Shown piece by piece: positions 1 to 42,525 of a stretch of 42,525 nt of DNA. Source of the DNA: a virus; IMG/VR virus record IMGVR_UViG_3300049927_000168, positions 1 through 42,525 of that record; one strand, given 5' to 3'. The position numbers and the translations under genes were made by a program. Below the pieces are notes generated by a model. The model worked only from the letters and a program-made list of their open reading frames with translations. It had not been told where the DNA came from and did no database searches. Each line of letters starts with the position of its first letter. Within the stretch, counting starts at the first letter, position 1.

Positions 1-167
1 ATCAAGCTCAGGCCCGGGTGCACACCGTCATTAGTCAAAATGTCGTCGAGATCAGGTGAGAGCCCGCCGGCTGCGAGCATGGTCTGCATCGCTCGCAGGC
101 CAGCAAGGATCGCGGCAAGTTCCTGATCGTTCACTGTGAAGGTATTAAGCGGAGTGATGGGAGGCAT
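1..167 (-). CDS. Hypothetical protein, cut by the window start
   Basis: I do not recognise this short protein. It begins MPPITPLNTFTVNDQELAAI, preceded by a strong AAAGGAAAA ribosome site, and runs off the left edge after about 55 codons. The middle is probably helical (alternating L, A, M and R). Its first 23 bases overlap the end of the gene upstream on the same strand, so the two are probably translationally coupled. If base 42525 is joined to base 1, the frame continues for seven more residues (MTSFVCG) and then meets TAA, giving about 62 residues. That is seen in the sequence; the circular join itself is inference. Confidence 0.6.
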   Translation of the reverse strand, partial: MPPITPLNTFTVNDQELAAILAGLRAMQTMLAAGGLSPDLDDILTNDGVHPGLSL

Positions 168-324
168 TGGGTTTTCCTTTACGGTTTGGCTTTTTTAAAG
201 AAGAAACAAACCATGTCTCGTCGTCGCAAACATCAGCAGCCCAGTCAATCGCTTCATCAGCCGCGTTGAACGGGCCATAAATCTTTATCCCATCTACTAT
301 ATTACCGCTTATCACGATGTGCAT
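145..324 (-). CDS. Small acidic hypothetical protein (59 aa)
   Basis: A 59-residue protein starting MHIVISGNIVDGIKIYGPF. The start is fixed by GGAGAGG seven bases upstream. The pattern of two short strands followed by an Asp/Glu/Ala/Trp-rich helix (AADEAIDWAADVCDDETW) is common in small phage proteins of unknown role, often early or accessory. It lies in the leftward small-gene cluster and overlaps the start of the next gene by 23 bases. No catalytic motif, signal peptide or membrane segment is visible, and I propose no function. Confidence 0.6.
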   Translation of the reverse strand: MHIVISGNIVDGIKIYGPFNAADEAIDWAADVCDDETWFVSSLKKPNRKGKPNASHHSA

Positions 325-409
325 TTTATCCTCTCCTGCAGCTCTGAAGCCTGGCGCTTCGTAAAAAGCACCGGGATTTTACGCCCAATGCTCTCTCGCG
401 AAATGCCTG

Positions 410-613
410 CTATCTTGCTCCTTTCCTTACAACGGCGTCGTACTCGCGCTGCGGTATCGTGTCCTCATCGCTCTGATCGGTCTCGATCATGAGCAGCTGA
501 GTGATGCCAACCTCCACAAGGCAATGTTTCTTCTCGTTTTTTTCGACGATCGAGACTTGAAAACCGAGCTTCTCGAACTCAGGCGCATATTTAGAATATG
601 GTACGCTACTCAT
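410..613 (-). CDS. Small hypothetical protein (67 aa)
   Basis: A 67-residue protein, MSSVPYSKYAPEFEKLGF onward. A longer reading of the frame to 712 exists, but this start has a textbook AAGGAGG site eight bases before ATG and the upstream extension has none. The residues look like a compact alpha/beta fold with strands at FQVSIVE and KHCLVEVG, ending in a basic tail. I recognise no family. It is one of five small leftward genes downstream of the HTH regulator and is probably co-transcribed with them as early accessory genes. Confidence 0.65.
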   Translation of the reverse strand: MSSVPYSKYAPEFEKLGFQVSIVEKNEKKHCLVEVGITQLLMIETDQSDEDTIPQREYDAVVRKGAR

Positions 614-650
614 GACTTTCCTCCTTAAGCAGCACTGGCGCTGCGAAACG

Positions 651-821
651 TCAGTTATTCCGGGCGATTTTAATGCGTTTCTTTGCCAGGCTGCCAAGTG
701 TGAGGCCGGCATAGGCCCTCACAAGATGGTTCCAACAATCGGTAAAGCTGCCGGCATAAACAGGCAGCCCTTCTTCTTTCACAACCCAATAAGCGATTTT
801 GTTTTTCACGGTTTTCTCCAT
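651..821 (-). CDS. Small basic hypothetical protein (56 aa)
   Basis: A 56-residue basic protein reading MEKTVKNKIAYWVVKEEG at the start and ending AKKRIKIARNN. The ATG lies two bases after the stop of the upstream gene, which suggests coupled translation. An in-frame GTG four codons later (807-809) has GGAG at a better distance and could be the true start, giving 52 residues. The N-terminal part looks like two strands with Tyr and Trp, and the C-terminus is a basic helix that could bind nucleic acid. I do not recognise the family. Confidence 0.55.
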   Translation of the reverse strand: MEKTVKNKIAYWVVKEEGLPVYAGSFTDCWNHLVRAYAGLTLGSLAKKRIKIARNN

Positions 822-823
822 TG

Positions 824-1099
824 TTATGCAGCACTGGCGCTGCGTGACGCCCTCGCCATGGCAAGGACGCTGCGCAAGGTCAGACTTTCTTGACGGGTTC
901 GAGTGCGCCGCTTGCGCACGAAGGTGGCGATTTGACGTTCATGCGAAAAGCCGAATAACCAGCCTTCTTGGCCGTTTTCAAAGCTGACACGAGTTACCGG
1001 CTGCTCGCTAGTTGAAAGGCCGCGATAAGCTTTAGGAAGCGGGTTAAGCCTTAGTGTTTGATCTACCAAGCCCTTTAGCACAGTGTCACTTTTGCTCAT
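824..1099 (-). CDS. Hypothetical basic protein (91 aa)
   Basis: A 91-residue protein starting MSKSDTVLKGLVDQTLRLNP, with a GGGAGAAGAG ribosome site. It is the first gene after a plausible promoter at 1126-1154. The first 60 residues look like a small beta-containing domain (TRVSFENGQEGWLFGF). The tail is rich in Arg, Ser and Ala and low in complexity. The end of the gene carries a 17-base sequence (GCAGCGCCAGTGCTGC and flank) that recurs just past the next gene, so the tail may come from a local duplication. The function is unknown. Confidence 0.6.
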   Translation of the reverse strand: MSKSDTVLKGLVDQTLRLNPLPKAYRGLSTSEQPVTRVSFENGQEGWLFGFSHERQIATFVRKRRTRTRQESLTLRSVLAMARASRSASAA

Positions 1100-1125
1100 C
1101 TCTCTTCTCCCTTGCTGCTCCTTTT

Positions 1126-1154
1126 ATGCTATCAAGCCATTGCTTGCATTGCAA
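1126..1154 (-). promoter_or_regulatory. Candidate sigma-70 promoter for the small leftward genes
   Basis: On the minus strand TTGCAA (1154-1149) and TAGCAT (1131-1126) are separated by 17 bases, in an A/T-rich stretch with no gene (1100-1303). The predicted start of transcription lies just before the ribosome site of the gene at 1099. The match to consensus is moderate, so read-through from the regulator gene upstream is an alternative. Confidence 0.35.
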
Positions 1155-1303
1155 CTATAAAGTGAGCTGTTTGAGATAAATAATAAAACCTAATTAAATC
1201 AGTTAGTTATTAAGGTTGAGGCCATTAGAGGGTGTTACATTGCGTTCATTGCGAGCTAGGCGGAGGTAGCCGCCGGGAGGCGCAAGGCCATCCCCTGAGC
1301 TTC

Positions 1304-1861
1304 CTATTGAGACGAGTTTGCACTCACCGCTTCGCGTTTGGCTGCCAGCAGGCCATTCAGGTACTCCAGCAGCTCGAGCTCTGCCGGGCCAAAGTCCATC
1401 CGGGCCTGCCATGTCGCGGCATCGAGCCTTATCGTCGAGCAGTGCGAGCTGCCAGCCGCTGCGCGGCGGTAGAGGTTGAACATCGGATGACCATTGCGCT
1501 CATCGATCCACTCATGCTCCCACCACAAGCTGTCAGCCTTCAGCAGCTTGGCCTGCTGCCTGGTCAGCATATTGCCAGCCAGGTCGAGGCAATCCCCAAT
1601 GCGGTAGCGAGCCGGGCTGATATGAAGCTGCGCGGCACCGGCGGCTTCAATGGGTGTATCTGGTGTGCTTCCGAGCCGATCAAGCAGATCGCCGGCAGCC
1701 CGGATATTTGCCGCCACGCGCGCTTCCAGATCGTCGGGTAGCGGTATCATGCCAGTACGATATTTTAAAAGTGTGTTACGATGCACGCCCAAAAGAGCGG
1801 CAAGCGCTACTTCACTTTTTGCCTTGTAGAAGGTCTTTATGGCGTCGAGGCGGTTAAGCAT
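1304..1861 (-). CDS. HTH transcriptional regulator, probable phage repressor
   Basis: A 185-residue protein. Residues 8-45 form a helix-turn-helix of the kind that pairs an A-L-A-A-L-L-G-V-H helix with a recognition helix RNTLLKYR, as in small repressors and Cro-like proteins. The rest (50-185) contains a strand-rich region with Trp and Cys and no visible protease or enzyme motif. AGGAG precedes the ATG. It is the first gene leftward of the control region. Its promoter (1909-1937) overlaps an array of TGCACACT half-sites and a near-perfect 17-base palindrome, so it probably represses itself. It could equally be the switch between leftward and rightward transcription or a copy-number regulator of the origin. 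The DNA-binding call is fairly sure; its operator is inferred. Confidence 0.75.
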   Translation of the reverse strand: MLNRLDAIKTFYKAKSEVALAALLGVHRNTLLKYRTGMIPLPDDLEARVAANIRAAGDLLDRLGSTPDTPIEAAGAAQLHISPARYRIGDCLDLAGNMLTRQQAKLLKADSLWWEHEWIDERNGHPMFNLYRRAAAGSSHCSTIRLDAATWQARMDFGPAELELLEYLNGLLAAKREAVSANSSQ

Positions 1862-1873
1862 AATTATCTCCTA

Positions 1874-1890
1874 GTGTGCAGACTGCACAC
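1874..1890. promoter_or_regulatory. Near-perfect 17-base palindrome, probable repressor operator
   Basis: GTGTGCAGACTGCACAC reads the same on both strands except for its central base. It lies 13 bases before the start codon of the HTH regulator, between the predicted promoter and the ribosome site, where a bound repressor would block transcription. Half-sites of the same sequence are repeated through 1873-2374. Confidence 0.6.
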
Positions 1891-1908
1891 CGACTGCACA
1901 CTAGACTT

Positions 1909-1937
1909 ATCATTTAGCGAATGTGCAGTCTAGTCAA
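1909..1937 (-). promoter_or_regulatory. Leftward promoter of the regulator gene
   Basis: Minus strand: TTGACT (1937-1932), 17-base spacer, AATGAT (1914-1909), with the transcript expected to begin near 1902 and the regulator ATG at 1861. The -35 is good and the -10 is fair. Two TGCAGTC/GACTGCA elements lie inside or beside it, and the inverted pair CTAGACT/AGTCTAG (1901-1907 and 1927-1933) brackets the -10 box. This suits repression by the product of the adjacent gene. Confidence 0.5.
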
Positions 1938-2115
1938 AAGTGCACACTTTTTGCAATGAAAGTTAGACTAAGCACCATACTAAGCAGGAGACTAAGCACC
2001 CCGTTTTGAGTAGTATGGAATTATGGTTTTTTGTAGCTATATCAATTAGATAAATTATTTAAAAGAGACTAAGCAAGCAAGCTTCCCAAAAGACATGCTA
2101 TAGCGAACGCACACT

Positions 2116-2153
2116 GCACACTGCACACTAAGAAATTAAAATGTGCAGTGTGC
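2116..2153. repeat. 12-bp inverted repeat, potential cruciform
   Basis: GCACACTGCACA (2116-2127) pairs exactly with TGTGCAGTGTGC (2142-2153) across 14 A-rich bases. It is built from the ACTGCACACT repeats, so it may be two operators facing each other rather than a working hairpin. Confidence 0.6.
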
Positions 2154-2197
2154 ACTTTTCCACACGAGATAGGAGTCCCTTATTGGCTGCTTAGTCT

Positions 2198-2262
2198 AAT
2201 ATTATATTATATATTATATATTATATATATAAATCAATAAGTTATTTATATTTTATAGTGTT
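2198..2262. other. A/T-only block, possible DNA unwinding element
   Basis: About 60 bases with only two or three G/C, made of TATAT and TTATAT runs. It directly follows an inverted ACTAAGCA copy (2188-2196) and contains one IHF-consensus site. Such a block beside iterons is where an origin would melt. It could also be simply A/T-rich promoter DNA. Confidence 0.5.
2232..2244 (+). promoter_or_regulatory. IHF consensus site
   Basis: AATCAATAAGTTA matches WATCAANNNNTTR at every defined position and lies inside the A/T block. A similar but imperfect copy is at 2040-2052. Confidence 0.45.
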
Positions 2263-2396
2263 AAACCTTCACTCCCCTTTGTGATGGAAGTTACCGAAAG
2301 TCGCGATTTGCCTAAATTGCAACCTTAATTTAAATACGTAGTAATCATTGAATAATTAAATGGCACTGCACACTGAAGTGTGATGAACCCGGTTTT

Positions 2397-2424
2397 TTGA
2401 CACTCTGAACTAGGCTGTTATGTA
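2397..2424 (+). promoter_or_regulatory. Rightward promoter inside the control region
   Basis: TTGACA (2397-2402) and TATGTA (2419-2424) are 16 bases apart, and the TG just before the -10 may act as an extended element. No gene follows for about 430 bases. A transcript from here would pass the inverted repeats and reach the terminator at 2767-2801, giving a non-coding RNA of about 370 bases, or it could read on into the late genes. The second IHF site starts five bases downstream. Confidence 0.4.
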
Positions 2425-2428
2425 GATA

Positions 2429-2441
2429 TATCAATAGGTTA
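2429..2441 (+). promoter_or_regulatory. IHF consensus site
   Basis: TATCAATAGGTTA matches WATCAANNNNTTR at every defined position. It lies about 197 bases from the site at 2232, and both share flanking sequence with the imperfect copy at 2040-2052. The unit appears to be repeated at intervals of about 195 bases. Confidence 0.45.
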
Positions 2442-2482
2442 GCTATTCCTCTGGAACTAATTGTATATGCTTAGTCTAAAAC

Positions 2483-2498
2483 GTTGCATTTGTGCAAC
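2483..2498. repeat. Perfect 6-bp hairpin
   Basis: GTTGCA, loop TTTG, TGCAAC. It sits between two inverted TGCTTAGT repeats. It has no T-run after it, so it is not a terminator. Confidence 0.5.
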
Positions 2499-2565
2499 AG
2501 TACAAAAAAGCAGCTCAAATGAATGATTGCTTAGTTATTTCAACGCTTTATAATTTAATGTTGAG

Positions 2566-2580
2566 AAGTTAGGCTAACTT
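2566..2580. repeat. Perfect palindrome AAGTTAGGCTAACTT
   Basis: A 7+1+7 palindrome whose core TTAGGCTAA is one of four TTAGNCTAA sites in the control region. It probably binds the same dimeric protein as the others. Confidence 0.5.
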
Positions 2581-2693
2581 TGTGGAATAAGGGGTCCCGA
2601 CTGTGCTATTTACTTTTTATTGATGTTATTTAAAAACTGCACGAATTTTTGATTTCATGCAATTAATGTAATGCTTCTCAGCCCCCATGCCCC

Positions 2694-2723
2694 TTGACAC
2701 CCGGGCTACCAACCTCCTATCCT
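2694..2723 (+). promoter_or_regulatory. Late (rightward) promoter
   Basis: TTGACA (2694-2699) and TATCCT (2718-2723) with an 18-base spacer. It is the best consensus promoter facing the late genes and lies about 120 bases before the first late gene. An intrinsic terminator lies between promoter and gene, which suggests regulated read-through. Confidence 0.6.
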
Positions 2724-2766
2724 GCTCTCACGGCCTAGTCAGCCGTTCTCTCAAGCGGAAGCCTTT

Positions 2767-2801
2767 CCCGGCAGGTGTCCCCTAGCATCTGCCGGGTTTT
2801 T
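2767..2801 (+). terminator. Intrinsic terminator in the late leader
   Basis: CCCGGCAG (2767-2774) pairs with CTGCCGGG (2789-2796) over a 14-base loop, directly followed by TTTTT. It lies about 40-70 bases after the expected start of the late transcript and before gene 2852. It could end incoming transcripts, or act as the terminator overridden by an antiterminator. Confidence 0.7.
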
Positions 2802-2851
2802 AGCCGAATAGCCTTGACTTTTGCCGAAGAGCATCAGAATATGCGCCAGCC

Positions 2852-3553
2852 ATGACTTTCGAGAGTTTCAACCAGAAAGACGACCCCATGAACCGCGGCT
2901 TTGCTATCCAAGAAACCACGATTTTTGATCCGGCGACAGGCGTGACCCTGGAATTTTCGGGAGTGGCAAGCGATACGTCGAAGTGCAAAATGCGTTTGAC
3001 ATTGCCAAATGGCGACCGGCTGGATGGCTTGTTCGACCGTGGAGGCCTCGTGATCAGTGTCACTTCGTTTCCTGCCACCGCCGATCCGGCTGTGACGCCT
3101 GTCGAGGGGACCAAGTTGGAGATGGGCAGCCGAGCTCCCCAAGGTGTGAGCGTGGTCAATACGACCGCATCCCTGCTTAGCCACCAGCCGAACGTGCAGG
3201 CACGCCCCGATCAGGGCAACGCTTCACAGGTGCTGTCTGTAGACCCCAGGACACCGGTGGATCATAATGCCGGGCTCCAGAGCCTCCAGAATGCCCAGAA
3301 CGTGGCCGTCTCCCGTGGCGAGATCGGCCCGTTGGACGAAGGGTTTGACCATGCCAACCCCGGTCAGCCGCATCCTGATCGACAGGGCGCCTTCGATCGC
3401 GTGCATGGAGTTGAGCAAAATGATGTGGTTTCTCCGGGTGATAACCCCTCATTCCCGGAGGTGCTTCCCAATACCGCACGCACAAGCCTGCCAAATGCCC
3501 CGCAGTCGTCACCTCCGAAAAAGGATAAATTTAGCCCACAAGAAGACGGCTGA
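2852..3553 (+). CDS. First late-operon protein, unknown function (233 aa)
   Basis: A 233-residue protein I do not recognise. Residues 15-80 look like a small beta-rich domain (FDPATGVTLEFSGVASD, then LPNGDRLDGLF). The remainder is low in complexity, rich in Pro, Asn, Gln and Asp and probably disordered. The ribosome site is weak; a second ATG at codon 13 (2888) is an alternative start. Its stop overlaps the ATG of the next gene. It is the first gene after the late promoter and terminator, just ahead of the packaging genes, so a role in virion assembly or late control is possible but not shown. Confidence 0.55.
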   Translation: MTFESFNQKDDPMNRGFAIQETTIFDPATGVTLEFSGVASDTSKCKMRLTLPNGDRLDGLFDRGGLVISVTSFPATADPAVTPVEGTKLEMGSRAPQGVSVVNTTASLLSHQPNVQARPDQGNASQVLSVDPRTPVDHNAGLQSLQNAQNVAVSRGEIGPLDEGFDHANPGQPHPDRQGAFDRVHGVEQNDVVSPGDNPSFPEVLPNTARTSLPNAPQSSPPKKDKFSPQEDG

Positions 3554-3753
3554 TGCCCGATCTCACACCAGTTCACGGATCGAGTTCGATCGCGGCAGCT
3601 GGCTGGAATGCTGACACAGGCGCGCTTACCGTCCAATTTGTTAATGGCCGCAGCTACACCCACGAGAATGTGCCGGCGGGGGTTCTCGAGGAGCTGCTCA
3701 GCGCGCCATCGGCGGGGCGATATTACAACGACAGCATCAAAGGGGTTTACTGA
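3553..3753 (+). CDS. KTSC-domain protein (66 aa)
   Basis: A 66-residue protein matching the KTSC domain along its whole length: a Ser-Ser-Ile start, an LTVQF strand, a G-x-S-Y-x-H-E-N-V-P turn, an E-E-L-L helix and the A-P-S-A-G-R-Y-Y-N-D-S-I-K ending. The family occurs as short stand-alone proteins in bacteria and phages and as a C-terminal domain of lysyl-tRNA synthetase-related proteins. Its biochemical role is not settled. The ATG overlaps the upstream stop codon (TGATG), so the pair is coupled. Its conservation next to packaging genes may only reflect late expression. Confidence 0.8.
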   Translation: MPDLTPVHGSSSIAAAGWNADTGALTVQFVNGRSYTHENVPAGVLEELLSAPSAGRYYNDSIKGVY

Positions 3754-3754
3754 C

Positions 3755-3913
3755 GTGGCGGCTTCAACGCTTTTGCTGATCCTCCTGATCCTCCTGATTG
3801 TTGGTGCTTACCCCTCATGGCCTTACGCGCGCGCGTGGGGGCCGGGTCCTAGTGGCTTTTTCGGGCTTATTCTTTTGGTTTTTCTGATCTTGCTTCTGTT
3901 TGGCAAGATATGA
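3755..3913 (+). CDS. DUF3309-type small membrane protein (52 aa)
   Basis: A 52-residue protein with a GTG start one base after the previous stop and AAGGGG upstream. It has two hydrophobic helices, LLLILLILLIVG (about 5-18) and GLILLVFLILLLFG (about 37-50). They are joined by a loop with PSWPY and a W-G-x-G-P-S-G turn, the signature of DUF3309. Such proteins are common in proteobacteria, especially rhizobial relatives, and their function is unknown. It overlaps the terminase start by a few codons. In a phage it might act on the inner membrane, but lysis has its own genes at 11.9-13.9 kb. Confidence 0.75.
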   Translation: MAASTLLLILLILLIVGAYPSWPYARAWGPGPSGFFGLILLVFLILLLFGKI

Positions 3914-5897
3914 GCCGGGTGTGACCGGGAACCAGAAAGAGCGAGAGGAAATCATAACTCAGCTCGCGCGCGATCGCCGCCTGGCTCACGCGACACTCTT
4001 CTCCCATCGCCACCCGCAAGCGACGCCCGAGTTTCACTACGAGATGGTCGAGGCCTGGCACGGTCCTTCACAGCATGTTCTCACCATGGCTTTCCGCGGC
4101 GCTGCCAAGTCGACGGTTGCCGAGGAGGCTATATGCCTTGCTGGCAGCTTCCAGGAGTTCAGGAACTGCATCATCCTGGGGGAGAGCGAGGCGCGTGCCA
4201 ACGAGCGCCTGGCTGCCATCAAGAATGAGTTCGAGACCAACCAGTACCTTGAGGAGCTCTTCGGTAATCTCGTCGGTTCGATATGGCAGGAGAGCAAGAT
4301 CGTGCTTGCAAATGGCTTGGTCATCCAGGCTTTCGGCCGCGGGCAGTCGCTGCGCGGCGCCAAGCATCTGCAATGGCGGCCCGATCTCGTGTTCGGCGAT
4401 GACATGGAGGATGCCGAGAGCGTCGCCACCCCCGAGGCGCGCGAGAAGTTCAAGCAGTGGTTCATGAAGGTGGTGATCCCGGCGCTGGCGCCCGGGTATA
4501 AATTCCGGATCGCCGGCACGCCGCTCGACCCGCAGGCTTGGATCATGCAGCTAAAAAATAGCCCACACTGGCAAACACATACGTACCCGATCGAGCATAA
4601 GGATAAGGATGGTGCGCGCCTGGCCACATGGCCATCGCGCTTTCCTCTCGACGAGATCGACAAGATGCGTAAATCATACGAGGATTTGGGAGCGATGCAG
4701 GAGTATCAGCAGGAATACATGTGCGAAGCGACAGACCCGGCGAGCAAGTCTTTCACGGCCGACATGATCAAGCTCGAGCCGCGCTTGCGCAGCTGGGAGC
4801 CGGTTTACGCAACTTGCGATCCAGCGCGGACCGTAAAGCTCAAATCTGCCGAGACGGGCAATGTGGTGTTCTCATGGCTTGGCCGCAAGCTGATTATCTG
4901 GGAGGCTTTTGGGCGCAAAATGCGGCCCGACGAGATCATTGGCGAGCTCTTTCGCATCAACGAGGCTTATCATCCCATCGAGATTGGCTTCGAGGAAACC
5001 GGACTGAACGAGTGGGCGCTGCAGCCCATACGGCAGGAGCAGGTCAAGCGCGGTGTGCTGTTGCCGCTGACCCCGCTGACCCCGCCGAAGGGAAAGATCG
5101 ACTTTATCAAGGGGTTGCAGAATTACTTTAAAGCGGGTGAGATTGTGTTCGCCTGCCCGCTTCCCGAGCTCGAGCGGCAGATGACGGCGTTCCCGACGGG
5201 GCGTATGGACATTTTGAACGCGCTTGCTTACGCGATACGCATCCGGCCGGGGCAGCCGATGTATGACAACTTTAACGTCGGCAATGTGAGCCCCGATATG
5301 CGCACCATGCGCGATCAGATTTTTCTTTGCCTCAATTCCAACAGCCGCTTCACGACGGCAGTTGCCGTGCAGATGGTGCACGGGGGCTTGCATATTCTGG
5401 CTGACTATACTTGCGAAGGCGACCCCGGCACCTGGCTTTCCGACATCGTCAAGCGCGCCTCCATGGACTTCGAGCAGGGGCTGAAAGCCTTTGCGCCGGC
5501 TTCGCATTTTGTGACGATCGACAGAGTGGGTTTGCGCCCGGCGGCAAGCCAGATTCCGGTCGACTTGCGGCAAGGTGGCGACATCGCCCTGGGGCGCGAG
5601 GAGCTGCGCGAGCTTTTGTCCCGCACCCGTCACGGCGTCGCTTCCGTGCAGATCAGCACCAAGGCGCAGTGGACGCTGAATGCGCTCGCAGGCGGCTACT
5701 GCCGCAAGATGCAGCGCACCGGGCAGCTGTCCGAATTTGCCGAGGTGAATGTATACCGCGTCCTCATGGAGGGGCTCGAGAGCTTTTGTGCGCTTATGAA
5801 GACCGGGGCTGTTGAGCAGCACAGCGATGTGGTCTATGCTATGGCAGCAAATGGACGGCGCTATATTTCGGCGCACCCGCGTGCGCGAGGAAGATGA
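3900..5897 (+). CDS. terL: Terminase large subunit with C-terminal extension
   Basis: The motor and nuclease that pump DNA into the prohead. The ATPase has the Walker A FRGAAKST (about 65-72) and Walker B LVFGDD (about 163-168). The RuvC-like nuclease shows Asp in YATCDPAR (about 307), Glu in GFEETG (about 364) and the last Asp in DILNALAYA (about 437). The protein is about 665 residues, while most large terminases end near 450-500. The extra 210 residues begin with another strand-rich segment (TTAVAVQMVHGG) and end with DVVYAMAANGRRY, resembling the final nuclease helix. They may be a degenerate second RNase H-like domain. The start is uncertain: TTG at 3900 or GTG at 3921, neither with a clear ribosome site. 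The stop overlaps the portal start. Confidence 0.92.
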   Translation: MARYEPGVTGNQKEREEIITQLARDRRLAHATLFSHRHPQATPEFHYEMVEAWHGPSQHVLTMAFRGAAKSTVAEEAICLAGSFQEFRNCIILGESEARANERLAAIKNEFETNQYLEELFGNLVGSIWQESKIVLANGLVIQAFGRGQSLRGAKHLQWRPDLVFGDDMEDAESVATPEAREKFKQWFMKVVIPALAPGYKFRIAGTPLDPQAWIMQLKNSPHWQTHTYPIEHKDKDGARLATWPSRFPLDEIDKMRKSYEDLGAMQEYQQEYMCEATDPASKSFTADMIKLEPRLRSWEPVYATCDPARTVKLKSAETGNVVFSWLGRKLIIWEAFGRKMRPDEIIGELFRINEAYHPIEIGFEETGLNEWALQPIRQEQVKRGVLLPLTPLTPPKGKIDFIKGLQNYFKAGEIVFACPLPELERQMTAFPTGRMDILNALAYAIRIRPGQPMYDNFNVGNVSPDMRTMRDQIFLCLNSNSRFTTAVAVQMVHGGLHILADYTCEGDPGTWLSDIVKRASMDFEQGLKAFAPASHFVTIDRVGLRPAASQIPVDLRQGGDIALGREELRELLSRTRHGVASVQISTKAQWTLNALAGGYCRKMQRTGQLSEFAEVNVYRVLMEGLESFCALMKTGAVEQHSDVVYAMAANGRRYISAHPRARGR

Positions 5898-8092
5898 TGC
5901 TCAAAAAGGACATTCGCGTTGACCCGCCTGAAGAGGATGACGAGCTCGGCGTGGAGGACGACAGCCCGGCCGAGCTCGAGGAACGCGATGAGGAGTTGTC
6001 GACCAAGGCATCGGTTAAGAAGGCGCTCCTCGAGCTGTTCAAAGACGTCGACACTGGCTTTACGTCTCAGGCGCCGCGTTCCGACGAGCTCATGGACTAC
6101 TGGGATGTTTACAACTGCATCCTGAACCGCCGGCAGTTTTATGATGGCACTTCGCAGATTTTCGTCCCCATCGTGACGAAGGCGGTGAATGCACGCAAGA
6201 CCCGTTTCACCAATCAGATTTTTCCGGTCTCGGGCCGGTATGTCGAGTGCACGACGCAAGACGGCAAATTGCCGCACGCTACCATCGCGCTTGCCGAAAA
6301 TTATGTGCGGCAGGCCAAGCTGCGCACCGAAGTCATGCCGGCGCTGATGAAGAACGGCGACGTCGAGGGGCATTACTCGGTCTATTGCAGCTGGCAGGAG
6401 AAGAAGCGCAGCATCGTGAGGCGCGTCGAGAAGCCCGCAACTCTTGGTGATGGCATCGACGACGACAAGGAGAAGGTTGAGGACATCGAGGAGCAGGAGG
6501 TGACGACGGGGCATCCCATCGTTGAAGTGCTCGCCGACAGCGATGTGCTCGTCATGCCATTCACCGCCAACAGCTTATCGGAAGCCATTTTGATGGGCGG
6601 CTCGGTGACGATCGTGCGGCGCTGGTCCAAGGCGCGGATCAAGCAGATGATCAAGGACGGGGATTTCACCAAAGAAGCCGGAAAAGGGCTGCTCGAGGCC
6701 ATGACGAAATATGGTGAGGGCACCAACATCAAGAACAAAGCCAAGAAGATGGCTGAGGCAGCAGGTGTTCATGCCGATGAGAATGGTCTGAAGCTCGCAG
6801 TGGGTTATGAGACCTGGACCATGCTGACCATTAAAGGCAAGCGCGTGCTTTGTCGCGCCTATTACGGCGGCTCCAAGCGCATCCTCGGGTGCAAGCGCAA
6901 TCCGTACTGGTGTGATCGTTTGCCGATATTCTCGGTGCCGGTCGAGAAGGTACAGGGGTCTTTCAAGGGCAAGAGCAAGGTGGCGGATGTCGCTGATCTG
7001 CAGTATTTCGCTAACGACACCATGAATGAAGCGGCGGACAGCGCGGCTTATGCGCTCATGCCGATCATCATGACCGACCCCAACAAAAACCCGCGCGTTG
7101 GGTCGATGATCCTGTCCATGGCGGCGGTGTGGGAGACGAGCCCGAACGACACACAGTTTGCAAAATTTCCCGAGCTTTGGAAGAGCGGCCTTGAGATTGT
7201 GGGCGCCGCCAAGAACGAGATTTTTGAAACGCTGGGCGTCAACCCCGCGGCGATCACGCAGCAGAGCGCCACTGGTAAAAAGCGCAACCAGGCGGAAATC
7301 GCTCAGGAGCAGCAGGTCGACATCCTCACCACTGCCGACGCGGTCACGGTGGTTGAGGAGGGCATCCTCACCCCGCTCGTTAACTTTTTTATCGAGCTCG
7401 ACCATCAGTATCGCACTGAGGGCATCATGATTAAGATGGACGGGCAGATGGGCACCAGGGCTGCCATGGAGATCGTGCCACCCATGCAGTTCGACCAGAA
7501 ATATCAATTCCGCTGGTTCGGCGTCGAGGCGGCGCGTAATGCGCAGCAGGTGCAGCAGCAGATTGCAGGCCTCAACGTGCTTCGCGGCATTCCGCCGCAG
7601 CAGCTCAACGGCTGGAAGGTCGACCTCGTGCCGATCATCACGCAGCTGGTGGAGAACACGTTCGGCCCGCGGCTCGCTCCGCTTATCTTCATCAGCCCCG
7701 AGCAGCAGATGCCGGTGCCGGCCGACCAGGAAAACGCCCTGCTCATCCAGGGCTTCGACGTGCCGACGCATGCGCTCGACGACGACCAGCAGCACATCCA
7801 AGCGCATATGGCGGCCTTGCAGATGGCTGAGGGCAGCAAAAAGAAATTCCAGCTGCACATCATGGAGCATATCCAGCAGATGCAGCGCAAACAGCAGGCG
7901 CAGATGGCTCAGCAGCAGGGTGCCGCACCAGGGGGGCAGCAGGGCATGCCAGGGGGCGACGGCCCGGGTGTTGCCGGCACGCCGCGCATGGGTGCGCAGC
8001 CTATGATGCCGAAAGGTGGACAGCAGCCTCCAGGTGCGGTACACCAAGATCAGATGCAAGATGCCGGCGTCATGCCGCGCAACCCGGGGTGA
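5894..8092 (+). CDS. Portal protein (732 aa)
   Basis: A 732-residue protein placed directly after the terminase with an ATGA overlap and GAGGAAG upstream. It is the size of P22-type portals. An acidic N-terminus (about 1-50) precedes a long body; residues about 435-480 carry the EIFETLGVNPAAITQQSA and E-I-A-Q-E-Q-Q-V-D-I-L features seen in portals of podoviruses with large heads. The last 90 residues are rich in Gln, Met, Gly and Pro, possibly a barrel or disordered tail. It forms the dodecameric ring at one head vertex, through which DNA enters and leaves, and binds the terminase and the head-tail adaptor (17713). Identification rests on position, length and overall pattern. Confidence 0.85.
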   Translation: MMLKKDIRVDPPEEDDELGVEDDSPAELEERDEELSTKASVKKALLELFKDVDTGFTSQAPRSDELMDYWDVYNCILNRRQFYDGTSQIFVPIVTKAVNARKTRFTNQIFPVSGRYVECTTQDGKLPHATIALAENYVRQAKLRTEVMPALMKNGDVEGHYSVYCSWQEKKRSIVRRVEKPATLGDGIDDDKEKVEDIEEQEVTTGHPIVEVLADSDVLVMPFTANSLSEAILMGGSVTIVRRWSKARIKQMIKDGDFTKEAGKGLLEAMTKYGEGTNIKNKAKKMAEAAGVHADENGLKLAVGYETWTMLTIKGKRVLCRAYYGGSKRILGCKRNPYWCDRLPIFSVPVEKVQGSFKGKSKVADVADLQYFANDTMNEAADSAAYALMPIIMTDPNKNPRVGSMILSMAAVWETSPNDTQFAKFPELWKSGLEIVGAAKNEIFETLGVNPAAITQQSATGKKRNQAEIAQEQQVDILTTADAVTVVEEGILTPLVNFFIELDHQYRTEGIMIKMDGQMGTRAAMEIVPPMQFDQKYQFRWFGVEAARNAQQVQQQIAGLNVLRGIPPQQLNGWKVDLVPIITQLVENTFGPRLAPLIFISPEQQMPVPADQENALLIQGFDVPTHALDDDQQHIQAHMAALQMAEGSKKKFQLHIMEHIQQMQRKQQAQMAQQQGAAPGGQQGMPGGDGPGVAGTPRMGAQPMMPKGGQQPPGAVHQDQMQDAGVMPRNPG

Positions 8093-8096
8093 GGCC

Positions 8097-8759
8097 ATGA
8101 AAGCGTTTGGTTATTTTCTTTTATGGCTTAGCTTTTTATGCGTACCTGCACTGGCGCAGCAAGCGAGCCCGAGTAATTTGCCGGGCGGTTTGTATTTCAC
8201 GACGCCGCCGACGCTCACGAACAAGCAGCAAAGTATTTTTCAGGTGGACGTTAATGGTAATCTCAAGGTTGTGTCAGCGGGCACGCCTTCCGGTACGCAA
8301 GACGTTAATGTTAAGCAAGTTGGTGGCGCAACGGCAGCGCAGGGGCATGGCACCGCAGCGGCAGCGTTGCGTGTTGAACTTCCGACAGATGGCACTGGTG
8401 TACTCGGCTTGAACGCAGGTACGGCCATTGTTGGTAAGTTTGGTATTGACCAGACCACTCCAGGCACCACAAACGGGGTGACTTTGACTGGCAATAGTTT
8501 TGCCAACATCACTACGTCGACTACAACCACGGTAAAATCAGGTGCCGGTGTTTTGCATACGGTTTGTGTGAATACTGACGGCACGGTGGCATCGGCTGTG
8601 CAGATGTATGACAACACGGCAGCATCGGGCACAAAAATTGGCAACATAAACTCGCTTAGCACTACGGGGTGTTATACTTACGATGTTGGGTTTTCTACGG
8701 GTTTGACGCTTGTAACGACCGGTACGGTGGCGTCCGACATCACTGTCAGCTATAGGTAA
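8097..8759 (+). CDS. Virion-type protein with signal peptide (220 aa)
   Basis: The ATG at 8097 follows the portal stop by four bases, with GAGG upstream. Residues 1-20 are a classical Sec signal (MKAFGYFLLWLSF, then VPALA before QQA). The C-terminal 90 residues resemble a beta domain frequent in phage structural proteins: VKSGAGVLHTV, then MYDNTAASGTKI, then a VGFSTGLTLVTTGTVAS strand pair ending TVSYR. Two Cys (VCVN and TGC) could form a disulfide in the periplasm. It is probably a decoration or fibre-associated protein, but an exported virion protein is unusual, so a secreted role outside the particle is also possible. Confidence 0.6.
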   Translation: MKAFGYFLLWLSFLCVPALAQQASPSNLPGGLYFTTPPTLTNKQQSIFQVDVNGNLKVVSAGTPSGTQDVNVKQVGGATAAQGHGTAAAALRVELPTDGTGVLGLNAGTAIVGKFGIDQTTPGTTNGVTLTGNSFANITTSTTTTVKSGAGVLHTVCVNTDGTVASAVQMYDNTAASGTKIGNINSLSTTGCYTYDVGFSTGLTLVTTGTVASDITVSYR

Positions 8760-8765
8760 AAGCTT

Positions 8766-10436
8766 TTGAAAAAGCTATTTGCAGCTTTATTTTTTCTTTT
8801 AACGGCTGCGACGGCGCAAGCACAAAATGTGCTGCCATCTTGCAACTGGGGTGACATGCTTTACCGGGGCAATCTTGGATGGCAGTGCGTCCCTTACGAC
8901 AACACGCCCGGCAAGCTCCTCAAAGGGCAGGGCAGCTCGGCCGCGCCCGTATGGGCATTTCAGGCCGATCAAAATTTTCTGTTGCCGACGCAGTCGACCA
9001 ACACCATCCTTGGCAACATCACCGGCGGCAGCGCGTCCCCTTCGCCGATGACGGTTTCGCAGGCGCTTGACACTACGGCTTTTGCGAGCCTTAGCCCTCA
9101 GGCTGTTGCCGGCACGGTCCTTTATCGAGGCTTGGGGTCGCTAGGATGGCAGTTTTTGGCTCCTGGTGCCGCTGGCCAAGTTCTCACCACTGGTGGTGCT
9201 GTAAACCCTCCTTATTGGGCTACAGGTGGATCAGGCTCGGTGACTTCGGTCGGCCTCACGGTGCCGTCTGAGTTGAGCGTGTCAGGTTCCCCGGTTACCG
9301 GGGCGGGGACGCTTGGGATTACGTGGACCAGCCAGAGTGCAAATCTTGTGCTTGCCTCACCTGACGGGCTTAGCGGTAACCCATCTTTTCGTGCGCTGAC
9401 AAACACTGATATTGCAGCCGCGCTGCCGTCGGCATCGACCTACCTTGACACTCTCGGCTCAACCCGTGGTTCCCTCCTTTATCGCGGCACGGGTGGATGG
9501 ACAATTTTGCCACCGGGTACCGCGGGGCGTTTATTGGCTTCTAACGGCGCCGGCGCTGATCCGAGCTGGGCAACTGTTCCGGGCACAGGCACCGTGACCA
9601 GCGTGGATGCTTCTGGTGGTACGACGGGGTTTACGTTTAGTGGTGGCCCGATCACCGGTGCTGGCACGCTGACCCTGGCAGGCACGCTGGGCACGGCCAA
9701 TGGCGGACTGAATATTACCTCTTACGCGCAGGGTGACATTCTCTACGCCTCGAGTTCAAGCGTGGTCTCAAAGCTTGCCAAAGATACAAACGCTACGCGC
9801 TATCTTGCCAACACTGGCACGACCAACAACCCCGCATGGGGGCAGGTTAATCTCGCCAATGGCGTTACGGGGAACCTCGGGGTAGCAAATCTGAATTCAG
9901 GCACCGGCGCCACGGCTAATACATTTTGGCAAGGTGATGCCACATGGTCGGCAGTTAATCTTGCCAATGACGTGACGGGCAATTTGCCGGTGGCTAATTT
10001 AAACAGCGGCACCAGTGCATCAAGTTCAACGTACTGGCGCGGTGATAGCACGTGGGCTTCTGTTTCTTACCAAATGGCGAGTTCTTCTTGCAGTGTTGCG
10101 CAAGCGACTACAGCGTACTGTTCTTTTACTGGAGTATCTAGTGGTACAGAGGCCGATCTTCTTTACCCCATGGCTGTTGGGACAGTAATTACTGGTATCT
10201 CGGTAAGAACAGTAAGTGTTATTGGTGGGGCGGCGCAGACGGCAACATATACGGTTAGAAATAATACAGGCGATACGCTTATTACTTGTCAGATAAGCTC
10301 GGGGTCTCCATTGTGTAGTGATACTTCACATAGTTCAACTTATGGGGTCGGCGATTTATTATCTATTAAAATAGTAAATTCAGCAACAACAGGCACCGTT
10401 GTTAGTAAAATTGTGCTAGCAATGCACCCATCGTAA
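8766..10436 (+). CDS. Repeat-containing tail-fibre-like protein with signal peptide
   Basis: A 556-residue protein with a TTG start. Residues 1-19 form a signal peptide ending AQA. Three copies of a LYRG...GW...PPGTAG.LL...G....PxWA unit lie near residues 22-60, 118-152 and 237-270. Two VNLAN.VTGNL.VANLNSGT....T.W.GD.TW units lie near residues 360-435. Such modules are typical of phage tail fibres and adhesins. The last 120 residues form a Cys-containing beta domain. It is probably a receptor-binding or decorating fibre; host-surface binding is inferred. The signal peptide and the Cys pair at the mature N-terminus (CNWGDMLYRGNLGWQC) are odd for a cytoplasmically assembled fibre. Confidence 0.65.
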   Translation: MKKLFAALFFLLTAATAQAQNVLPSCNWGDMLYRGNLGWQCVPYDNTPGKLLKGQGSSAAPVWAFQADQNFLLPTQSTNTILGNITGGSASPSPMTVSQALDTTAFASLSPQAVAGTVLYRGLGSLGWQFLAPGAAGQVLTTGGAVNPPYWATGGSGSVTSVGLTVPSELSVSGSPVTGAGTLGITWTSQSANLVLASPDGLSGNPSFRALTNTDIAAALPSASTYLDTLGSTRGSLLYRGTGGWTILPPGTAGRLLASNGAGADPSWATVPGTGTVTSVDASGGTTGFTFSGGPITGAGTLTLAGTLGTANGGLNITSYAQGDILYASSSSVVSKLAKDTNATRYLANTGTTNNPAWGQVNLANGVTGNLGVANLNSGTGATANTFWQGDATWSAVNLANDVTGNLPVANLNSGTSASSSTYWRGDSTWASVSYQMASSSCSVAQATTAYCSFTGVSSGTEADLLYPMAVGTVITGISVRTVSVIGGAAQTATYTVRNNTGDTLITCQISSGSPLCSDTSHSSTYGVGDLLSIKIVNSATTGTVVSKIVLAMHPS

Positions 10437-10451
10437 GCAAAGAGGCAGAGT

Positions 10452-11351
10452 ATGTCGCTTTTAATTCCGTTTAAACTACCTTTTAATACTGCCCCGGGCG
10501 TCGATAAACGTTCTTCGGTGTGTGCTTGGCATTCGAAAGATTTGGTGATTTTAAATAACAGGGACGACGGCGGTAATCCTGATACGCAGGTGAACATAAT
10601 CCGCATAGCTGAGCTAGCCCTGCTCTCGCCAACCGATACCAATCAGCGTGGAGTATTCAAGTCCAGCCCGATGCGGGTGTGCAATATCGACCACCGGCCG
10701 CTGCTCGATTTGCCTTTGACAATGGACATAACCCAAGTTGGCAATATGGGCCGCGGGGAGGGGGTGCCCTACCGTGCTAAGCAGGGCTACCTTCTTTGGG
10801 GCCAATCGAACGATATCGAAGGTGTAGAGCCAGAGTTCCGGTTTACCACAGGCATCGGTGATGGGCCTATCGGCGCGCCGGAGGACTTCGTCTACAAGGC
10901 TCCGCTGTATTGGACCTTTACTGACAATGGCGCTGCCAACAATGGAGTGAACCCCCGCTTGGCCAAGATCGCGAAGGTAGACATTTGGTCAGCCTTCATG
11001 GAAGGTACGCAGCCTTTGCTGCATTCTGGCGTGTCGATCGGCAATGATCCGGTGCTTGGTGGAACGACAGACTGGGTGAGGATTGGTGCTTATTATGAAG
11101 GTGGTGATCTTCACGGGTTCTCGTCCCCAACTGGCGGTTTTAACTTCGAACTACTGATAGAGTATGGCACAAGTGGCAAGCGAACAAAGATCGGCGCGGA
11201 TCGCGTCACTGTAGATTGGGACAAGACAGGTCGCGGTGTCATCGAGCGAGAGACTTTACGCCTTTGCGGCTGGGCGGGCACCGCCTTTTGGATTGACACC
11301 AATGATCCTGCCATCAAGGTTTACCTCAAAGCCTTCGACGATCAATTCTAG
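10452..11351 (+). CDS. Hypothetical late protein (299 aa)
   Basis: A 299-residue protein with AGAGGCAG before its ATG. It reads as a single globular, beta-rich protein with many Trp, Gly and Asp. I saw no signal peptide, membrane helix or enzyme motif. It lies between a fibre-like protein and the endolysin with short gaps on both sides, so it is expressed late and is probably structural (fibre, baseplate or capsid-associated). I do not recognise the family. The mixed fold and length would also fit a fibre-tip or chaperone role. Confidence 0.55.
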   Translation: MSLLIPFKLPFNTAPGVDKRSSVCAWHSKDLVILNNRDDGGNPDTQVNIIRIAELALLSPTDTNQRGVFKSSPMRVCNIDHRPLLDLPLTMDITQVGNMGRGEGVPYRAKQGYLLWGQSNDIEGVEPEFRFTTGIGDGPIGAPEDFVYKAPLYWTFTDNGAANNGVNPRLAKIAKVDIWSAFMEGTQPLLHSGVSIGNDPVLGGTTDWVRIGAYYEGGDLHGFSSPTGGFNFELLIEYGTSGKRTKIGADRVTVDWDKTGRGVIERETLRLCGWAGTAFWIDTNDPAIKVYLKAFDDQF

Positions 11352-11366
11352 CCAAGGAGCAAGAGC

Positions 11367-11906
11367 ATGCCCACCCCAGTGAACCTGACTTTGAGTGGAG
11401 GAGTTGAGCTTGCTGCTGAAGCGTTCGATGACGCCGCGGCGATCATCGCCGGCGGTAGTGCTGACAAACTTGCATTTACGGATGCGATTAGTGAAGCCAT
11501 CACGGCGATGGCCGGAGGAGGTGAGGCAGATTTTCAGTTTAAATCGGGCATCATCACAAGAAATCTTGCCGATGCTAACGGTACAATTACTACGTTGGGG
11601 CTTGGTTTTGACCCGTCAGCGGTCGAGTTTGATTGCTGTATCAATGGCCTTGTTGTAAACGGCGGGGGGTTGACTTCGAAGGGTGTAGTATCAGGGACGG
11701 CACCAAATATTAGCCAACAATGCCAGTACCGCAACTACGACCAGTCCCTCACGGTCGGCCCTGGCTTCACCTGCTTCGCCAACGTGTCTAGCGGCAACTA
11801 TGCGCAAGGGACCGCGGCGCTCGTCGAAGATGGATTTTCCCTTACTTGGGTTAAAGTAGGATCGCCAACCGGCACCCTGCAAATTTGGTATAAGGCCTGG
11901 AGATAA
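11367..11906 (+). CDS. Hypothetical late protein (179 aa)
   Basis: A 179-residue protein with AAGGAG upstream, starting MPTPVNLTLSGGVELAAEAF. The first 55 residues are Ala-rich and probably helical. From about residue 60 it is a beta domain ending in a Trp-Lys-Val-Gly-Ser-Pro-Thr-Gly-x-L-Q-I-W-Y-K-A strand, which resembles the C-terminal beta sandwiches of small virion decoration proteins. Position between fibre-like genes and the endolysin supports a structural role. No family was recognised with certainty. Confidence 0.5.
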   Translation: MPTPVNLTLSGGVELAAEAFDDAAAIIAGGSADKLAFTDAISEAITAMAGGGEADFQFKSGIITRNLADANGTITTLGLGFDPSAVEFDCCINGLVVNGGGLTSKGVVSGTAPNISQQCQYRNYDQSLTVGPGFTCFANVSSGNYAQGTAALVEDGFSLTWVKVGSPTGTLQIWYKAWR

Positions 11907-11914
11907 ATTTTTAG

Positions 11915-12499
11915 ATGAGCTGGGCAACGATCACGGGAAAAGAATTTACTGCGACGGAATTTAAAAATTATGTTGCGCGTCTTTCAATTTTTCAGGGAGC
12001 GAAATTTTGTGTTGTGCATAGCACTGGCGCGCCGACATTGCAGCAGTGGTATCACTCAAAAGGATGGCCGCCAAAGCGGCGCATAAATGAAAGCCTTCCT
12101 GATTTTTATAAAAGTAAAAAACCACCTTGGCATGCCGGTCCTCATCTTTTTATTGATCAGGATTTTATTTGGGGATTTACGCCGATGACCGTTGCCGGCG
12201 TGCACACGCCATCGTGGAATGATCGTTCGATCGGCGTAGAGATCGTGGGAAATATGGATGTTGAGCCGTTCACCGAGCAGCATCGTAAGCTGGTCGCTGC
12301 TGCACTGGGGGTGATACACAGCAAAATGGACTGGGACCCGGCAAAATTTGTTTTGGGGAAATCCGGTCTTCATTTTCATAGGGAAGACCCCAAGACGACA
12401 CATAAGGATTGTCCAGGCAGAAATGTCGTGAAGGCACAGTTGATAAAAGACGTGCAAAATTATATGCATGATGGTAGCTTACCCACAGTGGTTTCTTAA
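11915..12499 (+). CDS. N-acetylmuramoyl-L-alanine amidase (endolysin)
   Basis: A 194-residue amidase_2 (T7 lysozyme type) that cuts the amide bond between the glycan and the stem peptide in peptidoglycan at the end of infection. Zinc ligands appear as His35 (VVHSTGAP), His153 or His155 (LHFHRED) and Cys166 (HKDCPGRN), with Lys164 in the catalytic position. SIGVEIVGN (105-113) is the usual central strand. There is no cell-wall-binding domain and no signal peptide, so it depends on the holin at 12514. It opens the lysis cassette. The ribosome site (GGAG) is somewhat far from the ATG. Confidence 0.9.
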   Translation: MSWATITGKEFTATEFKNYVARLSIFQGAKFCVVHSTGAPTLQQWYHSKGWPPKRRINESLPDFYKSKKPPWHAGPHLFIDQDFIWGFTPMTVAGVHTPSWNDRSIGVEIVGNMDVEPFTEQHRKLVAAALGVIHSKMDWDPAKFVLGKSGLHFHREDPKTTHKDCPGRNVVKAQLIKDVQNYMHDGSLPTVVS

Positions 12500-12513
12500 A
12501 AGGAGCAAAGGCA

Positions 12514-12834
12514 ATGGCACTTCCGGTTCCGAATATCGACCAGGTCAAATCGACGATCCGTTCAACGGGGCTATTTCTTGTTGGCCTATTTGGCGGCTGG
12601 TTTGCTTCCAAAGGCTGGTTTACGATTGATCAGCTGACGAGTGTTTTCAACAATCAGGTTTTCCTGGCAGCGGCCGGTGGCATTGTTTTGTGGGTTTGGG
12701 GGCTTGTTGCGCATACCGATGCTGCAAAAATTAATGCTGCAGCTACGGTTGCGGAGGTGCAAAAGGATGCGCTTACCCCGGAAGGCTTAAAATTGGCCAA
12801 CGCTTCTCCGGTTACTGAGGTAAAAACGGCTTGA
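12514..12834 (+). CDS. Putative holin (106 aa)
   Basis: A 106-residue membrane protein with two helices, about 18-33 (TGLFLVGLFGGWFASKG) and about 49-66 (FLAAAGGIVLWVWGLVAHT), then a charged cytoplasmic tail. Size, topology and position between the endolysin and spanin genes match class II phage holins, which open the inner membrane to release the endolysin. AGGAG lies upstream. Its last codons overlap the next start (TTGA). Sequence alone cannot separate a holin from a holin partner. Confidence 0.75.
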   Translation: MALPVPNIDQVKSTIRSTGLFLVGLFGGWFASKGWFTIDQLTSVFNNQVFLAAAGGIVLWVWGLVAHTDAAKINAAATVAEVQKDALTPEGLKLANASPVTEVKTA

Positions 12835-13055
12835 CGCCGGCGCTGCTCATAGGCTGCGCTGCTGCTGTAGTGATAGTGCTTGCTATTTTTGTGATTTGGT
12901 TCGTCAATTATCGCGGGCAAAAAGAAGGGGCGGCGGACGCCAATGCGCAGCTGGCTAATAAAAATGCAGACGCAGGTCGTAAAGCGGCGGACATTGTCGC
13001 TGAGTATCGGGATGATGACGATGCTGTTATCCGGCTGCGGCGCGGGGATTTTTAG
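12831..13055 (+). CDS. Inner-membrane spanin (Rz-like, 74 aa)
   Basis: A 74-residue protein with a TTG start overlapping the holin stop. One N-terminal membrane helix (about 4-24, ALLIGCAAAVVIVLAIFVIW) is followed by a short charged, probably coiled-coil periplasmic part. This is the layout of an i-spanin, which fuses inner and outer membranes with an o-spanin after the wall is cut. The periplasmic part is shorter than in lambda Rz. The o-spanin start lies inside this gene, in another frame, as in lambda Rz/Rz1. Confidence 0.7.
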   Translation: MTPALLIGCAAAVVIVLAIFVIWFVNYRGQKEGAADANAQLANKNADAGRKAADIVAEYRDDDDAVIRLRRGDF

Positions 13056-13209
13056 CTGCCCACCGCTGGTTGCTTACTCACCCACTTTTCAGCAGCAGGC
13101 TGCCCAGCAACTTTCCGCGATTGTTAAAGGCTCTCCTGTTCGAGTGCTGGTCACGCACTATGGCCAGTTACGCGATGCTTGCCGGGCTCTGGGGGAGAGA
13201 CATTCATGA
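12964..13209 (+). CDS. Outer-membrane spanin lipoprotein (Rz1-like), embedded
   Basis: A lipoprotein that starts inside the i-spanin gene in a different frame. The lipobox LLSGC is preceded by a hydrophobic stretch (TLSLSIGMMTM) and a basic KRR. After lipidation about 57 residues remain, with a Cys-Pro-Pro turn and a short helix. I chose the ATG at 12964 because it gives a signal of normal length (25 residues to Cys). An ATG at 12943 and internal ones at 13012/13015 are alternatives; none has a strong ribosome site. It should pair with the protein at 12831. The stop overlaps the next ATG. Confidence 0.65.
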   Translation: MQTQVVKRRTLSLSIGMMTMLLSGCGAGIFSCPPLVAYSPTFQQQAAQQLSAIVKGSPVRVLVTHYGQLRDACRALGERHS

Positions 13210-13457
13210 TGGCAGCAGGGGATATTGGAACTGTTCCGCAGTGGATAACGGCGCTTGTTTCACTGGCGGTATACTGGAAGGCCAGAAATGCGGCAAAAGA
13301 GATCAGCTTAGTGCATCACGAAACTAATTCTATGAGGGCGGCGCTCGAGGTTGCTAAAAAAGCGGAAGGTAATCTTGAAGGCCGTAAAGAATTGCGCGGG
13401 GAGCAAAACGAGGCAATTGTCGCTGCTGAGGAAAGTGGCGGAGCGGTAAAAACCTGA
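13206..13457 (+). CDS. Small membrane-anchored protein in the lysis cassette (83 aa)
   Basis: An 83-residue protein with GGGGGAGAG upstream and two consecutive ATG codons. Residues about 5-25 (GDIGTVPQWITALVSLAVYW) form one membrane helix. The rest is a charged helix or coiled coil (NSMRAALEVAKKAEGN). Related small membrane proteins often follow spanin genes in phages. It could be an antiholin or a second holin component. I do not recognise a named family. The stop overlaps the next ATG (TGATG). Confidence 0.6.
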   Translation: MMAAGDIGTVPQWITALVSLAVYWKARNAAKEISLVHHETNSMRAALEVAKKAEGNLEGRKELRGEQNEAIVAAEESGGAVKT

Positions 13458-13741
13458 TGGAGGCTGAACTATTAAAGCTCGGTGTTGCCGGCCTTTTTCT
13501 GCTTTTTGTGATCCTGGCCTGGAAGGAAGAGCGAAAAGAAAAAAAAGAGTTGTTGCTTAAAAATCAGCAGCAGTCAGAGGAATTATTGACCTTTTACAAA
13601 TCCAGCGTCGATGCTAACGTGGCTTCAGCGCAGGCTATGAACGAAAATACGCGCGCGACGCAAGCAGTGGCCATGGGCTATCAAAATACGATGGACGGCA
13701 TAAAGGAAATTTTGCTTATCTTAAGGAACCGGCGCCGATGA
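13457..13741 (+). CDS. Membrane-anchored coiled-coil protein (94 aa)
   Basis: A 94-residue protein with one N-terminal helix (about 5-21, LLKLGVAGLFLLFVILAW), a strongly charged KEERKEKKELLLK segment, and a long coiled coil. Topology is like an i-spanin or a holin modulator. It is coupled by overlapping stop and start codons to the genes on both sides, so the three small proteins after the o-spanin form a tight unit. Function unknown; a second spanin-like or lysis-timing role is inference from position. Confidence 0.6.
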   Translation: MEAELLKLGVAGLFLLFVILAWKEERKEKKELLLKNQQQSEELLTFYKSSVDANVASAQAMNENTRATQAVAMGYQNTMDGIKEILLILRNRRR

Positions 13742-13938
13742 GCTTGTATGATAAAATCAAAAAAGCGATTAGCCCTGAAAAAATAATTGTGGCACCTCCA
13801 GCGTTAACGATTGCTGATATAAAAGCAGCTCACCAGCTGGTTCAGAGTTCAACCCGGTTGATGGAAAATGCGCTGGAGAGAAATAAAAAAGCTAATTCTG
13901 TGCTCATTCAATTAGTTGAGCGGAGCGATGCAGCGTAA
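13738..13938 (+). CDS. Small helical hypothetical protein (66 aa)
   Basis: A 66-residue protein starting MSLYDKIKKAISPEKIIVAP, followed by a long amphipathic helix. ATGA overlap with the previous gene. It has no membrane helix. It ends the lysis-linked run and is followed by a structured leader before the scaffold gene. Family not recognised. It may bind the coiled coils of its neighbours. Confidence 0.5.
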   Translation: MSLYDKIKKAISPEKIIVAPPALTIADIKAAHQLVQSSTRLMENALERNKKANSVLIQLVERSDAA

Positions 13939-13953
13939 CCTTTCGTTTTTAGG

Positions 13954-14065
13954 TTGACTATTTCTTATAAATAGCAAATAAATAAGGTTCGACTGATGGC
14001 CGTAAGTCATCCTCGACCCGCACCCGTAAGGTGCTTTCGACTGGTGGCCGTAAATCACCGAGGAG
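13954..14065 (+). promoter_or_regulatory. Structured leader before the scaffold gene, possible promoter
   Basis: TTGACT at 13954 opens an A/T-rich stretch with only weak -10 candidates near 13977-13984. Three small hairpins follow: GATG/CATC (13995-14011), GCACC/GGTGC (14020-14034) and GGTG/CACC (14043-14059). Each has CGTAA in its loop. The 22-base element around hairpins one and three is a direct repeat (13988 and 14036) with an A-to-G change in the stem matched by T-to-C opposite. The third hairpin abuts the GAGGAG ribosome site. This suggests a protein- or RNA-binding leader that controls scaffold and capsid expression. Confidence 0.45.
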
Positions 14066-14071
14066 CGCAAT

Positions 14072-14848
14072 ATGCCGAAAAATAAAGCAGCCGAAATTGA
14101 AGAGGAAGTTATTGACGATGGTGAAGAGCAAGAGCTCGGAGAAACTGAAGAAGTTACCGGCGAAGAAGCCGCTGATGAAGTTAGTGACCCGGAAAACCCA
14201 GACGGTGAAGAAGCCGAAGGGGACGACGAGGCGGGGCTATTAGAGGGCGAGCAACCTGCACGCCCTAGCCGGCGCGAGGCGACAGTCCTAAGGGCTAAAG
14301 AGCAAGCCCGCACAGAACGAGAAGCTCGTGAAAAGAGCGACCGTGAAGTCGCGGAACTGAAAGTGAGGTTGGAACAGCTGCAGCGATCGCAGCAGGGGAA
14401 AGAAGACCCGGAAGAAGAAGAGCGTAAAATGGCTCTTATGACCCCGCGGGAGCTTGTCGATTATAAGCTAAATAAAGCCTTAGGCGGTTTTACCCAGCAG
14501 ATGGCGATGTCCCAGTTTCAGACAGCAGATGTTGCTGACAAAACGGCCTTCCAGACCTTATGCGCAAGCGATCCTCGAGCTAGAAGGTTTGCTGGTAAAG
14601 TCGAGCAGATTTTAGCCGAACATCGCCAACGCGGCCAGAATGTTAAACGGGAGGACCTCTTGAAATACGTAGTAGGAGAAGAGGTGTTCAAAAAACCCGC
14701 AAAAACACCTGATAAGCAGCGGCAAGACGGGCAGCGCAATATCCAGCGGCACACGACCAAGCCGGTCAATGCTCGCGGCGATGTTGCAACTAACCGCGGA
14801 AAGACGGGTAAGACAGCCGCAGACCGGCTGGCGAACGTGAGAATTTAA
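14072..14848 (+). CDS. Capsid scaffolding protein (258 aa)
   Basis: A 258-residue protein with a highly acidic N-terminus (about 1-70, runs of Glu and Asp), a helical, charged middle with coiled-coil character (about 70-125) and a basic C-terminus. This charge layout, with the gene directly before the major capsid protein, is typical of podovirus scaffolds. The scaffold guides prohead assembly through its basic end and then leaves. GAGGAG lies at a good distance. Upstream is a hairpin leader that may regulate it. No protease domain is visible. Confidence 0.85.
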   Translation: MPKNKAAEIEEEVIDDGEEQELGETEEVTGEEAADEVSDPENPDGEEAEGDDEAGLLEGEQPARPSRREATVLRAKEQARTEREAREKSDREVAELKVRLEQLQRSQQGKEDPEEEERKMALMTPRELVDYKLNKALGGFTQQMAMSQFQTADVADKTAFQTLCASDPRARRFAGKVEQILAEHRQRGQNVKREDLLKYVVGEEVFKKPAKTPDKQRQDGQRNIQRHTTKPVNARGDVATNRGKTGKTAADRLANVRI

Positions 14849-14898
14849 CGCAGGCTTGAGTTTTACCGCTCAGGCTGGCAACAACCAGGAGCGGATCA

Positions 14899-16242
14899 AT
14901 GCCTACAAATACAGCCTCTCAATTTCAGTCTGATATTGAGGAGTTCATCGCCGATGAAACTCTGCCCCTGGCACGTCGCCAGCTTGTAGCCTACCAGTTC
15001 GGTGACCCGCTAACGCTCGACGAGGGCCGCGGCACCACGTATACGGCAACCCGGTTCAACCGTCTGCCGCTCCCCTTCGCGCCGCTCTCCGAAGGCGTCC
15101 CGCCGGTTGGTGAGACGATGACGATTGCTCAGGTCTCAGCGACCGCGCAGCAGTGGGGCGATAAGGTCACGATCACCGACGTGGCCGAAATGACCATTAA
15201 GCACCCGCTTTTCAAAAAGGCCATCGAGCTTACCGCTCTGCAGGTCTCAGAAACGTTGGAGCGCAACACCTTCAACAACCTCATGGCTGGCACGCAGGTG
15301 AACTACGTGAATAGTCGCGGCGCCCGTGCCAACCTCGTGGCGGGCGACGTTATGAACCCGCACGAAATCGGGCGCGCCAGTGCCATCCTGGTGACCCTCG
15401 GTGCCCCGCGTTACATGGGCGACGAGCAGACCGACACCAAGCTGGAAGCGGATGCAGGGGGTGCTCGAGCCTCCGACAACCCGCGCATGATGCCGCACTA
15501 TGTTTCCCTCATCCATCCGCTCGTTGCGCAGGATATGCGGGAAAATAGCTCGATCAATACAGCCTGGTCCTACTCCGACATCAACCGGCTTTACAACGCC
15601 GAGCTTGGTGAGTGGAACGGCATCCGCTTCTGCCAGTCGAACATGATACCTTTCTTCACCGGCGTCGCGCAGGTGAACGGGGTGACGGGTACCGCGGGCA
15701 CCTTGGCTACTGGTAACTATTACGTCCAAGTGACTGCGCAGGATACTCAAAACCAGTACGAAAGCCTGATTTATCAGGTCTCGGCGGTGGTTGCGGTTGT
15801 CGGTCCGAACGGCTCTATTGCCATCACGGTTCCGAGCACAGTGGGTTACACTTACAATATCTACATTGGCACGACGACCTCGCCGGCAAACCTGGGCGTT
15901 TCCACCTCAGGCCCGACGGTCGGGCCGCTGGCAGGGCAGGCCACGCAGATTGCACCGGGCACCGTTGCGGTGGTTACTGCCCTTGGCACGGCGCAGACAC
16001 CTCCGGCTGCTCCGGCAACCGGCATCACGGTCTACCCGACCTTCATCATCGGCCGCGGCGCTTACGGCCAGGTGGTGCTCGACGACGTGAAGTTTACCTA
16101 CCTCAGCACCGCCGACAAGGCGGACCCGCTGAACCAGCAGCGCATCGTGGGCTGGAAGAACTTCTACGGCATGCTTATCGAAAATCAGCAGTTCTTTATG
16201 CGGATTGAGAGCACGTCGGCGTTTAGCACAACCTTCGGCTAA
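14899..16242 (+). CDS. Major capsid protein, N4-gp56 family, with inserted domain
   Basis: A 447-residue HK97-fold capsid protein of the N4-gp56 family. The N-terminal third shows the family pattern: a QFGDPLTLDEGRGTTYT segment, a P-L-x-E-G-V-P-P-V-G-E loop, Q-W-G-D-K-V-T-I-T-D, and a T-L-E-R-N helix with G-T-Q-V-N-Y. Between about residues 262 and 374 is a Thr/Val/Gly-rich beta stretch (Ig- or fibronectin-like). The family core then resumes at YPTFIIGRGAYG. The insert is probably surface-exposed and may serve as decoration or contact the host or mucus. CAGGAG precedes the ATG. It builds the icosahedral head with the scaffold at 14072. Confidence 0.9.
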   Translation: MPTNTASQFQSDIEEFIADETLPLARRQLVAYQFGDPLTLDEGRGTTYTATRFNRLPLPFAPLSEGVPPVGETMTIAQVSATAQQWGDKVTITDVAEMTIKHPLFKKAIELTALQVSETLERNTFNNLMAGTQVNYVNSRGARANLVAGDVMNPHEIGRASAILVTLGAPRYMGDEQTDTKLEADAGGARASDNPRMMPHYVSLIHPLVAQDMRENSSINTAWSYSDINRLYNAELGEWNGIRFCQSNMIPFFTGVAQVNGVTGTAGTLATGNYYVQVTAQDTQNQYESLIYQVSAVVAVVGPNGSIAITVPSTVGYTYNIYIGTTTSPANLGVSTSGPTVGPLAGQATQIAPGTVAVVTALGTAQTPPAAPATGITVYPTFIIGRGAYGQVVLDDVKFTYLSTADKADPLNQQRIVGWKNFYGMLIENQQFFMRIESTSAFSTTFG

Positions 16243-16260
16243 GTCAGGCTTTTAAAAAGT

Positions 16261-16288
16261 AGAAGAGCAGCAAAAGCGTTGCTCTTCT
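16261..16288. terminator. Strong hairpin after the capsid gene
   Basis: AGAAGAGCA (16261-16269) pairs with TGCTCTTCT (16280-16288) over 10 bases. On the plus strand the following AAATTTA has no long T-run, so termination would be weak. On the minus strand TTTTTAAAA follows. Its more likely use is as an mRNA-stabilising or partial terminator that sets the capsid-to-downstream ratio. Confidence 0.45.
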
Positions 16289-16323
16289 AAATTTAGGAGC
16301 TCACCTACACAGGGGTAAACTCG

Positions 16324-16614
16324 ATGGCTTTATCAACTTTCGGCAGCAATTCAACGAGCATTTTAAGCGCGCTGGCATGGAACCCGGCTTCGGCGCCGGC
16401 GGATGTTGCGCAGATCGCCGCTAACATTAAGGACGACTTAAATCCTGCACATCCGATTTCACCTGGGGCCTTTGCAAAAAACGGCTATCTTTACGTCCCC
16501 AATCGTGGCAGATTATTGCTGTTACCTGGCGACTATGTCGCTTATGGCAGCACAGGCTGGCCTATTTTGGTGAATGCCGCGGCTGTTGCAGCAGACTGGA
16601 CGCATAGCCCTTAA
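16324..16614 (+). CDS. Small capsid-neighbour protein (96 aa)
   Basis: A 96-residue protein directly after the capsid gene, as often found with N4-gp56 capsids. The C-terminal half, NGYLYVPNRGRLLLLPGDYV and then a Trp-Pro-Ile-Leu-Val segment, is a compact beta domain with a conserved-looking P-x-R-G-R-L-x-L-L-P-G-D core. It is probably a head decoration or head-completion protein. This is inferred from gene order, as I do not recognise a named family. Confidence 0.6.
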   Translation: MALSTFGSNSTSILSALAWNPASAPADVAQIAANIKDDLNPAHPISPGAFAKNGYLYVPNRGRLLLLPGDYVAYGSTGWPILVNAAAVAADWTHSP

Positions 16615-16623
16615 GAGGAAAAA

Positions 16624-17163
16624 ATGCCGAGAAAGAAAAAAGTGCCTGCTGACTACAGCGTGCTGACCGAAGGTGAGCAGCTGGAACTCAACAAAGAAGC
16701 CAAGGAACTTGCTGCGCAAGCTGATGCAGCTGAGATTGAAAGTGCAGCTGAAAAAATCCGACGTGACCGTGGCGCTGCCCCGAAAGATATTGAGCTTTTA
16801 AGTAAAGCTGAACGCGATGAATTACTTAAAGACGCAGCACAGCATGTGCTTGCTGAGCGACGCCGCGTTGCTAAAGAGGCTTTTCTAAAAGACGCGATCG
16901 CTAACGAGCGTCGCAAGCTTATGCCGGAAGAAGAGCTTGTTACTTTTCACATCAACCTGGCTGAGTTTTGCCCTTACTTAATGGTCGATGGCCGCATCTA
17001 TTATCATGGGCAAACCGTCACTGTTCCGAAGGCTAAAGCGGACAGCATGCGTGATACCATCGCGCGCGGCTGGGAGCACCAGGGTGAGATCGAAGGCAAG
17101 AGCCGCAAGACTTACCGTAAGCAGATGGAGCCTGTTCTTTCAGGCAAGCAAGTGTCGCTGTAA
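16624..17163 (+). CDS. Coiled-coil hypothetical protein (179 aa)
   Basis: A 179-residue protein. Residues 1-120 are charged, Ala/Glu/Lys/Arg-rich and helical. Residues about 125-150 form a small strand-rich piece (FHINLAEFCPYLMVDGRIYY, HGQTVTVP) resembling a motif seen in small phage head-associated proteins. AAGAGGAAAAA precedes the ATG. Between capsid and adaptor genes, it is probably a virion or assembly protein. Function unknown. Confidence 0.55.
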   Translation: MPRKKKVPADYSVLTEGEQLELNKEAKELAAQADAAEIESAAEKIRRDRGAAPKDIELLSKAERDELLKDAAQHVLAERRRVAKEAFLKDAIANERRKLMPEEELVTFHINLAEFCPYLMVDGRIYYHGQTVTVPKAKADSMRDTIARGWEHQGEIEGKSRKTYRKQMEPVLSGKQVSL

Positions 17164-17204
17164 GGCGGCAGTTTTTAATTTTCACAGCCGAAAAAGGAAA
17201 TGCT

Positions 17205-17711
17205 ATGAGCGCCGATAACGCTACTCCTACCGATGCCGATAAAGAAGCCGCAAAACGTCATGCTTTCGAGCGAGCGGTTGCCACTGAGTGCCTTTTCCAG
17301 GGCAAAGTGTCAGCTGACAGAGACCTCGCCATTCGCTGCTTTATTCCCATGGACGCTTCCGAGGCCGTTTATAATTCAGTGCTGGACAAACTTTATAAGG
17401 TCTTCGAGCGCCAAAAAGCGAAAGCTGAAATTATCGCGTTGGAGAAGCACCTCGAGGTGCACCAGCGCACTGCTGATGACGTGGCCAAGCAAAAAGACCT
17501 GGTCACTGTTAAAGCGCAGGAAAAGTACAATAAGGGCAACAAGCGCATCCCCTACGAGCCGAGTGAAAAAGAGAAAAACGATCTCGCCGGCTTGGAGGAC
17601 ACGCAAAAGCGCGGGCGCGAGGAAATTGAGAAAGCTAGAAAGCTCATTGCAGAGCGTAAAGCTCTGGTCGAAAACCTTGGCGAGGGAGCTGAGGAGTTAA
17701 AGGCAAAATGA
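17205..17711 (+). CDS. Coiled-coil hypothetical protein (168 aa)
   Basis: A 168-residue protein with AAGGAAA before its ATG. An N-terminal region with two Cys (ATECLFQG and AIRCFIP) is followed by a long, charged coiled coil (about 65-165). I do not recognise it. The next gene starts one base past its stop codon. Likely a virion or assembly factor by position. Confidence 0.5.
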   Translation: MSADNATPTDADKEAAKRHAFERAVATECLFQGKVSADRDLAIRCFIPMDASEAVYNSVLDKLYKVFERQKAKAEIIALEKHLEVHQRTADDVAKQKDLVTVKAQEKYNKGNKRIPYEPSEKEKNDLAGLEDTQKRGREEIEKARKLIAERKALVENLGEGAEELKAK

Positions 17712-17712
17712 A

Positions 17713-18474
17713 ATGGCGCTGTCTTATCAGCAAATCGTCACGCTTGCGTGCCAGATTGCCAAGTGCCCGCGGTACACCGCGCAGGCAGGGCAGCTGATAG
17801 CCGCAATTTTAGATGAGCTCATCGAAAATTATGATTTCGACATCGTGCGCGGCAGTGCCAATTTTAATTTCAACACTGCCGCGACTGGCCCTTTAGGCTA
17901 CGCGCCGGGCTCCGGTCCGAACCTTATGCCTGCTGATTTTTTGCGCGTGCGCAACGATAATCCTGAGGCTGATGACAGTGGGGCTTTTTACACGATTAGC
18001 GGCGTGCCTTATGCGATGGTAGCCGTGGTGCAGACCGAGTTTGATGCTTTTGTGCAGCAGGCCGGCCTGAATAGCTTCCCCCGCTGGTATTATATCGACC
18101 TCTCCACCGACCCTGCCGGCATGTATGTGTGGCCGCCGCCATCCGGCGCTTACCCCGTAACTGTACGCTATCAGCGGAAGATGCCAAATCTGGCAGCTCC
18201 TGAAAGCAGTTCAGACATCCCGTGGTTTCCTAATACGAATTATTTAATTACGCGCCTCGCCGGTGAACTCATGCGCATCACCAACGACGCTCGTGCTTCT
18301 GAATTTCTTGGGGATAACGACGATCGCACGCCGCTTGGCGCCGGTGTTATCCTGCGCAAGTATTTGAAAATGAAAGATGACCCTACGGGTAAAGTGAAGC
18401 GCGTGACCCTTGATCCCGCGCGGTTTCGTCCTAATTTTAACAGGCTGCCGAACACCAAAACTATTGGGTGGTAG
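17713..18474 (+). CDS. Head-tail adaptor (P22 gp4-like connector)
   Basis: A 253-residue protein with the pattern of podovirus head-tail adaptors: an N-terminal helical domain (IVTLACQIAKC, then L-D-E-L-I-E-N-Y-D-F-D), an F-L-R-V-R-N segment, and near residue 135 the P-A-G-M-Y-V-W-P-P-P motif followed by YPVTVRYQRKMPNL. It should bind under the portal ring (5894) and hold the tail hub (18477). Size is close to the family's usual 170-260. Position between capsid and gp10-like protein supports the call. Confidence 0.75.
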   Translation: MALSYQQIVTLACQIAKCPRYTAQAGQLIAAILDELIENYDFDIVRGSANFNFNTAATGPLGYAPGSGPNLMPADFLRVRNDNPEADDSGAFYTISGVPYAMVAVVQTEFDAFVQQAGLNSFPRWYYIDLSTDPAGMYVWPPPSGAYPVTVRYQRKMPNLAAPESSSDIPWFPNTNYLITRLAGELMRITNDARASEFLGDNDDRTPLGAGVILRKYLKMKDDPTGKVKRVTLDPARFRPNFNRLPNTKTIGW

Positions 18475-18476
18475 GC

Positions 18477-20093
18477 ATGAGTTTAGCGAACACTTTTCCG
18501 CTAACGTTTTCGCCGGTCGGCTTGTCCGACACCTTGGATGCGAGCAACAGTTTTCGCGGTGCGATGACCTCGCTCAAAGATTTAATACCTGACCCGTCAA
18601 CAAGAAATTTATGGCAGTGTCGACCAGCGGCGATCCCGCAAACTACTTTCCCCGCATTCAATACGCCGGGCTTTATTTCAGCGCTGGAGGTCATTGGCAC
18701 GCGCGCTTATGGCATGATTGCCAGCGCTGCAAATCCCGGCAAAGATGAACCATTTTGTTTTGATCTTGAAACCGGCGCTTTCGTGGCAATCACCGGCGTG
18801 ACGAATGCTAATACGCCGGCCAGCCCCGCCAGTTCTGGGGCATGGACGCCGCCTACGATGAGTTTGGTTGGCTCTAAGCTTGTGGTCACTCACTCCGGTT
18901 TTTCGGTGACAGCCAAGTTTTTTGGCTGGATCGATCTTGCTAACCCGGCGGCGCCGACATGGGATGCCGGAAATACAACGACTAACGCTTTACCGGCGGT
19001 TCCCACGGCAGTGAAGAATTTTAATGGACGTGCTTATTACCTGGTAAACCCGGCAGCAGGGCAGCCTGGTGCTTATTTTTCTGATGCGCTCAATCCCTTG
19101 GTTATTACGAATGCCAATCAGGTGCTTACTTTTGACGACAATGTGCCGCTGACTGCTCTGGGTGCACTGCCATTAAGCAATCAGCTTGGTGGCGTTATTC
19201 AATCGCTCATCGTTTTCAAGGGTGCGACGAATATGTACCAAATTACTGGCGACAGTGCGCTGATGAACTTGACTGTGAATTCGCTCAACGTGGCAACCGG
19301 GTCCTTGGCGCCGAATTCTGTCTGTACGACGCCTAAAGGCCTCGCTTTCATGGCACCCGACGGCATACGCTATATCGACTTCAATGCACAGGTTTCTGAC
19401 CCGGTGGGGGATAGTGGTGAAGGGGTGACGGTACCGTTTATTTTTGCGAACGTGCCCTCGCGCGTGTGCGCCGCGTGCAACGCTAAGGTCCTGCGCGTGA
19501 CCACGCAGAACAACAACGCCACCGGCTCGCCTTTCCAGGAGTATTGGTATGACCTGACCCGGGGCGTATGGAGCGGCCCGCATAGCTTTCCAGCCTCTTT
19601 AATTCAGCCTTACGGCAAGTTTTTTATTCTCACGGGGCAGGGTGTTACTGCCAAGCTCTTCAAGAGCGAGAGCGTGCAGTCTAACACCAGCACCTTTGTT
19701 GAGAACGGCGTGCAGCTTGCCTTTAATTATTTGACCAGCGTGCTGCCTGACACTAAGCAGATGGCCGAAAACAATATGCTGGAGACGACTTTGAAGATGG
19801 CGCTGGCAGCGGGTGGCCAGTACGCGATTACTGCGCAGGATGAACAGGGTTCGATTTTTGACACTTACATTTTGGCAGCTGCGGGCAACACGACCTTATG
19901 GGGTAATTTCGTATGGGGGCAGGCGCTTTGGCAGGGCGCTGCGAATGCGCTTGCGGTGCGCCTCATACCGTGGCAAATTCCGATTGTCTTCTCGCGCGTC
20001 GCCATGGGCGTCACCGGCAACTCAGCCGCCGGCGTCAAAATCGGCGATCTTGGGATGCGGTACGAGCAGCTGGGATATGTGTTGCAGACATGA
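18477..20093 (+). CDS. Tail hub / DNA-stabilising protein (P22 gp10-like)
   Basis: A 538-residue protein starting MSLANTFPLTFSPVGLSDTL. It is beta-rich with repeated strand-turn units such as NFNGRAYYLVNP and TPKGLAFMAPDGIRYIDF. These are signatures of gp10-type packaged-DNA stabilisation proteins, whose central part is propeller-like. It closes the head after packaging and bridges adaptor and tail. I prefer ATG 18477, two codons past the previous stop, to GTG 18468. Its stop overlaps the next start (ATGA). Confidence 0.75.
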   Translation: MSLANTFPLTFSPVGLSDTLDASNSFRGAMTSLKDLIPDPSTRNLWQCRPAAIPQTTFPAFNTPGFISALEVIGTRAYGMIASAANPGKDEPFCFDLETGAFVAITGVTNANTPASPASSGAWTPPTMSLVGSKLVVTHSGFSVTAKFFGWIDLANPAAPTWDAGNTTTNALPAVPTAVKNFNGRAYYLVNPAAGQPGAYFSDALNPLVITNANQVLTFDDNVPLTALGALPLSNQLGGVIQSLIVFKGATNMYQITGDSALMNLTVNSLNVATGSLAPNSVCTTPKGLAFMAPDGIRYIDFNAQVSDPVGDSGEGVTVPFIFANVPSRVCAACNAKVLRVTTQNNNATGSPFQEYWYDLTRGVWSGPHSFPASLIQPYGKFFILTGQGVTAKLFKSESVQSNTSTFVENGVQLAFNYLTSVLPDTKQMAENNMLETTLKMALAAGGQYAITAQDEQGSIFDTYILAAAGNTTLWGNFVWGQALWQGAANALAVRLIPWQIPIVFSRVAMGVTGNSAAGVKIGDLGMRYEQLGYVLQT

Positions 20094-21721
20094 AAAAGCG
20101 CCTACTTATAGCTTTTGCCCTCTTACTTGCAGCTTTTAGCAGCGCGCAGGCGCAAATCGTTAATACGCTGCCTTTCAACCTACAGAACAACACGACCGCT
20201 GATGCCACCCAGGCGATGGCCGATTTCTTGCAGATCGTAAACAACGTCAATACTAATGCGGCAAAAAATGGCTCGAACAATGACATCACAGCTCTTTTGG
20301 CGCTGACAACCCCGCTTACTCCCGTGCAGGGGGGCTCGAGTGTTTATACGGCAGCGACTTCTACGGGCTCGGCAAACTCGCAAGTGGTCAGCTCTCCAAT
20401 TCCGACGGGTTTCAGCCTCGCCATTAATAAGCGGATTGTCTTTACAGCTGGTTTTACGAACACCAGTGCCACTACTTTCAATATAAGTAGTACCGGCGCC
20501 ACCGCAGTTTTTAAATTGACACCCACTGGTTCCGCAGCGCTCACAGGCGGTGAGATTGTTGTTGGTAGCATTGTCGAAGCGATTTATGATGGGACGCAGT
20601 ATCAGCTTATCACGAATAATTTGGCGTTGCTGGGCCCGTTGATGAGCCTTGCGTCGGCGTCTACAGCTGATTTTGGAACGATCTCGAGCCATAATATCAG
20701 CCTGACTGGTACGACGACCATCACTTCTTTTGGCTCGACCGCGGTTACTAGCACTCCAATTTATTATTTTACGCTCGCGGGTGCGATCACGCTCACCTAT
20801 AACGCGACTTCGCTTATCATTCCCGGCGCCACTGATTTTGTCGGCGCCGCCGGTGACAGCGGCGCGGCCCTTTATCTTGGCTCTGGCAATTGGCGCATTT
20901 TGAGCATTACACGGGCAAATGGTTTGGGCGTATTGCCTTCACCGACGCCTCTTTGTGGTGCCATCGGCTTCACGATGACGAATAATGCAGGCACGCCCAG
21001 CACGAGCATCGATATGGCAGCTGAACAGGCTGTGATGCTCAATAGCGCGGGGGTTGCTATTTCGGCAAGCAGCGTCGCGGTGACGGTGAATACGACAACG
21101 ACAGGAGCAAACGCGCTTGACACGGGTACGCGTGCCAACAGCACATGGTATAATTTTTATTTGATCTCAAATGGTACGGCAACTGCCGGGCTTGCGAGCT
21201 TGTCGGCAACCTCTCCCACCATGCCGAGTGGCTACACCTATAAATGCCGCTTAGGAGCCATGCGTACTGATGGTTCAGCTAATTTCTACCGAACACTGCA
21301 AATAGGCGCAGTTACGCAATATAAAGTTGTTGCTGGCAGCAACACGCTTTTGCCACCGCTCATTCAGAATGGAACTCTCGGCACGGTCAGTGTGACGTCG
21401 CCGACGCTCGCGACGATCACGGTCAAAGGTTCCGGCTCTAACGTTATACCGCCCACCGCAGGAGCTTTGTTCATACTGGCCCGAGCAACTGGCGGCGGCG
21501 CAGGTGTTCTTGTCGCACCTAATACAAGCTGGGGTGGCGCAAATAACGGCCCGGCAGGAGCGAACGGGGTCATTTATCCGGTTTATGCTTCGTCGAGCAC
21601 GATAACTTTGAACCAGGGTGCGTGGATAGACCTTGAGGCTACTACAATCGCTGCGGCGCTCGACAACGCCAATGATAAAATCTCGATTTTATCCTGGCGT
21701 GACGTCGTAAATGCAAATTGA
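20090..21721 (+). CDS. Tail-fibre-like protein with signal peptide (543 aa)
   Basis: The ATG at 20090 overlaps the previous stop and starts a clear signal peptide (MKKRLLIAFALLLAAFSS, ending AQA at about residue 21). The mature N-terminus, LPFNLQNNTTADATQAMAD, is the anchoring segment found at the start of many phage fibre and baseplate proteins. Residues about 270-420 contain the fibre module with G-A-N-A-L-D-T-G, a W-Y-N-F-Y-L-I-S-N-G strand and P-S-G-Y-T-Y-K-C. It is probably a tail appendage. A longer frame to 19913 exists but has no start that fits. A fibre with a secretion signal is unusual. Confidence 0.65.
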   Translation: MKKRLLIAFALLLAAFSSAQAQIVNTLPFNLQNNTTADATQAMADFLQIVNNVNTNAAKNGSNNDITALLALTTPLTPVQGGSSVYTAATSTGSANSQVVSSPIPTGFSLAINKRIVFTAGFTNTSATTFNISSTGATAVFKLTPTGSAALTGGEIVVGSIVEAIYDGTQYQLITNNLALLGPLMSLASASTADFGTISSHNISLTGTTTITSFGSTAVTSTPIYYFTLAGAITLTYNATSLIIPGATDFVGAAGDSGAALYLGSGNWRILSITRANGLGVLPSPTPLCGAIGFTMTNNAGTPSTSIDMAAEQAVMLNSAGVAISASSVAVTVNTTTTGANALDTGTRANSTWYNFYLISNGTATAGLASLSATSPTMPSGYTYKCRLGAMRTDGSANFYRTLQIGAVTQYKVVAGSNTLLPPLIQNGTLGTVSVTSPTLATITVKGSGSNVIPPTAGALFILARATGGGAGVLVAPNTSWGGANNGPAGANGVIYPVYASSSTITLNQGAWIDLEATTIAAALDNANDKISILSWRDVVNAN

Positions 21722-21746
21722 GTTTCACATCCAAGCATGTTATAAA
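21718..21746 (+). promoter_or_regulatory. Internal sigma-70 promoter
   Basis: TTGAGT (21718-21723), 17 bases, TATAAA (21741-21746). It overlaps the end of the upstream fibre gene and lies about 28 bases before gene 21774, which has an AAGGAGG site. It may boost expression of the two small secreted proteins and what follows. Confidence 0.55.
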
Positions 21747-21773
21747 TTCGGTATCGCCTTTAAGGAGGGCAGC

Positions 21774-22394
21774 ATGAAACGAATTCTTAGCTTTTTAAGC
21801 GCCGTTATTTTTTCAGGCGTTCTTGCTGCCTCCGCAGCCAATATCCCACTTTACACAGGGCCAGCGGGTACAAACCCGACAGCTGATTTTCCTATCGGCC
21901 TCGGCACGATCAACCAGCTCATTCAGGCCATCAATACGGGCGTAAGTGGGGCGTTGAACGCACAAACCGGCGCGGTTGCGACTGGTGCGGGTACATCCGA
22001 GCAAATTCTGCAGCAATATACGCTGCCAGCAAACTCGCTCTCAGCAGCAGGCCAGCAGGTCACAGTCCGTTGCTGGGGCACGACTGCGGCCAATACGAAC
22101 AACAAAACGCGCAAGCTTTATTTTGGTGCGTCGGTAATCACGACCGCGACTGAAGCTGCGAACGCAGCTGGCTGGGACCTTAGCTTGACCGTTATGCGTA
22201 CTGGCGCTGCTACTCAGGCAGTTGTTGGTCGCGGGCAGGCGGGCACGGCAGGTGCCACGAACATCACAGTTTACACGAATGCTGGTACCGACAACCTGGC
22301 AGCCAACGTGCTGATCAAGTGCACCGGTACGGATGCCACAGATGCCGCAGGCGACATCACGGCGAACGGCATGATAGTGAGCGGCGTAAAATAA
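21774..22394 (+). CDS. Virion-type protein with signal peptide (206 aa)
   Basis: The ATG at 21774 has a perfect AAGGAGG. Residues 1-21 form a signal peptide (MKRILSFLSAVIFSG, cleavage near ASA|A). Just past it, NIPLYTG and a N-Q-L-I-Q-A-I-N helix resemble the mature start of the proteins at 20090 and 22396. The body contains the structural-protein pattern Y-T-L-P-A-N-S-L, then R-C-W-G-T-T-A-A-N-T-N-N-K-T-R-K-L-Y-F-G, common in tail-associated beta domains. Probably a tail or capsid decoration protein that can be exported. Confidence 0.65.
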   Translation: MKRILSFLSAVIFSGVLAASAANIPLYTGPAGTNPTADFPIGLGTINQLIQAINTGVSGALNAQTGAVATGAGTSEQILQQYTLPANSLSAAGQQVTVRCWGTTAANTNNKTRKLYFGASVITTATEAANAAGWDLSLTVMRTGAATQAVVGRGQAGTAGATNITVYTNAGTDNLAANVLIKCTGTDATDAAGDITANGMIVSGVK

Positions 22395-22395
22395 G

Positions 22396-22917
22396 ATGAA
22401 GCGTTTTTTATCAGCATTTCTGGCACTGGTCCTAACATTGGGGCCCGCTTATGCGGGCTCCCAAATTCCCTATCGTACGGGAGGCTCTCAGGACACGCCG
22501 GTTGCGCTGATCAACAGCCTCATCAAGGCCATCAATGCGAACACGACGGCGGACAGTGCCAGCAGCACGGCTCTGGTTGCGCGCGTGACGGCTTTGGAAG
22601 CCTCGGTCACCACCAACACGACGGATATTGCGACCAACGCCACAGCCATTGCCCTGGTCAATACCAAACTGTTGACCCTCGGCAAAAGCGCCGTTGTGGC
22701 AGGTGGCACTGCGGGCGACTTCACCGTCACTGGCATCGCGGTCGGTGACCAGATCGTGGCGGTCATTCGCTTTATTGGTGCCGGTGTCGCGGTCACTGAC
22801 CTTTCGAACCTAACCGCACAGTTCACGATTACGGGCAATAACACGATCAACAACACTGGCGGTACGAACACAACTGGTGACAAGCTGTTGGTTTTGTATA
22901 ATAATTTAACCCCTTAG
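22396..22917 (+). CDS. Small secreted-type late protein with coiled coil (173 aa)
   Basis: Residues 1-20 form a signal peptide (MKRFLSAFLALVLTL, then PAYA|G). The mature N-terminus, IPYRTGG and N-S-L-I-K-A-I-N, matches the neighbour at 21774. A short heptad region (about 50-95, VTALEASVTTNTTDIATNAT) could make a trimeric coiled coil, followed by a beta domain (about 100-173). This is a fibre-like layout. The gene starts one base past the previous stop with a weak ribosome site, so translation probably depends on the upstream gene. Confidence 0.6.
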   Translation: MKRFLSAFLALVLTLGPAYAGSQIPYRTGGSQDTPVALINSLIKAINANTTADSASSTALVARVTALEASVTTNTTDIATNATAIALVNTKLLTLGKSAVVAGGTAGDFTVTGIAVGDQIVAVIRFIGAGVAVTDLSNLTAQFTITGNNTINNTGGTNTTGDKLLVLYNNLTP

Positions 22918-22931
22918 AGGAGCCAAACACC

Positions 22932-23090
22932 ATGAAAAATAAAAGCGGCAATATGCTGAAGGGGCTTAAGAACAAATCTCCCAAATTTGAAGATGCCTCG
23001 ATGAAACCGAAAGGCGGAAGTGTCAATGCCGGAGCCGTCCGCAAAAGCGTTGCCCCCACCCCCCGTACCCTCGGGCCGCGTAAAGCCTAA
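22932..23090 (+). CDS. Small basic hypothetical protein (52 aa)
   Basis: Fifty-two residues, strongly basic, starting MKNKSGNMLKGLKNKS and ending TLGPRKA. GAGGAG lies about nine bases upstream. It overlaps the start of the GNAT gene by about 70 bases in another frame. Too short for family recognition. Its basic nature suggests contact with nucleic acid or with acidic virion proteins. Confidence 0.5.
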   Translation: MKNKSGNMLKGLKNKSPKFEDASMKPKGGSVNAGAVRKSVAPTPRTLGPRKA

Positions 23091-23613
23091 GCCTTTGGGG
23101 GCGCCTGTTTCGGCTGGTGAAAAAAGGGACCCTAAAAAGTCCTCCCCCGCCATCACGTACAAGGTCGAGCGTTTTGCCCATGTCGTTAAAGAAATGACGC
23201 CACTCTGGCACCGGGAGTGGGCAGAGCTTGGGCAAGAGCATTACAAAATCGATCTCGATCCTGATTGGGATCGCTATTTGCAATATGATCTTGCCCAGAT
23301 TTTGCACCTGATCACCGCGCGCGCAGATGGCAAGATCGTCGGTTATATTTTGCTGTTCGCCTTTGGGCACATTCACCATGTTAACGTTTTGTGGGCGCAG
23401 GGCGATCACTTCTGGCTTGATCCTTCCTATCGCAAAGGCCGCACGGGGATTAATCTGTTCACACAGGCTAAGCTTCATGCTAAAGCACTGGGGTGCAAGT
23501 TTTTATCCATAAATATTTTGCTGCATTTTGCCGCGGAGCGTGGCACAATCGGCAAATTGCTTGAACGTCTTGGTGCAAAAGCAACTGAAATGACGTACAC
23601 TTTTGAACTCTAA
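23020..23613 (+). CDS. GNAT-fold protein, ejection-protein neighbour
   Basis: A 197-residue protein with a Pro/Ala-rich N-terminus (1-40) and a GNAT acetyltransferase fold (about 45-197). The central strand is KIVGYILLFAFGH, then HVNVLWAQGDHFWLDPSYRKGRTGI, where R-K-G-R-T-G-I is the acetyl-CoA pyrophosphate loop (usually Q/R-x-x-G-x-G/A). A protein of similar fold and place begins the internal-core gene group of T7-like phages, so it may be structural rather than enzymatic. The loop looks intact, so activity cannot be excluded. The start is GTG 23020 or ATG 23026 after AGGCGGA. Confidence 0.75.
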   Translation: MSMPEPSAKALPPPPVPSGRVKPKPLGAPVSAGEKRDPKKSSPAITYKVERFAHVVKEMTPLWHREWAELGQEHYKIDLDPDWDRYLQYDLAQILHLITARADGKIVGYILLFAFGHIHHVNVLWAQGDHFWLDPSYRKGRTGINLFTQAKLHAKALGCKFLSINILLHFAAERGTIGKLLERLGAKATEMTYTFEL

Positions 23614-23624
23614 GGGGCAAAATC

Positions 23625-24551
23625 ATGCAGGCGCTCGGCCTTGTCGCTCCCCTCCTCAGCACAGTTGGAGGGCTTTTCGGTAAATCATCGGCTTCCAAAG
23701 TGCAGCAGCCGCAGATGTTTCAGCCACCCAATATGACAGGCGCGGCGAATACTGCCTATGACACCATCAACTCTTTTGCCGGCACTGCCCCGCAGGGCAT
23801 GGCGACTGGTCAGCAGCTCTATAACAACCCCTATGTCGGACAAACGCAACAAGGTGCGCAGGGCGGCGCGAACCTCGGCATGGGTGGCGCGCTCGACGCT
23901 TACAGCGCTGGCCTTGGCCTTTCCGGCAACGCGCAGACCATGCTGCCGTTCGCTAGCCAGATTATGAGCACCGGCTTTGATCCGCAAGGCGATCTCTATG
24001 CCCGCGAGTATCAGAAGATGATCGACCAGCAGCGCGCTGCGCAGGGCGTACGCGGCATCCAAACCACGCCTTATGGGGCAGGCCTCGAGAACGACGCTTC
24101 CCGCAATTTTAATCTCGATTGGCAAGATCGTATGCTTGGCCGGCAGTCCACAGCCTCCGGCGCTGCAGGCCAGCTGATCAATTCTGCCGGGCGCAACATC
24201 ATCGGTGGCGAGGGGCTGGCCGCGGGCGCGGCCCCTGCTTTCATGGAGAGCTCGGCCTATCCGTACTCGACTTACAACACAATCGGCACCAACGCGATTA
24301 GCGGGCTGAATGCCGGTATGCAGCCGGGTCAGAACGTCATTGCCGACCTGCTGCAATATCTGCAGTCGGGCAACCAGGCTAGTGGCGTCGCCAACCAGAA
24401 CGCTTCGAACCAGCTGGCGCAGCAGAACAGCATTTTCAGCCAGAACCAGACGCTGGGCAGCAATTTTGGCTCTGGCATTTCGGGCATCACGAACTACCTC
24501 AACAGCCTTTACGGGATGCCGGGCTCGTATAATGGCACTGGAATGTACTAA
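23625..24551 (+). CDS. Internal virion / ejection protein candidate (308 aa)
   Basis: A 308-residue protein. The N-terminus MQALGLVAPLLSTVGGLFG is a Gly-rich hydrophobic helix. The rest is rich in Gln, Asn, Gly and Ala with long helices. It follows the GNAT gene as gp14 follows gp13 in T7-like phages. Gp14-type proteins form the pore in the outer membrane during DNA ejection. The function is inferred from order, size and composition. The stop overlaps the next ATG (TAATG). Confidence 0.6.
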   Translation: MQALGLVAPLLSTVGGLFGKSSASKVQQPQMFQPPNMTGAANTAYDTINSFAGTAPQGMATGQQLYNNPYVGQTQQGAQGGANLGMGGALDAYSAGLGLSGNAQTMLPFASQIMSTGFDPQGDLYAREYQKMIDQQRAAQGVRGIQTTPYGAGLENDASRNFNLDWQDRMLGRQSTASGAAGQLINSAGRNIIGGEGLAAGAAPAFMESSAYPYSTYNTIGTNAISGLNAGMQPGQNVIADLLQYLQSGNQASGVANQNASNQLAQQNSIFSQNQTLGSNFGSGISGITNYLNSLYGMPGSYNGTGMY

Positions 24552-25693
24552 TGGTCAGCCTTTCAGGGATGTCGGCAGCATACCCGGGTTTCCTGGCTGC
24601 GCAGGACCAGGATGCAATCGCACGCCTTCACAAGATGCAGGCGGCGAGTGGCGAGACCGACCTTCTCGGGCAGCAGGCCTATGGGCGCACACTGGCGTCA
24701 TTGGCGCAAGTGCCTGGCACCACAACCATGCAGCAGCCGGGCGCGCCCTTTGGCGGCCCTCAGGGAGCCATGGCGATGCCTCCAGGGCAAGCCAGTCAGC
24801 CAATGCAGCACGGAGGCGGTCCGATGCCCCTTGTGAACTCCCAACAGCAGTTTAGGCCCATGCCTCAGCCCGGGATGCAGGCAGGCGGGCAGGGCATGCC
24901 CACCATGGCACCCGGTGGACCGCAACTTCCTCAGATGCCTCCTGGGCAGCTTCAAGGGGGAGCGCCGCAGCTAAACTGGCAAAGTATTGCTCAGCAGGTG
25001 GCAAAGGCTAACCCAGGAGCCAAGCCAGAAGTGATCGCAGCTGCCGTCGATAAATTCTTGCCTCTGATGAACCAGCAGAGCCAGCAGGAATGGAAGATGA
25101 TGAGCTTGGCCCTTGCTTCACAGCGAACGGATCAAGGGCAGCAACGCATCGACCAACGCGATGAGCAGTTTCAGCAGCGGGAAGAGCGCCTGAAAGCCAG
25201 CGGCGCGGTTAAGCAGGACCAGGCATGGCAGCGTCTTGAGGTGCAGAAAGGCGAGGCGGCGCGCAAGGCCACCAGCGGGCAGGATAAAAATGCGCTTTCG
25301 CAATGGCGTGCGCTTGTCGATGCGCAGCACAAGCGCGCAAGCGAGATCATCCAGGCCAGTGCCATCAATTCCGGTCTAAGCAAGGAAGATAAAAAAGCGC
25401 TGCTGGCGGAGCAGGATGATTTTTACGATACAGAAATCACCAGCATGAAAGAAAGAATGAAAAATCCCGATCGGGTTACATTGACAACGACAGTACCAGC
25501 GAACGTAAAAAATCCTGTGACCAATAAAGAAACTGGTCGTTTATCCGATGGGAGCAGCCCTGAAGCTGAAATGCCTCCGCCCGAAGCCCTGAAGCAGCTC
25601 AAGGAAGGCACGATCACCATTTTTAATAATGGGCAGCGCTGGACACTTGAGAATGGGCAGCCTAAGCAGCTGGATGCCTTGAAAAATAAATAG
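24551..25693 (+). CDS. Gln/Met/Pro-rich internal virion protein candidate (380 aa)
   Basis: A 380-residue protein. Residues about 55-140 are Gln/Met/Pro/Gly-rich and low in complexity. Residues about 185-240 form a charged coiled coil (QGQQRIDQRDEQFQQREER), and a smaller domain follows. Composition and place resemble the second ejection protein (gp15-like) of podoviruses. I see no lytic transglycosylase motif. Function inferred from context. Confidence 0.55.
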   Translation: MVSLSGMSAAYPGFLAAQDQDAIARLHKMQAASGETDLLGQQAYGRTLASLAQVPGTTTMQQPGAPFGGPQGAMAMPPGQASQPMQHGGGPMPLVNSQQQFRPMPQPGMQAGGQGMPTMAPGGPQLPQMPPGQLQGGAPQLNWQSIAQQVAKANPGAKPEVIAAAVDKFLPLMNQQSQQEWKMMSLALASQRTDQGQQRIDQRDEQFQQREERLKASGAVKQDQAWQRLEVQKGEAARKATSGQDKNALSQWRALVDAQHKRASEIIQASAINSGLSKEDKKALLAEQDDFYDTEITSMKERMKNPDRVTLTTTVPANVKNPVTNKETGRLSDGSSPEAEMPPPEALKQLKEGTITIFNNGQRWTLENGQPKQLDALKNK

Positions 25694-25701
25694 GTGCGCC
25701 T

Positions 25702-28281
25702 ATGGCTGAATGGGATGTCGTTACGCAAGAAGCTGCACCGGCGCAATCTGTAAAACCGGACCCCTGGAAGGTGCAAACAACCCAGCCGGCGCAAAAGCCT
25801 GCTGCCGAATATCCGCTTGCGATGCGTGGTGAAATTTTACCGCTCGGTCGCACTGGGGGTGGTAAGCTGGTGCCTGCCGTGCCGGGCGTAATCAAAGACC
25901 CTTTTGATTTATTTTATGAAGCCATCCACGGTAAAACCTCAATGGTTGCTAATGAAGAAGGCGTCGTACGGCCAGACGAAGCTAGCACTGATCGAGCAAT
26001 TAATGCTGGCATGTTTGGCTTAAAAATGGGCCGATTGCCAGGAAGTGAATTACCAAAACTTGCAGCAGCGGCACCGGCGCTCAAAACCGGCTTTGAGGTG
26101 GCGCAGGAAATCCCCATCGCCAAGGAAACTAAAACATCAGCGGTCTCGCCTGAAATGGCAGCGGCACAGCATCCTATCCCGAAAAGCCCAGAAGTACCTG
26201 CTGTCCCACCTAAACCTTTAGTGCAAGGCGTTTCGGACGATCTTTTCAAGCTGCGCCAAAACACAGTCGCTGATCGCGCTGAAATCAGTAACTACCTTGA
26301 TAAAATGCCTGAGCAGTTTCGTACCCCTGAAGTGCAGGAACGGTGGTATCACGCCATGGAAAACCCAAAAGCCATGGAGAAGATGGCGCCGGAAGAGCGC
26401 CAGGCTTTTACGCAGTTCGTAGAGCCGATGCGCAAGGAACTCTCCGATCTTTACGCCAAGGTCAAGCAGTACGGTTATCCCGTTGAAGATGACACCTACG
26501 TGCACCGCGTCGTGAAGGGGCATGCGCCTACCTACGACAGCATGAGCGGCGACGCTTACAACCCCATCGTGGGCACGAAGTCGCTGCCGCAGAGCACCTC
26601 GGCGCTTAAGGGGCGCAAGTTCTTTGCCCTTGAGGATGCACAGGGCGTTCGCCATGTCGTATCGCAAGGGGGTGATGGCGTACGCGTATGGAACGACGGC
26701 AAGCCCACAAAACTTAATGTCGATGAATTAACGCCCGGCGCACAGGTTGAGGCCGGCGGTAAACGTTGGACGGCCAAACAGGCAACCACGCAGGAGATCG
26801 AAGGCAACACTCCAGTAAAATATTATAAAAATGCAACGGTGAACACCGCCGATGCCCTCTCGCGCATGCGCCAAGTGTCGCGGAATATCGATTATCTGGA
26901 AGAACTTAAAAAGTCACCGAAGTTTCTCAACTACGCCAGGCGCGTCGACGGAAATTCGCCGCCTCCACGAGGGTGGAAAGAAAGTAAATTGCCGCAGCTT
27001 CGCGGCTGGGTCCTTGAGCCAAAATTACGTGCCGCGTTCGATGATTTTTATAAACCAGGAGTAGAGGGTCTCGAAGGCCTGCGCAAAATCAACCAGTTCG
27101 CTACGGCCTCGATATTCTGGCAGCCGCTGCCTCACATCGAGAACGTCGCCGCCCACTGGTTTGTCGGCCGTGGCTGGGACTGGATCAAGCCCAGACCTAT
27201 TCGACACTTTGCTAACGACGCCGGGCGCGCCATCCGCGCCGTGGTTACACAAAATGAAGACTACCAGAAGCTGCTGCGCCAAGGCTCAGGGCTAGTTTAC
27301 GGTGGCATCAAAAATGGTGACTTTTATCAGGCCATGGCCAAACGCTTCGGCATGGAGATTGAAAAAGACCAGGAGCGCTGGGGCGCGCTGCGCAAGGTCC
27401 CAGGGTTTGATCAAATTGCCGACAAGACGGCGTGGTGGTATAAGCAGGTCAATAAAGTTCTTTGGCAGACGGGCGACATGTTCATGGCGCACCGGGTGTT
27501 TGAGCTCGAGCGCAAGGGCATGTCGACGGCCGAGGCTATCAAAGAAGCCGAGAAGCACATCCCGAATTACCGCATCCCAACCGAGGTGGTGGGCTCGCGC
27601 ACTTTCTCGAACATCATGCAGGAGCCCGCGCTGACGATTTTCAGCCGCTATCACTACGGCATGTGGAAAAGCTATACGAACATGCTTGGGGACCTTGCCA
27701 AGGGCACCGGCAAGGAAAAGCTCGAGAGCATCGGCAACCTCGCTGCTCTGGGCTTCCTGATGTATATGGTTTACCCGGCCATCGACTATGCCATTCAAAA
27801 AATCACGGGCGACTCCTCGGCAAAAAAACTACGCCGCGGCGCAGCGTCAGTACCAAGCTGGGTACAAGAAATGTATAATGGCGATATGCAGTTTCCGCAG
27901 TTTTTAAGCAACGTAATCACCATGGCGCCTGCAACCAAAGAGATGCTGCAGCAAGGCTCGTCCTACGACTTCTTCACGGGTAAGCAAATATCGCCGTCCG
28001 ACGGCATGCGCTCGGTGGTAGAACGCGGCGAACACGCGGCGAACGCCCTCGTCAATCCCTACGCTGTCGTTAACCAGTTTGCGGATGAACGGCCTGGCGC
28101 ACGGGATGCTGTACGTGCCGTGTTCGACATGGCCATAGGAGCTAAAAACACGTCAGATCGTACTTTGCAGGGTCGCGAGTATGGTAAGAAATTGCGCGAA
28201 AGAGAAAGCAAAAAACGCCAGAAGCAACCTAAAGGATTGATCGAGAAGGGGTATAATGCCTTGGTAGGAACTGACGAATGA
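25702..28281 (+). CDS. Large internal virion protein (859 aa)
   Basis: An 859-residue protein with AGGTGC before the ATG. After a disordered N-terminus (1-150) comes a helical region with an M-P-E-Q-F-R-T-P-E-V-Q motif (about 200-215). Residues 370-660 are a long, Trp/Tyr-rich helical domain that includes a probable membrane-active segment (AALGFLMYMVYPAIDYAI, about 690-707), and the tail is basic. This size and final place in the internal-protein group correspond to the gp16-type ejection protein. Large proteins of this kind in podoviruses travel with DNA into the host. No transglycosylase Glu motif was recognised. Confidence 0.6.
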   Translation: MAEWDVVTQEAAPAQSVKPDPWKVQTTQPAQKPAAEYPLAMRGEILPLGRTGGGKLVPAVPGVIKDPFDLFYEAIHGKTSMVANEEGVVRPDEASTDRAINAGMFGLKMGRLPGSELPKLAAAAPALKTGFEVAQEIPIAKETKTSAVSPEMAAAQHPIPKSPEVPAVPPKPLVQGVSDDLFKLRQNTVADRAEISNYLDKMPEQFRTPEVQERWYHAMENPKAMEKMAPEERQAFTQFVEPMRKELSDLYAKVKQYGYPVEDDTYVHRVVKGHAPTYDSMSGDAYNPIVGTKSLPQSTSALKGRKFFALEDAQGVRHVVSQGGDGVRVWNDGKPTKLNVDELTPGAQVEAGGKRWTAKQATTQEIEGNTPVKYYKNATVNTADALSRMRQVSRNIDYLEELKKSPKFLNYARRVDGNSPPPRGWKESKLPQLRGWVLEPKLRAAFDDFYKPGVEGLEGLRKINQFATASIFWQPLPHIENVAAHWFVGRGWDWIKPRPIRHFANDAGRAIRAVVTQNEDYQKLLRQGSGLVYGGIKNGDFYQAMAKRFGMEIEKDQERWGALRKVPGFDQIADKTAWWYKQVNKVLWQTGDMFMAHRVFELERKGMSTAEAIKEAEKHIPNYRIPTEVVGSRTFSNIMQEPALTIFSRYHYGMWKSYTNMLGDLAKGTGKEKLESIGNLAALGFLMYMVYPAIDYAIQKITGDSSAKKLRRGAASVPSWVQEMYNGDMQFPQFLSNVITMAPATKEMLQQGSSYDFFTGKQISPSDGMRSVVERGEHAANALVNPYAVVNQFADERPGARDAVRAVFDMAIGAKNTSDRTLQGREYGKKLRERESKKRQKQPKGLIEKGYNALVGTDE

Positions 28282-29615
28282 GAGTGCTTATCATCGACCC
28301 CCAAGGCTGCGGGCTCGACCCGGCCATGCGTATGCAGGCCGACGGGCATGAAGTCAAAGTCTTTATCAGGCAAACCGAGAAAACCGCCAATATAGGCAAA
28401 GGTTTCATTACACTTGTTGATGATTACCGTAAGTGGTGGCGCTGGGCGGAACTGATTTTCTTTACCGACAATACGCTCTATCTTACCGAGGCCGATGCAT
28501 GGCGCGCGCAAGGTGCTAAAATCATAGGCCCTTCCTCCGAAGCCGCCGAGTGGGAACTTGACCGTGAGTGCGGCCAGGAGATTTTTAGAAAAGCCGGCAT
28601 TGCCACGCTCCCTTCACAAACTTTTTTAAATTATGACAAGGCTATCGAGTTTGTTAAAAAATCGAATTGTCGCTATGTTTCAAAGCCTTCAGGGGATGCC
28701 GACAAGGCGCTATCCTACTGCGCCAAGTCGCCTGCCGATCTAATCTTCATGCTTGAGCGGTGGAAGAAAAGCTCGAAGCTGAAGGGTGAATTTATCCTCC
28801 AGGAGTTCGTGGCGGGCACCGAGATGGCGGTGGGCGGCTGGTTCGGTCCGGGCGGTTTCAACGAGGGCTGGTGCGAAAATTTCGAGTTTAAAAAGCTCAT
28901 GAATGACGATATGGGGGTCGCCACCGGCGAGCAAGGCACCGTGCTGCGCTATGTAAAAACCTCAAAGCTTGCCCGCAAAGTCTTGCTTCCATTAGTGGAT
29001 TATTTAGAAAAATTGGATTATATTGGCTATGTCGACGTGAACTGCATCATCGACGAGGACGGTCATGCGTGGCCGCTCGAGTTTACGATGCGCCCCGGCT
29101 GGCCGACGTTCAACATTCAGAACGCCCTGCACCAAGGAGATAACGCCCAATGGTTGATGGACCTGGCAAAAGGGATGGACAGCAGGTGCTTCCAGCTGGA
29201 TCGCATCGCCATAGGCGTCGTCTTGTCGATACCGGATTACCCATATTCGCATTTGACGAAGAAAGAAGTGACGGGCATTCCGGTGTACGGAGTGAAAGCG
29301 AGCACATGGCAGCACCTCCACCCATGCGAAATGATGCTGGCCGACGCTCCGGGCGAGGTCGGCGGAAAGATAGTGAAATTGCCCCACCCGTGTTCGGCGG
29401 GGGATTATATCCTGGTGATGACAGCTACGGGGAAGACAGTGCAGGAAGCGCGCGACCTGTGCTACCGGCGCTTGGCTCGCTTGACGATGCCAAACTCCCC
29501 GATGTACAGGACCGATATAGGCAACCGCTTAGCCAAGCAGTTGCCATTGATACAGGCACAGGGTTACGCGACGAGGATGATGTTTTCGACGCCTCCCAGC
29601 AACTCACGGACCTGA
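28278..29615 (+). CDS. ATP-grasp protein, PurD-like (445 aa)
   Basis: A 445-residue protein with an N-terminal Rossmann-like domain (MRVLIIDPQGCGLDPAMRM) followed by an ATP-grasp fold as in phosphoribosylamine-glycine ligase. Features are G-P-S-S-E-A-A-E-W-E (about 84), the lysine strand RYVSKPSGDADKA (about 135), F-I-L-Q-E-F-V-A-G-T-E-M, and the metal-binding EFTMRPGWP (about 268-276), where PurD usually has E-F-N-x-R-x-G-D-P-E. The Asn-to-Thr and Asp-Pro-Glu losses suggest a different acceptor or role than purine synthesis. It overlaps the previous gene (ATGA) and the next. ATP-dependent ligation of a small molecule or peptide is the likely chemistry. Confidence 0.8.
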   Translation: MRVLIIDPQGCGLDPAMRMQADGHEVKVFIRQTEKTANIGKGFITLVDDYRKWWRWAELIFFTDNTLYLTEADAWRAQGAKIIGPSSEAAEWELDRECGQEIFRKAGIATLPSQTFLNYDKAIEFVKKSNCRYVSKPSGDADKALSYCAKSPADLIFMLERWKKSSKLKGEFILQEFVAGTEMAVGGWFGPGGFNEGWCENFEFKKLMNDDMGVATGEQGTVLRYVKTSKLARKVLLPLVDYLEKLDYIGYVDVNCIIDEDGHAWPLEFTMRPGWPTFNIQNALHQGDNAQWLMDLAKGMDSRCFQLDRIAIGVVLSIPDYPYSHLTKKEVTGIPVYGVKASTWQHLHPCEMMLADAPGEVGGKIVKLPHPCSAGDYILVMTATGKTVQEARDLCYRRLARLTMPNSPMYRTDIGNRLAKQLPLIQAQGYATRMMFSTPPSNSRT

Positions 29616-29866
29616 CCGAGCTTGCGCTTAAAAAAGCCCGTGAAATCCTTGAAATCGAGCTCATTAAAGCGGATGACGACTTTCTGGCGATTTTACGTGC
29701 ACAGGCGGCGCAGGTGCAGACGATCTTCAACACGCAGGTCCGAGTAGATGAGGGCAAGCTTCGTGCGCGTGAGCTGAATGTGCTGCCTAAGCTTTTGGAG
29801 CGCTTGCGTTCCGAAGCCGCACGACTTCCGCCTCGCCTTTCGGAGCCTTTTGCAGCCCTTCATTAA
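29459..29866 (+). CDS. Small helical protein, candidate terminase small subunit
   Basis: A 135-residue protein with a GTG start inside the end of the ATP-grasp gene and AGGAAG upstream. After a short disordered start it is one charged helical domain with the segment A-L-K-K-A-R-E-I-L, then F-L-A-I-L-R-A-Q-A-A-Q-V, then N-T-Q-V-R-V-D-E-G-K-L-R. Similar helical proteins beside packaging or late genes are often small terminase subunits, and none is otherwise visible here. I am not sure of this. The last 80 bases overlap the primase gene on the other strand. Confidence 0.5.
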   Translation: MLPALGSLDDAKLPDVQDRYRQPLSQAVAIDTGTGLRDEDDVFDASQQLTDLTELALKKAREILEIELIKADDDFLAILRAQAAQVQTIFNTQVRVDEGKLRARELNVLPKLLERLRSEAARLPPRLSEPFAALH

Positions 29867-32744
29867 TTACATCATGTACCGGAGCCAGCACACCGGTGAG
29901 GGCCGGATGTGTGCCGTTTATCTCGATGCAAGCTGTCTGCCCGACCGCGAGCTCCATGCCGGCGCCGAGGGTGGCAAAGAGCCGCGGGCGCGTGACGATG
30001 AGCTTGGCTTTAAGCTCGTTGAGCACCTCGCGCGCACTAATCTCTTGCTTTTGCAGCCATTCGCGGAAAGCGGTTTCAGAAATCAGGATACGGCCATTGG
30101 AAGCTTCAAAGCGGATCAATAGCTTGTGAATATTTTTAAGAAGCGGTTGGGGCCGCTGCTTTGGCGTGTAGGGACCAGGCATCACCAGCATGCTAGCCAC
30201 GTGCTCATTGAGAAACTCGGAGAGAGTGTTAACGGCGGAAAAGTCGGTATTGGTTATCGTCGTTTCATCACGCCGTGCGGTAACCTGCTCCAGCGCCCAC
30301 TCAAGAATGCGATCGGGAGAAAACGACAATATCCCCATCTTTTTCACGATGGCGCCAGCCACTGCAATGGAGCCAAGCGTGCGCACCCAGAAGCGATGCT
30401 GGCTTTGCAGCTGCGTTTTTGCCCAGATCGCTTCAGTCCATTGCGGGAGTGCTGTTTTGACGTAAGCCAGCACCTCGGGCTGCAGCAAATATTTCAGGTA
30501 GACGTCGCCGGCAAAGCCATAATTCGCCTCGAGCTCTTTTTTGAGGGCATCACCCTTTTTATGGAGGCCTTCCGGTAGGCGCGCGTTGAACTCGAGCACC
30601 CGGAAGGCCGGCGCATCGATCCCTCTGGTCGACAAAATGTCGACCAAGCTCATATTTGAAGCGGAAATCAGCAGCGTTTGCCAGCTGGACTGTGTGTGCC
30701 TGATCTCACCTTCCTGGGTACCGCGCATTTTGTCGCGGCCGTTCGTGAACATCATCACGAACTCACGGATGATGCCAGGATCACGGTTGGTGAGCTCATC
30801 GTAAACCACCGGCAAATTACCGAGCACGCCGAGCGTCAGCCCTTTTGAGACCTTAGTGTCGATGTTGGTGAGACTGAGCCCCTTGGCAAGGCCCCATACG
30901 GACGCCGCGGCAGCCAGGGAGGTCGACTTTCCTGAGCCGCTACCGCGGCTGAGCAGCGAGACGATGGCTCCGCCCTCCTCAGTCGAGTGAAAGCGCATCA
31001 GCGGGGCTGCGAATGAGGCCAGGAGGGCAAAGGATTGGGGTTCGCAACCTGCGGCGAAGAGAGAATTGGCAGCGGCCGACCAGCGCTCCAGTGAGCCACC
31101 AGCCCGCGGGCGAAGCCACTGTGCGCGCTGCTTTATCTCCTGAGAGCCCAGGATAGGAAGAACCCGGGTCGGCGTATACAAGTGGGTTCCGTATACGAAA
31201 GCGGTCTCATCTTCTTTCCAGCCGAACTGGTCGTAGCGCTTATCGAGCCGGTTTTGATCGTGCCACATGTCGATTGCGTTCCTCACATAGATGCGAAAAA
31301 GATCAGCCTCGTGGATGACGGCACCTTTTCCGGACAGCTCAGAAATGCCGGCAGAGCTGAAAAATTCCTTGGCACTGATGGCGATTTGCTTTTCCCCTTC
31401 GTGCGGCAGCTCGAGCATGAAAAGGAGTGAAAAGCTGTCGTTTTGAATTTCTCCCGTCTGCACACCTTTCAAATACAACCGATTTTTGCTGATCAGCGTG
31501 TAGATTGTCTCGCCTTGCAGGGTTTCTTGGCGGAAGGTGAGGCTTTTGCCTTTCCAGCTGAAGTTTTCGGGGAGCTCGATTTCCGGCTTTTCAGATTTAC
31601 CCGAGGGTTGTTCAGGTGTGAGAAGTTCACCCGCGGCGGGGTTTTGCTGCTGAAGAACTGCACCCCCTGAAATTTGCCCATTGTCATGCGTGGCGGTTTT
31701 TCCCAACTGTATTGGGGAAGTAATTTTCCCTGCGAACGGACAATCCGCGCAGCGAGCGGGGTTGATGTCTTGGAACTTTGCGCAGGTGCTGGGGCCAAAT
31801 TCTTTTTGCCGCTCGATTTTTTCTTCGATGATGTGGTGCCATTGCGGACTAGCCCAGCTTTTCGCGGCTTCGAGCCCATCTTCGCAAAAGGCAAGAACAC
31901 CAAGAGCAGCGTACCATTCTGGTTCTGAAGCGTGGCCAGGCGCCGCGGCGACCGCACGCAACTGAGCGCAACCTTCCATAATTGGGTGGGCGTAACGAGG
32001 AGAAGTATCATATCCGAGGTTGATAGCGGATGCAACAAGTGAACTACTTTTTTCGGCGGAAAAAGCTTTTGTAACTCGGCGTTGATCGCAGCTAGGTCGT
32101 GTCTCATTAAAAATCTCAAAAGCAGCTAAAGGGTAAGGCCCGACGATGGGGCCGCATTCCACGAGCTTCTCGTTCCCGTGTTTCCGATTATGTGTGCCGG
32201 GAGTTCGTAATACAGATGCGAGATCGCAAGTTCGTACCCCATCAGCCTGTAAACCGTGGTGATGGCAAAGGGCTTTGAGCCCTTCGGCATAGTTTTTCCA
32301 CGTTTCAGTACCTTGCATTTTATCAAGAGGCCAATACGCGTGAACACCTCCACCTGAACCGACGAGAAGTGGAGGGGGAATGGCAACTGATCGGGAAAAC
32401 ATAAGAACAGCTCGCGCCGCGGCGGCTGCATCTGGGTATGGTTTGTGCTCCCCCGCATCGACATCGAGCCAAAAAGCCTTTGCGCCGTAGACATTTTGCT
32501 GGGTTCTCCCTAAAGACCTTGCTGCGCGAGGTGTGTCTTTGCTGTTATTTTTGGCAATTTTGAAGGAAGCACAAGCGTGATAAACTGCGTGCCCCTTAGC
32601 ATCTTCAGTGAGCACACGCTCAGCAAGCTCAGCAATAGAGCTTGCGAAAACATTATATTTTTTTGCTCCTGCAACGATGTAAGCGACATAGCTGCCCTCA
32701 CCTGGAAGCACCGCTTGCAGAAATTCCAGCGTTTTCAAGTTCAT
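29787..32744 (-). CDS. Primase-helicase (AEP-like primase with DUF927-type ATPase)
   Basis: A 985-residue fusion. The N-terminal domain (1-220) is an archaeo-eukaryotic primase relative with FWLDVDAG (Asp94, Asp96) and a V-G-S-G-G-G-V-H-A-Y-W block. At about 320-337 a Cys cluster (CAKFQDINPARCADCP) fits a zinc site. The C-terminal half has a P-loop SRGSGSGKST (about 600) and Walker B PVVYDELTN, as in DUF927-type helicases. It should make primers and unwind DNA for the polymerase at 38313. It lies at the end of the leftward block and converges with the late operon. Confidence 0.85.
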   Translation of the reverse strand: MNLKTLEFLQAVLPGEGSYVAYIVAGAKKYNVFASSIAELAERVLTEDAKGHAVYHACASFKIAKNNSKDTPRAARSLGRTQQNVYGAKAFWLDVDAGEHKPYPDAAAAARAVLMFSRSVAIPPPLLVGSGGGVHAYWPLDKMQGTETWKNYAEGLKALCHHHGLQADGVRTCDLASVLRTPGTHNRKHGNEKLVECGPIVGPYPLAAFEIFNETRPSCDQRRVTKAFSAEKSSSLVASAINLGYDTSPRYAHPIMEGCAQLRAVAAAPGHASEPEWYAALGVLAFCEDGLEAAKSWASPQWHHIIEEKIERQKEFGPSTCAKFQDINPARCADCPFAGKITSPIQLGKTATHDNGQISGGAVLQQQNPAAGELLTPEQPSGKSEKPEIELPENFSWKGKSLTFRQETLQGETIYTLISKNRLYLKGVQTGEIQNDSFSLLFMLELPHEGEKQIAISAKEFFSSAGISELSGKGAVIHEADLFRIYVRNAIDMWHDQNRLDKRYDQFGWKEDETAFVYGTHLYTPTRVLPILGSQEIKQRAQWLRPRAGGSLERWSAAANSLFAAGCEPQSFALLASFAAPLMRFHSTEEGGAIVSLLSRGSGSGKSTSLAAAASVWGLAKGLSLTNIDTKVSKGLTLGVLGNLPVVYDELTNRDPGIIREFVMMFTNGRDKMRGTQEGEIRHTQSSWQTLLISASNMSLVDILSTRGIDAPAFRVLEFNARLPEGLHKKGDALKKELEANYGFAGDVYLKYLLQPEVLAYVKTALPQWTEAIWAKTQLQSQHRFWVRTLGSIAVAGAIVKKMGILSFSPDRILEWALEQVTARRDETTITNTDFSAVNTLSEFLNEHVASMLVMPGPYTPKQRPQPLLKNIHKLLIRFEASNGRILISETAFREWLQKQEISAREVLNELKAKLIVTRPRLFATLGAGMELAVGQTACIEINGTHPALTGVLAPVHDVINEGLQKAPKGEAEVVRLRNASAPKA

Positions 32745-33006
32745 TGCGCAGTGCCTCGATGTGATGTGCGCGTCCCCGTTGCGTTAAGTCGTCAGGCGCT
32801 GGAAGGCGCTTTATCTGGATGGCGTATTCAAGCAGCTGCAGACGGTACTCGAGCAGCTGCTTTTGCCGTGCGGTCGCGCGCACGGTCCGGTTTTTTTCAA
32901 CCCAAAACCAGATTGTGGACTGGGGCTTTTTAAACCACCGCTCCAGATCAGCGGCAAATAGGTCACCGTCTTTCATGACGGCTTTGAGGCGTTTCCCAAT
33001 GCGCAT
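32698..33006 (-). CDS. Small HTH-like protein (102 aa)
   Basis: A 102-residue basic protein overlapping the primase start by 47 bases. Residues about 16-45 (FAADLERWFKKPQSTIWFWV) look like a winged- or simple helix-turn-helix; the rest is a long helix pair. It may bind DNA and assist the primase or control the replication genes. I do not recognise a family. Confidence 0.55.
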   Translation of the reverse strand: MRIGKRLKAVMKDGDLFAADLERWFKKPQSTIWFWVEKNRTVRATARQKQLLEYRLQLLEYAIQIKRLPAPDDLTQRGRAHHIEALRNELENAGISASGASR

Positions 33007-33009
33007 GCG

Positions 33010-34158
33010 TCAGCTCGTGGGCAGCGAAAAGGCAGCTGCAAGCTTTTGCTCGAGATCGGCGGGGGGCGCCGGCGCGCCTTGCTGCACACCGAAAGCAGGC
33101 ACCTGGGGAGCTGGCGCGACAGCAGGCGTATCACTACGGCGAAGGAAGGCCGGAAGTTCGAGCGGATCGCCTGCTAGCGGCGCGGCAGCTTGTTGCTGCA
33201 TCGGTGCTTGCCCCTGATTAATAGCGAAGGGTTCAGGGGCTGCCGCCAAGCCCGCCTGCACGGGGGCTGGAGGGGACGGTTGAGCGGTGAGCTCAGCGGC
33301 AGCTTTCTTGCGCGGCCCGCGCCTTTTCGGTGCTTCAGGAGCAACGGGTGCTTGCTGCAAAAATGCCGGCGAGGGAGCTGCAAGCTGCGCAGGCGGCGCC
33401 ACCGGAGGAGGAAGCTGCCCTGCAGGCTGGTAAGTCTGGTAAGTAGCGGGAAGAATGGGTGCAGCAAATTTAGATCCTGAAGCAAGCAATTCTTGATGGA
33501 CAATCTCGGGATTAACGTTGCTCACTGGCAACACCCCTGCAGGCTTTCCGCTATCCATAATCGCATAAATTGTTTCCTGCCATTCCGAGGGGAGCAGCGC
33601 CATTTTTTTCAGTATTAACTCACCTTGGTTTTCCGTAGAAAAAGCCATATTGGTGACCACCGTGCACAAGTCTACGTTGTTTATTTTTAGTTCGTGCATG
33701 TAGGCCGTAAAAATGCGGTGGCTGCCTGGAGGCACGTTTAGCAAGAAAATTTCATCGCCGGTTTCTTCAGGGAGTATAACTGCAAGCGGTATGTATTCCC
33801 GGCAGTTTTTACCTTTCCCTTGGGTTGCGCTGCCAAAAAAATTATGTGGGCAGACGCCGCACTGCGCAGCTTGTTTTTGAGTTACATTATTTTCTGGCAC
33901 TTTACCGTTTAGGCTGAAGCACACAGGAGGCGTTACTTCGTCTGGATCAAAAGCCCCTGGGTATAAAAAACGTGTTTTACTCCCAGCTAGCCCTACAACT
34001 ATAATATTAATAGAGGTTTTATCTATAACCCTCTTCATGCCTGCATGATTTACCAAAGTAAAGCGAGAGTTATATAGAGAGATATGTGCAGGGCGCGCCG
34101 CTCCAAAAGTCTGCATAAATTTATCGGTAAGAGCTGGGCGTAGAGCAACTTGGTTCAT
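33010..34158 (-). CDS. SSB-like protein with zinc site (382 aa)
   Basis: A 382-residue protein. The N-terminal 220 residues form a beta-rich core with Cys80, Cys100, Cys103 and Cys119; the stretch QCGVCPHNFFGSATQGKGKN is a signature of phage single-strand DNA-binding proteins. The C-terminal 160 residues are Pro/Ala/Gln-rich and disordered, and may dock the polymerase or primase. AGGAGAAG precedes the ATG. It lies between primase and helicase genes. It should coat unwound DNA during replication and recombination. Confidence 0.7.
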   Translation of the reverse strand: MNQVALRPALTDKFMQTFGAARPAHISLYNSRFTLVNHAGMKRVIDKTSINIIVVGLAGSKTRFLYPGAFDPDEVTPPVCFSLNGKVPENNVTQKQAAQCGVCPHNFFGSATQGKGKNCREYIPLAVILPEETGDEIFLLNVPPGSHRIFTAYMHELKINNVDLCTVVTNMAFSTENQGELILKKMALLPSEWQETIYAIMDSGKPAGVLPVSNVNPEIVHQELLASGSKFAAPILPATYQTYQPAGQLPPPVAPPAQLAAPSPAFLQQAPVAPEAPKRRGPRKKAAAELTAQPSPPAPVQAGLAAAPEPFAINQGQAPMQQQAAAPLAGDPLELPAFLRRSDTPAVAPAPQVPAFGVQQGAPAPPADLEQKLAAAFSLPTS

Positions 34159-34159
34159 G

Positions 34160-34561
34160 TTAACTTCTCCTGATGTTGCATTTTATAAAGGATGTTGTCT
34201 CGACGCCTGGCGGCAGGCATTGGTACTGCTCGGTGAATTCTTTCACCGCAGTTTTAGAGGCTGCCGCCGTGATCAGGTGCCGTAAGTTATTTTCAAAAAC
34301 GTAATTTAAAAACGTTTCTGCGTCCACCACTTTTGTGGAAAGCATCTCGGTTTTGTAAGCTGTCCCGGCAGGCGTCTTAATGTTATCCCCACCTTGCTGG
34401 TTAAGGAGGTTAAGGAGGGCGTCGGAGATTGCAAGCAACGCTTCGCGGTATTGCTTGCAGCGCTCCTCATGTGCCTTGTCCTGGGCGTCCAGGTAGTCCC
34501 GAATTTCGACGTATTTGCTGATCAGATGCTCGGCGTTCATTGTTGTTGAAAGACCCATCAT
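34160..34561 (-). CDS. Replication-cluster hypothetical protein (133 aa)
   Basis: A 133-residue protein with GAGGAAAG before ATG-ATG. Residues 12-58 form a coiled coil, followed by K-T-P-A-G-T-A-Y-K-T and the ending P-P-G-V-E-T-T-S-F-I-K-C-N-I-R-R-S. The two features together are common in a phage family of unknown role that travels with SSB and helicase genes. It begins one base after the helicase stop, so it is part of the same transcript. Confidence 0.6.
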   Translation of the reverse strand: MMGLSTTMNAEHLISKYVEIRDYLDAQDKAHEERCKQYREALLAISDALLNLLNQQGGDNIKTPAGTAYKTEMLSTKVVDAETFLNYVFENNLRHLITAAASKTAVKEFTEQYQCLPPGVETTSFIKCNIRRS

Positions 34562-34562
34562 T

Positions 34563-36113
34563 TTATCTTTCCTCTACCATTTTAAGCATCACACCCTGCA
34601 TGCTCTCGTTGCTCTCGAGCCGCCGGTAAATTTCTTTCTCGATGGTCGTTGCAGCGATCTGAACGATGCGCGTACTCTTAACCTGGCCGGGCCGGTCGAT
34701 GCGCTTGTTAGCTTGCAAATAAGTCTCGGTCTTGTCAGTCGGCGCGTACCAGACGATTGTGGTTGCAGCCGTAAGCGTGAGGCCGTGCGACATTGTGCCA
34801 GGGTCGGCAATGATAATGCGGGGGTCGGCTGCGTACTGGAAGTCCCGAAAAATCCGGGAGCGTTCCTTAGGGCTAACATTGCCATTGATGATCTCGCGTG
34901 TGTAATCATGGAGTTCTTTATACAATAGATGTAATACACTTGTCAATGGGGCAAAAATAATAACCTTTTCTTTAGTCTGTTCAAGGACTTCTCGCAAAAC
35001 AGCTATGCGCGTGGAAGCGTTAATGTAATGAACCTCATGTTTTTGATTATAGACGGCGCCGCAAGCGATCTGTAAAAGCTTCATGCGCAGCACAGCCTCC
35101 GATGGCGCCGTAATCAAGCCCTTATTCATCATCAGCTGCAAGTCATTTTTCATGGTTTTATAAGCGGCCTGCTGCTCAGATGTGAGCTCGACATGCCGCA
35201 TTTCAGTGGTACATGGCGGTAAATCCCAACAGTCCTCGATCGCAAAGCGAATAGCTGGACGCAGTAAATTGTAAGCATTCTCGTGCGCACCCACGCGCGG
35301 CACCCATTTGAACATGGAGACCTTGTACATCACGCGATTTTTGTACTGGGTGAAGCTCTCGCCAAAAGCGTTATTTACAAGCTTTGCCTGCCCATAGGCA
35401 TCGAGCGGGCCCTGCGAAGTGGGTGTGCCGGTCATCATCCACAGGTAGTCGCGCTTGGCCAGGGTGGCGCGCGCACATTTATGGCGTTTAGTGCTGGCGT
35501 CCTTATAGGCTGAGCACTCATCGACGAGGCAAATGCGGATGTCGGTGCGTGCATCCAGCTCTTCTCTGAGTACCTCAACACCATCGAAGTTCACGATGTA
35601 AAAATCCGCCGACATATCAGCCAGCTGCTTTTTTCGTTTTTCTTTCGAGCCGTGCAGGATGACGCCTTCGCGTTTGCCTATCAGGTCCTTGAAAATCCCC
35701 TCGAGCCAAACCTCCTGCATGGTCGAGAGTGTGCAGACGATGAGCGTTTTCGTGCCGGGGTACTGCAGCATGACAAAGTCGGCCGCCCATAGCGCGGGCA
35801 GCGTCTTCATGGTGCCCGGGTCCGACAGGTTGAAGCTGCGCGGGTGTGCTACCATGAAATTGGCCATGAGTTTTTGATGGTCGCGCGCGCGGTACGTCGG
35901 CCGGATGGGAAAATCGTAGGTTTCCTCGGTCATCGGTGCGATGATGGGCGCCTCGATATAGCGCAACAGCTGCAGATTATAGAGGTTGACCGGCGTGGCC
36001 ACCTGGTTTGCGGACAAAGCAACGGCGCCGGGGATGATCGAGAGCATCTTCCCCGGGTCGGCAGTCTCATAAATCAGCAGCTGGCGCCGCTTATCGTGCG
36101 CGACTATTTGCAT
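34563..36113 (-). CDS. SNF2/SF2-type helicase (516 aa)
   Basis: A 516-residue SF2 helicase. Motif I is DPGTMKT (98-104) in place of the usual D-x-G-x-G-K-T. Motif II is VDECS (197-201) and motif III TGTPTS (228-233). The C-terminal RecA-like half has the motif V region GLTLTAATTIVWY and motif VI QANKRIDRPGQ. The layout is that of SNF2-type ATPases found in phage replication clusters, which remodel or translocate on duplex DNA. It overlaps the nuclease at 36104 by ten bases. Confidence 0.88.
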   Translation of the reverse strand: MQIVAHDKRRQLLIYETADPGKMLSIIPGAVALSANQVATPVNLYNLQLLRYIEAPIIAPMTEETYDFPIRPTYRARDHQKLMANFMVAHPRSFNLSDPGTMKTLPALWAADFVMLQYPGTKTLIVCTLSTMQEVWLEGIFKDLIGKREGVILHGSKEKRKKQLADMSADFYIVNFDGVEVLREELDARTDIRICLVDECSAYKDASTKRHKCARATLAKRDYLWMMTGTPTSQGPLDAYGQAKLVNNAFGESFTQYKNRVMYKVSMFKWVPRVGAHENAYNLLRPAIRFAIEDCWDLPPCTTEMRHVELTSEQQAAYKTMKNDLQLMMNKGLITAPSEAVLRMKLLQIACGAVYNQKHEVHYINASTRIAVLREVLEQTKEKVIIFAPLTSVLHLLYKELHDYTREIINGNVSPKERSRIFRDFQYAADPRIIIADPGTMSHGLTLTAATTIVWYAPTDKTETYLQANKRIDRPGQVKSTRIVQIAATTIEKEIYRRLESNESMQGVMLKMVEER

Positions 36114-36427
36114 ACCTTCGATTTTACGGTGTTAAAAATTGTTGCCGCATCATCCCCCCATACCGCTACGCCGTAAGCGTTTTTAATCTCTTGCATGGTG
36201 AGCTGTTGGCGGGGTGACGGTACTTTGCCAGGGGCTTTCGTTTCAATGCCAACAAAAGCACCAATGACCATGCCCACCATTTCAGGGGTAATTTCGACGG
36301 GAACGCAGCACAAGAAATCAACGGTGGTGGCACCCATGCCCATTTGCACTGGCATGAAAAAATAAGAACCGTCCGCCTTGAGCAGCATCTTCAGCTTATC
36401 TTTTACTTTTTTCTCTTCGCCGCTCAA
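36104..36427 (-). CDS. VRR-NUC endonuclease (107 aa)
   Basis: A 107-residue VRR-NUC domain nuclease. Asp37 (TTVDFLC), Glu62 and Lys64 (GIETKAPGK) and Gln74 (SPRQQ) form the PD-(D/E)xK site. Stand-alone VRR-NUC proteins cut branched DNA, including Holliday junctions. Between the SNF2 helicase and RecB-like genes it is likely to resolve replication or recombination intermediates before packaging. The TTG start overlaps the previous stop (TTGA). Confidence 0.85.
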   Translation of the reverse strand: MSGEEKKVKDKLKMLLKADGSYFFMPVQMGMGATTVDFLCCVPVEITPEMVGMVIGAFVGIETKAPGKVPSPRQQLTMQEIKNAYGVAVWGDDAATIFNTVKSKVCK

Positions 36428-36723
36428 TTTAATTTGCTCTTTTCCGCGGGCTTGAACTCGAGCGGCGAGCCGCCGGGCTTATACACAAAAATGCCCTCGA
36501 TCTTTTCATAGGGGATGAACACCCCCTCGGCGCCGCTGCAGAAATAGCCGTTGGCTTTAATCGACGTGCCGGTTACCAGCGCGCTCACCGCCTCCATGTA
36601 TGAAATATCGATACAATTGCCAGACGTAAGAACAATGCGCAGCGCGGAAACTGTGCCAGGTGGATGCTGTACTGACTGCGCTGCCGGCGCAGCAGGTTTA
36701 TTCTCGTTCGCGGTGTCGGTCAT
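36424..36723 (-). CDS. Hypothetical protein (99 aa)
   Basis: A 99-residue protein; I chose ATG 36723 because AAAGGAT lies just upstream. The N-terminal 30 residues are disordered (Ala/Pro/Asn). Residues 30-90 look like a small beta domain (SALRIVLTSGNCIDISYMEA, KIEGIFVYKPGG). Family not recognised. It sits between two nucleases and may be a cofactor of one of them. Confidence 0.55.
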   Translation of the reverse strand: MTDTANENKPAAPAAQSVQHPPGTVSALRIVLTSGNCIDISYMEAVSALVTGTSIKANGYFCSGAEGVFIPYEKIEGIFVYKPGGSPLEFKPAEKSKLN

Positions 36724-36724
36724 T

Positions 36725-37384
36725 TTATATCCTTTTGTTGAACTCACACTTTTTCACAGGACACCAGCCACAAAGGGGATTTTGTTTAGGCGGCCAGTAG
36801 TTCGTTTTTGCTGAGTGCTGCACGTCATCCATTTGCTTTTTTACTGATAAGTAAATTCTTTGAGCATCCGAGACGTCATGCAGCTGCCCAATCTCCATGG
36901 TCTTCAGCCAGATATAACGACCATAGACTTTGGCGATGTCGAGGTGCTTTGCGCGCAGCAACAAACCAAAAATCTCGAGTTCGCGCGGGTCCTCACGCTT
37001 TTTTCCGGTTTTCCAGTCGCCCAGCCATGAAATTTTTGGCGGTCCAAGCTCAGCATATGTAGCATCGAGCTTTCCGCGCAGCCATACGTTGGGATCAAAA
37101 AAATCGCAGGCGCTGCCATCCTCGCGCATGCCGAGCATGAGCTCGACCGCAGGGTGCTTTGCAACGAAAAATGCGGCGAAAGGTTCGTACTGCATAAACT
37201 CGGCAGGCAGCGGCTTGCCATCGCGCAGACGGCGCTCGAAAGCCTCGTGCACGTCGATGCCGCGTTTCATCTCGGGCGACATTGGCTCTTTGGGGAGGTC
37301 CTTCGCCACGTTCACATGGTAAGCTTTACGAGGACAATTCTCGTAATTATTCAGGAACGTGTGCGAGCCGATGAGGGGTTTCAT
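36725..37384 (-). CDS. RecB/Cas4-like exonuclease with iron-sulfur site (219 aa)
   Basis: A 219-residue PD-(D/E)xK nuclease. His46 (VHEAF), Asp107 (GKLDATY), Asp123 and Lys125 (GDWKTGK) make the active site. Cys17, Cys205, Cys208 and Cys213 (CGWCPVKKC) match the four-cysteine iron-sulfur arrangement of Cas4 and AddB. It probably resects DNA ends for recombination or processes host DNA. There are no CRISPR genes nearby, so it is not part of a CRISPR locus. Start and stop overlap the neighbours (ATGA). Confidence 0.88.
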   Translation of the reverse strand: MKPLIGSHTFLNNYENCPRKAYHVNVAKDLPKEPMSPEMKRGIDVHEAFERRLRDGKPLPAEFMQYEPFAAFFVAKHPAVELMLGMREDGSACDFFDPNVWLRGKLDATYAELGPPKISWLGDWKTGKKREDPRELEIFGLLLRAKHLDIAKVYGRYIWLKTMEIGQLHDVSDAQRIYLSVKKQMDDVQHSAKTNYWPPKQNPLCGWCPVKKCEFNKRI

Positions 37385-37575
37385 TTTTCTATTTTTACCA
37401 ATACTGCCACTTCATCATATTCTTTTATTATCTGCTGAACAGCATCAGCTAAAGAAATAGGTTTATTGCTGTATGCTTGAACTTGCTTTACAAAACGTAA
37501 ATTATTACCATATAGCCGTAAAGTTATGCGTTTTCCTTCAAGGACTTTACCATAATTTGTGCGAGAGCCTTTCAT
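37381..37575 (-). CDS. Ribbon-helix-helix DNA-binding candidate (64 aa)
   Basis: A 64-residue protein. A strand (RITLRLYG) is followed by two helices (NNLRFVKQVQAYS and SLADAVQQIIKEY), the layout of Arc/CopG-type ribbon-helix-helix regulators. Its ATG follows the previous stop by one base. A longer frame to 37611 lies inside the preceding gene and is less likely. It may regulate the replication genes. Confidence 0.55.
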   Translation of the reverse strand: MKGSRTNYGKVLEGKRITLRLYGNNLRFVKQVQAYSNKPISLADAVQQIIKEYDEVAVLVKIEK

Positions 37576-37576
37576 T

Positions 37577-37735
37577 TTAACCTGCCAGTTCGGTCGGGAT
37601 TTCAACATCAAGCTGCCGCCACAAAACGGCAGCTTTTTTCAAGGTGTCGGCCGAAAGAAGACCCCCATTTTGCTTGTCATCGCGTAGCAAAGCGAGCAGC
37701 AACGCTTTTAAGTCTTCCTGGTTGATCGGTCTCAT
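37577..37735 (-). CDS. Small acidic-helical hypothetical protein (52 aa)
   Basis: Fifty-two residues, MRPINQEDLKALLLALLRDD then a short helix pair ending IPTELAG. Its ATG overlaps the stop of the J-domain gene (ATGA), and its stop is one base before the next ATG, so coupling on both sides supports it as a real gene. Family not recognised. Confidence 0.6.
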   Translation of the reverse strand: MRPINQEDLKALLLALLRDDKQNGGLLSADTLKKAAVLWRQLDVEIPTELAG

Positions 37736-38316
37736 ATAGCCAAGGCCCGCTGCCGTGCATCGTTAAGTTCTGCCATTTTTTCCGCTGAACCGCCAGCATC
37801 GGGGTGAAGCTTTTTAGCTAGATCGCGATACGCTTGCTCAATGGCTTCCTTTGGCGCCGCCCCGTCAAGCCCCAAAATTTTCCACGGACTTTTAGGAGCC
37901 GGCAGCGCGGCAAATCCCGTAAAGGCACGTTCCATCATCGCGCCGCCGCCGCCGTGGCGCTCGAGCTGACGCATAGCCTCGATTGCTAGCGCAAGGCTGC
38001 GCATGTTTGCAGCGATATACTGATATTCATCTTGGGCCATAACCATCTGGCGTCCTTTATACGTAAAATAAACAGCAACGCCGGGGTCAGGCAGCGTTTT
38101 ACGCGCCGCCTCTGCGTAAGGCATACCGTCAAGACGCACAGGTAAATTCGTGCTTAGCACCATATTGCTGGCGCCGAGGCACTTGAGTTCTTTACTAAGC
38201 GAGTTTCGCGCCCGGTCAAAAGTGAGTTCACGTGTCTGCCCGAATTTATGTCCTGATTTACGAGCTGACGTGCGTGCCCAGCCTTCTGGCCAGTGCAAAG
38301 AATAGGCAACGGTCAT
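37732..38316 (-). CDS. J-domain protein (194 aa)
   Basis: A 194-residue protein with a C-terminal J domain (about 143-194): W-K-I-L-G-L-D, then a helix ending K-K-L-H-P-D, with the His-Pro-Asp motif at 171-173. The N-terminal 140 residues are a separate domain with a Y-F-T-Y-K-G-R strand. J domains stimulate Hsp70 (DnaK); lambda P similarly uses the host chaperones at its origin. It follows the polymerase (ATGA overlap), so it may recruit DnaK for replication start or repressor remodelling. GGAAAGGT lies upstream. Confidence 0.85.
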   Translation of the reverse strand: MTVAYSLHWPEGWARTSARKSGHKFGQTRELTFDRARNSLSKELKCLGASNMVLSTNLPVRLDGMPYAEAARKTLPDPGVAVYFTYKGRQMVMAQDEYQYIAANMRSLALAIEAMRQLERHGGGGAMMERAFTGFAALPAPKSPWKILGLDGAAPKEAIEQAYRDLAKKLHPDAGGSAEKMAELNDARQRALAI

Positions 38317-40178
38317 TTGTCGTACCTTTCCGAAATCGAAGCTTCACAGGCAAGCGGAATATCGGGCATCCACAAGGGAGGGCGCACCATTTCCCGCTTA
38401 ATTATCTCGAGTTTATTATTTACATTACTATCATCCGGGGCGCAATAGACAAGTTCGTCGTGTACGGTTAACAAAAGAATAATATCGGGGATTTCGTACT
38501 TTATGCGGGTGATGGTCTCGGTCAGATGAATGCGGGCCAGCCATTGCACGATATTCTCGACCAGCTTGCCACCATACATCTTGGTCCAGCCGTTGCGTTT
38601 GCGCATGCGCCAGGCCTTCCACTCCTCACACATCTCGAGCGTGGTGTAATTCAGCCAGGTGCCGTTAGGGCCGTAAACCTTGCCGCCCTTGATGGTCATG
38701 GGGCCCCACTCGGTCGGCGGATAGTCGTGGCTTGCGATGCGCGCCAGCAATTTATTCGCGACCTTCCAATAAGCGACCACCTGCGGGTGTGTTGAGCGGT
38801 AGAGGTTGCGCGCGGCCAGCCCCTGCTCCTCGGTCAAGATCACCGGCGGTCCGTAAGCGCCCGCGCGAGCGGTCGTGACGATGGTTTTGGCGCCTGAGCC
38901 ATATCCACAGGAAAGTTCGAGCTGCTTGCCGGTGCCGCGCTCCTTGGGGTGCGCCTTGCTCACCGGAAAGCCGTAAAACATGGTGGCAAGCTCGGAATAA
39001 ATATCAATGCCCTGCCTGAATTTCTCGACCACGTCATGCTGGCCGGCGAGCATGTTCAAAATGCGGCATTCAATCTGCGAGCTGTCCGCGATAATCAGCT
39101 TATAGCCGGGCGGCGCCTTGTGAGCGAGCCGCAGGTCGCCCCCGCGCGTGAAATTCTGGTAATTCACCTTATCGCCGCCGGACCAGCGCGTCGTGTGCGC
39201 ACCGCAATAATGCAGATAAATGCACATCGGCCCGCGCATCGCCATATTGCCGAGCCGAGCCGCGCGCGTCTGGTCGATGGTCGACTTGGCATCGAGCCTC
39301 GCGTTGGCTAGCGCGGCAAGCCGGGGGTTTGGGCTTTCCACCAGCTCGCGCATAAATTCGTCATTTTGCGCAAAGGCATAGATGGCAGCGTTCTTGCCCT
39401 GCTTTAAATAGGGCAAGTCGGCTAGGTTGGCGCCTGCCGCGCGCATCTCTTCAAGCTCTTCCAGACTTTCCTCAATAGCGCCTTCAGCGCGCAGCAGAGC
39501 CGCGAACTTCTCGGCGCTTTGTAAATCTTCATTCCCGACGCCGAGCGCGCTAAGTGCCTCTCTTTTACGAAGCTCCTCCGCATGCCAAAGTCTCCCTAAA
39601 ATGGCAGTATCGCCGATCAATTTCGGTTCGGTGAACATGCGCACCGTCATGTCGACGATGGCATACTCGCTCACAGGAAACTCAGCAGCCATGCGGCAAA
39701 AAATATCGTAAGTGAGAGCCAGATCATGTAGGCAGCCGTCAGCAACCAGCTTGCGAATGCCCGTATCCAGCTCAGCCCAGCGCTTATTTTTAAAGAGGTG
39801 GTATGGAACAGTCTTAGCGGCAAGGTTAAAATGCTTTGCAAGGGCGTCGAGGCCGACACGCAGGTGATTTCCTAAAATTAAACGCGCCATGCTCAGCGTG
39901 TCAAGCCATGCACCTGGGGTGACGCCGTAGTGGTGGCTCAATATCAACCCGTCGAAGTGTGCGTGATGGCAGAGCACGGCGAATTTCGACCAGTTCACAG
40001 TTTTCGCCCAAGTGCGGAATTGAGCGTCATCAAGCCAAAAACTTTGCCCGTCAGGCAGCCGCGCGCCCCAGCCGTGAGCTTCGAAACGAGGGTCGCGCAC
40101 GTACTCCTCAGTCGTCATTTTGCTGAGCGTGTAGTCGTCGGCAAAATAGGTTTCGGCGTCGAGGGTGATTATTTGCAC
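38313..40178 (-). CDS. DNA polymerase I, family A (621 aa)
   Basis: A 621-residue family A polymerase. The 3'-5' exonuclease has DAE (7-9) and HFDG (74-77). The polymerase palm has motif A IIADSSQIECRI (about 361-372), motif B GTGKQLELSCGYG (about 416-428) and motif C VHDELVY (about 570). The second exonuclease segments lie between. GTG start, overlapping the gene upstream by ten bases. It is the replicative enzyme, shorter than T7 polymerase but complete. It works with the primase-helicase, SSB and J-domain proteins downstream. Confidence 0.92.
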   Translation of the reverse strand: MQIITLDAETYFADDYTLSKMTTEEYVRDPRFEAHGWGARLPDGQSFWLDDAQFRTWAKTVNWSKFAVLCHHAHFDGLILSHHYGVTPGAWLDTLSMARLILGNHLRVGLDALAKHFNLAAKTVPYHLFKNKRWAELDTGIRKLVADGCLHDLALTYDIFCRMAAEFPVSEYAIVDMTVRMFTEPKLIGDTAILGRLWHAEELRKREALSALGVGNEDLQSAEKFAALLRAEGAIEESLEELEEMRAAGANLADLPYLKQGKNAAIYAFAQNDEFMRELVESPNPRLAALANARLDAKSTIDQTRAARLGNMAMRGPMCIYLHYCGAHTTRWSGGDKVNYQNFTRGGDLRLAHKAPPGYKLIIADSSQIECRILNMLAGQHDVVEKFRQGIDIYSELATMFYGFPVSKAHPKERGTGKQLELSCGYGSGAKTIVTTARAGAYGPPVILTEEQGLAARNLYRSTHPQVVAYWKVANKLLARIASHDYPPTEWGPMTIKGGKVYGPNGTWLNYTTLEMCEEWKAWRMRKRNGWTKMYGGKLVENIVQWLARIHLTETITRIKYEIPDIILLLTVHDELVYCAPDDSNVNNKLEIIKREMVRPPLWMPDIPLACEASISERYDK

Positions 40179-40435
40179 GGAGTAAAATGCCTTTTGATGC
40201 CAGGGTTAAAATCCTGCCAGCGGCCTTTGGAAATATAGATCGTACCACCTGGGGTCAGGTTTTTATCGCCACCGTTAGTGAACAGGTAAAGCGCTTCAGC
40301 ACTGCTGATGTCTGACCAGGGTGTGAACTTATAGCATGTGAATTTCGGACCAAAAAGATCAGCTGCCAAAAGCACAACGGCGGGGCCACCGAGCATGATG
40401 ACCACCGCCAATATGGCGGCCCATTGCTTTCTCAT
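40169..40435 (-). CDS. Small membrane-anchored protein, paralog of 40432 (88 aa)
   Basis: An 88-residue protein with one N-terminal helix (about 6-25, WAAILAVVIMLGGPAVVLLA) and a short exported domain that starts with Cys-Tyr-Lys-Phe-T-P-W-S-D-I-S and ends R-H-F-T-P-C-K. The same FTP-x-x-D-I-(S/T) and RHFT features occur in the gene just upstream, so the two come from a duplication. Function unknown. Candidates are superinfection exclusion or a host envelope interaction. Confidence 0.6.
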   Translation of the reverse strand: MRKQWAAILAVVIMLGGPAVVLLAADLFGPKFTCYKFTPWSDISSAEALYLFTNGGDKNLTPGGTIYISKGRWQDFNPGIKRHFTPCK

Positions 40436-40725
40436 CTCACAGGCGCTGGTGGCACGGTGGTGAAGTGGCGCCGCACCTGGGCGTTAATCTCGGCAAGCGT
40501 TTTATCGTCGATGCAGAGCGCCTGGTGCGTGTAGCCGTTCGTATTTTTATAGATAAAGGCCAGCTCATAGGCCGTGATGTCCTTTTGCGGCGTGAATTCG
40601 CGCAGCTGGCAGGCCGGGGCAGTGGGCGCCGGTGCTGCAGGTTTATAGAAAAATGAAGCGGTTAATCCTACGGCCCCGGCGATAATTAGGGCAGCTAAAA
40701 CGATGCCGTGTTGTGTAATTTTCAT
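40432..40725 (-). CDS. Small membrane-anchored protein, paralog of 40169 (97 aa)
   Basis: A 97-residue protein with one N-terminal membrane helix (about 8-26, IVLAALIIAGAVGLTASFF), a Pro/Ala linker, and a domain beginning C-Q-L-R-E-F-T-P-Q-K-D-I-T and ending R-R-H-F-T. Its stop overlaps the paralog's start. An intact Cys at the start of the domain and one later Cys suggest a disulfide outside the cytoplasm. Function unknown. Confidence 0.6.
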   Translation of the reverse strand: MKITQHGIVLAALIIAGAVGLTASFFYKPAAPAPTAPACQLREFTPQKDITAYELAFIYKNTNGYTHQALCIDDKTLAEINAQVRRHFTTVPPAPVR

Positions 40726-40794
40726 GATGTCAAGTCCTTTCAGGGGAAAGCAAATCAGTTAAACTCGAGGGGTTAAAGCAATGGAGGATGCACT

Positions 40795-41280
40795 ATGCGC
40801 GAGCTTTTCATAGCCCTTTTTCTTGCAATTTTCACACTCACAATTCAAGACGGAACCGCGGAGGCAAAGGTCAGGCGCGCGCATGTTCACCATGCGCATA
40901 GCTTCCACAATCGTGGTTTGCGCGTTCACCACCATTTGAGGGTCAAAAGCAAGTTCGTGCAGCGTTATAGCTTCCGCCATCAGCTGCGCATGCGCGTCGC
41001 GTCTTATGCCAACCACCGACCGCGGCGCTGGTGTGGATGGTACCTGCGCAGCCGCCTGGGAGGCGGCCCCGCCCTCAATCTCGCCGCCAATTGGCGCTTT
41101 GTCGGCCGGCGCGCCAGCGGGCCCGGGCCCGGCGTTGTCGTCGTCTGGCGGCATCATGTTGGCCTTATTGAAGGCTACGCCGGAAATGGCCGGTGGTATG
41201 TGCATTCCGGAAACGACGGCGGTGCTGTCCGGACCAGAGCACGCAGTCTTTCCGGAGCGATTGCCTATCGACAGGTTTAA
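40795..41280 (+). CDS. Secreted CHAP-like peptidase, TIGR02594-type (161 aa)
   Basis: A 161-residue protein with a signal peptide (about 1-24, ending AEA) and a His-rich linker. The domain at 75-161 has W-C-G-W-Y-L-R (Cys80), H-H-V-G-L-I (His121) and S-G-N-D-G-G-A-V-R-T-R (Asn140), the Cys-His-Asn triad of a CHAP/NlpC-like fold. The last 80 residues match a family widespread in rhizobia (TIGR02594-like). It should cut peptidoglycan or a similar amide in the periplasm. It is the only plus-strand gene in the leftward block and has its own GGAGG site, like a late-acquired accessory gene. A second lysis, entry or host-wall role is possible. Confidence 0.75.
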   Translation: MRELFIALFLAIFTLTIQDGTAEAKVRRAHVHHAHSFHNRGLRVHHHLRVKSKFVQRYSFRHQLRMRVASYANHRPRRWCGWYLRSRLGGGPALNLAANWRFVGRRASGPGPGVVVVWRHHVGLIEGYAGNGRWYVHSGNDGGAVRTRARSLSGAIAYRQV

Positions 41281-41291
41281 GCGCTCAGGCA

Positions 41292-41522
41292 TCACACCAA
41301 CCCTGCCGACCATGCCCATGGCGGTATTGCTTCATTCAGCTCCCGCGCGGCGAGCAGCAAGCTATCGTGGATGGTGACATTGTTACCAGTCGCTGTGCTG
41401 AAAATTAAGCACCAGTGCACGCCATTGTAAAGGATATGCACGTCAGGCGATGCAGCAGCCTGGTAGTGCGAAGGGCTCAACACATTGAAGCAAATGCCCT
41501 TGATTTCGCGGGTGAGTGTCAT
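41292..41522 (-). CDS. Hypothetical protein (76 aa)
   Basis: A 76-residue protein, [17 protein letters not shown] onward, with two Cys and four Trp. The ATG overlaps the stop of the pentapeptide gene (ATGA). Alternating strands and a V-T-I-H-D-S segment suggest a small beta domain. Family not recognised. It is convergent with the CHAP-like gene. Confidence 0.5.
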
Positions 41523-42247
41523 GCCGTTTTATGTGCCAAGATGTTGTTACGCATCCCAATGGCCTCTTTAGTCCATTCTAAAGCCAGGGCTGCCGTTGCA
41601 CTTTTTTCTGGCGTGTCACCGGGCTTTATGGTCATGAAAAATACTTCGCGGGGAGAGCTGCTATCAGCTCGATACGTACAGCCATTTTTAATGGGCTCTC
41701 CTCTGTAGCCTTCAATTTTCTTTGCATGCGCAAAGGTGCCAGCGAGGCACGCGCAATCACCGTTATAAGTGCTGCCGTCGATTTTTCCCTCCTCGATGGC
41801 CTGCTGCAAAAATTCGAGTTCAGTTGGGAGTTTAAGGACCTCAGCAATGAAATCTTGTTTAAAGCTCTCCAGGTTCGCGCCGCGCAGGTTCGCGCCGCGC
41901 AGGTTCGCGCCGCGCAGGTTCGCGCCGCGCAGGTTCGCATCGCGCAGGTTCGCGCGGCTCAGGTCCGCGCCGCGCAGGTTCGCATCGCGCAGGTTCGCGC
42001 GGCTCAGGTCCGCGCCGCGCAGGTTCGCATCGCGCAGGTTCGCGCGGCTCAGGTCCGCGTCGTTCAGGTCCGCGTCGCTCAGGTCCGCGTCGCTCAGGTC
42101 CGCGCCGCGCAGGTTCGCGCCGCTCAGGCAAGCTTTTTTAACAGCTTCACCTAATTGTATAGAATAGCTGGACGCAGCAAAGTTTTCCTCGAGCTCTGCA
42201 GTAAAGATAACATTTAACGTAAAGCGACTTCTGATTTCGAATTTCAT
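41519..42247 (-). CDS. Pentapeptide-repeat protein (242 aa)
   Basis: A 242-residue protein with ATG at 42247 after GAGGAAAG. After 40 N-terminal residues, about 17 tandem A-(N/D)-L-x-x units ([15 protein letters not shown]) form a right-handed quadrilateral beta helix. The last 115 residues are a separate domain with two Cys ([12 protein letters not shown]) that I have seen with such repeats in phages. Some pentapeptide proteins mimic DNA and protect gyrase, but that function needs features I cannot test here. It may be a DNA-mimic anti-host protein. Confidence 0.85.
41868..42130. repeat. 15-base tandem repeats with 45-base higher-order unit
   Basis: The plus strand shows repeated 15-base units of the form CGCGCAGGTTCGCGC, each coding one pentapeptide on the minus strand. 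Three nearly identical 45-base units (coding [15 protein letters not shown]) and four identical 15-base ANLRG units indicate recent copy-number change by slippage. Confidence 0.85.
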
Positions 42248-42302
42248 GGGCTTTCCTCTCAAGGGTTAAGACAAAACAATTTAATTGTGTGCATTACAAT
42301 AG

Positions 42303-42437
42303 TCAAGAGGACACATGCATCGCACGATAGAACACCGCACATAGCACCCAGGAAACAGCGATTAAATTCAAAGCCGTAAATACCAAAAGCGTATCCAAGG
42401 TCATGGCGCGTCTGATTTGAGTAAAAAATTTTTGCAT
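42303..42437 (-). CDS. Small membrane protein (44 aa)
   Basis: Forty-four residues with GAGAGGATC upstream: a basic start (MQKFFTQIRRAM), one membrane helix (about 15-37, TLLVFTALNLIAVSWVLCAVFY) and a short tail. On a circular molecule it would be the first gene after the left-end small-gene cluster. Function unknown. Small single-helix proteins at this place are often early anti-host or exclusion factors. Confidence 0.6.
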   Translation of the reverse strand: MQKFFTQIRRAMTLDTLLVFTALNLIAVSWVLCAVFYRAMHVSS

Positions 42438-42488
42438 CGGTCGATCCTCTCAGGGTTGATGGAACTTTTTCTTAAACGTATATGGTTA

Positions 42489-42501
42489 ATTTAGTCTAAA
42501 T
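42489..42501. promoter_or_regulatory. Palindrome ATTTAGTCTAAAT near the right end
   Basis: A perfect 6+1+6 palindrome with the TTAGTCTAA core found in the control region (2191, 2471). It lies about 50 bases upstream of the small membrane gene on the minus strand, where an operator would be expected. Confidence 0.5.
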
Positions 42502-42525
42502 ATTTATCCGCATACAAAGCTTGTC

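Follow-up and report, generated by a model that had tools for sequence, protein, structure and literature searches.

In the textbook view, tailed phages are assembled in the cytoplasm and send proteins through the envelope for lysis alone, and the question raised by the locus described here is what export signals would be doing on fibre-like proteins of such a phage. In the window (the whole stretch of 42,525 nucleotides that was analysed), a first-pass annotation had claimed Sec signals on five proteins. All five frames were verified, and their predicted signal peptides, here those of SP1 to SP5, are as follows:

8097..8156, + strand: SP1 signal peptide, 20 aa, MKAFGYFLLWLSFLCVPALA, predicted cut between PALA and QQ; scorer value 8.16; open reading frame after the portal gene
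8766..8822, + strand: SP2 signal peptide, 19 aa, MKKLFAALFFLLTAATAQA, predicted cut between AQA and QN; TTG start; the homologue in relative L009 likewise has a signal
20090..20152, + strand: SP3 signal peptide, 21 aa, MKKRLLIAFALLLAAFSSAQA, predicted cut between AQA and QI; ATGA overlap with the preceding gene
21774..21836, + strand: SP4 signal peptide, 21 aa, MKRILSFLSAVIFSGVLAASA, predicted cut between ASA and AN; SD sequence AAGGAGG
22396..22455, + strand: SP5 signal peptide, 20 aa, MKRFLSAFLALVLTLGPAYA, predicted cut between AYA and GS

Each N-terminus has the basic n-region, hydrophobic core and small residues at -3 and -1 of Sec substrates cut by signal peptidase I. A scorer built on rules for n-region charge, hydrophobic core and the -3/-1 residues was positive for exactly these five among the 27 forward-strand genes, the other 22 being negative. 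As a control, a permissive search was positive for 19 of 1550 minus-strand ORFs of relatives, so that 0.33 signals would be expected by chance in the window's 27 genes (P for five or more about 2e-5). Longer upstream starts exist in three of the five frames and would favour starts that are hydrophobic by chance or misassigned start codons, but the start contexts favour the starts given above: that of SP1 lies 4 bases past the portal stop, after GGGGTGAGG, that of SP3 overlaps the preceding stop, that of SP4 follows its AAGGAGG and that of SP5 lies 1 base past the previous stop. With five signals observed, and with dozens of relatives conserving them, we give chance or mis-called starts virtually no credence; the control rates and the conservation described below rule them out, and the five Sec signals were thereby confirmed.

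The surrounding genes place these signals in a tail and lysis context:

11915..12499, + strand: endolysin (amidase_2; PF01510, E 9e-12), in a lysis cassette between the two signal-bearing clusters
12943..13209, + strand: lipobox protein (LLSGC) recognised from its sequence, presumably an Rz1-type outer spanin, going by general knowledge of spanins
17713..18474, + strand: head-tail adaptor of the SU10 gp11 family (PF24175, E 6e-11), without a signal
18468..20093, + strand: putative stabilisation/nozzle-type tail protein, assigned from weak similarity and synteny, without a signal

The nozzle-type protein is weakly similar both to the ctKR88 'phage stabilization protein' (E 2e-4) and to a protein from a Manatee Spring phage (E 5e-7), and in 78 of 80 relatives its homologue adjoins the fibre gene. 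Among distinct IMG/VR relatives, the gene directly after it has a signal in 65 of 71 (64 by the scorer and L166 by eye). In the SP3 homologues the signal is conserved at a domain boundary, with the cleavage site about 6 residues before the docking motif (exactly 6 in 21/26) and Ala at -1 in 26/26 and at -3 in 24/26; in the six signal-less relatives the initial Met stands a few residues ahead of the motif, where the mature N-terminus is predicted. The signals keep to two slots: signal-bearing ORFs make up 45/148 of those between portal and scaffold and 47/97 of those after the nozzle-type gene (Fisher 4e-48 for the latter slot against the minus strand), compared with 16/557 for the head/neck block, 0/69 downstream of the fibre block and 19/1550 for the opposite strand. 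Since the signals are conserved in this way they are a family trait and not chance, and signal-bearing tail fibres appear, from sequence comparison, to characterise a large set of uncultured bacterial viruses from soil. The signal is absent from the fibre in at least five lineages, and export is thus not essential to such virions. The search for hosts via genome contigs returned two MAG contigs only, which we regard as uninformative; rhizobial relatives of the outer-membrane proteins hint at a Hyphomicrobiales host.

The cysteine content of these proteins also bears on export, given that disulphide-bonded periplasmic proteins prefer even Cys numbers (PMC7678975). The mature parts of SP1 to SP5 contain 2, 6, 2, 2 and 0 Cys, in agreement with the earlier claim of Cys pairs in several of them. 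Counted over mature signal-bearing proteins, which are not phylogenetically independent, even and odd numbers stand at 92 and 12, against 176 and 259 for other late genes; by sequence cluster the ratio is 21 to 5 (P 0.0025), weaker than the per-protein count. A Cys pair in the docking domain follows the same pattern (17 with both, 14 with none, 0 with a single Cys), and it occurs in 45/64 signal-bearing versions versus 0/6 signal-less ones (P 0.0014), although the tree test for joint loss of signal and pair contains only 2-3 paired losses and is not significant. Cleavage-site conservation, signal-less variants starting at the mature N-terminus and even Cys numbers together support export, and the signal-bearing proteins are very probably exported and oxidised.

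What, then, are the exported bodies? The mature parts were assigned as follows:

8157..8759, + strand: SP1 mature part, 200 aa, 2 Cys; probable virion or surface module, unclassified
8823..10436, + strand: SP2 mature part, 537 aa, 6 Cys; fibre-type repeats (GDMLYRG..GW)
20153..21721, + strand: SP3 mature part, 522 aa; predicted tail fibre whose N-terminal part has a conserved docking motif (PFxLxNGTxADAxQ) and whose distal domains vary
21837..22394, + strand: SP4 mature part, 185 aa; short helix, then a probable lectin-like beta-sandwich
22456..22917, + strand: SP5 mature part, 153 aa, no Cys; N-terminus resembling SP4

The SP3 family has the fibre pattern of a conserved N-terminal docking part and a variable distal part: in alignment A1 (20 rows, two of them truncated fragments) all 25 invariant columns fall within residues 28-168 of the 543-residue protein. 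The Phage Tail Collar domain (PF07484) is above cut-off in 12/27 records, and in every such case it lies a short way past the docking domain, within an open frame of equal length; the window's own SP3 has neither the Collar domain nor the docking-domain Cys pair. Its fold matches the Pa193 tail fibre 9b45 (Pseudomonas phage) and BFVD tail fibres, and a signal-less homologue matches tail-fibre PHROGs, while PDB sequence searches with SP3 and the nozzle-type protein returned nothing. The docking domain occurs once per record in all 26 records with a match, and searches of the genomes with the docking profile and Collar thus revealed no second, cytoplasmic spare fibre. For SP2, tblastn matched proteins annotated as tail fibres in cyanophages and in Achromobacter phage Motura. 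The SP4 model (pLDDT 77) suggests a lectin-like fold, its Foldseek matches, with low TM-scores, being lectins, the phage J-1 Dit CBM and the cyanophage A-1(L) short tail fibre CBD; Cys100 and Cys183 are conserved (alignment A3). SP5 is 22% identical to SP4 (alignment A2), and no relatives of it were found. SP1 gave no Pfam or PHROG match; its relative in L009 is 46% identical across the full length and two relatives cluster with it. Searches of phage records with SP1 and SP4 gave almost nothing, the SP1 match covering only residues 113-199 of the mature part. At least the 20090 protein is thus probably a tail-fibre/receptor-binding protein, and so probably are those at 21774 and 8766; of the tail-fibre or decoration bodies proposed in the first-pass annotation, those of 20090 and 21774 have good support, that of 8766 moderate and those of 8097 and 22396 weak support. 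The sequence itself shows the signals with their cleavage site, the docking domain, the Cys signature and the identity as fibres.

In the route that we propose, the five proteins would be exported via Sec, lose their signals to signal peptidase I and fold in the host periplasm, with disulphides where Cys are present, and the head, portal, adaptor and nozzle-type tail, all without signals, would be built in the cytoplasm. The fibres would wait in the periplasm until holin, amidase and spanin opened the envelope, and would then bind the tail via the conserved N-terminal domain. Cleavable export signals on fibres imply maturation outside the cytoplasm and later joining to the particle; the virion residence of the fibres and the moment of their attachment are both inferred. 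We hold with moderate confidence that Sec export and periplasmic oxidative folding are followed by fibres, at least that at 20090, joining cytoplasm-built particles at lysis. With slightly less confidence we would extend this to a widespread family of soil phages with a two-compartment particle, whose cytoplasmic, DNA-filled heads and tails meet Sec-made, disulphide-bonded receptor-binding fibres from the periplasm only at lysis.

The strongest competitor, possible but in our view doubtful, is a mixed set in which SP3 and SP4 reach the virion as fibres by way of the periplasm and SP1, SP2 and SP5 are envelope proteins outside the particle. Conserved synteny and fold support are indeed confined to SP3 and SP4, with none for SP1 and SP5, and SP1 and SP2 lie in the portal-lysis interval, where relatives carry envelope proteins too; however, the SP2 repeats resemble annotated tail fibres, and all five share one signal design and even Cys counts. 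We consider it unlikely that the proteins are exported and never become virion parts, being envelope-resident or shed as free fibres and serving in receptor block, in superinfection exclusion or, in the manner of lambda Lom/Bor or T5 Llp, as adhesins of lysogenic conversion. Export itself is well supported, and in the same region relatives encode signal-bearing outer-membrane beta-barrels (PF13505, in L075 and L088) and an O-antigen-ligase-like protein (L007), from which it follows that such phages alter the envelope. Against this stand the strongly conserved N-terminal domain, variable distal part and Collar domains of the 20090 family, its position directly after the nozzle-type gene in a slot that signal-less relatives also occupy, and the lack of a second copy in 26 genomes as candidate virion fibre. 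Very improbable, finally, are hydrophobic N-termini kept as uncleaved intraparticle segments for membrane anchoring on entry or trimer packing: hydrophobic N-termini can have other roles, but the conserved Ala at -3/-1, the positive n-region and sequence-variable core, the natural variants without exactly that segment and the even Cys numbers that point to an oxidising compartment speak for cleavage.

Three explanations had been offered at the outset, and among them periplasmic storage with attachment at lysis fits best, export and fibre-like bodies having stood and attachment being the inferred part. Surface decoys or receptor masking are less economical given the single fibre copy per genome and the conserved docking domain, and persist above all for 8097 and 22396; nothing specific pointed to envelope-linked assembly. 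Should the fibres mature in the periplasm, disulphide-based fibre chemistry would open up to such phages, the host Sec and Dsb systems would become virion-assembly factors, and one would have to ask how fibres and particles come together. Further cases can be sought by a sequence rule, an export signal that precedes a fibre docking domain, and the natural signal-less relatives are a ready comparison.

To our knowledge, no ordinary tailed phage assembles via exported fibres, and the literature searched, which covered few subscription journals, contained no precedent for signal-bearing tailed-phage fibres. In filamentous phages, pIII is a receptor-binding virion protein with a Sec signal and periplasmic disulphide folding that assembles at the inner membrane during extrusion; it works as proposed here for exported fibres, whereas our phage is tailed, has dsDNA and carries a lysis cassette. 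The lysogenic-conversion genes lambda Lom and Bor, like T5 Llp, carry export signals, but their products are neither virion parts nor fibre proteins, in contrast to the SP3 family, which has fibre domains; SP1 and SP5 might be of either kind. The fibres of SU10/phiEco32 (gp12) and T7 (gp17) resemble the SP3 family in having a docking region at the N-terminus and, after it, distal domains that vary, with Collar (PF07484) in SP3 homologues, and an SU10-family adaptor (PF24175) lies upstream of SP3 as in the SU10-type tail of Kuravirus. These fibres have no signal peptide (SU10 gp12 begins MIVYNNQAPD), unlike SP3 and most of its family, with their predicted cleavable Sec signals. The SP3 family and phiEco32-type fibres have the motif GANSDITSLSGLTTPLSxxQGGTG in common; the docking region of the window's SP3 gave no match as query, and that of a relative matched through the shared GANSDITSLSGLTTPLS motif. 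Homology of the whole N-terminal domain with the SU10 fibre was considered and dropped, since the motif is internal to gp12 and not at its start, and homology is claimed for the motif only. The cultured Bradyrhizobium phage ppBdUSDA122-1 (OP596612) has a tape-measure gene (siphovirus-type) and an otherwise unrelated genome, but its adjacent tail genes WAX24264.1 and WAX24263.1 both have predicted Sec signals and even mature Cys numbers (6 and 18), the first sharing the SP3 middle domain and the second matching Collar and tail-fibre PHROGs. The two are annotated only as hypothetical and tail fiber. With the same feature present in a cultured phage, the proposed route becomes testable.

The five late proteins of the window that start at 8097, 8766, 20090, 21774 and 22396 on the forward strand (SP1 to SP5) all possess the basic n-region, hydrophobic core and AxA-type site of a Sec signal peptide, as the first-pass annotation had proposed. 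A rule-based scorer accepted these five, and no other, among the 27 forward-strand genes of the window. When 1550 minus-strand ORFs of relatives were scored as a control, with any start near the 5′ end permitted, 19 were positive, and the 5/27 in the window is therefore far above chance (P ~2e-5 against the minus-strand rate). The sequence contexts agree with the called starts: the 20090 start forms an ATGA overlap with the preceding gene, the 21774 start has a Shine-Dalgarno AAGGAGG, and those at 8097 and 22396 are closely spaced to the stops before them. Other genes recognised in this 42,525-base IMG/VR record are as follows.

Forward strand: terminase (PHROG 38)
Forward strand: portal
Forward strand: capsid protein (PHROG 1357)
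Forward strand: adaptor, SU10 family (PF24175)
18468, forward strand: nozzle/stabilisation-type gene
Forward strand: lysis cassette, including an amidase
Reverse strand: replication genes, e.g. DNA polymerase A and SNF2 helicase

Neither a tape-measure nor a tail-tube gene could be recognised in the window, which therefore likely represents a short-tailed phage. A GNAT acetyltransferase gene (23020-23613), which 17 related loci have, lies between the fibre cluster and the next structural-type genes. The window also encodes an ATP-grasp protein resembling phosphoribosylglycinamide synthetase (28278-29615), and a 50% identical copy stands immediately upstream of a signal-less fibre gene in the related locus L177.

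Relatives were gathered from IMG/VR via the capsid protein (131, of which 80 were retained) and via the portal (five loci). Their signals are concentrated in two intervals, from portal to scaffold (45/148 ORFs) and downstream of the nozzle-type gene (47/97), with 16/557 in the head/neck block and 0/69 after the fibre block. Proteins in the 20090 slot have the diagnostic motif PFxLxNGTxADAxQVM; among 26 distinct homologues Ala stands immediately before the cut in all 26 and at -3 in 24, and in 21 the cut lies exactly six residues ahead of the motif. Judged from these relatives, the signal is a family trait. Elsewhere in relatives, rhizobial-type outer-membrane beta-barrels with signals (PF13505; L075:135-860, L088:80-763) lie just upstream of capsid genes, in a similarity cluster shared with L004, L023, L068 and L080 that includes proteins with the same ADLPxKAP-type head on other bodies. 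Membrane proteins occupy the portal-lysis interval at L007:12248-13156, L018:6071-6907 and L064:5746-6942, the first resembling O-antigen ligase (PF04932, below cut-off) and possibly a surface-modifying gene.

Several SP3 homologues contain a Phage Tail Collar domain above cut-off. It is present in 12/27 large records, where it always follows the docking motif of the conserved N-terminal part of the fibre at a distance of ~400-500 bases, each time in a same-length open frame. The structural model of SP3 (mean pLDDT 72) has one good PDB match, the tail fibre of Pseudomonas phage Pa193 (probability 1.00, E 3e-3; 26% identity in a 100-column alignment), and also matches viral tail-fibre models, one of them from a Rhizobium phage. 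Domain profiles and predicted fold together identify the SP3 family as fibre proteins. Tail-fibre or decoration bodies had been suggested for all five proteins; the suggestion also suits SP2, with repeats common to annotated fibres, and SP4, modelled as a lectin-like beta-sandwich preceded by a short helix, whose matches, at low TM-scores, include a carbohydrate-binding module from a phage Dit protein and a fibre domain from a cyanophage. It may hold for SP1 and SP5.

A docking-region profile search recovered 80 loci, 71 of them distinct, in which the scorer found a signal in 64 and inspection by eye clearly added L166. The six versions lacking one start with Met a few residues ahead of the motif (compare L109, MTTIIGTLPFQLQNGTTADATQ, with signal-bearing L107, AAA|QIVGTLPFQLQNGTTADATQ, the bar marking the predicted cut), so that the signal behaves, at the sequence level, as a removable module ahead of an otherwise unchanged protein. 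In the tree of the upstream nozzle-type gene the signal-less lineages number five, separate from each other. The next gene, the 21774 homologue, is still signal-bearing in L109, L121 and L142; the fibre regions of L125 and L175 yielded no signal. Small ORFs directly downstream of the latter two fibre genes (L125:5307-5636, L175:5545-5847), with only weak matches to PHROGs of unknown function, are possibly cytoplasmic fibre chaperones.

Even cysteine numbers are favoured among exported bacterial proteins (PMC7678975). In the window and its relatives, the mature part has an even count in 92 signal-bearing proteins and an odd one in 12 (21/5 with one representative per similarity cluster), against 176 even and 259 odd among other late proteins; several of the odd signal-bearing set resemble polytopic membrane proteins, a type the scorer ought to have rejected. 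SP1 to SP5 hold 2, 6, 2, 2 and 0 mature cysteines. The docking domain has a pair of its own, one Cys just ahead of the motif and the other ~20 residues past its start, which in a first set was complete in 17, absent in 14 and single in 0, and which occurs in 45/64 signal-bearing versus 0/6 signal-less versions. On the tree, the pair disappeared along with the signal in 2-3 of the five independent signal losses, with no case of the opposite, numbers too few for significance. This cysteine pattern bears the signature of an oxidising compartment.

We infer that the signal-bearing fibres would be exported, then disulphide-bonded, and would end up in the virion. The main rival holds that the exported proteins mask the envelope and are not virion parts, but it leaves unexplained why the fibre is single-copy and keeps a conserved docking domain. 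Each of 26/26 records has exactly one docking-domain copy, so none of them was found to hold a signal-less duplicate that might act as the virion fibre. As to timing of virion entry, the exported fibres may well join finished particles at lysis, which is favoured because signals are lacking from the portal, adaptor and nozzle-type proteins, the lysis cassette is ordinary, and fibres or tailspikes of other phages attach to finished particles in vitro, as is established for P22 and T4.

Outside the family, Rhizobium phages with the SP3 middle domain have no signals. A distant relative, a Manatee Spring phage, has one on the ORF downstream of its nozzle homologue, whereas ctKR88, another podovirus of the same spring, has none; a second signal-bearing ORF of the Manatee Spring phage follows immediately after its capsid gene (L103:18321-18761). 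The isolate ppBdUSDA122-1, a Bradyrhizobium phage, has two adjacent signal-bearing tail genes with 6 and 18 mature cysteines, the second being a Collar fibre. Given that this isolate, the only one found to bear signals on its tail genes, infects Bradyrhizobium and that relatives encode rhizobial-type outer-membrane barrels, the host is likely alphaproteobacterial.
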